Shown here piece by piece: positions 1-49,511 of a stretch of 49,511 nt of DNA. Every line of letters starts with the position of its first letter. Within the stretch, counting starts at the first letter, position 1. A program made the position numbers and the translations under genes. Source of the DNA: Bacteroidales bacterium (GTDB lineage Bacteria > Bacteroidota > Bacteroidia > Bacteroidales > UBA932); assembly GCA_017480345.1 (NCBI GenBank), contig JAFVAU010000004.1, positions 1 through 49,511 on the forward strand, in the 5' to 3' direction. Below the pieces are notes generated by a model. The model did no database searches. It saw nothing but the letters and a program-made list of their open reading frames with translations, and had not been told where the DNA came from.

Positions 1-98
1 GCACGGCTTATCTGCGTTACTCGCAGACCATCCTTGAAGTACAGTTTCATCGCTTTCTCATAGTAGAGATCACGCTTGCTTGAAAATCTAAAGTCCAT
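1..98 (-). CDS. Helix-turn-helix protein, N-terminal fragment (runs off left edge)
   Basis: Reading leftward from an ATG at 98, the first 32 codons are open to the window edge. The peptide begins MDFRFSSKRDLYYEKAM and continues with a segment (LYFKDGLRVTQISRA) that has the spacing of a helix-turn-helix, like the start of small HTH proteins and transposase OrfA-type proteins of Bacteroidales (family knowledge). An imperfect inverted repeat sits immediately upstream of the start. Only 98 bases are visible, so whether this is a transposase subunit, a regulator or a remnant cannot be decided. It is transcribed away from the susC gene. Confidence 0.5.
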   Translation of the reverse strand, partial: MDFRFSSKRDLYYEKAMKLYFKDGLRVTQISR

Positions 99-100
99 TT

Positions 101-123
101 GTTGATCGCATTTGCGAGTCAAC
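101..123. repeat. Imperfect inverted repeat upstream of HTH gene
   Basis: The arms GTTGATCGCA and TGCGAGTCAAC pair with one bulged base around a short loop. The repeat lies 2 bases before the start codon of the leftward HTH gene, so it could be an autoregulatory operator, an mRNA leader hairpin, or an inner end of a mobile element. Nothing in the sequence decides between these. Confidence 0.4.
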
Positions 124-273
124 TTTTTTCAGGGAAAGACAATAAGACCCGTCGCAAACAGCAAAACTTTTCGTCACTTTTCTTATCGAAAATGCAAAAC
201 CTTGTCAAGAATTTTACGATGCGGAGGAAAACGGATTCAGTAACAGTGATTAACCACCAGAGCCTCTTCAAAG

Positions 274-307
274 AAAAAAACAGGGCAGCCCGGGGAGGGT
301 CGCCCTG
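274..307 (-). terminator. Leftward Rho-independent terminator
   Basis: On the minus strand a hairpin with CAGGGC/GCCCTG outer arms and CCC/GGG inner arms is followed directly by seven T (A274-A280 on the plus strand). It closely matches the rightward terminator at 7345-7376 in sequence. No leftward gene is visible between it and the susC start, so what it terminates is unclear. Confidence 0.65.
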
Positions 308-398
308 CGTAAAAGAGATTCGACTTTTGGGCCGATAGAGATTATTTTTCATAAATATTTGTACAATGCCGGTTAAGTTTAACAATCGTAGCATAATT

Positions 399-435
399 TT
401 GTCAAAAATCAAAGTTACTTTGGCAAAATAGCAAG
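399..435 (+). promoter_or_regulatory. Candidate AraC-family operator upstream of susC (two 21-base-phased half-sites)
   Basis: Positions 399-416 read TTGTCAAAAATCAAAGTT, identical over 18 bases to 42555-42572 upstream of rhaA. A second related copy (TTGGCAAAATAGCAAG, 420-435) begins 21 bases after the first and matches it at 11 of 16 positions. The first copy starts 58 bases before a TAAATTTG -7 box here and 59 bases before the rhaA -7 box. Direct repeats phased by about two helical turns, with the downstream copy next to the -33 region, are typical of AraC-family activators (araI1/I2 is the model case). The regulator encoded at 41626-42522 is the obvious candidate to bind here (inference). 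Confidence 0.65.
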
Positions 436-456
436 AGCATTTGGCGGAGTTTTCCA

Positions 457-464
457 TAAATTTG
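457..464 (+). promoter_or_regulatory. Candidate susC promoter -7 box
   Basis: TAAATTTG fits the Bacteroidota -7 consensus TAnnTTTG. No TTG or TTTG lies 19-20 bases upstream, and the operator half-site 420-435 occupies that place, which is what an activator-dependent promoter would look like. Transcription would start near 470 and leave a leader of about 225 bases. Confidence 0.5.
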
Positions 465-546
465 CACTGTAAAACCACATAAATCACTAAAACCTCAGAT
501 TTGTTGAGCAATAAAAGGTTGGTTAATAATTGATAGGTAGGATGAA

Positions 547-600
547 GGCGGGGAAAAGTCCCCGCCGAAAGTCCTATTTCCCTTGTGGCCACCCCGGACT
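547..600 (+). other. Two hairpins in the susC mRNA leader
   Basis: GGCGGGG (547-553) pairs perfectly with CCCCGCC (560-566) around a six-base loop. Just downstream AGTCC (570-574) can pair with GGACT (596-600). Neither is followed by a T run, so these are not ordinary terminators. Leader structures are known control points for SusC transporter mRNAs in Bacteroides, but no such role can be shown here. Confidence 0.45.
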
Positions 601-695
601 GAATTGACAAAAAGAAAACAAGATTCCACACAACAATAACCTAAGCCAAAAACAATTAGTTATACCAAAACTAAACCATTAACTAACAAACCACT

Positions 696-3600
696 ATGAT
701 TTCCAAAAAACGGTTCGGATTCGCTGCCGCACTTCTGTGCATGGCAGGAGTCGTAATTGGGGGGGTAACGCCTTTGCCCAAAATCTGACAGTGCGCGGAA
801 CCGTGAGTGACGCCGTGGGCCCCATCGCGGGTGCCGTGGTGCTCTCCGGTAATGCCAATGCCGTTACGGACCTCGATGGTGCCTATACCATCAATGTCCC
901 GTCCAACGCAGTTCTCGAAGTCTCCTGCCTGGGTTACACCACGCAGCAGGTTCCGGTGAACGGACGCGCCAACATCAACATCGTCCTGGTGGAAGATGCT
1001 GAAATGCTTCAGGAGGCCGTGGCCCTGGGTTACGGTACTCAGACCAAGAAGAAAGACCTGTCCGCCTCCGTGGGTATTGTGAACAATGCCGACGAACTGG
1101 CTGCCCGCCCGGTAACTTCTGCCGAAGGAATGCTGCAGGGCCAGATTCCCGGCGTGGTCATTTCTTCCGACGGTGGCGATCCGACCAAAGACATGAACAT
1201 GATTATCCGTGGACAGGGCTCCCGCAATGGCGACAAGGTTCTGTGGGTCGTTGACGGTGTGCCCGGTGCTCCCATCACGTCCATGAACGAAATCGAGAGC
1301 ATCGTCGTCCTGAAGGACGCTGCTTCTGCCGCTATTTATGGTGCCACCTCCGGTGCCGGCGGTGTTATCATCGTCACCACCAAGAAGGCCAGCCAGGGCA
1401 TTCATGTGGAATACGACTTTGTGGGCGGTTTCCGCAGTGCTTACAACCTTCCCCAGCCGCTGGACGCCCAACAGGAAATCCAGATGCGTACTCAGTCCTA
1501 TGCCAATGCCGGTATAACCCTCCCTGTGGGCTGGGATACCTCCAAGAACCCCTGGGTAGGTGTTACCCGTACCAATTGGATGAAGGAAATCTTCCGCACG
1601 GCTCCCTATCAGCGCCACGCCGTAACCCTGAACTACGGTACCGATAAATTCAAGAGCCGCCTTACCTTCTCCTATCAGGACAACCAGGGTGTACTGGTGG
1701 GTACCTACAAAAAGGACATCGGCGTGCGCTTCAACGGCGAATACGACCTGAACAAATGGATTAAGATTACGGAAGTCATGTCCTATGACGACATGAGCGG
1801 CCGTAGCTCCGATACCGGTTCCGCCTACTCCGGCGCCATCATCTCCGCCATCTACATGCCCGCCAGCGCTGAGGCTTATGCCACGGCCGGTCCCTATGCC
1901 GGTTCATATGGCGGTGTAACGACGGAAGATCCTGCTTACATTGCACAGTATGGTAGCAACTTCGGTGACATCCACGGAGACGCCATCAACCCGCTGCGTC
2001 TGTTGCTGGCCAGCAACCAGACCCAACACGACGCAAACTTCTGGTCCACCACCGGCCTGCACATCACGCCCATCAAGGGTCTGAAATTCAGCTCCCTGTT
2101 CTCCATCAATGTGAACGATCAATTCCAAAAGACTTTCACCCCGCGCCGCCCGGAAATCGGAAAGCCGGAGACCACCAATTCCCTTGTTTATTCTACCGAG
2201 CGCGGTCCCGCATGGCGCAGTGAGAACACCCTCACCTACGACCGCACCTTTGGCAAGCACACCGTGGGCGCCCTTGCTTCTGCAACCTTCAACCGCGAGT
2301 ACAAGCAGGGATTCAAAGTTGACGCCCGCGGCCTGGAAGACGAGTCTGAGAATCTTCAGTTCCTGTCCTTCGCCAACAGCACTTCTCCCACCGACTGGTA
2401 CACCGGACCGGATGCCAATATCGCCTTCGTTGTCCGCGGCTCCTACAGCTTCGACGACCGCTACTTCGTCACCGCTTCCTGGCGCCGGGACTATGCCGGC
2501 CGTCTGCCGAAGAACCGCAACTACGGAGATTTCCCGGCCGTAACTGCCGCCTGGAAGGTTTCCAGCGAACCTTTCTTCCCCAAGAACGACATTGTGAACC
2601 TCCTCAAGGTCCGTGCTTCCTGGGGTCGCGTAGGCAACCTGGGATCCATTGACTGGAACTACCGTTCTGCCACCTTGAGCAGCAGCAACTGGAACGAAGG
2701 CGCCATCTACGGCACTGAAAACAATACCATCTGGGGAACCTTCTGGTACCCGGCCAACACCGTGAACCAGAACCTCACCTGGGAAACCTCCCAGCAGTTC
2801 GATGCCGGTCTGGACGTAGACCTCTTCAAGGACCGTCTCTCCATCTCCTTTGACTACTACAACAAGCTCACCTACAACCTTATTCAGGACCAGACCATGG
2901 GTTGGCCCCAGACCATCGGCCTCAACGCCATGAAGGTGAACCAGGGACAGATCCGCAACTCCGGTGTGGAACTCATTGCTTCCTGGCATGACAAACTGAA
3001 CAGGGACTTCTCCTATCGCGTAGGCGGAAACTTCGCTTACAACAAGAACGTGGTTGTTTCTACAGGCGTCCTTGACGACGACGGCAACCCCGGCAAGTGG
3101 ACTGGAGAAGGCGGTTTCCGTATGATTGACTGGATTTACCAGAGTGAAGCCGGCCAGCCGCTCAACTCCTTCTATGTGATCAAGACGGACGGCATTTTCC
3201 AAAGCCTGGAAGATGTCTACGATTATCAAATGGACGGCAAACTCATCCAGCCTGGTGCCCAGGCCGGAGACCTTAAGTTCGTTGACTACAACAACGACGG
3301 CAAGATTGACTCCAACGACCGCCAGTATGTGGGTTCCGCCATGCCTAAGTTCACCTATGCCCTTAACGCAGGCTTTGAATGGAAAGGCCTCTCCGTAGAC
3401 CTCCTCTTCCAGGGTGTGGCCGGCAACAAGATTGCTTATGTGGGCAAGTCCATGATTCTGGGCGATGTGGAAGGAAACTTCAACCGCAGCGCGCAGATTC
3501 TGAATGCCTGGAGCCCCACCAATACCGGTTCCTCCATTCCCCGTCTGTCCAAGAACGACCCCAACGGCAACTGGAGCACCGCCTCTGACTACTTCATCGA

Positions 3601-3835
3601 AGATGGTTCCTATCTCCGCCTGAAGAACCTCACCATCGGATATGACATCACCCGCCATCTCCAGAAACTCCCTCACTTCGCCGCCCGTAACAGCTCTTGC
3701 CGTGTATACATGAGCGCGGAGAATCTCTTTACCATCACCAAGTACACCGGCATGGACCCGGAAGTTGGCGGTTGGGACGGTCTCAAGTATCCGGTATCCC
3801 GCGTTATCGCCTTTGGTGTGAAGATTAACTACTAA
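696..3835 (+). CDS. susC: SusC/RagA-family TonB-dependent glycan transporter, apparent frameshift near N-terminus
   Basis: This is an outer-membrane beta-barrel that imports oligosaccharides with its SusD partner. After the signal peptide come a carboxypeptidase-like regulatory domain (begins NLTVRGTVSDAV), a plug with the family motif IESIVVLKDAASAAIYGA, and a long barrel ending in VIAFGVKINY. The rest of the protein is open from 737 (1032 codons), but that frame starts MHGRSRNWGG, which is not a signal peptide. The ATG at 696 encodes a good one (MISKKRFGFAAALLCMAGVV) and then runs into seven G (759-765), after which it meets TGA at 786. One extra G, or two fewer, would fuse it to the signal-peptidase-like site NAFAQ. 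So the true start is most likely 696, with a frameshift, slippage or sequencing error in the G tract. The susD gene follows at once. Confidence 0.9.
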
Positions 3836-3847
3836 TTGGAAAATTCT

Positions 3848-5506
3848 ATGAAAAAGTATATTGCTATTGCAGTTGCAGCCCTCGGCGTTCTGAATTTTTC
3901 CGCCTGTAACAAATTCCTGGATTACTCTTCACAGGGCTCTCCCACCCAAGATAACTATTTCCAGAACGACCAGCAGGCCATTGACGCCGTTGCCAGTATC
4001 TATGCCCGCCTCATTCAGGAAAACTGCATGGGCCGTGAGATGTACTGGGAGCAGGCGTGCGCCAACGACATTGTCTGGGGACGTACCCGTTCCTACCCCA
4101 CCCTTGCCACACTTAATTACACCGGTGATGAAGGCTGCCTGAGAGACGTATTCAGCGGCATCTATACCCAAGGAATTAACCGTTGTAACTGGATTGTCCA
4201 GTCTCTGCTTGACAAACAGGCGAACACCGAACTCACCCCCGTTGAAAAACGCAGTCTGGGAGAGGCTTATTTCATGCGCGGTTATTGGCACTTCCTTGCT
4301 GCCTACCGCTATGGCACCAAGGACCTGGGTGTTCCCTTCGTGGCCTATGAAACCGTTGAAGGTGGCTACAACAATGAAATTCCCGAGCAGCAGGCCACGG
4401 TGATGGACAACTACAAGCTCATCATCGCAGACCTCCAGAAGGCCGAGGAAATCCTCCCTGCCTTTGAGGAATATGATGCCGCCGACCGTGGCCGTGCCCA
4501 CAAGGCCGCAGCCGTGGCCGTCATGGCAAAAGTCTACGCTTATTGGGCCACTTGGGACAAGAGCCAGTGGGCCAATGTGATTCCCTGCGTGAACAAGCTG
4601 GAAACCACCTATGGCCGCGACCTGGCCCCCGAATTCACCGATCTCTTTGCTCCTGACTTTGATAAATTCTGGACCAAGGAGTACTGCTGGGGCTGGCCGT
4701 CCAATGGCGGACAGGCTGGCGGTGGCGGCGGTTCCATGGAACTGCCCGGCGTAATGCTTGAAAACAAAGGTTGGGGAAAATTCAATGGCTGGGGACAGTT
4801 CAAGCCCTCCTACGATATCTACGAAGAGATGCTGAAAGACGGTGCCGGTAACATACGTCTTGTTTCTTCCATCCTTGAATATGGTCAGGAATTCCAGTAT
4901 TTCGGCGAAACCCGCAAGTTCTGGTCTACCTCTGACGTAGAGGCCGGTTTCATGATCAACAAGTACATGCAGGCCTTTGCTCCGGAAGATCCCATTGGAG
5001 CCGGCTGGGTTTATGACAATGCCGACTGGCCTTGCACCCGCATCAACTGGCCCATCGTTCGCTTTGGTGATTGTCTGCTTCTGCGTGCTGAAGCATATCT
5101 GGCCACTGGCGACGCCGGTAAAGCAACCATCGACTTGAATCGTATCCGCGCCCGTGCCCATCTGGGCGCCCTTCCTGGTGTCGCCACTTGGACCGACCTC
5201 TATCATGAGCGCCGCTGCGAACTCGCCTTCGAACTTTCTTCCGATCACGCTTACGACTGCAAGCGCTGGGCTTATTCCGGCGAGGCCGAAATCAAGGCCC
5301 TGGCCCTGGCCGAGCTCAACAGCCATCCCCGTGCCCGTCATTATGAAGACCGTTCCGACCCCAACTCTGCTTTCACTGTCGGTCCTTATGAAGACTATCA
5401 GACTCCGGCCAAGGTTTGGAACGAGAAGTTCATGACCTTCCCTTATCCTTCCCAGCAGATCAGCAAGTCTGCCGGCAAACTGCAGAACCCTCCTTCCTGG
5501 AGATAA
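3848..5506 (+). CDS. susD: SusD/RagB-family glycan-binding lipoprotein
   Basis: Surface lipoprotein that forms the lid over the SusC barrel and binds the glycan. Chosen start is ATG 3848, giving MKKYIAIAVAALGVLNFSAC with the lipidated Cys at residue 20. An in-frame TTG at 3836 would only add MENS. After the Cys comes NKFLDYSSQGSP, typical of SusD N-termini. The middle carries the family's helical TPR-like part (EAYFMRGYWHFLAAYRYG), and the C-terminal third has the usual LLLRAEAYLATGD and ERRCELAFE segments. Length is 552 residues, normal for the family. It starts 12 bases after the susC stop, so the two are surely co-transcribed. Which sugar it binds cannot be told from sequence. Confidence 0.95.
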   Translation: MKKYIAIAVAALGVLNFSACNKFLDYSSQGSPTQDNYFQNDQQAIDAVASIYARLIQENCMGREMYWEQACANDIVWGRTRSYPTLATLNYTGDEGCLRDVFSGIYTQGINRCNWIVQSLLDKQANTELTPVEKRSLGEAYFMRGYWHFLAAYRYGTKDLGVPFVAYETVEGGYNNEIPEQQATVMDNYKLIIADLQKAEEILPAFEEYDAADRGRAHKAAAVAVMAKVYAYWATWDKSQWANVIPCVNKLETTYGRDLAPEFTDLFAPDFDKFWTKEYCWGWPSNGGQAGGGGGSMELPGVMLENKGWGKFNGWGQFKPSYDIYEEMLKDGAGNIRLVSSILEYGQEFQYFGETRKFWSTSDVEAGFMINKYMQAFAPEDPIGAGWVYDNADWPCTRINWPIVRFGDCLLLRAEAYLATGDAGKATIDLNRIRARAHLGALPGVATWTDLYHERRCELAFELSSDHAYDCKRWAYSGEAEIKALALAELNSHPRARHYEDRSDPNSAFTVGPYEDYQTPAKVWNEKFMTFPYPSQQISKSAGKLQNPPSWR

Positions 5507-5525
5507 CCTTTAATCTAGAGAAGTA

Positions 5526-7316
5526 ATGAAAAAAGTTATATTTGCTTTGATGGGTGTTGCCCTTATGCTGGCCTCTTGCGGCAAACAGGAGACAAGTACA
5601 CCCAATCCCTGGCGTAAGATTGTGGACTACAAACCGTCCACCTTCACGATGACGGTAGAAGGCAACGTGTCGGCCATCAATACAGACTGGATCACTATGA
5701 GCCAGTCCGGCAATACGGTTACTTTCACCACTACGCGTAACCTCACCGGCCTTATCCGCCGCGCCGAGTTCCCGGTGTCCGGTTCCAATTTCAAAGTGAT
5801 TGTGAACCAGAAGTCCGGATCCATTGACGCATCCCTCTCTTCAAGCCTGGTCTCCCAGAGCCTGGGACAGGCAACGGTCAACATCAACATTTCCACCAGC
5901 AACATAGATGACTATGAGAGCTGGGGTATCATATACGGAAAAGAGAATGACCGTTCCAAGGGGACCACTCTGCCCCAGGACGATATGTTCGTCGTGGGAG
6001 CCAACCCTGTAACCCTGACCGACCTGGAAGAAGGCGAGGACTATTACGTATGGGCCTATGTCGAAACAACGGAAGGGGACATTGTCTACACCTCCAACAC
6101 CACCGGTATCGTTCCTCCTGTCTATGTTGCTGCAGGCGATGACCTCCAGGCAGCTATCGACGGCGTTACGAAGGATTTCACGGAAGTTCGTGTTTCCGGC
6201 GACCTTGTCCACAATGGCACCCTCAAATTCACCAATCCAAAGAGCATGTCCGTGACCGGTGGTTGGAATGAAGACTTCTCCGAACAGGATATCACCAAGA
6301 AGAGTGTTATTGACGGCGGCTTCAACAAGGCCGAGGATGCCGAGGGCAATCCCTTTGATTTCCATAAAGCCGAATGCCGCAGCAAGTCGTTCGTGAGCAC
6401 CAACAATGGCAGCTGTGCCGTTGTCATCGGCAGCTTCACGGCCCCCCTGAAGTCCACTCTGACCATCAACAACTTCGAAATCCGCAACGGTTTCGACGAC
6501 AATGACGGCGGCGCCATGCAGATTGCTACTACAGGGAATGTCAATATTGACAACTGCTACATCCACGACTGCCATTCCAACCACCGCGCCGGTGGTCCCA
6601 TGAATGTCCAGAATGTGGACGGTGGAAGCATCGTGTTCAGCAACACCATCATCAAGGACTGCTCCACTAAGGAGCACGGCGGCGCCTTCTCCGTTGAAGA
6701 GGCCGATGTTACCTGGGTTATGGTGAACTGCCTCATCGAGGGTAACGTGTCCCGCAATGGCGGCGGTTACTGCGGTGTGGCAATGATTTACAACAAGACC
6801 AAATTCTACGCCATCAACAACACCATCGTCAACAATTACAACTTTGACGAAGGCGGTACTCCTCCCGACGGTCGTAACGAATGGTCTATCATGCACTCCC
6901 GCGATGGAGGCCAGGGTCAGGAATATGTCATGATCAACAACCTCATCGTTGGCAATTACTCCTGGTGCAGCACTGACGACCTGCCTTATCCTCAGTATTA
7001 CAACGTGGCCGTCAACTGCGCGTCCAATCCGCTTGTAACCGTGGACGTCCGTAACAACATGATCTGCGGAGGATTCTGGAAGGATGGTAGCGCTGCCCTG
7101 AACAGCAAGAATACGGTTGTTGCATCCGGTCTGGATATCACCACTATCTTCAACGATCCGGCCAACATGGACTTCAGTCCCAAGGGCAGCGCCGTTGGAG
7201 CCGGAGTCTATGACAGCGTTGTCTCCGCCATCCTGGGCAACTACACCAAAGATCTGGCCGGCAATCCCCGTACGGTAGACGGAAAAATTGACCTGGGCTG
7301 CTATCAGTCCAAGTAA
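5526..7316 (+). CDS. Beta-helix lipoprotein in the surface glycan-binding position
   Basis: A 596-residue lipoprotein (signal MKKVIFALMGVALMLASC, Cys 18). Residues about 35-105 look like a small beta-sandwich, about 105-200 like an Fn3-type domain (ESWGIIYGKEND ... YYVWAYVETTEGD), and from about 205 to the end it has the repeating NNTIVNNY, DNCYIHDCHSNHRAGG pattern of a right-handed parallel beta-helix ending GKIDLGCYQ, as in pectin-lyase-fold and choice-of-anchor proteins. It lies 19 bases after susD and before the terminator, where SusCD operons usually carry a surface glycan-binding protein. It might instead be a lyase or hydrolase of the beta-helix fold. I see no recognisable catalytic motif, so binding is the more cautious guess. 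Confidence 0.75.
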   Translation: MKKVIFALMGVALMLASCGKQETSTPNPWRKIVDYKPSTFTMTVEGNVSAINTDWITMSQSGNTVTFTTTRNLTGLIRRAEFPVSGSNFKVIVNQKSGSIDASLSSSLVSQSLGQATVNINISTSNIDDYESWGIIYGKENDRSKGTTLPQDDMFVVGANPVTLTDLEEGEDYYVWAYVETTEGDIVYTSNTTGIVPPVYVAAGDDLQAAIDGVTKDFTEVRVSGDLVHNGTLKFTNPKSMSVTGGWNEDFSEQDITKKSVIDGGFNKAEDAEGNPFDFHKAECRSKSFVSTNNGSCAVVIGSFTAPLKSTLTINNFEIRNGFDDNDGGAMQIATTGNVNIDNCYIHDCHSNHRAGGPMNVQNVDGGSIVFSNTIIKDCSTKEHGGAFSVEEADVTWVMVNCLIEGNVSRNGGGYCGVAMIYNKTKFYAINNTIVNNYNFDEGGTPPDGRNEWSIMHSRDGGQGQEYVMINNLIVGNYSWCSTDDLPYPQYYNVAVNCASNPLVTVDVRNNMICGGFWKDGSAALNSKNTVVASGLDITTIFNDPANMDFSPKGSAVGAGVYDSVVSAILGNYTKDLAGNPRTVDGKIDLGCYQSK

Positions 7317-7344
7317 TCGGCCAACAATTTGTATGGCTTTTAGT

Positions 7345-7376
7345 CAGGGCGACCCATCACGGGCCGCCCTGTTTTT
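7345..7376 (+). terminator. Rho-independent terminator after the susCD operon
   Basis: CAGGGC (7345-7350) pairs with GCCCTG (7366-7371), with CCC/GGG pairing inside, and five T follow. It separates the susCD unit from the hicAB genes. Its sequence is nearly the same as that of the leftward terminator at 274-307. Confidence 0.85.
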
Positions 7377-7504
7377 ATGCAAAAATCGAAAGAAACACAC
7401 AAAAAGCATGTAAAACAACACAATCTTTTTTACGATTGTTGTATTTCCCATGTCCTGTATTTATGTTTGCTGCTAAAGATATCCGTCAAATTATAGGAGG
7501 ATAT

Positions 7505-7535
7505 TTTGTTTTTGTTAGTAAAACTACTATCTTTG
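7505..7535 (+). promoter_or_regulatory. hicAB promoter with palindrome in the spacer
   Basis: TTTG (7505-7508), 19 bases, TATCTTTG (7528-7535) is an excellent match to the Bacteroidota promoter. Transcription should begin about 3-5 bases before the hicA ATG at 7545, giving an almost leaderless message. A palindrome, TAGTA-AAAC-TACTA (7516-7529), lies across the spacer and into the -7 box, where a bound repressor would block the polymerase. HicB proteins with an HTH domain commonly repress their own promoter, so this is the candidate operator. Confidence 0.7.
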
Positions 7536-7544
7536 TAACGCAGC

Positions 7545-7727
7545 ATGAAATACACGGAACTGGAAAGACTGCTGAGAAAAGCCGGTTGCTATTTAGTAAG
7601 GAACGGTGACCATCCTATATGGTACAGTCCCATTAGTGAAAAGGAATTTGCTACTGGACACCATGACACTCATGAAGTTAACCCGAAAACCCTCAACAAG
7701 ATTCTAAAATCGGCCGGACTAAAGTAA
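7545..7727 (+). CDS. hicA: HicA family mRNA interferase toxin
   Basis: A 60-residue protein with the dsRBD-like HicA fold: helix-forming start (KYTELERLLRKAGCYLV), the strand with the catalytic His in RNGDHPIWYSP (His 23), and the terminal LNKILKSAGLK helix. HicA toxins cleave mRNA and tmRNA independently of or at the ribosome until bound by HicB (family knowledge). The gene is 9 bases upstream of the matching hicB. Toxin-first order is usual for this family. Base composition is visibly lower in GC than the surrounding enzyme genes, in line with a mobile toxin-antitoxin module. Confidence 0.9.
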   Translation: MKYTELERLLRKAGCYLVRNGDHPIWYSPISEKEFATGHHDTHEVNPKTLNKILKSAGLK

Positions 7728-7736
7728 GAATGAGTT

Positions 7737-8138
7737 ATGAAAAAAGTAAAAGTATTTATTGAAAAAGGCGCCGACGAATATTCTGCTTACATGGATAACA
7801 CGCCATTAAGCTATTCTTGCCTGGGGACAGGCGCCACGGTTGATGAAGCCATTGAAGACTTCAAGGCCTCTTATGCCGAGATGCGGGCGTATTATCTTTC
7901 TGTCGGGAAAAAATTTGAGGAAGTGGAAATTGAATTCCGCTATGACGTGCCCTCTTTCTTGCAAGAGTATGCGTATGCTTTTACGCTGGCCGGATTAGAG
8001 CGCATCACGGGAGTGAACCAGAAGCAGCTGGGGCACTATATCAGCGGTTACCGGAAGCCTTCAGAAAAGACTATCCGCAAAATAGAAGACAAAATCCAGG
8101 ATTTTGGCAGGCAACTTTGCGCCGTGCGCTTTGCATAA
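7737..8138 (+). CDS. hicB: HicB family antitoxin with HTH domain
   Basis: A 133-residue antitoxin. The N-terminal half (KVKVFIEKGADEYSAYMDN ... TVDEAIEDFKASYAEM) is the degenerate RNase H-like HicB domain that covers the HicA active site. The C-terminal part (LAGLERITGVNQKQLGHYI) is a helix-turn-helix DNA-binding domain, the XRE-like version of HicB. It probably neutralises HicA and represses the promoter at 7505-7535. It ends 87 bases before the first GH92 gene, whose own promoter lies in that gap with no terminator between, so some read-through into the enzyme operon is possible. Confidence 0.9.
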   Translation: MKKVKVFIEKGADEYSAYMDNTPLSYSCLGTGATVDEAIEDFKASYAEMRAYYLSVGKKFEEVEIEFRYDVPSFLQEYAYAFTLAGLERITGVNQKQLGHYISGYRKPSEKTIRKIEDKIQDFGRQLCAVRFA

Positions 8139-8144
8139 AAAACT

Positions 8145-8176
8145 TTTGTTTTTCAAGCCCCCTTTTGTTAAATTTG
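8145..8176 (+). promoter_or_regulatory. Promoter of the large glycosidase operon
   Basis: TTTG (8145-8148), 20 bases, TAAATTTG (8169-8176) is a near-perfect Bacteroidota promoter just after hicB. An AAAGGAGGG-like purine stretch follows before the ATG at 8226, a stronger Shine-Dalgarno than most in this window. The shared operator sequence seen at 399 and 42555 is absent at the equivalent distance. Confidence 0.75.
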
Positions 8177-8225
8177 TGAGAATAACACTAATTCTCTGCC
8201 AAAAAACAAAGGAGGGTTCACAAAA

Positions 8226-11015
8226 ATGAAAGTAAAAGCGTTCTCTGTCCTGCTCCTTGCCGCGCTGGTGGCTTGCGGCCAAGTACAAAAAAGTCCTCTT
8301 GACGCCGTCCATGTTTTCAACGGAACCGATTTCCACGGCCATACCTATCCCGGCGCCACCACGCCCTTCGGCCTGGTGCAGCTGAGCCCGGATACCCGCA
8401 CCTACGGCTGGGACGGCTGCTCCGGCTATCACTACTCCGATTCGGCCATCCTGGGCTTCAGCCACACCCACCTGAGCGGCACCGGCTGCGCCGACCTGGG
8501 AGATTTTCTCTTCACCCCCGGCCTGAACGAGGTAAAGCCGCTTTCCCTGAATCACAAAAAAGAAAGTGCGCGCCCCGGTTACTACAAGGTGGAGACCCCC
8601 GGAATCACCGTTGAGCTCACCGCTTCCCCGCATATGGGCGTCCACCGCTACACCTTCACGGGAGAAGGCACGCGCATGCTCCTGATTGACGCCCTCCACT
8701 GCATCGGCACGGAATCCAAAGCCACGGAGGCCAGCCTGAAGGCCGAAGGAGACAAGGAAATCTCCGGAAAAAGGGTGGTGAACGCCTGGATTGAAGGCCG
8801 CGAGTGCTTCCTGAACGCCCTGTTCTCCGTCCCCTTCACCAAGATGGAAGAACCGGAAACCGGCAAACTTCTCCTTGCCTTTCCCCCCGACCTGGAAGAG
8901 CTGACGGTCTGGGCCGGCATTTCCTTCACATCGGCTCGGGCGGCACAGGCAGGAAGGCAGGCGGAAGAGGCCGATTTTGACAGCATCCTGGCCCTCACCA
9001 CCGACGACTGGGGCAGCTCCCTGGGCAGCATCCTGGTGGAAGGCGGCCCCGTGGAGCAGTTCTACACCTGCCTGTACCATACGCTGGTGTGCCCCAACAA
9101 CATTGCCGACGTGGGCGCCAAGCCCTTCTACTCCACCCTCTCCCTCTGGGACACCTTCCGCAGTTGGAACCCCCTGCAGACCCTCATCAACCCCAGCCTG
9201 GTGAACAACATGATTGACAGCATGCTGGAGATGTACCGCCGCTGGGGGGAACTTCCCATCTGGCCCCTGGCCTACGGTGAAACCGGCTGCATGATAGGCT
9301 ATCACAGCATCCCCGTAATAACCGACGCCTGGCTCCACGGCATCCGCGACTTCGACGGAGAGGAGGCCCTGGCCGCCATGGTAGTGTCTTCCAACAAGAA
9401 CAAGGGCAACGCATCGGCCCTGTATAACCAGTACGGCTATATTCCCGCCAACAAGATGGCTGAATCCGTCTCCCAGACGCTGGAATTCGCCTACGACGAC
9501 TGGTGCATCGCCAAGATGGCGGAGAGCCTGGGCAAGGCCGATATCGCCGCCGAATACTACCAAAGGGCACGCCGCTACCAAAACGTCTTCGACCCCACCA
9601 CCGGTTTCATGCGCGGCCGGCAGGCCGACGGCAACTGGGTGGAGCCCTTCGACCCCATTTCCTCCACGCGGGAATATACCGAGGCCATTCCCTGGCAGGC
9701 CCGCTTCTTTGTTCCGCACGATGTGGCCGGCCACACTTCCCTGATGGGAGGCCGGGAAGCCATGGTAGCCGCGCTGGACTCCCTCTTCACCTACGAAGCC
9801 CGCAGCGAGAAGGTGAAGGTGTCAGACATCACCGGCCTCAAGGGCCAGTATGCCCACGGCAACGAGCCCAGCCACCACATGGCCTGGCTGTACAACTGGC
9901 TGGGAGAGCCCTCCAAGAGCCAGAAAATTGTGCGCGAGCTGCTGGAAGAGATGTACAGCACGGGGCCGGACGGCGTATGTGGCAACGAGGACTGCGGCCA
10001 GATGAGCGCCTGGTATGTACTTTCTTCCCTGGGCCTGTATCCCGCCTGCCCCGGCACGGGAGAATACATCCTGGCGGCCCCACTGTTCAAGAAAGCCACC
10101 CTGGCACTGGGCGACGGCAACAGCCTCACCATCCTGGCCGACAAGCCTTCCTACCCCTATATCTCCAAGGTTACCCTGAACGGGAAGCCGGTGGAGAGGA
10201 ATTACCTCACCTACGAAGAAATCATGGGCGGCGGCACCCTGGCCTTCCGTCTTTCCAAAACTCCGGACCATGGCCGTGACGCCTTCCCGGCCCCCTATTC
10301 CATGACAACGGAGCCCGTGGTGTCCACGCCGGCCTTCTCCGGCGGCCTCACCCTCTTCCGGGAATCCATTCCCCTTACCATGAACTGCCTCACCCCGGAA
10401 GCCGCCATCCATTATACCCTGGACGGCAGCGAGCCCACGGAGGAGAGTCCCCTTTACACGGAGCCTCTGGTGCTGAGCGAATCGGCCCAAATCCGGGCAA
10501 AGGCCTTCAAGGAGGGCATGCAAGCTTCCCCGGAGGCATCGGCCCAAGCCACCAAGGCTTTCTTCCGCCCCGGCCTCAAGCTCGCCGGCCTGCGAAGCGG
10601 CTGCCGCTACACCTACCACCTGGGCACCTTCTCGGAGACGGCCGATGTGCGCCGGAGCCCGGCAAAGGCCGGCGGAGTCATGAGCGAACCGTCCATTGAG
10701 AACGCCCCCGACGAAGACCACTTCGGCTATATCTTCTCCGGTTACATTGACATACCGGAAGACGGCATCTGGAGCTTCTCCCTCACCAGCGACGACGGCG
10801 CCATCCTGGAGGTGGACGGGACGCTGGTGGTGGACAACGACGGCTCCCACAGCGCCATCACCACCTTCGGCCGCATTCCGCTCCTGAAGGGCCTGCACAG
10901 CTACAAGCTCCTCTACCTGGAAGACTATGAGGGCCAGGCGCTTGCCTGGGGCTGGAAGGCCGAAAACGAAGACAGCTTCTCCCGTATTCCCCTGGATAAA
11001 TTGTACTACAGATAA
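8226..11015 (+). CDS. GH92 family alpha-mannosidase with CHB_HEX_C and PA14 domains, lipoprotein
   Basis: GH92 enzymes are calcium-dependent exo-alpha-mannosidases, mostly alpha-1,2. Lipoprotein signal ends LLAALVAC (Cys 17). The N-terminal beta-sandwich begins VHVFNGTDFHGHTYPGAT and has GFSHTHLSGTGCADLGDF. The (alpha/alpha)6 domain shows the family signatures HGNEPSHHMAWLYNW (about 543) and GNEDCGQMSAWYVLSSLG (about 585). Beyond the usual ~750 residues it carries a chitobiase/hexosaminidase C-terminal-like Ig domain (IHYTLDGSEPTEESPLYTEP, about 728) and a PA14 domain (about 785-929), probably for sugar binding. The second GH92 at 35573 has the same four-part layout. The stop overlaps the next ATG by one base (TAATG), so translation is likely coupled. 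Confidence 0.93.
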   Translation: MKVKAFSVLLLAALVACGQVQKSPLDAVHVFNGTDFHGHTYPGATTPFGLVQLSPDTRTYGWDGCSGYHYSDSAILGFSHTHLSGTGCADLGDFLFTPGLNEVKPLSLNHKKESARPGYYKVETPGITVELTASPHMGVHRYTFTGEGTRMLLIDALHCIGTESKATEASLKAEGDKEISGKRVVNAWIEGRECFLNALFSVPFTKMEEPETGKLLLAFPPDLEELTVWAGISFTSARAAQAGRQAEEADFDSILALTTDDWGSSLGSILVEGGPVEQFYTCLYHTLVCPNNIADVGAKPFYSTLSLWDTFRSWNPLQTLINPSLVNNMIDSMLEMYRRWGELPIWPLAYGETGCMIGYHSIPVITDAWLHGIRDFDGEEALAAMVVSSNKNKGNASALYNQYGYIPANKMAESVSQTLEFAYDDWCIAKMAESLGKADIAAEYYQRARRYQNVFDPTTGFMRGRQADGNWVEPFDPISSTREYTEAIPWQARFFVPHDVAGHTSLMGGREAMVAALDSLFTYEARSEKVKVSDITGLKGQYAHGNEPSHHMAWLYNWLGEPSKSQKIVRELLEEMYSTGPDGVCGNEDCGQMSAWYVLSSLGLYPACPGTGEYILAAPLFKKATLALGDGNSLTILADKPSYPYISKVTLNGKPVERNYLTYEEIMGGGTLAFRLSKTPDHGRDAFPAPYSMTTEPVVSTPAFSGGLTLFRESIPLTMNCLTPEAAIHYTLDGSEPTEESPLYTEPLVLSESAQIRAKAFKEGMQASPEASAQATKAFFRPGLKLAGLRSGCRYTYHLGTFSETADVRRSPAKAGGVMSEPSIENAPDEDHFGYIFSGYIDIPEDGIWSFSLTSDDGAILEVDGTLVVDNDGSHSAITTFGRIPLLKGLHSYKLLYLEDYEGQALAWGWKAENEDSFSRIPLDKLYYR

Positions 11016-12943
11016 TGAAAAAACTTCTCCTTTCCCTGGCCATCCTGCTGCCCCTTTGCGCAGCGGCCCAGCACCCCGTTGTCCTTCATTCGCACAACGA
11101 CTATAACCGCACCGCACCCTTCTGGGAGGCCTATTCCCAGCACTGCCGCTCCATCGAGGCCGATGTCTTCTTCCATAACGAAGAGCTTCTGGTGGGCCAC
11201 GACGTAGAGGACCTGAAGCCGGAAAACAGCTTCCTGAGGATGTATGTGGACCCTATCGTGCGCACCTTCCGCGCCAACGGCGGCCGCATGTGGGAAGGCT
11301 CCGACGAGCAGCTGATGCTGCTGGTGGAGCTCAAGAGCGCCACGGAGCCCACGCTCACGGAAGTGATTGCTCAACTGGAAGACTTCCCGGACGTTTTCTG
11401 CTCCCCGAAGGGCGTGAAAGTGGCCATCACCGGCAACGTGCCCGCCAAGGAGCATTTCTGCGACTACCCCGCCTGGGTGGGCTTTGACGGAGACATCCGG
11501 GACAGCTACACCGCGGCGCAGCTGGAGCGTGTGGCCTTAGTGAGCAACTCCTTCCGCCTCTTTGCCCGCAAGTGGAACGGCAAGGGCCGCATGATAGACC
11601 CGGAACTGGACGCCGTGACCCAGGCCATTGCCAAGGTCCATTCCTGGGGCAAGCCCATCCGCTTCTGGGAGGCTCCGGAGGGCACCACCGCCTACTTCAC
11701 CTTCTGGAAACTGGGCGTGGACATCATCAACACGGACAAACCGGCCGTGGCCTCGCTCTTTTTCAGCGACTGGGGCAACAAGAACTTCATCATGGGCCGG
11801 CACAAGGTGGAAGCCGGCGTCACCGGAACCAAGAAGCTGGACGCCGCCACCCGTGACTTCTCCGGCTTCCAGAACGAGAAACTGCAGCTCACCCGGCGCG
11901 TCCCCACCTACACGCCCAGCTACAAGAACGACGGGGCCAAGAAGAAAATCAAGAACGTGATCCTGCTCATCGGCGACGGCATGGGCCTGAACCAGATTGT
12001 GGCCGGCGCCTACGCCAACAAGCGTGAGCTGAGCATCCTGAAGATGAAAAGCATCGGCATCCAGTTCTACAACCCGCAGGACGACTTTATCGGAGACTCC
12101 GCTTCCGGCGGCAGCGCCCTGGCCACAGGCCAGCTTTCCTGGACACGCCATATTGCCTCCAACCACGACGGTTCCGCGGAACACTCCCCCCTCACGGACT
12201 ATTTCCATGCCCTGGGCAAGTCCACGGGCGTCATTACCATGGGAGACATTGCCGACGCCACCCCCGCCGTCTTCTACGGCCACACCTCCGAGCGTGACAG
12301 TACCGAGCTCATCACCAGCTTCCTGGCCACTTCCAGCACGCTGGACCTGCTGTGCGGCAGCGGAACGGACTATTTTGAAGATCCCCGGCAGGACGGTCTG
12401 GACCTGATGGCCGGCATCAAGGCCAAGGGCTATTTCTACAGCCACGACGCCCTGGGAACCACCTCCCTCCCCGGCAAGGTGATTGCCATTGACCAGCGCA
12501 TGCGCCCGTATGCCACCGAGGAGACGCTGGACCTGTTGGCCGATATCACCACGGAATCCATCCACAAGCTTCAGAGCCTCTCCCGCAAAGGCTTCTTCCT
12601 CATGGTGGAAGGCGCCAAAATAGATTATGCCGGCCACTCGGACTGCTTCCCCGCCTCCGTGATTGAACAGCTGGCCTTTGACCGCGCCGTGGCGGCCGCC
12701 CTCCGTTTTGCCGATGAGGACGGCGAAACCCTGGTGGTGGTTACCGCCGACCATGAGACCGGCGGCCTCACCCTCCTGGACGGAGACTTGGAGAGCGGCC
12801 ACATCCTGGCCGTGTACAACTCCGACGACCATACCCCTACCGTGGTGCCCGTATTCGCCTACGGCCCCGGTTCCCGTGAATTCATGGGCACCTACATGAA
12901 CGTGGAAATTCCCCGCACCATCAAAAAACTGGTTACGAAATGA
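11015..12943 (+). CDS. Fusion of GDPD/PI-PLC-like phosphodiesterase and alkaline phosphatase
   Basis: A 642-residue exported protein (signal MKKLLLSLAILLPLCAAAQ, not a lipoprotein). Residues about 20-265 resemble the PLC-like phosphodiesterase barrel: HSHNDYNRTAPFWEAY, then IEADVFF and LLVGHD as the acidic and His ligands. Residues about 310-642 are an alkaline phosphatase: metal site IGDGMG (about 321), nucleophile region GDSASGGSALATG (about 360), MVEGAKIDYAGH and TADHETGG (about 577). Such a protein could open a phosphodiester and then remove the remaining phosphate. The substrate is unknown; glycerophosphate, inositol phosphate or sugar-phosphate linkages are all possible. It sits second in a glycosidase operon, coupled to GH92 by a one-base overlap and to the next gene by ATGA. 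Confidence 0.85.
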   Translation: MKKLLLSLAILLPLCAAAQHPVVLHSHNDYNRTAPFWEAYSQHCRSIEADVFFHNEELLVGHDVEDLKPENSFLRMYVDPIVRTFRANGGRMWEGSDEQLMLLVELKSATEPTLTEVIAQLEDFPDVFCSPKGVKVAITGNVPAKEHFCDYPAWVGFDGDIRDSYTAAQLERVALVSNSFRLFARKWNGKGRMIDPELDAVTQAIAKVHSWGKPIRFWEAPEGTTAYFTFWKLGVDIINTDKPAVASLFFSDWGNKNFIMGRHKVEAGVTGTKKLDAATRDFSGFQNEKLQLTRRVPTYTPSYKNDGAKKKIKNVILLIGDGMGLNQIVAGAYANKRELSILKMKSIGIQFYNPQDDFIGDSASGGSALATGQLSWTRHIASNHDGSAEHSPLTDYFHALGKSTGVITMGDIADATPAVFYGHTSERDSTELITSFLATSSTLDLLCGSGTDYFEDPRQDGLDLMAGIKAKGYFYSHDALGTTSLPGKVIAIDQRMRPYATEETLDLLADITTESIHKLQSLSRKGFFLMVEGAKIDYAGHSDCFPASVIEQLAFDRAVAAALRFADEDGETLVVVTADHETGGLTLLDGDLESGHILAVYNSDDHTPTVVPVFAYGPGSREFMGTYMNVEIPRTIKKLVTK

Positions 12944-14541
12944 GAAAAATCGGCCTTATAGCAAGCCTGCTGGCCCTTTCCCTGCCTGCCTTGGCACAAG
13001 ACCTCAAGAGCGGCCCGTACGAGCTACCCTACAAGAACACCTATGTGAAGAACATCTTCGTGGCGGAGAACCCCTACCGCACCCTGCCCCGCGAGACGGT
13101 GGAGCCCGGCAGCTTTGAAAAGGCCCGGAAAGTGCTTCCCGCGCCCTTCTGGGAGGGCCATCAGCAGGAAGTGGACATGTACTGGCATGCCTGGCAGATT
13201 GCCGTGGGGAACATCCGGCAGCCCCAGGAAGGCTCCGGTTTCGTGAGCCCCTACTTAGACGTGGCCTACAACGGCAACATTTTCATGTGGGACGACTCCT
13301 TCATGATGATGTTCGCCCGCTACGGCTACCGTTTCTTCCCCTTCCAGCGCACCCTGGACAATTTCTACGCCAAGCAGCACCAGGACGGCTTCATCTGCCG
13401 GGAAATCCGGGCCGACGGCTCCGACTGTTTCGAGCGTTATGACCCCGTTTCCACGGGTCCCAACCTGCTTCCCTGGGCGGAGCTGCTGTACTACAAGCAG
13501 TTCGGGGACATAGACCGTCTGCACCGCGTGTTCCCCGCCCTGGTGGCCTATGCCCAGTGGTGGAAACTGAACCGCACCTGGCCCAACGGCACCTACTGGA
13601 GCAGCGGCTGGGGCACCGGCATGGACAACATGCCCCGCGTGAGAGAAGGCTACAACCAGATTTTCTCCAACGGCCACATGAGCTGGCTGGACACCAACCT
13701 GCAGCAGTATCTGGTGGAGGACTGCCTCATGCAGATAGGCTTCTTCACGGAGCGCTGGCAGGAAATTGAAGAGATGGAGGACGAGATGAAGTTCCTCAAG
13801 GCCTGGATCAACGACCACATGTGGGACCCCGAGACGGGCTTCCTCTACGACGTCTATGCCGACGGCTCCCGCGCTGCAGTGAAGGGAATATCGGCCTTCT
13901 GGGCACTCCAGACGGATGTTCTGGACAAAGAGCGGATGGACACGCTGGTGGCGCACCTGAGCGACACCACGGAGTTCGGCCGCCCGCACCGCGTGCCTTC
14001 CCTGAGCGCCGACCACAAGAAATACAACCCCCTGGGCCGATACTGGCAGGGCGGCATCTGGCCGGGCGCCAACTACATGGTCATTGACGGCCTGTGGCGC
14101 AAGGGTTATAAGGAGCTTTGCCGCGAGGTGGCCGACAACCACTACGGCAATGTGTTCCAGGTATGGAAAAACACAGGCACTTTCTGGGAGTATTATGCCC
14201 CCGAAAGCATCGAGCCCGGCTTCATGGCCCGCAAAGACTTCGTGGGTTGGGCCGGTCTCCCGCCCATTGCGGAGTTCATCGAATGCATCCTGGGCATCCG
14301 CAGCGACTATTCCGCCGGCAGCATCGAGTGGGACCTCCGCCAGACGGAAGCCCACGGCATCGAGCGTTATCCCTTTGGCCCCGACGGCGTGGTGGCCCTG
14401 AAGGCCGCCGCCCGGAAAAACCCGGCCGACAAGCCCGTCATCACCGTTACCACCAACGTTCCCTTCGACCTCACCATTCTCTGGGGCAACAACCAGAGCG
14501 CCACGGTCCATGTTGAAAAATCCGGCAGACTCTCCTTCTGA
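12940..14541 (+). CDS. GH63-like (MGH1-type) glycoside hydrolase
   Basis: A 533-residue exported enzyme (signal MRKIGLIASLLALSLPALAQ) of the (alpha/alpha)6-barrel clan that includes GH63 and GH37. Seen motifs are YNGNIFMWDDSFMMMFARYG (about 108-127) and YWQGGIWPGANYMVIDGLW (about 368-386), the latter the usual YWRGxxWxxxNY signature. Family members cleave alpha-glucosidic bonds or mannosylglycerate-type alpha-mannosides, so the substrate cannot be fixed. A short beta-rich C-terminal tail (FDLTILWGNNQSATVHVE) follows the barrel. Start overlaps the previous stop as ATGA, indicating coupled translation. GH37 trehalase is a less likely alternative because its signatures are absent. Confidence 0.8.
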   Translation: MRKIGLIASLLALSLPALAQDLKSGPYELPYKNTYVKNIFVAENPYRTLPRETVEPGSFEKARKVLPAPFWEGHQQEVDMYWHAWQIAVGNIRQPQEGSGFVSPYLDVAYNGNIFMWDDSFMMMFARYGYRFFPFQRTLDNFYAKQHQDGFICREIRADGSDCFERYDPVSTGPNLLPWAELLYYKQFGDIDRLHRVFPALVAYAQWWKLNRTWPNGTYWSSGWGTGMDNMPRVREGYNQIFSNGHMSWLDTNLQQYLVEDCLMQIGFFTERWQEIEEMEDEMKFLKAWINDHMWDPETGFLYDVYADGSRAAVKGISAFWALQTDVLDKERMDTLVAHLSDTTEFGRPHRVPSLSADHKKYNPLGRYWQGGIWPGANYMVIDGLWRKGYKELCREVADNHYGNVFQVWKNTGTFWEYYAPESIEPGFMARKDFVGWAGLPPIAEFIECILGIRSDYSAGSIEWDLRQTEAHGIERYPFGPDGVVALKAAARKNPADKPVITVTTNVPFDLTILWGNNQSATVHVEKSGRLSF

Positions 14542-14545
14542 ACCC

Positions 14546-17233
14546 ATGAAAAAAACACTCCTTACCCCCCTCCTTCTGCTGGCCGGCCTCGCAGCCATGG
14601 CCCAGCCCCAACTGAACCCGAACAACATTGACGAAGTGCTGAAGGCCATGACCCTGGAGGAAAAAGCCTCCCTCCTGGTGGGTACTAGCTCCGACAACCT
14701 GGTCCCCGGCCTGGCGGGCGGGACGCGGGCCATCCCGCGCTTAGGCATTCCCCAGACCATCTTTTCCGACGGCCCGGCCGGTGTGCGTATAGACCCGGAG
14801 CGGGATCCCGCCCACACCGTGGCCACGGGCTTCCCTGTGGGCACCCTGCTGGCCAGTTCCTGGGACACCCAGCTGGTGGAAAACACCCTGAAGGTGATGG
14901 GGAACGAAGTGCTGGAATATGGCGTGGACGTGCTGCTGGCGCCTGGCATGAACATCCACCGCAACCCGCTCTGCGGGCGTAACTTCGAGTATTTCTCCGA
15001 AGACCCGCTCCTGAGCGGCAAAATGGCCGCCGCCTACATCCGGGGCATCCAGAGTAACGGGGTGGGCACATCGGCCAAGCACTATGCGGCCAACAACCAG
15101 GAGACCAACCGCACGGAGAACGACGCCCTGGTGAGCCGCCGTGCCCTCCGGGAGATATACCTCAAAAACTTCGAGCTTGCCGTGAAGGAAGGCCGCCCCT
15201 GGACCATCATGAGCTCCTACAACAAGCTCAACGGAGAATACACCCAGCAGGATTATGAGCTCCTGACCACCATTCTCCGGGACGAATGGGGCTATGAGGG
15301 CATTGTAATCACGGACTGGGGCCTCAAAGACAACACCGCAAAATCCGTCAAGGCCGGAAACGACCTCATGGACCCCGGATCCCATGTGGAAATCCAGCGC
15401 ATCCTGGAAGGCGTCCGGGAAGGAAAAATCTCCCTGGAAGAGGTGGACCGCAACGTGCGCCGCATCCTGGAATACGTGGTAAAGACACCCAAGTTCCGCC
15501 ACTATGCCCACTCCGGCCATCCGGACCTGAAAGCCCACGCCGTCACTTCGCGCGAGGCGGCGGCGGAATCCATCGTCCTTCTTCGCAACCAGCGGCACAC
15601 CCTGCCCCTCAAGGGCCATGAGCGGGTGGCCCTGTACGGCGTCACCAGCGAGGATTTCATTGCCGGCGGCACCGGTTCCGGCGAAGTGCACAAGCCCTAT
15701 GTGGTTACCATGACCCAGGCCTTGGAGACGGCCGGATTCACGCTGGACGGCAGTCTCAAGAACTACTATTCCCTTGAAGCCAAAGCCCTTAAGAACCGTT
15801 TCAAGATGGAGTTCGAAGTGGACAATGAGCACCGCGAGGAGCCTTTCCTCACCGCATCGGCCATTGATTACCAGGCAACGGTGAACGACGTGGCCGTGGT
15901 GGTGCTGGGCCGCCAGGCCGGCGAAGGCAAGGACCGCCGGCTGGCGGGAGACTTCGAGCTTTCCGCCACCGAGAAGGAGCTTCTTCAGAACCTGCACAAT
16001 GCCTATCGGCCCCGGGGGAAGCGCGTGGTGGTGATCCTGAATATTGGCGGCGTCATTGAAACCGCCTCCTGGAAACATCTGGCCGATGCCATCCTCCTGC
16101 CCTGGTCTCCGGGCCAGGAAGGAGCCAATGCCCTTGCAGACATCCTCACGGGCAAGGTGAACCCCTCCGGCAAACTGCCCATGAGCTTCCCTAACAATTA
16201 CCGGGACATCCCCTCCCAGGCCGATTTCCCCTACGACTATGAGCCGCTGGCCCCCTACCACAAGAAGGAGAACGTGGACTTTACCCAGTACACGGAAGAC
16301 ATCTGGGTGGGCTACCGCTACTATGTGACGCAGGAGATGGAGGTCTCCTATCCCTTCGGCTATGGCCTCAGCTATACCAGCTTCGCTTATTCCAAGCCCA
16401 CCGTGAAGGCCGGGGCCGATGGTTTCACCGCTTCCGTCACCATCACCAATACGGGCGACATGGCGGGCAAGGAAGTGGTGGAGCTCTACGTGAGCGCCCC
16501 CGCCGGCGGCCTGGAGAAACCCGCCCGCGAGCTTAAGGCCTTTGCCAAGACAAGGCTCCTGCAACCCGGTGAAAGCCAGGTGCTTACCATGACGGTAGAC
16601 AACTACGGCCTGGCCTCCTTCAACGAGGCCGCATCGGCCTGGGAAGCGGCCGAAGGAGAATACAAGCTGCTCTTCGGAGCCTCCTGCACAGACATCCGCG
16701 CCACCGGCAACTACAAGCTCAAAAAAGCCCTCTCCTGGCCTGTGAACAAGATTCTGGGCATGGCCGACGGCCACGACGCCAAGCATTTTGCCGCCGTGAA
16801 GGACGCCGCGCCGGCCGGAAAGGGCCTCCGCTACTCTTACCGGGAGGGCCACTACATGAGCGTGGACGGCTTCCTCTCCGCCCCGGAAAAGAGCACCGGC
16901 ATCACCCCTGTCATTAGCGCAACGCTCAAGGAGCGGGAAGACCACTTCGGCCTCTTCTTCAAAGGGCTCATGAAGGTGGAGCAGGACGGCCTGTACCGGC
17001 TTTCCCTGCACTCCGACGACGGCTCCCGCCTGAGTCTGGACGGGCAGGCTCTGATTAACCTGGACCGCGACGGCGGCGGCTCCCAGGAGATTTGGGTATC
17101 CCTGGAAGCCGGTTTCCACCGCATCGAGGTGGGCTTCTGGGACAACTTTGCCGAAGAAACCATTGAGGTGGGCCTGCGGGGCCCCGGCATCTCCGTGAGC
17201 AACCTGCCCGCCTCCATGCTGTATCACGAATAA
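14546..17233 (+). CDS. GH3 beta-glycosidase with C-terminal PA14 domain
   Basis: An 895-residue exported enzyme. ATG 14546 is chosen over an upstream in-frame ATG (14510) inside the previous gene because it starts the signal peptide MKKTLLTPLLLLAGLAAMAQ. The GH3 TIM barrel shows GTSAKHYAANNQETNR (about 175) and the nucleophile Asp in EGIVITDWG (about Asp 256). The second alpha/beta sandwich and the Fn3-like domain (VSYPFGYGLSYTSFAYS) follow. A PA14 module occupies about 748-895 and is strikingly like the one on the phosphatase at 34024 (GKGLRYSYREG versus GKGLRYTYAEG). Here PA14 is at the end rather than inserted in the second domain as in many GH3 enzymes. Activity is probably beta-glucosidase or beta-xylosidase. 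Confidence 0.93.
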   Translation: MKKTLLTPLLLLAGLAAMAQPQLNPNNIDEVLKAMTLEEKASLLVGTSSDNLVPGLAGGTRAIPRLGIPQTIFSDGPAGVRIDPERDPAHTVATGFPVGTLLASSWDTQLVENTLKVMGNEVLEYGVDVLLAPGMNIHRNPLCGRNFEYFSEDPLLSGKMAAAYIRGIQSNGVGTSAKHYAANNQETNRTENDALVSRRALREIYLKNFELAVKEGRPWTIMSSYNKLNGEYTQQDYELLTTILRDEWGYEGIVITDWGLKDNTAKSVKAGNDLMDPGSHVEIQRILEGVREGKISLEEVDRNVRRILEYVVKTPKFRHYAHSGHPDLKAHAVTSREAAAESIVLLRNQRHTLPLKGHERVALYGVTSEDFIAGGTGSGEVHKPYVVTMTQALETAGFTLDGSLKNYYSLEAKALKNRFKMEFEVDNEHREEPFLTASAIDYQATVNDVAVVVLGRQAGEGKDRRLAGDFELSATEKELLQNLHNAYRPRGKRVVVILNIGGVIETASWKHLADAILLPWSPGQEGANALADILTGKVNPSGKLPMSFPNNYRDIPSQADFPYDYEPLAPYHKKENVDFTQYTEDIWVGYRYYVTQEMEVSYPFGYGLSYTSFAYSKPTVKAGADGFTASVTITNTGDMAGKEVVELYVSAPAGGLEKPARELKAFAKTRLLQPGESQVLTMTVDNYGLASFNEAASAWEAAEGEYKLLFGASCTDIRATGNYKLKKALSWPVNKILGMADGHDAKHFAAVKDAAPAGKGLRYSYREGHYMSVDGFLSAPEKSTGITPVISATLKEREDHFGLFFKGLMKVEQDGLYRLSLHSDDGSRLSLDGQALINLDRDGGGSQEIWVSLEAGFHRIEVGFWDNFAEETIEVGLRGPGISVSNLPASMLYHE

Positions 17234-20733
<3,500 letters not shown>

Positions 20734-20734
<1 letters not shown>

Positions 20735-21633
20735 TGAGAAAGACTTTGACGGCCCTTGCGGCCCTGATGATGCTGGCCTCCTGCGGCCGGGAAACGGCCT
20801 CCGAGGGCCCTCTCGCCTCCCATGTGATTGTTATCGGCCTGGACGGCTGGGGAAGCTGGTGCATGGAAAAGGGAGAATATCCTTTCATCAAGGAAACGAT
20901 GCAGGAGGGGGCCTGGACCTTGGACAAACGCACCATGCGTCCTTCCATCAGCGGCGCCAACTGGGCCGCCATGATGAACGGAACCCCGGTGGAATTCTCC
21001 GGAATTACCGGCAATGAGGACCACCCCACCTTCACGCCCATCCTGCTCACGGAGCATGGCAACCAGCCCACCTTTTTCCATGTGCTGAAAAAGGAACGGC
21101 CGGAGGCCCGGACCGGCGTGGTGTGCGAATGGGGAGACTTCCTCAATTATGCCGACACCCTCTGCCTGGACTACTACAAGCGCATTGAAGACCCGGAAGG
21201 GCACCCGGACGCCATTGTCACCGAGAGTGTGAAATTCATTCAGGAACAGAAACCGGAACTCTGCTTCATCCACATTGACGCCCTGGACCACATGGGGCAC
21301 TCCTACGGACAGGGATCGGCCGAATATTATGCCGAGCTTCCCCTGGTGGACGACCGTGTACGCCGGATCGTGGAAGGCATCAAAGACGCCGGCATCTATG
21401 ACGACAGCATCATTATCCTTACCTCCGACCACGGCCACTACCAGACCGGCCACGGCGGAGATACCGACCTGGAGATTACCACCCCGCTGCTTGTCTGGGG
21501 CAAGGGCGTCAAGAAGAACCACCCAATCAAAGAGACGGTGATTCAGATGGACCTGGCCGCCACCGTGGCCCGCATCCTCAACCTGCCCCAGCCTCAAAGC
21601 TGGCGCGGAAAGGTCATTGAAGTATTTGAATAA
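20734..21633 (+). CDS. NPP/alkaline-phosphatase-superfamily phosphoesterase, lipoprotein
   Basis: A 299-residue lipoprotein (signal MRKTLTALAALMMLASC, Cys 17) of the type I phosphodiesterase/nucleotide pyrophosphatase branch. Metal ligands are visible in VIGLDGWG (about 36), HIDALDHMGH and TSDHGHYQTGHGG, and the nucleophile should be the Ser of RPSISGANWAAMM (about 71), where family members have Thr or Ser. It could hydrolyse phosphodiesters or phosphomonoesters. Position between a GH2 and a GH3 gene, with one-base overlap upstream and 9 bases downstream, indicates a role in glycan or nucleotide-sugar-derived phosphate removal rather than general phosphate scavenging (inference). Confidence 0.88.
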
Positions 21634-21642
21634 CAGATAATT

Positions 21643-23832
21643 ATGAAAGCTTTTCCTATCCTTGCCGCCTCCTTGCTGGTGTTAGCCGCCTGCGGGACTT
21701 CCGACCCCGTGGAAAAACGGGTGGAAACCCTTCTTTCCCGCATGAGCACAGAAGAAAAAGTGGCCCAGGTAAGCGCCCAGTTGCTGTACATGGACGAATT
21801 CTACGAGAACCGCGACTACGGGAAAGGGCACATCCGCAACGTGGGCCATTTCCTGCCCGACGAGGGTCTGCCCAACGACCCCAAGTCCGTAGCGGAACGC
21901 ATCAATGACGACACCCGGAAGTCCATGGAAGCCAGCCGCTGGGGCATTCCAGTGCTGCAGCACGGCGAGGCCCTGCACGGCGCCCAATGGGGCAACGCCA
22001 CCTGTTTCCCGCAAAGCATAGCCATGGCCGCCACCTTTGACGACGGCCTCTACTACCGGGTGGGACAGGTGGTAGCCCGGGAACTGCGGGCCGTGGGGGT
22101 CCGGCAAGTCTATGCCCCGGTCATCAACATCACGCGCGACCAGCGCTGGGGCCGGGGTCAGGAGAGTTACGGGGAAGACGTGCTCATGAATTCCCGAATG
22201 GGCGTGGCTTATGTAAAGGCCCTGGAAGAGGGCGGTGTGGTGGCTACGCCCAAGCATTTTGTAGACAATTACGGCGAGGGCGGACACGATTCCTTCGCTT
22301 CCACCACATCTTGGAGGGAACTGAGGGAAGTATACCTGGAGCCTTTCCGCGCGTGCGTTGAGGAAGGCGGGGCCCGGGGCATCATGAGCGCCTACAACTC
22401 CGTAGACGGAATCCCGGCATCGTGCAACGGCCGCCTTCTGAATGACATCCTCAAGAAAGAATGGGGCTTCAAGGGTATCGTAGTGAGCGACTATGACGCT
22501 GTGGACATCGTGCGCCGCAATCACATGATGGCCACGACGGAGGACGAGGCGCTGGCGCTTTGCATGAACAACGGGCTGGATTTGCAGCTGCATGTAACCT
22601 CCGACGGCCTGCTGGACCTGGTGAAAAGCGGCAAAATCTCCGAAAAAGTACTGGACGAGAGCGTGCGGCGGGTGCTAAGAATCAAGTTTGAGCTGGGCCT
22701 GTTTGACCAGCCCTTTGTGGACCCGGAGCAGGCATCGGCCATTGTGCGCAGCCCGGAGCACCGGGAACTGGCCTATGAGGCGGCCTGCAAGTCCATGACG
22801 CTCTTGAAAAATAACGGCATCCTGCCACTCAAAAACGTCCGGCGGATAGGCCTGTACGGCCCGGCGGCCAACACGCTCAACATCGGCGATTACAGCGGAG
22901 CCCGCGGCGGCTGGAAAGGAGACGGCGTAACCCCCTTCGAGGGCCTGAAACAGGCTTTCGCCGGAAAGGCCGATGTGCAGCTGAACCCCTCTGCGCCCCG
23001 CAGCTGCGACGTGCTGCTATTCTTCCCTTCCATCACCGAGGAGGAGGGCAGCGACCGCAGCAGCTTCGGCCTTCCTTCCAGTCACATGTCCATGGAACGC
23101 TCCGAAGGCGGCCTCATTGTGGCCGACAAACAGTCCATAGACGTGGAAATTGACCAGGAAAAGATGTTGAAGGATCTCATTGCGACGGGCAAACCCGTGG
23201 TGGTGGTGCTTCACAACGGTGCGGTGATTGACATCTCCGCCTGGGTGGACAACGTGGCCGCCGTATTGGAGGCCTGGTATCCCGGCGAACAGGGCGGCAG
23301 GGCCCTGGCCGATGTCCTTTCCGGCCGGGTGAATCCCGGTGGACGCCTGCCTTTCAGCTGGGTGCGCAACATCGGCCAGAATCCCTATTACTATTCCATC
23401 AAGCCCGGCGGACGCGGATACGGCTATGTGGAGAACGACGGAAGTCCGCTGTATCCCTTCGGGTATGGACTCAGCTATACCAGCTTTGAATACAGCAACT
23501 TGGCCGTTCCCGAGAAACTGGCCGCCGGAGAAAGCCTCAAGGTAAAGGTGACGGTGACCAACACCGGTTCCATGACCGGCGACGAGGTGGTGCAGCTGTA
23601 CATCCACGACGAACTGGCCTCCGTAGCGCGTCCCCTCAAACAGCTGGCCGCCTTCAAGCGGGTATCCCTGGCCCCCGGAGAATGCCGGGAGGTGGAGCTG
23701 GAGATTCCTTATCGCGAGTTCGGCCTTTGGGACAAGGACCTGCACTTTGGTGTGGAAGAAGGCTGGTTTGAGGTATGGCTGGGGAGGAATGCCGATGAAA
23801 AGATTACCGGCGGACGAGTGTATGTTCATTAA
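21643..23832 (+). CDS. GH3 beta-glycosidase, lipoprotein
   Basis: A 729-residue lipoprotein (MKAFPILAASLLVLAAC, Cys 17), a compact GH3 without extra modules. N-terminal barrel motifs are QHGEALHGAQWGNATCF, TPKHFVDNYGEGG and the nucleophile Asp in GIVVSDYDAVD (about 283). The second domain contains ALADVLSGRVNPGGRLPFSW, and the Fn3-like tail begins near YPFGYGLSYTSFEYS. The EALHG and SDYDAV forms are common in beta-xylosidase/beta-glucosidase branches that differ from the 14546 enzyme, so the two GH3 genes probably act on different linkages. It ends the tightest part of the operon. A 49-base gap follows. Confidence 0.93.
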   Translation: MKAFPILAASLLVLAACGTSDPVEKRVETLLSRMSTEEKVAQVSAQLLYMDEFYENRDYGKGHIRNVGHFLPDEGLPNDPKSVAERINDDTRKSMEASRWGIPVLQHGEALHGAQWGNATCFPQSIAMAATFDDGLYYRVGQVVARELRAVGVRQVYAPVINITRDQRWGRGQESYGEDVLMNSRMGVAYVKALEEGGVVATPKHFVDNYGEGGHDSFASTTSWRELREVYLEPFRACVEEGGARGIMSAYNSVDGIPASCNGRLLNDILKKEWGFKGIVVSDYDAVDIVRRNHMMATTEDEALALCMNNGLDLQLHVTSDGLLDLVKSGKISEKVLDESVRRVLRIKFELGLFDQPFVDPEQASAIVRSPEHRELAYEAACKSMTLLKNNGILPLKNVRRIGLYGPAANTLNIGDYSGARGGWKGDGVTPFEGLKQAFAGKADVQLNPSAPRSCDVLLFFPSITEEEGSDRSSFGLPSSHMSMERSEGGLIVADKQSIDVEIDQEKMLKDLIATGKPVVVVLHNGAVIDISAWVDNVAAVLEAWYPGEQGGRALADVLSGRVNPGGRLPFSWVRNIGQNPYYYSIKPGGRGYGYVENDGSPLYPFGYGLSYTSFEYSNLAVPEKLAAGESLKVKVTVTNTGSMTGDEVVQLYIHDELASVARPLKQLAAFKRVSLAPGECREVELEIPYREFGLWDKDLHFGVEEGWFEVWLGRNADEKITGGRVYVH

Positions 23833-23881
23833 AGCGTGAAATGTAAATAACTGGCAATTAATTAAATACGAAAAACCTCCT

Positions 23882-25324
23882 ATGAAAATTTCCGATGTGT
23901 TTTTGCATAAGGCTCAGAGTATCAATATATTGCGCTTCACGCTTTCCGGAGCTCTGTCGGCATTTCTGCTGGCCGCCTGTTCCCCGAAAGCGGAACTCCG
24001 TGAACCGCTCGTTGAGCTCCATGAAGGTCGGGAGGCTCTCCCGGCCGGTGAATTCGGCTACAATCCCATCAGCCCGATGGGCGTGTATATGGCGGATCCC
24101 AGCGCCAAGGTGATAGACGGAAAACTGTACGTGGCCTGTTCCCTGGACCTGGGGCCGGATGTGTGGTGCTCGGCCTATCACCATCTCCTCTCGACGGAAG
24201 ACCTGAAGCATTGGACGCTGCACACCAACGTACTGGCCACCAAAGGCCCTTATGATGCGGTGTCCTACAGCGATGCAGACTTGTATGCGCCGGACATTGT
24301 TCAGAAGGACGGAAAGTACTACATGTACTACGACCTCTCCGAATGGACGGAGGGCGTGGCCGTGGCCGATTCTCCCACCGGTCCGTTTACGGACGGTGTG
24401 CAGATTGAGGGCATCCGGGGAATCGACCCCTGCGTGTTCATTGACGATGACGGCCAGGCCTATTACTTCTGGGACCAGTTCAGCGCCCGGGGGGCCAAAC
24501 TGAACCCGGACATGAAGTCCCTGGACATGTCCACCCTGCACGAAGGCCTTGTGACGGAAGACGAGCATTTCTTCCATGAAGGCAGCTTCGTTTTCAAACG
24601 AAACGGCTGGTATTACTATGTGTATGCCGACGTAAGCCGCCAGAACATGCCCACCTGCATAGGTTATTCCATGTCCCGGAACGTCTTCGGACCCTATGAG
24701 TACAAGGGCGTGATTGTGGACAGCGGCGGCTGCGACCCGGATGTCTGGAACAACCACGGTTCCGTGGTGGAGTTTAACGGGCAGTGGTATGTGCTGTACC
24801 ACCGTTCCACCCACCATTCCAGCAAACTCCGCAAGGCCTGTATCGAGCCCATCACCTTCAATGCCGACGGCACCATCAACGAGGTGGAAATGACCTCCCA
24901 GGGGGCCGGAGAGCCCATTCCTGCCACCAGCACCATCGATGCGGCAAGAGCCTGCCTCTTTAACGGCGGCCCGCATGTGCGCCTGATGGAAGGCCGGAGT
25001 GACCGCGAGGTGGTTGCCGGCATCCTGGACGGCAGCAAGGCGGCCTGGAAATATATCGATTTCCCTTCCGGGCTCAAAAATTTCATCATCCGGGTGCGCG
25101 CCCTTGCCGGCGGCCACATCAGTGTCCATCAGGACCAGACCTTCCACGGGGTGATAGCCTCGGTGGACGTTCCGGCCGGAAAGGGAGAGTGGATTACCCT
25201 GGAATGCGATGTGGACGATGTCAAGGAAGGCCCTCAGGCCCTCTGGTTCACCTTCTCGGGAGAGTGGGGCTCCTGGAAGAGTCCGGTCGAACTCTTTGAG
25301 ATAGACTGGTTCCGTTTTGAATAA
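23882..25324 (+). CDS. GH43 glycosidase with C-terminal CBM6-like domain, lipoprotein
   Basis: A 480-residue protein with a long n-region before the lipobox (LSAFLLAAC, Cys about 33). The five-bladed propeller carries the GH43 catalytic triad: base Asp in MADPSAKV (about 71), pKa-modulating Asp in GIDPCVF (about 181) and acid Glu in HEGSFVF (about 232). A beta-sandwich from about 355 to 480 (YIDFPSGLKNFIIRVRA ... FEIDWFRF) resembles CBM6. GH43 enzymes are mainly beta-xylosidases, alpha-L-arabinofuranosidases and galactan exo-enzymes, and the subfamily cannot be named by eye. The 49-base gap before it holds no clear promoter or terminator, so it most likely belongs to the same operon. Confidence 0.9.
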   Translation: MKISDVFLHKAQSINILRFTLSGALSAFLLAACSPKAELREPLVELHEGREALPAGEFGYNPISPMGVYMADPSAKVIDGKLYVACSLDLGPDVWCSAYHHLLSTEDLKHWTLHTNVLATKGPYDAVSYSDADLYAPDIVQKDGKYYMYYDLSEWTEGVAVADSPTGPFTDGVQIEGIRGIDPCVFIDDDGQAYYFWDQFSARGAKLNPDMKSLDMSTLHEGLVTEDEHFFHEGSFVFKRNGWYYYVYADVSRQNMPTCIGYSMSRNVFGPYEYKGVIVDSGGCDPDVWNNHGSVVEFNGQWYVLYHRSTHHSSKLRKACIEPITFNADGTINEVEMTSQGAGEPIPATSTIDAARACLFNGGPHVRLMEGRSDREVVAGILDGSKAAWKYIDFPSGLKNFIIRVRALAGGHISVHQDQTFHGVIASVDVPAGKGEWITLECDVDDVKEGPQALWFTFSGEWGSWKSPVELFEIDWFRFE

Positions 25325-25334
25325 TTGCAAGGAT

Positions 25335-26885
25335 ATGAGAACTTATTGCCTGATTCTTCTTGCCTTTCTGGCCGCCTCCTGCAGCCAGCCGCAGCCCTCG
25401 GCTCTCCCGGCCTGGCAGGTGGGCTGGGGAGACCAGGGCAACGGAACATACATCAATCCCGTCCTCAATGCCGATTTCTCAGACCCGGACGCTATCCGGG
25501 TGGGGGACACCTACTACATGGTAGCTTCCGATTTCCATTTCCTGGGCATGCAAATCCTGCGGTCCAAGGACCTGGTGAACTGGGAGTACATCACCCAGCT
25601 GTATTCGCGTTTTGACTACCCCGGCTGGGAAACCAACGAGCATTATTCCGGCGGTTCCTGGGCTCCCAGCATCCGCTATCATGACGGCCTTTTCTATGTC
25701 TATTTCTGCACACCGGACGAAGGTCTCTTCATGACCAGCGCCCCCGCACCGGAAGGCCCTTGGGCCCCGCTTCACTGCGTAAAGGAAGTGTGGCACTGGG
25801 AAGACCCCTGTCCTTTCTGGGACGAAGACGGGCAGGCCTATCTGGGGCACAGCGTATGGGGTGCCGGCCCCATCATTCTCCACAAGATGTCTCCCGACGG
25901 GAAACAGCTTCTGGACGATGGTGAAGTGGTGTACCGCGGCCCGGTGGCGGAAGGGACAAAAATCCATAAATGGAACGGTTACTACTATATGAGCATCCCC
26001 GAAGGCGGAGTTGGCGGCGGTGTGCAGGTGATTCTCCGCTCCGCTTCCCTCTATGGCCCCTACGAGAAGCGGGTGGTACTGGAGCAGGGCTCTACGGAGA
26101 TTAACGGCCCGCATCAGGGTGCCATTATAGATACGCCCGAAGGGGAATGGTGGTTCCTCCATTTCCAGGATACGCCCGTACTGGGCCGCGTTGTCCATCT
26201 GCAGCCCATGTGGTGGCAGGACGGCTGGCCGGTGATGGGTGTGGATATCGACCGGAATGGCATTGGAGAGCCGGTTTACAGCTGGAAAAAGCCCGCGGGC
26301 CCGGAGACCGTCCCTTCCCGCCCGGCCACGTCGGACGATTTTTCCGCTCCGGTGCCGGGCGCCCAGTGGCAGTTCAACCACAATCCGGTTCCGGAAGGGT
26401 GGTCCCTTACGGAGAATCCCGGGAAACTCACCTACCACGCCCTGAAGGCCGCCTCGTTCAGGGAGGCCCGCAATACCTTGAGCCAGAAGCTTTTTGGCTA
26501 CGAGGGAACCGTGACAGTGAAACTGGATACCCGCCGTTTCACGGAAGGCTGCCGGGCAGGTCTCTCCGTCATGGGTTCCGTGATGTCCGCCCTGGGCGTT
26601 AAGATGGAAGGCGGGCAGCGCTGCCTCTATCTGGCGGCCGATGACGGGACGGAGTCCGCTGTCCAGGCCCTCAAGGGCCCTTCGGCCTGCCTTCGCTTCA
26701 CCTATGACGCCGTGGCCGAATCCTTCCAGTTCTATTATTCCACAGACGGAAAGGCCTTCCAACCGATTGGGGAGCCCTTCGGCTGTTACAGGGCCAATTG
26801 GAAAGGCGTTCGTCCCGCCCTTTTCTGCTACAATGAAAACGAAGAAAGCGGGGAGGCTGTATTTGACGATTATCTTGTACAATAA
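25335..26885 (+). CDS. GH43 beta-xylosidase-type enzyme with C-terminal concanavalin-like domain, lipoprotein
   Basis: A 516-residue lipoprotein (MRTYCLILLAFLAASC, Cys 16). ATG 25335 is preferred over the in-frame ATG at 25317, which lies inside the previous gene and would bury the signal peptide. AAGGAT precedes it closely. Catalytic triad: Asp in FSDPDAIRV (about 50), Asp in WEDPCPFWDE (about 155) and Glu in VAEGTKIHK (about 205). After the propeller (to about 330) a beta-sandwich of the GH43 C-terminal type (QWQFNHNPVPEGWSL, VKLDTRRFTEGCRAGL) completes the two-domain beta-xylosidase layout. It differs clearly in sequence from the preceding GH43, so the pair is not a recent duplication. Confidence 0.92.
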   Translation: MRTYCLILLAFLAASCSQPQPSALPAWQVGWGDQGNGTYINPVLNADFSDPDAIRVGDTYYMVASDFHFLGMQILRSKDLVNWEYITQLYSRFDYPGWETNEHYSGGSWAPSIRYHDGLFYVYFCTPDEGLFMTSAPAPEGPWAPLHCVKEVWHWEDPCPFWDEDGQAYLGHSVWGAGPIILHKMSPDGKQLLDDGEVVYRGPVAEGTKIHKWNGYYYMSIPEGGVGGGVQVILRSASLYGPYEKRVVLEQGSTEINGPHQGAIIDTPEGEWWFLHFQDTPVLGRVVHLQPMWWQDGWPVMGVDIDRNGIGEPVYSWKKPAGPETVPSRPATSDDFSAPVPGAQWQFNHNPVPEGWSLTENPGKLTYHALKAASFREARNTLSQKLFGYEGTVTVKLDTRRFTEGCRAGLSVMGSVMSALGVKMEGGQRCLYLAADDGTESAVQALKGPSACLRFTYDAVAESFQFYYSTDGKAFQPIGEPFGCYRANWKGVRPALFCYNENEESGEAVFDDYLVQ

Positions 26886-26890
26886 CTTTT

Positions 26891-28528
26891 ATGAAAAAGA
26901 CTCTTCTGGTATTTGGCGTTCTTGTGACCCTGGCCGCGGCCTGCCGGCCGGGCGATCCCGCATCATCCTCCCCGCGCATTGTCAACATCATCAATTTCAT
27001 CCGTTACACCGAACCTCGCGACGACGAGATTACCGAAACCGTGCTGTACGAGACCGTCGCTTCCCAAGCGGAAGATTTGAGGTCAAAAGACCTGACAGGA
27101 ACCTATCTGCTTCAATATGACGCCCTTATCTATCCTCCTTACCAACAGCTCATGAAGGAGGAGATGGCCCGGGGCTGCGAGATAGGCGCGTGGTGGGAAA
27201 TAACCCAGCCGCATGTCGAGGCCGCCGGGATGACTTGGAGAGGGCGTTTCCCTTGGGACTGGCATGCCCATGTCGGCTTCTCCGTCGGTTATACCCAGGA
27301 AGAGCGTGAGAAGCTTGCCGATGTCTATATGGAGAAGTTCAAGGAAATATTCGGAGCGTATCCCAAGTCCGTCGGCTCATGGTTCATTGACGCCGGTACG
27401 CTGGAGTACCTCTATGAGAAGTACGCTATCGAAGCTTCCTGCATGTGCAAAGACCAGGTCGGAACGGATGGCTATACCTTGTGGGGAGGCTACTGGAACG
27501 GCGGATTCTATCCCAGCCGCCAAAATGGATACATGCCGGCGCAAACGGTGGAAGGGGCGGTTCCTGTACCGGTCTTCCGGATGCTGGGAAGCGATCCGAT
27601 ACATCAGTATGAGGCCACGATCGGAGGTGGAATCCAGAGTGTCGAGTCTCTGGAGCCTGCTTATGAGGCAGGCGGCGGCAATCCGAAGTGGATAGACTGG
27701 TTCTTCAGGATGTTCACGAAGGAGCCTCATCTGGGCTACAATTATGTCCAGGTGGGCCAGGAGAATTCCTTCACCTGGGAGCGCTTTGGAAAAGGCTTCG
27801 TCATCCAGACCGGCAGACTCAGGGAAATGGCCGATAAGGGAGAGGTCCGGATCGAAACGCTCGCCGAGACCGGCCGTTGGTTCAAGAAGGAATACCCGCT
27901 CACGCCGCCCACAAGTGTCATTACGACCGAGGACCCTTGGAACGGAGGCCTCAAAACATTCTGGTTCAACAGCAGGAACTACCGTGTGAACCTGTTATGG
28001 GATGCCGAAGGATTGGAATTCCGGGATATACATATCTTTGACGAGTGTCTCCGCTCGGAATATCTGGATTGTCCCGACACCCTTCCCGTCTTCCGCTATG
28101 AGACTTTGCCTGTTGTCGATGGCTGTCTGTGGAGTTCCGATGAGGTGAGGGCAGGCCTCCGGTTCGTGGCTCCCGGCTTTGATGGCGGTCATCCTGTATT
28201 CCAGTCGGACAAGGCTCAATGCTGCCAAACCGTGATTTGGCCCTCCTCAGACGGGACGGGACGCTTCAGAATCACGCTGACGGAAGACGGATTCCTTGTC
28301 CAATCAACAGGTATAAGTGAGCCTTGGTTCCTTGAGTTATCTGCCGCTCCCGGCGTGTCCCTGCCGTTTGTATCCATAACGCCCTCATCTATAAGGACTT
28401 CCGCCCAAGGGCGCGAATATGGATTCAGGCTTGTCAAGGGATTAGCCGAGGAGAGTGAAAAAAATGACTCCGGGAAAGTCTTCCGGCTTCTCCCGAATCA
28501 CCACTCAATCGAATTCGAGTTACTATGA
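26891..28528 (+). CDS. Unrecognised secreted lipoprotein, possible deacetylase/glycosidase-type barrel
   Basis: A 545-residue lipoprotein (MKKTLLVFGVLVTLAAAC, Cys 18). I cannot assign a characterised family. Residues about 30-200 (GTYLLQYDALIYPPYQQLMK, CEIGAWWEITQPHVEAAG, SVGYTQEEREKLADVY, GSWFIDAGTLEYLYEKY) have the rhythm of the beta/alpha barrel seen in polysaccharide deacetylases and related hydrolases, with acidic and His residues suited to catalysis. It may correspond to one of the Bacteroides domains of unknown function in that superfamily (DUF3863 comes to mind, unverified). The C-terminal 170 residues look like a beta-sandwich. Codon use is less GC-biased than in the neighbours (TTG, AGG, TCA, ACA, CCT appear often). 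It is 5 bases after GH43 and overlaps the GH106 gene by ATGA. Confidence 0.7.
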   Translation: MKKTLLVFGVLVTLAAACRPGDPASSSPRIVNIINFIRYTEPRDDEITETVLYETVASQAEDLRSKDLTGTYLLQYDALIYPPYQQLMKEEMARGCEIGAWWEITQPHVEAAGMTWRGRFPWDWHAHVGFSVGYTQEEREKLADVYMEKFKEIFGAYPKSVGSWFIDAGTLEYLYEKYAIEASCMCKDQVGTDGYTLWGGYWNGGFYPSRQNGYMPAQTVEGAVPVPVFRMLGSDPIHQYEATIGGGIQSVESLEPAYEAGGGNPKWIDWFFRMFTKEPHLGYNYVQVGQENSFTWERFGKGFVIQTGRLREMADKGEVRIETLAETGRWFKKEYPLTPPTSVITTEDPWNGGLKTFWFNSRNYRVNLLWDAEGLEFRDIHIFDECLRSEYLDCPDTLPVFRYETLPVVDGCLWSSDEVRAGLRFVAPGFDGGHPVFQSDKAQCCQTVIWPSSDGTGRFRITLTEDGFLVQSTGISEPWFLELSAAPGVSLPFVSITPSSIRTSAQGREYGFRLVKGLAEESEKNDSGKVFRLLPNHHSIEFELL

Positions 28529-31500
28529 AAAGAGTCTGCACAAGTCTTGTCCTTTTTCTGCTCCTCCTGATTTCCTGCCGGCCGAAAAGCGCCGAACAGC
28601 CCTTCGGCCATCAGGATGCGGCTCATTTTCAGGACCCGCCCCGGGAAAACCGCCCGGAAACCTGGTTCCACTTCATTGGTGACAACGTGTCCCGTGAGGG
28701 CGTAGAGGCAGACCTTTCCGCCATTTCCGAAGCCGGGATAAGCGGCGTACAGTGGTTCCACGGCGCGTTTGGAGGCCGATGGCCGGGTGTAGAGCATCCG
28801 GTGGTCCCCCTCTCGGAAGAGTGGGAGCAGATGGTGGGCCACATGGCCCGCACGGCAAAGGAAAAAGGCCTCCGTCTTACGCTCCAGACTTGTCCCGGCT
28901 GGGCCATGGCCGGCGGGCCGTGGATAGAACCGGAAGAAGCCATGCGGGACCTTGTCTGGAGCCGGACCGATGTGCCCGGTGGGCAGACGGTCTCGTTGCA
29001 ACTCCCCCAAGGACAGCCTTCCGAGGAAGCCTGGCGGGACTACCGGGACATCTGCGTACTGGCTTTCCCCACACCGGAAGGCGACACGGGAGCCCCGCTC
29101 ACCACCAAGGGATTGGACATATCCGGGGAGGACTGGTCCCGTACCGGAAGTCATGTTTTCCGCTTTTCCGTACTGGAAAACGCCCCCATCCGCACCCTGG
29201 AGCTGCCCAGCGTAGAGAGCCTGGGCCGCGCCTGGTGCAATGAACCCGGCGTGCAGCTTGTCCTGAAGGCCATCCGGGCCGACGGAACCCAAACCCCGCT
29301 GGTGGATACCCAGCTGCCCATGGCCAGCTGGCAGGACATCGAAGCCTTTGTGCTGGCCGTGGAAGAAGTGACGCCTGCGCCGGAATATGAACTGTGCATC
29401 CGCAATGAGCACCCCATCAACCTCAGCTACGTCCGCGTACATTCCGCCTCCCGGCAGAACGACTGGCAAGCGGCGGCGGGCAGAACCCTCCGCGCAAAGG
29501 AACTCTACCAGGGGCACGCCCAGCGAAGCGCCGCCTCCTACGTCCGGACCCAAGAAATCGTAGACCTTACTCCGCTTCTGAGCCCGGAAGGAAAACTAAG
29601 CTGGCAGGCGCCCGACAAGGGGCCCTGGACCATTCTGCGCTATGGGAATGTGAACATAGGCTACAAAAACGGCCCGGCGCCGGCCGAAGCCACGGGCTGG
29701 GAATGCAACAAGCTGGACCGCCGGGGCGCCGTGAAGCAATTCACGAACTATGTGGGACGCCTGCAAAGCGGCCCCGTAGCGGGGCTGGCAGACGGCATGC
29801 TCATGGACAGCTGGGAGTGCTACAACCAAAACTGGACAGACGGCATGGAAGAGAGCTTTGCCGCAGAAAACCATTACGCCCTCCGCCGGTGGATGCCTGC
29901 CCTGAGCGGCTATGTGCTGGACGATCCCGAAACCACCGCCCGCTTCCTCACAGACTGGCGCCGAACCCGCAGCAACCTGTATATCAAGGAGTTCTTCCAG
30001 CCCATGGTGGAGCAGGCCCACGAGGCCGGGATGCTGGTGCAGTATGAGACGGCCGCCGCCGATGTGGTGGCCATGGATCCGCTGGAGTATTACAAGTGGG
30101 CCGATGTCCCCATGTGCGAATTCTGGCAGCCCTTGTCCGACAACTTTGTGGGAAGCCTCAACTTCAAGCCCATCAAGCCCACCGCATCGGCCGCCCATCT
30201 TTATGGGAAGCGGCGGGTGGCGGCCGAGAGTTTCACCAGTTTCGATCTCACCTGGGACGAGCACTGGGAAATGCTCAAGGAAGTGGCCAACCTGAATGTG
30301 AGCGAGGGGGTAACGCATTTTGTCTTCCATACCTATACGCACAATCCGCAGGTGGACTTCCTGCCGCCGGGAACCAGTTTTGGCAACCGCATTGGAACGC
30401 CCTTCCTCCGCGGACAAACCTGGTGGCCGTACATGCCCTGGTTCACCGCTTACCTGGCCCGTTTAAGTTATCTGCTGGAGGAGGGCAAGCCCGTGGTGGA
30501 CGTCCTCTGGTACCTTGGAGACGAAGTGGGCAACAAGCCAAACCAGCTGGCCCCCTTCCCGGAAGGATTCAAATACGACTACTGCAATCCGGATGTACTC
30601 CTGAACCGGCTGGAAGTGGCGGATGGTCAGTTAATTACGCCGGAAGGGCAGCGCTACCGCGTGCTGTGGATTCCGGAAAATGAAAGGATGCTGCCGCAGA
30701 CAGTGGAAAAACTCTGCCGGCTCATCCGCGCCGGAGCGCGGGTGGTGGCCGGAGAGCCGCAGTCCCTGGCCACCTTGCAGGCCGATAAAAAGGCGGAAAG
30801 GCAGTTCCGGAAAACCATCGGCCGCATCTGGACCCGGCGCGGAGAAATCTCCCGCCTGGGAAAGGGAAGCATTGCCTGGGACGTCCCCTTGGAGGAGGCG
30901 CTCTCCGCCTGGGGCCTGCAGCCGCAGCTCAAGGCCCATGGCGAAGACGTTCTCTGGTATGAGCGGGAAACCGCGGGCGCCAGATGGTTCTTTGTCAGTG
31001 CACCCGTAGGCGGAGAATTCCACGGAACGCTGGATTTTCTGGCCGATGGGGAAGCCGAGCTCTGGGACCCCGTGAGCGGCACGGTAAAAGGGCTGCGCTC
31101 TGTGGCCGATGGCCCCTACCGCCATGTAAAGCTGGATCTGGCACGGGCACAGAACGCCTTCATCGTCTTTCGCGTAAAGGGAGCCATGCCCCCCGTGGAA
31201 GAACCCCGGACCGGAAACCCCGTGGAGCTCAAAGACTGGACGCTTTCCTTCCCGGAAGGATGGGGTGCTGCCGCGCAATTGAAACTGGACAGCCTGAGGG
31301 CCTGGAAAGACCTTCCCATGAGCGCGGAAGGCCGGGCCTTCTCCGGAACGGCCGTCTATAAGACAAGCTTTGATTGGGACGGGGAATGCGGCGCCGCTGT
31401 GCTGGATCTGGGCCACGTGGACATGATTGCCGATGTGCGCGTGAACGGAGAAAAGGCCGGCGTTCTGTGGGCATCGCCCTATCGGCTGGATATAGGCAAG

Positions 31501-31686
31501 TGGGTGAAGCCCGGCAAGAACGAACTTGAGGTGTACGTCACCAGCACCTGGTACAACCGTCTGGCCTACGACGTCTCTCTTCCGGAATCCGACCGCAAAA
31601 CCTGGACCATCGCCGGCCCGGATGCCGGAAGTCCCCTGCACGAGTCCGGCCTTCTGGGACCTGTGAAACTGTCCTCTTATGAATAA
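28525..31686 (+). CDS. GH106 alpha-L-rhamnosidase, lipoprotein
   Basis: A 1053-residue lipoprotein (MKRVCTSLVLFLLLLISC, Cys 18). The start of the mature protein is characteristic of GH106: RPETWFHFIGDNVSREGVEA, ISEAGISGVQWFHG, then LTLQTCPGWAMAGGPWI. The barrel continues through DGMLMDSWECYNQNWTDGM, ETAAADVVAMDPLEYYKWA and RRVAAESFTSFD, with several Glu that could serve in catalysis. Glycosyl transfer is by inversion in this family. The C-terminal galactose-binding-like domain (VDMIADVRVNGEKAGVLW) is also usual. GH106 enzymes remove L-rhamnose from rhamnogalacturonans and other plant or microbial glycans. Start overlaps the previous stop (ATGA) and its own stop overlaps the GH9 gene by 8 bases. 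Confidence 0.93.
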   Translation: MKRVCTSLVLFLLLLISCRPKSAEQPFGHQDAAHFQDPPRENRPETWFHFIGDNVSREGVEADLSAISEAGISGVQWFHGAFGGRWPGVEHPVVPLSEEWEQMVGHMARTAKEKGLRLTLQTCPGWAMAGGPWIEPEEAMRDLVWSRTDVPGGQTVSLQLPQGQPSEEAWRDYRDICVLAFPTPEGDTGAPLTTKGLDISGEDWSRTGSHVFRFSVLENAPIRTLELPSVESLGRAWCNEPGVQLVLKAIRADGTQTPLVDTQLPMASWQDIEAFVLAVEEVTPAPEYELCIRNEHPINLSYVRVHSASRQNDWQAAAGRTLRAKELYQGHAQRSAASYVRTQEIVDLTPLLSPEGKLSWQAPDKGPWTILRYGNVNIGYKNGPAPAEATGWECNKLDRRGAVKQFTNYVGRLQSGPVAGLADGMLMDSWECYNQNWTDGMEESFAAENHYALRRWMPALSGYVLDDPETTARFLTDWRRTRSNLYIKEFFQPMVEQAHEAGMLVQYETAAADVVAMDPLEYYKWADVPMCEFWQPLSDNFVGSLNFKPIKPTASAAHLYGKRRVAAESFTSFDLTWDEHWEMLKEVANLNVSEGVTHFVFHTYTHNPQVDFLPPGTSFGNRIGTPFLRGQTWWPYMPWFTAYLARLSYLLEEGKPVVDVLWYLGDEVGNKPNQLAPFPEGFKYDYCNPDVLLNRLEVADGQLITPEGQRYRVLWIPENERMLPQTVEKLCRLIRAGARVVAGEPQSLATLQADKKAERQFRKTIGRIWTRRGEISRLGKGSIAWDVPLEEALSAWGLQPQLKAHGEDVLWYERETAGARWFFVSAPVGGEFHGTLDFLADGEAELWDPVSGTVKGLRSVADGPYRHVKLDLARAQNAFIVFRVKGAMPPVEEPRTGNPVELKDWTLSFPEGWGAAAQLKLDSLRAWKDLPMSAEGRAFSGTAVYKTSFDWDGECGAAVLDLGHVDMIADVRVNGEKAGVLWASPYRLDIGKWVKPGKNELEVYVTSTWYNRLAYDVSLPESDRKTWTIAGPDAGSPLHESGLLGPVKLSSYE

Positions 31687-33904
31687 GTTCACCCTCATCC
31701 TCCTGTCCGTCCTGCTACCCTGTCTTTTAACGGCGCAGGAGCGGCATTTTCCGCTGCCGGTGGACGAGAGCCGTTCCATGCTCTCCCGCTGGGCGCAGAA
31801 GGGGGTGCTCTCCTCGGTGGTGGTGGATGACATGGAGCAGGAAGGCCGATGGAAGGTGCTCCGCGGAAAGCCGGAATTGAGCTATACGCGGGAGAACTGC
31901 AAGGATGGCGCGAAGGCCATCCGGCAGCACGTTTCGCTGGTGGACGAGGAGGTTCTCTCCGCCCACCGCACCCCCTGGAACACGTTTAACGGAGAGCAGG
32001 GCGGCGAAACCTGCGTGGCGCTGGAATTCCCCGAGCCGCAGGACTGGAGCGCCTACAACCGCATCTCCCTTTGGGTCTATATCCATCCCTCCCGAAACCC
32101 CAACGTGAGTTTTGCCCTGGACCTGATTACAGACACCCCGGACGGCACTTACACGCCCAGCCGGGAAACCAACGTGGACATCCCGCAGGGGAAATGGGTG
32201 CAGGTGCTTTGGGAAATCGAGGCCTTGAAGCGGGACAAGGTGCTGCGCTTTGAAATCTGCCAAACCTGTACCGGCTACGACAGGGCCATCGGAGAGCCGT
32301 CCGTAACCATCGACTTTGACCGCCTGGAGCTGCAAAAAGTGGCTGCAGACCACTATGAAGGCTGGGACCTCCCCTCCGGACAATTCGCCTTTTCCCATAC
32401 GGGCTATCTGCCAAAGGCCGATAAAGTGGCCCTCTCCGGCCCGTCCAAGGCCCGCTGCTTCTCCCTTGTAAACGAAAAAGGCCGGACCGTTTTCCGTGGC
32501 AAGGCCCGGAAAGTCTCCCATGGGGGAAACGTGTTCATGCAATTGGATTTCAGCCGTTTCCGCAAAGCCGGCCGATACCGCATCCGCTACGGGAAGGCCC
32601 TCTCGGAGGCCTTTTCCATTGGCCCGGAAGTTTGGGAGGAACCGCTTTGGAGCGCCCTCAACTTCTATTTCTGCCAGCGCTGCGGCTATCCCGTGGAAGG
32701 GATTCACGATGTCTGCCATGCCGATTCGCAGGCCTTCTGGAAGGACCAGCGCAAGACGGTGAACGGCGGCTGGCACGACGCCGGAGACCTGTCCCAGGGC
32801 TACTGGCGCACCGCCTATGCCACCTATGCCCTTCTGGGGGCCTTGGAGGTGGCTCCTCAGGCCATGCAGAAGCATCTGGCCGATGAAGCCCGCTGGGGCC
32901 TGGAGTGGCTGCTGAAGGTGCGTTTCCCGGAAGGCCGGCACCACGAGTGGAACACCCTGCGCTACTATTCCGACAATATTGTGGGAACCTTGGACGACGT
33001 GGCCAGCCCGGCCGGTTTTGTCCCCTGGGAAAGCTACCTGGGCATCTCCGCCTTGATGAGGGCGCTCCAAAGCCTGCCCCTGACCAAATCCGAGTCCCGG
33101 GCCTATATCGAGGCGGCGGAGGAAGACTGGAAGGCCGTATCGGCCGTCGGCCGATGGGATTGGGCCTCCTTCCTGGAAGCCGCCTGGGGAGCCACGGCAT
33201 CGGCCCTTCTGTACAGGCAAACGGGCAAGGCCGAATACAGGGAGGCGGCCCTCCGCTGGGCGGAAAGGCTGCTGCAATGCCAGCAGCGGGAGGCCGTGGC
33301 GGGCGTCTTAGGCTATTTCTCCGCCAGGGACAGCCATACGGCTTTCAACGAAGCTCCCATGATTGCGTTGAGCGTGCTGTCGGAGGTGTTTCCGGAATTA
33401 TCGGCCCCTTGGAAAGAGGCGGCAAGGCTCTTTTTGGACGCCTATCTGAAGCCCGGTAGCCGGTTCACGGCCCCTTACTATCTCTTGCCGGCAGGCGTTT
33501 ATCCGGAGGAAGACAAGCCCGTCCGGGCCTTCCCCCTCTGGATGAACCATGTCTTTCACGGGGCCACCAACGTCCATCTGTCGCAGGCTTGGGCGCTGGC
33601 CCAGGCCGCCACGCTACTGGACGACAAAGAGGCCCTGGACCTGGTTCAGACCCAGCTGGAATGGACCCTGGGGCGCAACCCCTTCTCTTCCAGTCTCATG
33701 TACGGCGTGGGGTACAACTTCGCCCCCAACTTTGCCTACTGCACCCGCAACATCGCCGGGGCCATTCCCGTGGGGATGGACAGCCTGCACGACGACCTTC
33801 CCTTCTGGAACGGGACGGCGCACGCCACCGCCCATGAAATCTGGATGGAACCCGTGAGCCGCTTTGTGGGCGCCCTCACCCTCTATCTGAAAGCCCGCCG
33901 GTAA
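31679..33904 (+). CDS. GH9 family glycosidase with cellulase N-terminal Ig domain
   Basis: A 741-residue exported protein (MNKFTLILLSVLLPCLLTAQ). An extra N-terminal beta-sandwich (about 40-215, SAYNRISLWVYIHPSRNPN) precedes the CelD-like Ig domain (about 225-310) and the (alpha/alpha)6 GH9 domain. The catalytic Asp pair is in NGGWHDAGDLS (about 363-371), and a GRNPFSSSLMYGVGYN segment and the late HEIWMEP Glu (about 719) agree with the family's C-terminal signatures. GH9 includes endoglucanases and exo-beta-glucosidases/glucosaminidases, and the exact activity here is open. It is the last gene of the twelve-gene run and is followed 32 bases later by a strong terminator. The 8-base overlap with GH106 (ATGAATAA) implies coupled translation. 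Confidence 0.88.
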   Translation: MNKFTLILLSVLLPCLLTAQERHFPLPVDESRSMLSRWAQKGVLSSVVVDDMEQEGRWKVLRGKPELSYTRENCKDGAKAIRQHVSLVDEEVLSAHRTPWNTFNGEQGGETCVALEFPEPQDWSAYNRISLWVYIHPSRNPNVSFALDLITDTPDGTYTPSRETNVDIPQGKWVQVLWEIEALKRDKVLRFEICQTCTGYDRAIGEPSVTIDFDRLELQKVAADHYEGWDLPSGQFAFSHTGYLPKADKVALSGPSKARCFSLVNEKGRTVFRGKARKVSHGGNVFMQLDFSRFRKAGRYRIRYGKALSEAFSIGPEVWEEPLWSALNFYFCQRCGYPVEGIHDVCHADSQAFWKDQRKTVNGGWHDAGDLSQGYWRTAYATYALLGALEVAPQAMQKHLADEARWGLEWLLKVRFPEGRHHEWNTLRYYSDNIVGTLDDVASPAGFVPWESYLGISALMRALQSLPLTKSESRAYIEAAEEDWKAVSAVGRWDWASFLEAAWGATASALLYRQTGKAEYREAALRWAERLLQCQQREAVAGVLGYFSARDSHTAFNEAPMIALSVLSEVFPELSAPWKEAARLFLDAYLKPGSRFTAPYYLLPAGVYPEEDKPVRAFPLWMNHVFHGATNVHLSQAWALAQAATLLDDKEALDLVQTQLEWTLGRNPFSSSLMYGVGYNFAPNFAYCTRNIAGAIPVGMDSLHDDLPFWNGTAHATAHEIWMEPVSRFVGALTLYLKARR

Positions 33905-33936
33905 ACACTTCGTTTTTTGGCACATCACTTTCATTC

Positions 33937-33976
33937 TTGCGCTTTCTTTCAGGAAGAAGGCGCAATATTTTTTTTT
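33937..33976 (+). terminator. Strong Rho-independent terminator after the GH92-GH9 operon
   Basis: TTGCGCTTTCTT (33937-33948) pairs with AAGAAGGCGCAA (33954-33965) over 12 base pairs including one G-T, with a five-base loop, and is followed by TA and nine T. It cleanly ends the 25.7 kb operon. Confidence 0.9.
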
Positions 33977-33991
33977 CCGCAAAGGAATTGC

Positions 33992-33999
33992 TAAATTTG
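33992..33999 (+). promoter_or_regulatory. Candidate promoter -7 box for the phosphatase-GH92-GH78 operon
   Basis: TAAATTTG matches TAnnTTTG and lies 24 bases before ATG 34024. The place of the -33 element is occupied by the T run of the terminator just upstream, so the upstream half is weak. An activator or an alternative sigma factor may be needed. Confidence 0.5.
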
Positions 34000-34023
34000 G
34001 GAGTAAACCTAATAACCAAGATA

Positions 34024-35580
34024 ATGAAGAAATTCATCCTGGCCGCAGCGGCCGCTCTGCTCGCTTTGATTTCCTGCACCAAGGGGGACGACGATCCCCG
34101 TCTGGTTATCATCACCTTCGACGGCCTGCGCTGGCAGGAACTGTTCTCAGGGGCCGATGAAGGCCTGGTGGGAGACACCCGCTTTGTCAAAGATCCCGAA
34201 GCCCTGAAGGCGGCCTATTGGCGCGATACGCCCGAAGCCCGCAGGGAAGCCCTGATGCCCTTTGTCTGGAGCTATGTGCCGCAGCATGGTTATTTTCTTG
34301 GCAACCGGGAAAAGAACAGCCTCATGCAGGTGGCCAACGACAAGAACTTCTCCTACCCCGGATACAGCGAAATGTTCTGCGGTTATCCGGACGACGAGCG
34401 CATTGGCAGCAACGACCCCGTTCCCAATCCCAACCACAGCGTGCTGGAGGCCGTCAACGCAGACCCTCGCTACAAGGGCAGCGTGATGATGCTCTCCTCC
34501 TGGGAGTCCATCCGCTTTGCCGTAAATAACGAGCGCGGCGGTTTCCCGGGCAGCAGCGCCCATGAGCCGCTCTATATAGAAACCGCCATGAGCACGCTCC
34601 TGCAGGAGATTGACAAGCACCTGCCGGGCTTCGGCGGAGGCGAAAGGGCAGACTTCATTACGGCCGCCTTCGCCCTGGAAACCCTGAAGGAAGCGCATCC
34701 CAAGGTGTTCTACGTGGGTTTTGGAGACACGGACGAATTCTCCCACGCCGGGGAGTATGACAAGTATCTGGAGGCTACCCACTGGACGGACGGCTTCATC
34801 CGCCGCATCGTAGAAAGCTGCGAGGCAGACCCTTTCTACAAGGGAAAGACCACCTACATCCTCACCTGCGACCACGGCCGTGGCCGCGGTGCCGGCTTCC
34901 AGTCCCACGGGGCCGATGTAAGGGGCTCCAACCAGACCTGGTTCATCGCCTTTGGAAAGGGCGTGCCCGTGCTGGGAGAAACCAAGGACAACGGCATCTT
35001 CTACACCAAGCAGTTCGCCGCCACCATCGCAGACATCCTGGGTGTGGAGTTCACTCCGGACAATGGGCAGAAGTGCGAGCCCTTCGACCCTGCCTACTAC
35101 AAAGAGCCCGAAGCCCCCAAGGCCTTGGCCAGCTTTGAAGCGGTAAAGGATGCCAAACCCAAGGGGAAAGGCCTCCGCTACACCTATGCGGAGGGTGACT
35201 TCATGAGCGTAGTACCCATGCTGAGCACCCCCGTGAAGGCCCGCGGCATAGCCCCCGTACTGTCCACCGGCATGAAACTGCGCGAGGACCACTTCGGCCT
35301 GGTGTTCAAGGGCCTGGTGAAAGTACCCGAGGACGGCCTGTACCTCCTCTCGCTGGCCTCTGACGACGGTTCCAAACTCTTCTGGGACGGGCAGCTCCTC
35401 TGGGACGTAGACCGGGACGGCGGCGGCTTCAGGGAAGGCTGGTACCAGCTCACGGCCGGCTACCACCGGATAGAACTGCAATATTTTGAGAATTACGGCG
35501 GAGAAAATATAGAGATTGGCCTTACCGGCCCGGGCGTGGATGTGGAGAATCTCCCCGCAGACATGCTCTTCTATGAATAG
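34024..35580 (+). CDS. Alkaline-phosphatase-superfamily lipoprotein with PA14 domain
   Basis: A 518-residue lipoprotein. ATG 34024 is chosen because it begins MKKFILAAAAALLALISC (Cys 18); the longer frame from 33937 would start inside the terminator. Residues about 25-370 are an alkaline-phosphatase-superfamily domain: LVIITFDGLRWQELF (metal Asp), a nucleophile region around NFSYPGYSEMFCGYPDD, GFGDTDEFSHAGEYD, and TCDHGRGRGAGFQSHG. Residues about 375-518 are PA14, nearly the same type as on the GH3 at 14546, with DDGSKLFWDG and DRDGGG loops that usually bind calcium and sugar. After the Cys comes TKGDDD, an acidic stretch like Bacteroidota lipoprotein export signals, so surface display is plausible. 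Combining PA14 with a phosphatase suggests a phosphorylated glycan substrate (inference). Confidence 0.85.
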   Translation: MKKFILAAAAALLALISCTKGDDDPRLVIITFDGLRWQELFSGADEGLVGDTRFVKDPEALKAAYWRDTPEARREALMPFVWSYVPQHGYFLGNREKNSLMQVANDKNFSYPGYSEMFCGYPDDERIGSNDPVPNPNHSVLEAVNADPRYKGSVMMLSSWESIRFAVNNERGGFPGSSAHEPLYIETAMSTLLQEIDKHLPGFGGGERADFITAAFALETLKEAHPKVFYVGFGDTDEFSHAGEYDKYLEATHWTDGFIRRIVESCEADPFYKGKTTYILTCDHGRGRGAGFQSHGADVRGSNQTWFIAFGKGVPVLGETKDNGIFYTKQFAATIADILGVEFTPDNGQKCEPFDPAYYKEPEAPKALASFEAVKDAKPKGKGLRYTYAEGDFMSVVPMLSTPVKARGIAPVLSTGMKLREDHFGLVFKGLVKVPEDGLYLLSLASDDGSKLFWDGQLLWDVDRDGGGFREGWYQLTAGYHRIELQYFENYGGENIEIGLTGPGVDVENLPADMLFYE

Positions 35581-38407
35581 GAAACATCTGCTGCTGAGCC
35601 TTTTAGCGCTGGCCCTCCTCTCCTGTACGGGAAACCGGGGGCCGGCGGATTTCGTTCATGTGTTCAACGGGACAGACCTGGCCGGGAACACTTATCCGGG
35701 GGCCACGGTGCCCTTCGGCGCCGTGCAGTTGAGCCCGGACACGGAGGGGGAAAGCGCCTCCGGTTACCGCTATGCCCATAAGCAAATCCTGGGCTTCAGC
35801 CACACCCACCTTTCGGGAACCGGCTGCCCGGACTTCGGGGATTTCCTGGTAACGCCGGGCATAGACAGCGTGGGGCCCCTGCCCCTTTTGCACGAGAACG
35901 AAAAAGCCTCTCCGGGCTACTACAAGATTGTTTTTCCGGAGCAGGGCATCACGGCGGAACTTACCGCCTGGAACCGCTCCGGCATGCACCGCTATACCTT
36001 CAAGGGGCCGGGCAAAAGGCTCATCCGCGTAGATGCCTGTCATTCGGTGGGCGGCTGGTGCCATCCCACGGATGTGTCGCTGAAGGTAATCGGTGGGGAA
36101 CTCGTAGGCTTCCGGCAGGTGGACGGCTGGGCCTCCGGACGCAAGAGTTTCCTGTCGGCCGTTTTCTCGGAGCGCTTTGAGGATGCCTTGGAGGAGGCTC
36201 CCGGCGTCATGCTGTTCAGCTTCCCGGAAGACGTGAAGGAGGTTACCCTCTGCGCCGGCCTTTCCGGCGTGGGTTCCGAAGGAGCCTGGGCCAACCGCAT
36301 GGCCGAGACCTCCGAAACAGACTTTGACAGCGCCGTCAGGCGGGCATCGGCCCGATGGAACGAAGCCCTGGGCGCCATTGAGGTGAAGGGCGGCCCGGCC
36401 GATGTCTTCTATACCAACTTCTACCATACCATCCTCACGCCCAACCGTTTGGAAGATGTGGACGGCCGCTATCCGGACCAGAAGGGCTATATCCGGCAGG
36501 TGGCCGGAGGCCGGCATTTCTATTCCACCCTCTCCCTCTGGGACACCTTCCGGGCCTGGCATCCGCTGCAAACCCTCCTGGACACCGCCATGGTAGCCGA
36601 TATGGTGCGCAGCATGCTGGAAGACTACGACTGCCGGGGAGAACTGCCCATCTGGCCGCTGGCCAACGACGAAACCGGCTGCATGATAGGCTACCACAGC
36701 GTTTCCGTGATAGCAGACGCCTGGCTCCGCGGCATCCGGGATTTTGACGGAGAGAAGGCCCTGGAGGCCATGATAGTCTCCTCCAACAAGAACAACGCCA
36801 ACGCCTCGGAGCTGTACAACTCCTACGGCTACATCCCGGCCGACATGAAGATAGAAACCGTGTCCCAGACCCTGGAGTTCTGCTATGACGACTGGTGTAT
36901 CGCCCGCATGGCGGAAGCCCTGGGGCACAGTGACATTGCGGCGGAATATGACGCCCGTTCCCTCCGCTACCGCGCTCTCTTCGACCCCAACACCGGTTTC
37001 ATGCGCGGCAAGAACACGGACGGCAACTGGACGGAACCCTTTGACCCGCTCACCGGTTCCCGTGACTATACGGAGGCCATCCCCTGGCACTACCGCTTCT
37101 TCATGCCGCACGACATGGCCGGCATGGAGGCCCTGCTGGGCGGCCGGGAAGGCCTGTACGGAGCCCTGGATTCCCTCTTTACCTATACGCCGGAGAGCCA
37201 AAAAGTGCTGGACAAGGACATTGGCGGCATCCTGGGCCAGTATGCCCACGGCAACGAGCCCGGCCACCACATGCCCTGGCTGTTCAACTGGGCGGGCGCC
37301 CCTTCCCGCACCCAGGAAACGGTGCGCACCATCCTTACGCAGATGTACACCACCGCCCCGGGCGGCCTCTGCGGCAACGAGGACTGCGGCCAGATGGGCG
37401 CCTGGTACGTTCTGGGGGCCCTGGGAATCTATCCCGTCTGCCCCGGAAGCGGCGAATATCAGCTCACAGCCCCGCTCTTCAAGGAAGCCAAAATCCATCT
37501 GGCGGGCGGCAAAACGCTCACCATCCGGGCCGACAAACCGCAGTACGCCTACATAGACGAAGTTAGCCTGAACGGAAAACCCGTGGAACAGCACTTCCTC
37601 ACCTACGACGAAATCATGGGCGGCGGGGAGCTGCGCTTCCGCCTGTCGGCCAGGCCTTCCCACAAACGGGATGCACTGCCGGCCCCCTACTCCCTGACGA
37701 AGGAGCCTCTGGTGTCTCCTCCGGCCATTCTGGGGCAGCTGATGCTTTTCCCGGAAAGCGCTGAAGTCCAGCTGGTTTCCCGCACCGAAGGGGCCTCTAT
37801 CCACTATACCCTGGACGGCAGCGAGCCCACGGAGGCCAGCCCACTCTATACAGAGCCCTTCCGTATTGGCCAGTCGTGTGTGCTGAAGGCCCGGGCTTTC
37901 AAGGAGGGCCTGCCGCCGTCTCCCGTCACCACCCGGACGGCCCACAAGCTGTTTTTCCACCCGGCAGAGAACCTTCGCGGGCTCCGGCCGGGATGCCGCT
38001 ACACCTACCACGAGGCCAACTTCGTGCTCATCGGCCAAATTGAAAGCGACCCTCCGGAGGCATCCGGCGTCATGCGGGAACCCTCCATTGCCGGTGCGGC
38101 CGCCGAGGACCACTTTGCCTATGCCTTCACGGGCTTCATCGATATCCCCGAAAGCGGCATCTGGCAATTCCACACCACCAGTGACGACGGCAGCGCGCTG
38201 TACATCGACGGGGTGTGCGTGGTGAACAACGACGGCTCCCACTCCAGGAGCATGGCAGAGGGCAAGCTTCCCCTGGAAAAGGGCCTGCATCCGTACAAGC
38301 TCCTTTACTTCGAAGACTACGAAGGCCAATCCCTCGAATGGGGCTGGAAGGCTCCCGGAAAGGCCGATTATACCCCCATCCCCGCATCCAGCCTGTTCTA
38401 CAAATGA
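35573..38407 (+). CDS. GH92 family alpha-mannosidase with CHB_HEX_C and PA14 domains (second copy)
   Basis: A 944-residue lipoprotein (MNRKHLLLSLLALALLSC, Cys 18). ATG 35573 is preferred over 35516, which lies inside the phosphatase gene. Domain order equals the 8226 enzyme: beta-sandwich (VHVFNGTDLAGNTYPGAT), (alpha/alpha)6 domain with HGNEPGHHMPWLFNW and GNEDCGQMGAWYVLGALG, Ig-like IHYTLDGSEPTEASPLYTEP and C-terminal PA14. The two are clear paralogues but have diverged throughout, for example in an insertion around DGRYPDQKGYIRQVAGG (about 300), close to the active site, so they may cut different alpha-mannosidic linkages. The start overlaps the phosphatase stop by 8 bases (ATGAATAG), the same arrangement as GH106-GH9. 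Confidence 0.93.
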   Translation: MNRKHLLLSLLALALLSCTGNRGPADFVHVFNGTDLAGNTYPGATVPFGAVQLSPDTEGESASGYRYAHKQILGFSHTHLSGTGCPDFGDFLVTPGIDSVGPLPLLHENEKASPGYYKIVFPEQGITAELTAWNRSGMHRYTFKGPGKRLIRVDACHSVGGWCHPTDVSLKVIGGELVGFRQVDGWASGRKSFLSAVFSERFEDALEEAPGVMLFSFPEDVKEVTLCAGLSGVGSEGAWANRMAETSETDFDSAVRRASARWNEALGAIEVKGGPADVFYTNFYHTILTPNRLEDVDGRYPDQKGYIRQVAGGRHFYSTLSLWDTFRAWHPLQTLLDTAMVADMVRSMLEDYDCRGELPIWPLANDETGCMIGYHSVSVIADAWLRGIRDFDGEKALEAMIVSSNKNNANASELYNSYGYIPADMKIETVSQTLEFCYDDWCIARMAEALGHSDIAAEYDARSLRYRALFDPNTGFMRGKNTDGNWTEPFDPLTGSRDYTEAIPWHYRFFMPHDMAGMEALLGGREGLYGALDSLFTYTPESQKVLDKDIGGILGQYAHGNEPGHHMPWLFNWAGAPSRTQETVRTILTQMYTTAPGGLCGNEDCGQMGAWYVLGALGIYPVCPGSGEYQLTAPLFKEAKIHLAGGKTLTIRADKPQYAYIDEVSLNGKPVEQHFLTYDEIMGGGELRFRLSARPSHKRDALPAPYSLTKEPLVSPPAILGQLMLFPESAEVQLVSRTEGASIHYTLDGSEPTEASPLYTEPFRIGQSCVLKARAFKEGLPPSPVTTRTAHKLFFHPAENLRGLRPGCRYTYHEANFVLIGQIESDPPEASGVMREPSIAGAAAEDHFAYAFTGFIDIPESGIWQFHTTSDDGSALYIDGVCVVNNDGSHSRSMAEGKLPLEKGLHPYKLLYFEDYEGQSLEWGWKAPGKADYTPIPASSLFYK

Positions 38408-39042
38408 CAACACGGAGGCTGAAATATCTGCTGGTGGCTTTGTTAGCCCTGCTTTTCCCCCTGAGTCTGCAGGCACAGGAGGCCCAGGAAGACAATACCT
38501 TCGGCGGCTGGGAGTTTTTGGAAGTCTCCCACGACTTTGGCAACAGCCCCGTCTTCGCCTCCATCTACTTCGAGCACGACAACTTCCAGTACAAGCGCCT
38601 GGACAACTGGTATGTGCGCACCACCGTGGGCGTGAAAATCCTCCCCTGGCTCAAGGCCGATGTGGCCTATGACTTCCTGAAAGAGCCCGGCAGCTATTCC
38701 CACAGGGCGGTTTTCGACCTCACCGGCACCCTGAAACAGGGGAATCTGAAAGCGAGCCTCCGGGAAAGGTACATCCATATCTGGACCCCGACTTCCGGCA
38801 CGCAGGGCAATGTGCTCCGCTCCATGCTCAAAGTGCAGTATGACATTCCCGACTCCCGTTTCAGCCCTTATGTGGCCATAGAAGTGTTTACCTGGGAGGG
38901 CTGGAAGAAAACCCGTCACTATGTGGCCTGCTGCTACAACTTTTCCAAGCTGGTCCAGCTGGAAGCCTATTATTTGTACTATACCTTCAACAACCGCCCG
39001 GCGGAGCATGTGCTGGGTATCGGCCTTAATTTTAAAATATAA
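38404..39042 (+). CDS. DUF2490-like outer-membrane beta-barrel protein
   Basis: A 212-residue protein with a signal peptide (RLKYLLVALLALLFPLSLQAQ). ATG 38404 overlaps the GH92 stop as ATGA; earlier in-frame ATGs lie within the GH92 gene and are not credible. The mature part is made of alternating-residue strands (VRTTVGVKILPWLKADVAYD, LRERYIHIW, VLGIGLNFKI), with a terminal aromatic/hydrophobic strand as in small outer-membrane barrels, matching DUF2490 proteins in pattern. Function is unknown. Its place between an alpha-mannosidase and an alpha-rhamnosidase suggests passage or surface handling of a released product. It could equally be a barrel with no transport role. Confidence 0.7.
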   Translation: MTTRRLKYLLVALLALLFPLSLQAQEAQEDNTFGGWEFLEVSHDFGNSPVFASIYFEHDNFQYKRLDNWYVRTTVGVKILPWLKADVAYDFLKEPGSYSHRAVFDLTGTLKQGNLKASLRERYIHIWTPTSGTQGNVLRSMLKVQYDIPDSRFSPYVAIEVFTWEGWKKTRHYVACCYNFSKLVQLEAYYLYYTFNNRPAEHVLGIGLNFKI

Positions 39043-39045
39043 ACC

Positions 39046-41622
39046 ATGAAAAAATTATCGATTGTTTTAGCCCTGGCCGCCATCGTAGCCTGCACCCCCA
39101 AGGCGGTGGACAGCACCGACCTTCCGCTGGTTCCGGCCCTGGACAACCAGGCCTGGGACGCCTCCGAGTGGATTTCCGTAGTGAACTGCGAAGTTGTAAG
39201 AGGAAGAGACGCTTACAAGAGCGCTCCTGGCGCCAGTTGGTTCCTGAGCACCGTCACCAACGAGAAGAAGGTGGCCAAAGCCGTGTGGATGACCGCCGGC
39301 CTGGGCGTCTACGACCTCTTTGTGAACGGGCAGCTGGTGGGCAGCGAGGTGCTCAAGCCCGGTTTCACGCACAATGCCAAGACCAAACGTTCCTTCACCT
39401 ATGACATCACCGACATCTTCACCACCAAGGCCGGAGCCCGGAACATCCTTTCCGCCCAGGTAACGCCCGGCTGGTGGGCCGACAAAATCGTGACCAACGG
39501 CGGTGACGGCTTCGTAGGCCGCAAATGCGCCTTCCGCGGCGTCCTGGAGCTCACCTATGCCGACGGCAGCGTGACCCGTCTGGGGACCGACACAGAGCAC
39601 TGGACGGCCGGTATCGCCGGCCCGGTGACGCACGCCGGCATCTTTGACGGCGAGGAGTACGACGCCCGCATCCCGATGGGCTTCGAGACGCCCGAAAAGC
39701 TCACCACCCCCGAGGTGAACACCGAGTTCAAGGGTGAAATCCTTCCCACCTGCGGCGCAGAAATCTACCAGCGTGAAGACCTCAAGCTCCACCCCGCCCA
39801 AATCTATGTCTGGAAGGGCGTTACCGGAGCCGTTGAGTCCGAAAACAAGGACGATGTGGAATACGGCAAGGTGAACATCCTGCGCGAATACAAGGACGGG
39901 GAGCCGGTTGAACTGAACCCCGGCGAAACCCTGGTGGTGGACTTCGGCCAGAATGCCGCCGCCGTGCCTTCCTTCGTATTCAAGGCCGATGAGGGCACTT
40001 ACCTGGAGTGCAACCCTTCCGAAATCCTGAACGACGGCAACGGCGCCGAGCGCCGCGGTATGGACGGCCCCGAGGGCAGCACGCACCGCCGCAACCTGCG
40101 CGTGGACCCGGGCGAAATCTGGCTCACCTACACCTTCGGCCCTTCCGCCGACTTCGTGAGCTTCCAGCCCCGCGCCTCCTTCTGGGGCTACCGCTACATT
40201 GCCCTGACGGCCAGTGCCCCCGTGACCTTCCGCTCCATCGCTTCCGTTCCGGTTACCTCCATCTCCGAAAAGATGGAGGCCGGCACCATCACCACCGGGA
40301 ACGAACTAATTAACAAACTCATTTCCAACACCGTATGGGGCATGCGCTCCAACTACCTCTCCGTGCCCACCGACTGCCCGCAGCGCAACGAGCGCCTGGG
40401 CTGGATGGCGGATACGCAGGTGTTCGCCGAGACGGGCACTTTCTTTGCCAACACGGACGCCTTCTTCCACAAATGGCTCAAGGACGTGCGCGACAGCCAG
40501 CACCCCAGCGGCGGTTATCCGGGCGTCTCCCCCTTCGCCCAGTATGGCAACGAGGCCATGCGCCTGGGCTGGGCCGATGCCGGCATCATCGTCCCCTGGA
40601 CCGTCTGGAAGCAGTTCGGAGACATCTCCATCGTAAAGGAAAGCTGGGAATCCATGGAAAAATTCATGGACCACGTGAATGCCAACAAGTATGACCATGT
40701 GGCCTTGGCCGGAGAAAGCGGCAATTACCAGTGGGCCGACTGGCTCAGCTACGAAGACCTGGAGAGCTGCAGCGGACGGGCCTTCCTGCCCGGGGGCAAG
40801 CGCAAACCCGAATCCATCGAATACTGGAGCTATCTGAGCGCCTGCTACTGGGCCCTCGATGCGGGTTACATGCGGGACATGGCCGCATCGGCCGGCCTGG
40901 ACGCCGCCAAGTACGAGGCCATGGAAAAAGAGGCCAAGGCCTACCTGAAAGAGCGTTTCCTGAAGGCCGACGGCAGCTTCAGGCTGCCCATCCTGAACAC
41001 CATGCAGACCCCGGCTCTCTTCGCCCTCAAGCTGGGCCTGGTGGAAGGGGCCGCCAAGGAGGCCACCTGCGTGCGCCTGCGCAAGAACTTCGAAGACCAC
41101 GGCAACTGCCTGCAAACCGGCTTCCTGGGCACTTCCATCCTCATGTCCACCCTCACGGAGAACGGCATGGTGGATATGGCCTACGAGCTCCTCTTCCAGC
41201 GCAAGAACCCCAGCTGGCTGTATTCCGTGGACAACGGCGCCACCACCATCTGGGAACGCTGGAACAGCTATATGGTGGACAAGGGCATGGGGCCCAACGG
41301 CATGAACAGCTTCAACCACTACGCCTATGGCGCCGTGTGCGAATGGCTGTGGGAAACGGCCGCCGGCATTGCCTGCGAGCCCGCCGCCCCCGGCTTTAAG
41401 AAGATTGTGATGAAACCCGTCCCGGACAAGCGCCTGGGCCATCTGGAGGCCTCCTACATGAGTGCCGCCGGCCTCATCAAGAGTGCCTGGAAGTATGAAG
41501 GAGACAAGTGGGTGTGGACCTTCACCGTCCCGGAGGGCGCATCGGCCATGGTAACCCTGCCCGGGCAGACGGACTCCAAGGAATACGCTGCCGGAACCTA
41601 TACGGAAACGGCGAAACTGTAA
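39046..41622 (+). CDS. GH78 alpha-L-rhamnosidase, lipoprotein
   Basis: An 858-residue lipoprotein (MKKLSIVLALAAIVAC, Cys 16). Two N-terminal beta-sandwiches (KAVWMTAGLGVYDLFVNGQ is the rhamnosidase N-domain) precede the (alpha/alpha)6 barrel. The barrel has the GH78 signature TDCPQRNERLGWMADTQ (about 441-457), where most members have GWTGD or GWMGD; the Gly to Ala change is conservative. GATTIWERWNSY and the C-terminal beta-sandwich (EASYMSAAGLIKSAWKYEGD) complete the fold. It hydrolyses terminal alpha-L-rhamnose with inversion. Adjacent to the rha regulator and catabolic operon, this is the enzyme most directly tied to rhamnose supply. Its stop lies 3 bases from the stop of the convergent araC gene. 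Confidence 0.95.
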   Translation: MKKLSIVLALAAIVACTPKAVDSTDLPLVPALDNQAWDASEWISVVNCEVVRGRDAYKSAPGASWFLSTVTNEKKVAKAVWMTAGLGVYDLFVNGQLVGSEVLKPGFTHNAKTKRSFTYDITDIFTTKAGARNILSAQVTPGWWADKIVTNGGDGFVGRKCAFRGVLELTYADGSVTRLGTDTEHWTAGIAGPVTHAGIFDGEEYDARIPMGFETPEKLTTPEVNTEFKGEILPTCGAEIYQREDLKLHPAQIYVWKGVTGAVESENKDDVEYGKVNILREYKDGEPVELNPGETLVVDFGQNAAAVPSFVFKADEGTYLECNPSEILNDGNGAERRGMDGPEGSTHRRNLRVDPGEIWLTYTFGPSADFVSFQPRASFWGYRYIALTASAPVTFRSIASVPVTSISEKMEAGTITTGNELINKLISNTVWGMRSNYLSVPTDCPQRNERLGWMADTQVFAETGTFFANTDAFFHKWLKDVRDSQHPSGGYPGVSPFAQYGNEAMRLGWADAGIIVPWTVWKQFGDISIVKESWESMEKFMDHVNANKYDHVALAGESGNYQWADWLSYEDLESCSGRAFLPGGKRKPESIEYWSYLSACYWALDAGYMRDMAASAGLDAAKYEAMEKEAKAYLKERFLKADGSFRLPILNTMQTPALFALKLGLVEGAAKEATCVRLRKNFEDHGNCLQTGFLGTSILMSTLTENGMVDMAYELLFQRKNPSWLYSVDNGATTIWERWNSYMVDKGMGPNGMNSFNHYAYGAVCEWLWETAAGIACEPAAPGFKKIVMKPVPDKRLGHLEASYMSAAGLIKSAWKYEGDKWVWTFTVPEGASAMVTLPGQTDSKEYAAGTYTETAKL

Positions 41623-41625
41623 CGT

Positions 41626-42522
41626 CTATTTCTTCCGCGGACGGCCGCCCTGGGTGAGTTCACGGTATTCCATGGGCGTCATCCCGGCCATCCGGCGGAA
41701 GGCCGTAAAGAAATAATCCTCATTCTCGTACCCCATCTCGTAGGCCACCTGCTTGATGGGGAGCGAGGTATTTGTGAGCATCTCCTTGGTGCGGTGGATG
41801 CGGATTTGCTGGATATACTGGGACGGGGCCAGGCCGGTGTACTCCTTGAAAATGCGCCGGAAATTGGAATAGCCCAGGCACAGCTGCCGGGACAGGTCTT
41901 CCGGGGAGATGGTGCGGAACTGCTCGGCAATGAGGATCTTGGCCCGGTTCATCTTGTCGGCCACCTCGGAGAAGTCCTCGTTGCGGCGGTAATACCATGC
42001 CAGGCTCATCAGATGGGCCACCACGCCGGACAGACGCTGCTGGAAACCCGCCCGCTGTTCCCGGGCCGTCTCAATGGCATCCGTGTACAAGTCCACGATG
42101 TCGCTGTGAAGGCCGATATTCCAGAGCGGACTCTCCTTGGAGAAGAAACCGTTTTTCACCCACTCCTGAATCTGGTTGCCCTTGAAACCTATCCAGTACT
42201 CCTTCCAGCCGGTGGCCGGGTCCGGGGCGTAGCTGTGCCATTCTCCGGGAAACAGCAGGAAGAGGCTTCCCTGTTTGATGGCAAGCGGGTGCGGAAGGGA
42301 GGCGCTGCGGAACCGGCCCCGGCCCTGGGTGATATACAACAGCTGGTATTCGTCCAGGACGCGGCCGTTCTTTTCCGAGAACAGATAACGGGAGGGATGG
42401 CTGGACGGCGGATAAGGCTCTCCGGGAGCCACATCCTGAAATCCAAGCGAATTCACGGCCATGCCCCACAACTGGTCATTGGGGCCGATGGTAAGGTATT
42501 TCAGGTGAATATCTTCGTTCAT
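41626..42522 (-). CDS. AraC-family transcriptional activator, probable rhamnose regulator
   Basis: A 298-residue regulator. The start at 42522 (MNEDIHLKYLTIGPNDQLWG) fits the family better than the ATG at 42561, which would place coding sequence over the candidate operator. The N-terminal half is a cupin-like effector domain (HPSRYLFSEKNGRV, YQLLYITQGRGRF, LFPGEWHSYAPD, GWKEYWIGFKG). The C-terminal 100 residues hold two HTH motifs (LSRQLCLGYSNFRRIFKEYT and IKQVAYEMGYENEDYFFTAF). It diverges from rhaA across 130 bases that contain the operator sequence shared with susC. By position it corresponds to the Bacteroides rhamnose regulator often called RhaR. L-rhamnose or rhamnulose as effector is inference. 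Confidence 0.88.
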   Translation of the reverse strand: MNEDIHLKYLTIGPNDQLWGMAVNSLGFQDVAPGEPYPPSSHPSRYLFSEKNGRVLDEYQLLYITQGRGRFRSASLPHPLAIKQGSLFLLFPGEWHSYAPDPATGWKEYWIGFKGNQIQEWVKNGFFSKESPLWNIGLHSDIVDLYTDAIETAREQRAGFQQRLSGVVAHLMSLAWYYRRNEDFSEVADKMNRAKILIAEQFRTISPEDLSRQLCLGYSNFRRIFKEYTGLAPSQYIQQIRIHRTKEMLTNTSLPIKQVAYEMGYENEDYFFTAFRRMAGMTPMEYRELTQGGRPRKK

Positions 42523-42554
42523 AAGGCGTATTTCTGCGCAATAATAAGAAATCT

Positions 42555-42591
42555 TTGTCAAAAATCAAAGTTCTGGTGCCATAATGTGAAT
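42555..42591 (+). promoter_or_regulatory. Candidate AraC-family operator upstream of rhaA
   Basis: Positions 42555-42572 are identical to 399-416 upstream of susC. The stretch 42577-42590 (TGCCATAATGTGAA) resembles the second susC half-site at exactly the same offset, 9 of 14 positions. The upstream copy contains CTTTG...CAAAG arms. The downstream copy touches the -33 TTG at 42591, as expected for an activator contacting RNA polymerase. It lies between the divergent araC and rhaA genes and could also serve autoregulation. Confidence 0.65.
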
Positions 42592-42621
42592 TGGAAAGAA
42601 GAGCATAAATCGGTATCTTTG
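42591..42621 (+). promoter_or_regulatory. rhaA promoter
   Basis: TTG (42591-42593), 20 bases, TATCTTTG (42614-42621) fits the Bacteroidota promoter. Transcription from about 42628 leaves a leader of about 25 A/C-rich bases before ATG 42653. Confidence 0.7.
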
Positions 42622-42652
42622 CCTTTGTATAGACCACTAAAACTAACCCAAT

Positions 42653-43903
42653 ATGAAAGAAGCCCAAATCCTCCAAGCCTATGAGTTGGCCAAAGAGCGT
42701 TATGCGGCCCTTGGCGTAGACACCGACAAAGCCATAGCCCAGTTGGAAAAGCAGCAGATTTCCCTGCACTGCTGGCAGACGGACGACGTGATTGGCTTTG
42801 AAAGCAAGGACGGCCTGTCCGGCGGCATCCAGACCACCGGCAACTATCCCGGCCGCGCCCGTAACATAGACGAGGTGCGCAAAGACCTCGAATTTGTGAA
42901 AACCCTGCTGGCCGGTAACCACCGCGTGAACATCCACGAGATTTACGGAGACTTCGGCGGCAAGTTCGTAGACCGGGACCAGTGCGGCATAGAGCACTTC
43001 CAGAGCTGGATAGACTGGGCCAAGGCCAACAACTTCAAGCTGGATTTCAACTCCACTTCCTTCGGCCACCCCAAGAGCGGAGACCTCACCCTGGCCAACC
43101 CGGACAAAGGCATCCGGGAGTTCTGGATAGAGCATACCAAACGCTGCCGCCGCATTGCGGACGCCATGGGAAAGGCCCAGGGAGACCCTTGCATCATGAA
43201 CATCTGGGTGCACGACGGCTCCAAGGACCTCACCGTGAACCGCAAATACTACCGGGAGCTGCTGGCCGCCTCCTTAGACGAGATTCTGGAAGAGAAGCTT
43301 CCCGGCATGAAGAGCTGCGTGGAAGCCAAGCTCTTCGGGATAGGCCTGGAGAGCTACACCGTGGGTTCTATGGACTTTTATGAGGGCTACTGCGCCTCCC
43401 GCAAGGTGATGTACACCCTGGACACCGGCCATTACGAGCCCACGGAGAACGTGTCGGACAAGGTGGCCTCCCTGCTGCTCTTCGTCCCCGAGCTCATGCT
43501 CCATGTGAGCCGCCCCATCCGCTGGGACTCCGACCACGTCACCATCATGAACGACCAGACGCAGGACCTCTTCAAGGAGCTGGTAAGGGCCGACGGCCTG
43601 AACCGCGCCCATGTGGGCCTGGACTACTTCGACGCCAGCATCAACCGGATAGGCGCCTATATCATCGGCACCCGCGCCACGCAGAAATGCATCCTGAGCG
43701 CCCTGCTGGAGCCCCTTACCAAACTTCGCGAGTATGAGGCCGCCGGCCAGGGCTTCCAGCGGCTGGCCCTTCTGGAAGAGGCCAAGACGCTGCCCTTCGG
43801 CGCCGTGTTCGACTATTTCAACTACAAGAATGGCGTTCCGGTGGGTGAGGAGTTCATTCCCGCCATTGAACAATATGAACGTGACGTAACCTCCAAGAGA
43901 TGA
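42653..43903 (+). CDS. rhaA: L-rhamnose isomerase
   Basis: Converts L-rhamnose to L-rhamnulose in the cytoplasm, the first catabolic step (EC 5.3.1.14). The 416-residue sequence matches the family in length and in its conserved blocks: SLHCWQTDDVIGFE, GGIQTTGNYPGRARN, VNIHEIYGDFGGKF, the metal-binding region with MNIWVHDGSKD and VEAKLFGIGLESYTVGS, and HVGLDYFDASINRIGA. It opens the operon rhaA-rhaT-rhaB-rhaD, and its stop overlaps the rhaT start as ATGA. No signal peptide is present, consistent with a cytosolic enzyme. Expression is probably driven by the divergent AraC-type regulator. Confidence 0.97.
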   Translation: MKEAQILQAYELAKERYAALGVDTDKAIAQLEKQQISLHCWQTDDVIGFESKDGLSGGIQTTGNYPGRARNIDEVRKDLEFVKTLLAGNHRVNIHEIYGDFGGKFVDRDQCGIEHFQSWIDWAKANNFKLDFNSTSFGHPKSGDLTLANPDKGIREFWIEHTKRCRRIADAMGKAQGDPCIMNIWVHDGSKDLTVNRKYYRELLAASLDEILEEKLPGMKSCVEAKLFGIGLESYTVGSMDFYEGYCASRKVMYTLDTGHYEPTENVSDKVASLLLFVPELMLHVSRPIRWDSDHVTIMNDQTQDLFKELVRADGLNRAHVGLDYFDASINRIGAYIIGTRATQKCILSALLEPLTKLREYEAAGQGFQRLALLEEAKTLPFGAVFDYFNYKNGVPVGEEFIPAIEQYERDVTSKR

Positions 43904-44919
43904 ATTTAGTTATCGGTTTACTTATTATAGCGATCGGGGCATTCTGCCAGAGCTCCAGCTATGTTCCCATCAACAAGATCAAGTCTTGGAGCTGGGAGAG
44001 TTACTGGCTGGTGCAGGGCGTTTTTGCCTGGCTGCTCTTTCCCCTGCTGGGCTCCCTGGCGTCCCTGAGCGGCACCGGAAGCAGTTTCTCGGACCTCCTG
44101 GCCCTCATGCAGGCAGACCCCAAGGCCACCTGGCTCACCATCCTCTTCGGAGTGCTGTGGGGCGTGGGGGGCCTTACCTTCGGCCTTAGCATGCGTTACC
44201 TGGGCGTGGCCCTGGGCCAGAGCATCGCCCTGGGCACCTGCAGCGCCCTGGGGGCCATCCTGGGCCCGGTTCTCACCGGCCATGCGGGAGACCTTACATC
44301 GGCCGTGATTATCGGTGTGGTGGTAACCCTGGTGGGCATTGCCATCATCGGGGTGGCCGGCGCCATGAAGAGCGCCGCCCTGCCGGAAGAGGAGAAAAAG
44401 AAGGCCGTGAAGGACTTCAACTTCGGGAAGGGCCTGTTTGTGGCGGTGCTGGCCGGCCTCATGAGCGCCTGCTTCAACATTGGCCTCAACTTTGGGCAGC
44501 ATCTTTTCGTAGAAGGCACCAAGCCCATCTTCCAGTCTCTGCCGGCCACCCTGCTGGTCACCTTCGGCGGCTTCCTCACCAACGCCTGCTACTGCCTGTA
44601 CCAGAACGGAAAGAACAAAACCTGGGGAGATTACGGCCAAAAGGCTCTCTGGGGCAACAACCTGCTGTTCTGCTGCCTGGCCGGCCTGCTGTGGTACAGC
44701 CAGTTCTTCGGCCTGTCCTTGGGCAAGGGCTTCCTCACGGATTACCCGGTGCTCATTACCTTCAGCTGGTGCATCCTCATGAGCCTGAACGTGGTGTTCA
44801 GCAATGTCTGGGGCATTATCCTGAAGGAATGGAAGGGCGTGAGCAAGCAGACCATCGCCGTGCTGGTGGCGGGTATCCTGGTTCTCATTGTGAGTACCTT
44901 CCTTCCTCAACTGATATAA
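43900..44919 (+). CDS. rhaT: L-rhamnose/proton symporter
   Basis: An inner-membrane carrier of 339 residues with about ten hydrophobic segments, from MNLVIGLLIIAIGAFCQSSS to TIAVLVAGILVLIVSTFLPQ. Typical RhaT features are the early YVPINKIKSWSWESYWL, GVLWGVGGLTFGLSMRYLG and LGQSIALGTCSALGAILG. It brings rhamnose released in the periplasm into the cytosol, using the proton gradient (family knowledge). Translational coupling to rhaA (ATGA) and 5 bases before rhaB. No other sugar permease lies in the window, so uptake of mannose, xylose or galactose products must rely on genes elsewhere. Confidence 0.96.
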   Translation: MNLVIGLLIIAIGAFCQSSSYVPINKIKSWSWESYWLVQGVFAWLLFPLLGSLASLSGTGSSFSDLLALMQADPKATWLTILFGVLWGVGGLTFGLSMRYLGVALGQSIALGTCSALGAILGPVLTGHAGDLTSAVIIGVVVTLVGIAIIGVAGAMKSAALPEEEKKKAVKDFNFGKGLFVAVLAGLMSACFNIGLNFGQHLFVEGTKPIFQSLPATLLVTFGGFLTNACYCLYQNGKNKTWGDYGQKALWGNNLLFCCLAGLLWYSQFFGLSLGKGFLTDYPVLITFSWCILMSLNVVFSNVWGIILKEWKGVSKQTIAVLVAGILVLIVSTFLPQLI

Positions 44920-44924
44920 ATACT

Positions 44925-46343
44925 ATGAAAAACTTCCTGGCATTTGACTGCGGCGCCACCTCCGGCCGCGCCATTCTGGCCACGTTAAGCGGCACCTCCT
45001 TCACCATGAAGGAGGTGTATCGCTTTCCTTCGGAGATGAAACGGGAGGGAAAGCGCATGTACTGGGACGTGCCGGCCATGTATGGGCATTTTGTCCGCTG
45101 CCTCACGCAGCTGGGAAAGGAGGGCGTCAGGCTCTCTTCCATCGGCATAGATACCTGGGGCGTGGATTTTGGCTGCATCGGGAAGGACGGAGAACTGCTC
45201 TCTCTCCCCCGCTGCTACCGGGATCCGTACACGGTGGGCGTGCCTGAAAAGGTGTTCCGGCGCATCCCCCGGGAGCAGCTGTATGAGCGCACCGGCATCC
45301 AGATCATGGATTTCAACACCATCTTCCAGCTGTATGCCCAAACGCAGGAGAAGGACGAGGCCCTTTCCCGGGCCGATGCCCTCCTCTTCATGCCGGACCT
45401 GCTGTCGTACCTTCTCACCGGAAAACGCGTGTGCGAGTACACGGACGCCTCCACCTCCGGCATGATGGACCAGCAGACGCGCCAGTTCAACAAGGCGCTT
45501 CTGGAGGAACTGGGCATCCGCACGGACATGCTCCTTCCCATCGTGCCCTCCGGCACCGTTGTGGGCCCGCTGAAGGCCGATTTGGCCACCTCCACGGGCC
45601 TGGGTCCCGTCCCGGTGATTGCCGTGGCCGGGCATGACACCGCATCGGCCATTGCCGCCGTTCCGGCCGCCGACGGGCATTTCGCCTATCTTTCCAGCGG
45701 CACCTGGAGCCTGATGGGCATCGAGGTGCCCGCCCCCATCATCAACGGGGAAAGCGCCCGGCTCAACTTCACCAACGAAGGCGGCATTGAGGGCACCACG
45801 CGCTTCCTCAAGAACATCACCGGGATGTGGCTCCTGGAGCAGTGCAGGGCCGTTTGGAAGGCCGAGGGGAAGGATTACAGCTACGCGGAGCTCCAAAAGA
45901 TGGCCCTCTCGGAGGCGGATTTCCCGGGGCGCATAGACCCCGACCATCCGCGCTTCGCCAATCCGGAGAACATGGTCCGGGAGATTTCCGATCAGGTCGG
46001 CAATGACGTCTCCGATGCCCAAATTGTCTCCTGCATCTACCATTCCCTGGCAGACCGGTACAAGGAAGTGATGGGGCAGTTGCAGGCCTTCGCGCCCTTC
46101 AAGATTGAGAAGCTGCACATCATCGGCGGCGGATCGGCAGGTGAGCTGATGAACCAATGGACAGCCGACGCCATCGGCCTGCCCGTTATTGCCGGACCCA
46201 CCGAGGCTACGGCCATGGGCAATATCCTGATGCAGGCAAAGGCGGCGGGTCTGGTAAAAGACCGCTGGGAGATGCGCCGGATGATAGCCCAAGTAATTGA
46301 AGTAAAAACGTTTACACCCAAGAATTATGAGCATTTTAGATAA
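44925..46343 (+). CDS. rhaB: Rhamnulokinase
   Basis: Phosphorylates L-rhamnulose to L-rhamnulose 1-phosphate (EC 2.7.1.5). The 472-residue FGGY-family kinase starts at ATG 44925 with the ATP/sugar-binding FDCGATSGRAILATL; a longer in-frame start at 44691 lies within rhaT and is rejected. Other motifs are SIGIDTWGVDFGCIGKDGE, the hinge region YLSSGTWSLMGIE, and the C-terminal nucleotide-binding HIIGGGSAGELMNQWTADAI. Length and order are those of ordinary RhaB. Its 3' end overlaps rhaD by 17 bases, an unusually long overlap for this operon. Confidence 0.96.
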   Translation: MKNFLAFDCGATSGRAILATLSGTSFTMKEVYRFPSEMKREGKRMYWDVPAMYGHFVRCLTQLGKEGVRLSSIGIDTWGVDFGCIGKDGELLSLPRCYRDPYTVGVPEKVFRRIPREQLYERTGIQIMDFNTIFQLYAQTQEKDEALSRADALLFMPDLLSYLLTGKRVCEYTDASTSGMMDQQTRQFNKALLEELGIRTDMLLPIVPSGTVVGPLKADLATSTGLGPVPVIAVAGHDTASAIAAVPAADGHFAYLSSGTWSLMGIEVPAPIINGESARLNFTNEGGIEGTTRFLKNITGMWLLEQCRAVWKAEGKDYSYAELQKMALSEADFPGRIDPDHPRFANPENMVREISDQVGNDVSDAQIVSCIYHSLADRYKEVMGQLQAFAPFKIEKLHIIGGGSAGELMNQWTADAIGLPVIAGPTEATAMGNILMQAKAAGLVKDRWEMRRMIAQVIEVKTFTPKNYEHFR

Positions 46344-47136
46344 CAGGGCGGCCTTGAAGGCCCAGATTGACAAGGTGGCCGAAGTGGCCGGCTATCTTTG
46401 GACCAAAGGTTGGGCCGAGCGGAACGGCGGCAACATCACCATCAACATCACCGACTGGGTGGACGAGGGGATGCGCGCCCTTCCCGCCATTACGGAACCC
46501 AAGGCCATCGGCACCACCCTTCCCCAACTGAAAGGCTGCTGGTTCTACTGCAAGGGCACCGGCCGGCGCATGCGGGATTTGGCCCGCAGGCCCATGGAAA
46601 ACGGCTCCATCATCCGCATCCTCCCGGACTGCGCCCATTATGAGATTGTGGCCGACGCCCCTGTGGCGCCCACCTCGGAGCTGCCGTCGCACCTGAGCGT
46701 ACACAACTACCTGCTGGCCAAGGGGTCCCCGTACCGCGCCAGCCTGCACACCCACCCCATCGAGCTGGTGGCACTCACTCACAGCAAGAAATGGATGGAG
46801 AAGGATGTGGCCACCCGCATGCTCTGGTCCATGATTCCGGAAACCAAGGCCTTCTGCCCCAGAGGCTTGGGCATGGTTCCCTACATGCTCCCCTCCAGCG
46901 TAGAACTGGCCGATGCCACCATCCGGGCCATCGACGAAGACTACGACGTGGTAATGTGGGAGAAGCACGGGGTGTTTGCCGTGGATACGGACGTGATGAG
47001 CGCCTTCGACCAGGTGGATGTCCTCAACAAGGCGGCCCAGATTTACATATCGGCCAAAAACATGGGCTTTGAGCCCGACGGCATGACGGACGCGCAGATG
47101 CAGGAGCTTTCGCAGGCCTTTGGCCTTCCAAAATAA
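46327..47136 (+). CDS. rhaD: Rhamnulose-1-phosphate aldolase
   Basis: Cleaves L-rhamnulose 1-phosphate to dihydroxyacetone phosphate and L-lactaldehyde (EC 4.1.2.19). This is a class II, zinc-dependent aldolase of 269 residues. GWAERNGGNITINI is the phosphate-binding N-terminal block, the paired zinc His are in SLHTHPIELV (about 140-142), and a third His is in MWEKHGVF (about 213). It begins inside the end of rhaB. No lactaldehyde reductase (fucO-like) or dehydrogenase follows, so lactaldehyde must be dealt with by an unlinked gene. The promoter of the next gene reaches back into its last codons. Confidence 0.96.
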   Translation: MSILDNRAALKAQIDKVAEVAGYLWTKGWAERNGGNITINITDWVDEGMRALPAITEPKAIGTTLPQLKGCWFYCKGTGRRMRDLARRPMENGSIIRILPDCAHYEIVADAPVAPTSELPSHLSVHNYLLAKGSPYRASLHTHPIELVALTHSKKWMEKDVATRMLWSMIPETKAFCPRGLGMVPYMLPSSVELADATIRAIDEDYDVVMWEKHGVFAVDTDVMSAFDQVDVLNKAAQIYISAKNMGFEPDGMTDAQMQELSQAFGLPK

Positions 47137-47150
47137 ATTAGCTATTTTTG
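47119..47150 (+). promoter_or_regulatory. Promoter of the M15 dipeptidase gene
   Basis: TTTG (47119-47122), 20 bases, TATTTTTG (47143-47150) is a good Bacteroidota promoter. The -33 box lies within the last codons of rhaD. Its presence shows that the next gene can be transcribed apart from the rha operon and supports ATG 47169 as the start. Confidence 0.7.
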
Positions 47151-47168
47151 CAGCTCAAAATTTTGCTT

Positions 47169-47921
47169 ATGAAACGCATCAATAGATTTTTGACCCTGGC
47201 GGTCCTGCTGGTGGCAGCCGCCTGCTCCAAGATTTCTCCCGAAGCGGATTCCAGCGCTTTTGTGACGCTAACAGATGCCGTCCCGGACGCCATCCTGGAG
47301 ATTCGCTATTACGGCACCTACAACTTCGTGGGGGCGCGTATCGACGGCTATGAGCAGCCCACGGCGCTCCTGACCAGGAAGGCCGCCGAGGCCCTCAAGG
47401 CCGTGAGCGACGACGTGATTGCGCAGGGATACAGGCTCAAAATCTATGATGCCTACAGGCCCCAGAGGGGCGTGGACCATTTCGTGCGCTGGGCGGCCGA
47501 CCTTTCCGACACCAAGATGAAGCCCTACTTCTACCCGGACCTGGACAAGAGCGTGCTCTTTGACCAGGAGTACATCATGGCCAAAAGCGGCCACACACGG
47601 GGTTCTACCGTGGATTTGACGCTCTTTGACATGAACGCGGAGAAGGAGCTGGACATGGGCGGCACCTTTGACTGGTTTGGCCCGGAGAGCCACCCGGACT
47701 TCTGCGGCAACCCGGAAACCGGGGAATATACCGGAGACAACTCCAAGAGCCCCGCCGGCCGCAGCATCACCCCGGAGCAGTTTGCCCACCGCATGATCCT
47801 GCGCCAGGCCATGCTCCGCCACGGCTTCAAGCCCTTGGACACCGAGTGGTGGCACTTCACCCTGCGGGAAGAGCCCTTCCCGGACACCTACTTCACCTTC
47901 CCGGTGAAGATGCTCAATTAG
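47169..47921 (+). CDS. VanX-type D-Ala-D-Ala dipeptidase (peptidase M15), lipoprotein
   Basis: A 250-residue zinc dipeptidase lipoprotein (MKRINRFLTLAVLLVAAAC, Cys 19). ATG 47169 is chosen; the frame from 47148 would start within the -7 box. Family motifs are DAYRPQRGVDHF, the zinc site SGHTRGSTVDLTLFD (SxHxxGxAxD type, about 140) and EWWHFTL (catalytic Glu and third ligand, about 224). Such enzymes split D-Ala-D-Ala, and export suggests a role in cell-wall recycling or in using peptidoglycan dipeptides. There is no vanH or ligase neighbour, so it is not a vancomycin-resistance gene. The stop overlaps the convergent ATPase gene by 4 bases. Confidence 0.9.
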   Translation: MKRINRFLTLAVLLVAAACSKISPEADSSAFVTLTDAVPDAILEIRYYGTYNFVGARIDGYEQPTALLTRKAAEALKAVSDDVIAQGYRLKIYDAYRPQRGVDHFVRWAADLSDTKMKPYFYPDLDKSVLFDQEYIMAKSGHTRGSTVDLTLFDMNAEKELDMGGTFDWFGPESHPDFCGNPETGEYTGDNSKSPAGRSITPEQFAHRMILRQAMLRHGFKPLDTEWWHFTLREEPFPDTYFTFPVKMLN

Positions 47922-49126
47922 CGCCGGTTTGCCTTGAACAGCGTCTTTAAGTCCATCCTGAAGAAATCCTCCAGGGGAAGACCTTCGGGGCCGACGATAA
48001 AGGCGCTGGTAATATGTTCAGCGTAGAGTTCTTTGAACTTCTCGTAGCCTGCCGTATTGTCGGCGCTGCTGCTTTTGACCTCTATGGCCACCAGGGCCTG
48101 ACCTTTCTTGAGAACGTAATCGCACTCCTCTTTCTTGTCATTGCGCCAGTAAAGGAGTTCGAACCCATCCAGGAGCGAACGGTTTGCAAGATGTGCACCC
48201 ACGGCAGATTCTACCTGGCGGCCCCACTCCGTAGCATCTGTTGCGGCCTCCTCAATGGTATAGGTTCCATATCGGTTGCGAAAGGCACTGTTGTACACTT
48301 GCATCTTGGGAATGGAGTTCTTTTCCTTGATGGGAGAGGGTGAATACTTCTGCAGGGGCTTTACCAACATGGTCTTGTCCAAGGCCTCCAAATAGGACTT
48401 GATGGTAGGGACTGTGCCGCTGTTCATCGTACCCTGCATCTTGGTAAGAGACAGTTCTCGGGCAGATTCAATGCAGGCCAGTTCAAAGACCTGGCGCAGC
48501 AGGGCCGGGTTACGGATCTCGTCGATTTCCAAGATGTCACGGGTAAGGATGGGCGAGATAATGGTGTCTTCCATCAAATCCCGCCAGCGGTCTTCGTCCT
48601 TTATGTCAGGCGCCAAGCCGGGGAATCCGCCAAAATAGATGTACTGAGGCATGGTGAATCCGAAGGCATCCCGCATCTCGTGCCACTCCCAATAACCCAT
48701 TTTGATGGATTCGAAACGTCCCTCCAGAGATTCTTCCAATCCCTTCTGCAGAAGGACGCGGGAAGAGCCCAGGAGAATGACCTTGAGGTTGCGTTTGTCG
48801 CGGGTATCCCGATCCCACTCCTTTTTCACCTGCTCGCTCCAGGTCCGGATCTTCTGGACTTCGTCAATGATGAGGATGCGTTCCTGTTCTGAGTGGATGT
48901 CCATTTTCATCCTTGCTTCCTGCCAACGGGCCGGAATCCAAGTCGTGTCCTCGCGGTTGACGCCATCGGCCGACAAGAAGTCAAAAGGGATGTCAATACC
49001 TTCCGTAAATTGGCCGACAAGGGTGGATTTGCCCACCTGGCGAGGTCCCATGATGATTTGCATACGCCTCCGGGGCTCTGCCATGCGGCTCTTTAATATC
49101 GCTAAATGTTGTCTCTCGTATAACAT
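47918..49126 (-). CDS. AAA-type ATPase with DUF4143 domain
   Basis: A 402-residue cytosolic protein of the common DUF4143 ATPase group. Walker A is IIMGPRQVGKSTL (about 24-36), Walker B is RILIIDEVQKI, and a sensor-like KVILLGSSRVLL follows. The YFGGFPGLAPDI segment is usual for the group. The C-terminal DUF4143 part ends with a restriction-nuclease-like core (ECDYVLKKGQALVAIEVKSS, PD-(D/E)XK-like). Function of these proteins is not established; they are scattered, strain-variable genes in Bacteroidales. It is convergent with the dipeptidase gene and has its own promoter. It has no apparent link to glycan use. Confidence 0.9.
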   Translation of the reverse strand: MLYERQHLAILKSRMAEPRRRMQIIMGPRQVGKSTLVGQFTEGIDIPFDFLSADGVNREDTTWIPARWQEARMKMDIHSEQERILIIDEVQKIRTWSEQVKKEWDRDTRDKRNLKVILLGSSRVLLQKGLEESLEGRFESIKMGYWEWHEMRDAFGFTMPQYIYFGGFPGLAPDIKDEDRWRDLMEDTIISPILTRDILEIDEIRNPALLRQVFELACIESARELSLTKMQGTMNSGTVPTIKSYLEALDKTMLVKPLQKYSPSPIKEKNSIPKMQVYNSAFRNRYGTYTIEEAATDATEWGRQVESAVGAHLANRSLLDGFELLYWRNDKKEECDYVLKKGQALVAIEVKSSSADNTAGYEKFKELYAEHITSAFIVGPEGLPLEDFFRMDLKTLFKANRR

Positions 49127-49140
49127 GTTTTTAAATTCTG

Positions 49141-49172
49141 TTTTACAAAATTATAAAACATATTTTACAAAA
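49141..49172. repeat. Paired direct repeats TTTTACAAAA at the ATPase promoter
   Basis: TTTTACAAAA occurs exactly at 49141-49150 and 49163-49172, offset 22 bases (about two helical turns), covering the -7 box and spacer of the leftward promoter. This may be an operator for autoregulation, though the AT-richness means chance is possible. Confidence 0.45.
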
Positions 49173-49176
49173 ACAA
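49146..49176 (-). promoter_or_regulatory. Promoter of the DUF4143 ATPase gene
   Basis: Read on the minus strand: TTG (49176-49174), 20 bases, TAATTTTG (49153-49146), about 20 bases before the ATG at 49126. A second weaker candidate (TTG, 18 bases, TAATTTTG) lies at 49294-49266. Confidence 0.65.
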
Positions 49177-49303
49177 CCGTTGCCGACGCTTTCTTCCCGT
49201 AAGCGGAGGTTACTGCTTGGTCATTTTGACCGTTATCTTGGTTTGCGATACTCGCGCAAAATTAACAAAATTACTTCTTTTTTTTTATTCACAACTTTTT
49301 ACG

Positions 49304-49511
49304 TTACTCTTTCTGCCCGTCTACGGACGAAATGCTGATGGTGGCTTCGTCTGCATTGCGGCCCTGGTGGACCTTGACGTTGCGGTAGATATACGAACCG
49401 TATTTTTCCTGCGTCGTACCGTCGAGAAGGTCCCATTTGACCGAATAGGTTCCTTCGGCGAGGGCAATCCGGGCGTCGTCCCCCTTGCTGTAGGAGTAGG
49501 AGAGCGTAGCC
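49304..49511 (-). CDS. C-terminal fragment of an unknown protein (runs off right edge)
   Basis: On the minus strand an open frame enters from the right edge and ends at TAA (49306-49304) after 68 visible residues. It reads ATLSYSYSKGDDARIALAEG, then GTYSVKWDLLDGTTQEKYG and ends SISSVDGQKE. The alternating hydrophobic pattern is that of a beta-sandwich, perhaps the last domain of an exported protein. I do not recognise a family. Coding bias (GCC, GGC, ACC, GTC) agrees with the rest of the window, which supports it being a real gene. Confidence 0.6.
   Translation of the reverse strand, partial: ATLSYSYSKGDDARIALAEGTYSVKWDLLDGTTQEKYGSYIYRNVKVHQGRNADEATISISSVDGQKE

Follow-up and report, generated by a model that had tools for sequence, protein, structure and literature searches.

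A shared operator suggests that one rhamnose-sensing AraC-family regulator activates both rhamnose catabolism and a SusC-SusD importer in a Bacteroidales bacterium

The RhaR protein of an uncultured gut bacterium of the Bacteroidales, an AraC-family regulator encoded beside the rhamnose operon rhaATBD, is likely (we estimate a probability of about 0.8) to serve as a rhamnose-sensing activator of two transcription units together, namely rhaATBD and a unit composed of susC, susD and a lipoprotein gene. Both units are encoded in the analyzed window, by which we mean the whole stretch of 49,511 nucleotides, identical with contig C1 of genome G000 (2,220,095 bases in 46 contigs, completeness 91%, contamination 5%). 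We favor this reading because the two units share an operator, the operator co-occurs with RhaR in the genus, the promoter has been kept in the relative G201, and a locus of the same design is found in Alistipes. According to the proposed mechanism, the cytoplasmic signal for RhaR would be L-rhamnose or an intermediate, and the protein would bind a direct repeat with a spacing of 21 bases that reaches with its right half into the -33 region of two promoters, one leading to rhaATBD and the other to the susC-susD-lipoprotein unit of a large polysaccharide utilization locus. Released rhamnose would then induce its own breakdown together with the importer of the glycan that bears it, forming a positive feedback loop. 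Comparison of the sequences shows that the two units share an operator, that its distance to the -7 box is fixed, that operator and RhaR occur together, and that G201 has retained both promoters; from these features we infer binding by RhaR, rhamnose as the effector and activation as the effect.

The window (features in Table 1) contains a susC-susD pair linked to genes of carbohydrate-active enzymes identified with Pfam, i.e. a polysaccharide utilization locus. In the present assembly the signal-peptide ATG of susC (position 696) and the body of its ORF (737–3835) lie in different frames, and the frame change coincides with a run of seven G residues (759–765). The product of the gene that follows susD was named a probable surface glycan-binding lipoprotein by position only, with no match in Pfam or NCBIfam; proteins resembling it come after susD in several relatives. 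The long run of enzyme genes encodes, in order, GH92, an alkaline-phosphatase-like protein, a GH63-like protein, GH3, GH2, a phosphodiesterase, GH3, two GH43 proteins, a protein of unknown type, GH106, GH9, a metalloenzyme/PA14 protein, GH92, DUF2490 and GH78. The GH106 and GH78 members are rhamnosidases according to Pfam, and the glycan imported via SusCD probably contains rhamnose. Since an intrinsic terminator closes the susC unit and a separate promoter, devoid of a RhaR operator, serves the enzyme run, the operator at 399 would directly cover susC, susD and the lipoprotein gene; the direct target of RhaR in the polysaccharide locus is therefore predicted to be this unit (696–7316) and not the enzymes from 8226 onwards. 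Between the terminator and the enzyme-run promoter there are a HicA-type gene (Pfam) and a gene for a small HTH protein.

Table 1. Features of the 49,511-nucleotide window relevant to the proposed RhaR regulon
Feature	Position	Strand	Basis
RhaR operator before susC: left half-site 399–416, weaker right half-site 420–437	399..437	+	exact copy of rha operator; top matrix score
-7 box of susC promoter, TAAATTTG, 58 bases from left half-site	457..464	+	pattern search
Leader element: GTTGGTTAATAATTGATAGGT, then GC-rich hairpin (547–554/559–566)	518..566	+	relatives and predicted fold
susC, TonB-dependent importer	696..3835	+	Pfam and frame reading
susD	3836..5506	+	Pfam SusD_RagB, SusD-like_3
Probable surface glycan-binding lipoprotein, last gene of susC unit	5526..7316	+	position only
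Intrinsic terminator 3' of susC-susD-lipoprotein unit	7345..7376	+	CAGGGCG...CGCCCTG then TTTTT, read directly
Separate enzyme-run promoter, TTTG-N20-TAAATTTG, without RhaR operator	8145..8176	+	sequence and matrix scan
Co-oriented enzyme genes	8226..41622	+	Pfam
rhaR, AraC-family regulator	41626..42522	-	Pfam AraC_binding and HTH_18
RhaR operator before rhaA: left half-site 42555–42572, right half-site region from 42576	42555..42593	+	copy and matrix
-7 box of rha promoter, TATCTTTG, 59 bases from left half-site	42614..42621	+	pattern search
Rhamnose operon: rhaA isomerase, rhaT symporter, rhaB-type FGGY kinase, rhaD-type class II aldolase	42653..47136	+	Pfam

The regulator gene was placed by a preliminary description of the window where Pfam also identifies it, with the ligand-binding domain (AraC_binding, 6.8e-16) followed by the C-terminal HTH domain (HTH_18, 2.2e-24). 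The gene diverges from rhaATBD in the window and adjoins rhaB or rhaA in many relatives, so that it is a regular neighbor of the rhamnose operon. The NCBIfam models of the E. coli RhaR and RhaS proteins score far below their cut-offs against it, and a search of the PDB returned AraC-type DNA-binding domains and one AraC-type sensor domain (BgaR), with no close relative among them.

The left half-sites of the two operators, about 42 kb apart, had been described as identical over 18 bases, and the identity in fact extends to 19 bases if positions 398 and 42554 are included. Exact copies of the 18-mer occur twice in the 2.22 Mb genome, both times in the window, and a search allowing up to 3 mismatches yields only one further match (3 mismatches, contig C15), which has no promoter context, adjoins an apparent recombinase gene and was taken as a chance occurrence. 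Both operators are followed by TAnnTTTG, and the distances of 58 and 59 bases given in the preliminary description proved correct. Its claim of second half-sites holds for susC, where the two halves agree at 11 of 16 positions at an offset of 21; the rha operator compared with itself reveals no repeat of at least 60% identity, and its right half is recognizable against a matrix only. The susC promoter has no TTTG at the usual spacing to its -7 box, and the right half-site is located where the -33 box would be expected.

The matrix was derived from 24 of 57 rha promoters, namely those that belong to the close-RhaR group and contain no more than 5 mismatches, the window's own row being excluded (effective number 17.2). 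Three rows of this group were dropped: L179 (9 mismatches), L069 (10), whose site stands before a rhamnosidase gene farther upstream, and L092 (8), whose start was miscalled and whose site is visible in L012; the other 29 rows left out belong to more distant RhaR proteins. All 24 promoters exhibit TAnnTTTG at 58 or 59 bases, a feature that played no part in the choice of rows. When the window was scanned on both strands (~99,000 positions), the site at 399 ranked first (38.1 bits) and that at 42555 second (36.1 bits), with the next position at 2.7 bits. Most of the score is supplied by the left half-site: on the plus strand, the right half taken alone scores -3.4 bits (rank 667) for susC and 6.4 bits (rank 19) for rha. 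Across the 24 promoters, the similarity between half-sites peaks at an offset of 21 (2.24, vs 1.88 at 20 and 1.81 at 19; offsets 8–31), in agreement with the direct repeat of 21-base period given for the AraC-type rhamnose regulator of Bacteroides in the available text of PMC3870299; the peak is modest because the right half is weak.

Genomes with a window-type susC number 34: 24 of 200 genomes of the genus, 9 of 16 reached via RhaR loci, and G200, where susC is present as a fragment. The region upstream of susC is readable in 31 of them and cut off in G125, G151 and G024. The strand-aware check covered 25 regions from 21 of the 24 genus genomes plus the 9 genomes, with L109, L123, L124, L127 and L128 too short for it. 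In 3/31 genomes (the window genome, G201 and G003), susC is directly preceded, in the coding direction, by a site with no more than 2 mismatches, and 28/31 are without one. The preliminary description had stated that its proposal would be refuted if close relatives with the locus had lost the pattern; such loss is common, and includes the nearest relative as judged by RhaR, G200 (90% identity), with no site near susC at up to 3 mismatches, while the pattern is kept in the next nearest, G201. In G201 (RhaR 88%, SusC 78%), the operator has 1 mismatch, its right half-site, CTTTGGCAAAATAGCAAGA, is the same as that of the window, the -7 box is at 59 bases, and the leader element is retained before susC. 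The 2-mismatch site of G003 has no -7 box at 58 or 59 bases and is accompanied by a terminator-like hairpin. In G121 and G204, a gene for a 388-aa regulator separates the full promoter from susC, 1.65 kb farther on. Sites with 3 mismatches before susC in G205a (11.6 bits) and G208 (10.2 bits) were left uncounted because they have neither the right half nor the -7 spacing, as were 2-mismatch sites in G036 and G005, which are on the opposite strand. With 3/31 direct sites, RhaR control of the window-type susC appears confined to few lineages.

The 388-aa protein combines a LacI-like sensor with an AraC-type HTH domain (Pfam Peripla_BP_3 and HTH_18), i.e. the domain layout of XylR as known from E. 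coli and from Vibrio XylRA (PMC12125979, as far as its available text goes). Relatives of this regulator with at least 49% identity were found in 12/24 genus genomes, 4/9 genomes reached via RhaR and G200 (17/34 in total, including G121 and G204). A search at E up to 1e-60 found no XylR-type regulator of the susC locus in the window genome or in G201, and G003 has only a 39% paralogue. The preliminary description had stressed the absence of hybrid two-component and sigma/anti-sigma regulators, and indeed no histidine kinase, sigma or anti-sigma domain was detected among the 28 window ORFs (Pfam, E up to 0.001; 3 of the 28 without any match); the regulator found at the locus in half of the relatives is, however, neither of these but an XylR-type AraC protein. 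The susC promoters of L108, L110, L113, L115, L116 and L132 exhibit an inverted repeat, TTTTGCG...TACGCAAAA, similar in G121, G204 and G200, which is presumably the operator of the XylR-type regulator. The gene order is 530-aa gene, XylR-type gene, susC in G200, and 530-aa gene (peptidase C69), RhaR operator, susC in G201.

Since half of the genomes compared have the XylR-type regulator at the locus, lineages differ in the regulator of the importer; in many relatives the same importer seems to be under a different regulator, and the lineages have probably exchanged it. Neither a direct RhaR site nor an XylR-type relative of at least 49% identity was found in 14/34 genomes (G005, G012, G024, G036, G083, G108, G114, G130, G138, G193, G205, G207, G208 and G213), three of which (G012, G108 and G138) have an XylR-type relative at 46%. 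In the SusC tree, the window genome is placed apart from G201, elsewhere and with moderate support (85/91). Owing to these two observations, a strict either/or exchange of regulators was dropped, and we claim no clean rule and no direction of change.

Could the operator before susC be a relic? The promoter might once have served another purpose, such as making a short leader RNA of the kind suggested by G121 and G204, and a different regulator, whose gene may lie ahead of base 1 of the window, might drive susC. G121 and G204 lend themselves to this explanation, since in both genomes a hairpin and then a convergent XylR-type gene come after this promoter and leader, while the XylR-type inverted repeat precedes susC itself; the operator is also missing in G200, and the contig of the window is cut 398 bases upstream of the operator. 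We nevertheless find a relic unlikely: the window and G201 have each kept an intact operator and -7 box at the proper spacing, and the latter has no regulator gene or XylR-type inverted repeat between operator and susC. Among the 7 genes scanned with Pfam upstream of susC in G201 (one without a match), only one encodes a regulator, a sigma-54-type activator; it lies some 6.6 kb from susC and has lptE-like and secG genes as neighbors.

In the genus as a whole, 69 sites in 51/200 genomes match the 18-mer when 2 mismatches are allowed, vs 10 sites in 9/200 for the reversed pattern used as a control. With at most 1 mismatch there remain 19 sites in 14 of the 200 genomes, and every one of the 14 belongs to the 16 genomes whose best RhaR match reaches 60% identity, compared to none of the 184 others (hypergeometric probability of the overlap 1e-19, kinship ignored). 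Judged by codon-scored gene calls, 10 of these 19 sites precede rha operons and 4 precede rhamnosidase genes (GH106 in G134, G139 and G140, the last by BLAST only, and GH78-like in G116), 14 of the 19 taken together. The GH106 site of G134 has no -7 box at 58 or 59 bases. Two sites belong to window-type susC loci (the window genome, and G121 at 1.65 kb from susC); the remaining three lie amid unrelated genes (G024) or, in reversed orientation, upstream of an XylR-type gene (G125 and G153). From this distribution, RhaR very probably reads the operators in the rha and susC promoters alike. The earlier suggestion that RhaR governs both import and rhamnose breakdown thus gains from the comparison, by way of the 19 sites in close-RhaR genomes and of G201, with the enzyme run left outside its scope. 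It is very improbable that the susC site is used instead by another AraC-type protein or by a hybrid two-component regulator with a similar motif, given that it equals the rha operator over 19 bases and that near-exact copies are confined to close-RhaR genomes (14/16 vs 0/184).

That RhaR acts at both sites as a repressor, or responds to an effector other than rhamnose, seems very unlikely. In its favor, G125, G153 and G209 have similar, reversed sites ahead of the XylR-type gene, and a B. thetaiotaomicron rhaR deletion strain still grew on rhamnose (PMC11669328, available text). Against it, the right half-site occupies the expected -33 position, susC has no normally spaced TTTG, and the available texts of PMC3870299 (crediting Patel 2008) and PMC11669328 present RhaR of B. 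thetaiotaomicron as an activator.

RhaR of B. thetaiotaomicron (BT3768) resembles RhaR of the window in its AraC-family membership, its association with a rhamnose operon and the 21-base direct repeat described for the Bacteroides group, and its overexpression raised the expression of the rha cluster (PMC11669328, available text). The regulons of RhaR and FucR each comprise a single target operon as far as the available text of PMC3878776 reports, whereas the operator described here also precedes susCD and, in other species of the window's genus, GH106 and GH78-like rhamnosidase genes. No report of RhaR control over susCD was recognized in the literature searched, as judged by titles and the opening parts of abstracts. 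The principle of a monosaccharide regulator controlling susCD is, by analogy, already known from Bacteroides AraR (BT0354), a cytoplasmic sugar-responsive regulator predicted to govern arabinose catabolism together with SusC-SusD loci, part of them jointly with hybrid two-component regulators (PMC4666351, available text). AraR belongs to the NrtR family, its affinity for DNA is lowered by arabinose, and hybrid two-component systems take part in the control of several of its loci, while no such regulator is seen among the window ORFs scanned. Being a member of the AraC family, the window regulator would act like AraR without being AraR. In Vibrio, a xylan locus is run by an XylR-type activator, but that locus comprises ABC and MFS transporters and not SusCD (PMC12125979, available text).

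The choice of glycan importers in gut Bacteroidota is usually ascribed to the sensing of oligosaccharides at the outer membrane or in the periplasm (PMC3878776, available text, and general knowledge). In the present case, control of the importer itself most likely falls to a protein that senses the end product, rhamnose, in the cytoplasm. The relatives with the same importer beside another regulator may serve as natural variants for studying regulator change, and the operator together with the 58/59-base spacing provides a sequence rule that would predict rhamnose-controlled genes in uncultured species.

An apparently independent case of the same design, with a different susCD pair, is provided by Alistipes montrealensis kh20 (L248), where rhaR (54% identity) is upstream of rhaBATD and divergent from a susC-susD pair, both members of which are confirmed by Pfam; this SusC is only 27% like that of the window. 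The operator before susC, TTGTCAAAAAACAAAGTA, is followed by the right half GTGTCAAAATCA 21 bases on and by TACATTTG at 58 bases, and scores 32.9 bits. The best match before rhaB reaches 1.5 bits, and hence sharing of the site between susC and the rhamnose operon is not demonstrated in this species. A strict promoter pattern of 19 fixed bases, taken from the two window sites, matched 2/393 genomes of the order, namely the window genome (twice) and G388, in front of a 490-aa gene without a Pfam match; the pattern is specific, misses variant sites and gives no frequency of the design.

A leader element, GTTGGTTAAT...ATAGGT followed by a GC-rich hairpin, is located 3' of the operator in the window, G201, G121 and G204. 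The hairpin of G121 has a T-run and that of the window has none. The predicted fold of the window leader has a z-score of -2.2 (6 of 200 shuffled sequences fold equally well), and comparison with Rfam revealed no family at E up to 1. A search of 200 genomes with the leader pattern gave 5 matches, 3 of them unrelated. A function of the leader is possible: as a tentative and rather doubtful scenario, the swapping of a cassette made up of promoter and leader might have taken the importer away from its dedicated XylR-type regulator and placed it under the general rhamnose regulator, with G121 and G204 as intermediates and the leader as a regulatory RNA that tunes susC or, in G121 and G204, the rival regulator. 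These two genomes carry operators of both regulators, and in both the presumably RhaR-driven leader, followed by its hairpin, heads towards the XylR-type gene.

Only one operon has been described for RhaR in Bacteroides, whereas in other species of the genus studied here the predicted operator of RhaR, the AraC-family regulator encoded in the window, is found also upstream of genes for GH106 or GH78-like rhamnosidases (locus records L068, L069, L077, L083 and L088). Judging by these predicted operators, the RhaR regulon of the genus appears to extend beyond the single operon known from Bacteroides. Rhamnose catabolism is further linked to the window-type susC importer by the genome of one relative, G207, in which rhaR and rhaBATD share a single neighbourhood with genes for an oxidoreductase and a GDPD and with susC and susD. 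In another relative, G024, a RhaR-like site with one mismatch, flanked by a transketolase gene and a PIG-L/glucosamine isomerase gene, retains the right half and lacks the -7 box.

Coordinates of the features discussed (L, locus records with their own numbering)
Feature	Location	Genome or remark
Reversed RhaR-like site	L070:8091	G153
Reversed RhaR-like site	L073:6589	G125
Reversed RhaR-like site	L290:323	G209
Full RhaR promoter, leader and hairpin	L066:9614-9860	
Full RhaR promoter, leader and hairpin	L288:7807-7990	
Rhamnose and importer neighbourhood	L291:1770-14692	G207
RhaR-like site, one mismatch	L082:6643	G024
HicA-type toxin gene and HTH partner	window 7545-8138	HicA: Pfam PF07927

Three genomes carry reversed RhaR-like sites about 120-140 bases 5' of the gene for the XylR-type regulator; all three sites adjoin TTTGCGC repeats, and the surrounding sequence is almost the same in G153 and G125. 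Such an arrangement could possibly reflect cross-control of one of the two regulators by the other. Two full RhaR promoters face the XylR-type gene from its 3' side, and their product seems to be just a short leader RNA in front of a hairpin.

In the window (696-765), the signal peptide of SusC, with its ATG at 696, is out of frame with the SusC body, and the frame change coincides with a run of seven G (759-765). Four relatives (G201, G121, G204 and G003) possess a single-frame susC ORF beginning at the signal-peptide ATG. The frame change may represent an assembly error or a length-variable tract. The HicA-type pair, which separates the susCD unit from the run of enzyme genes, has a promoter of its own; the HTH partner, for which Pfam reports only a weak HTH_3 match, is probably HicB-like, as judged by its position.
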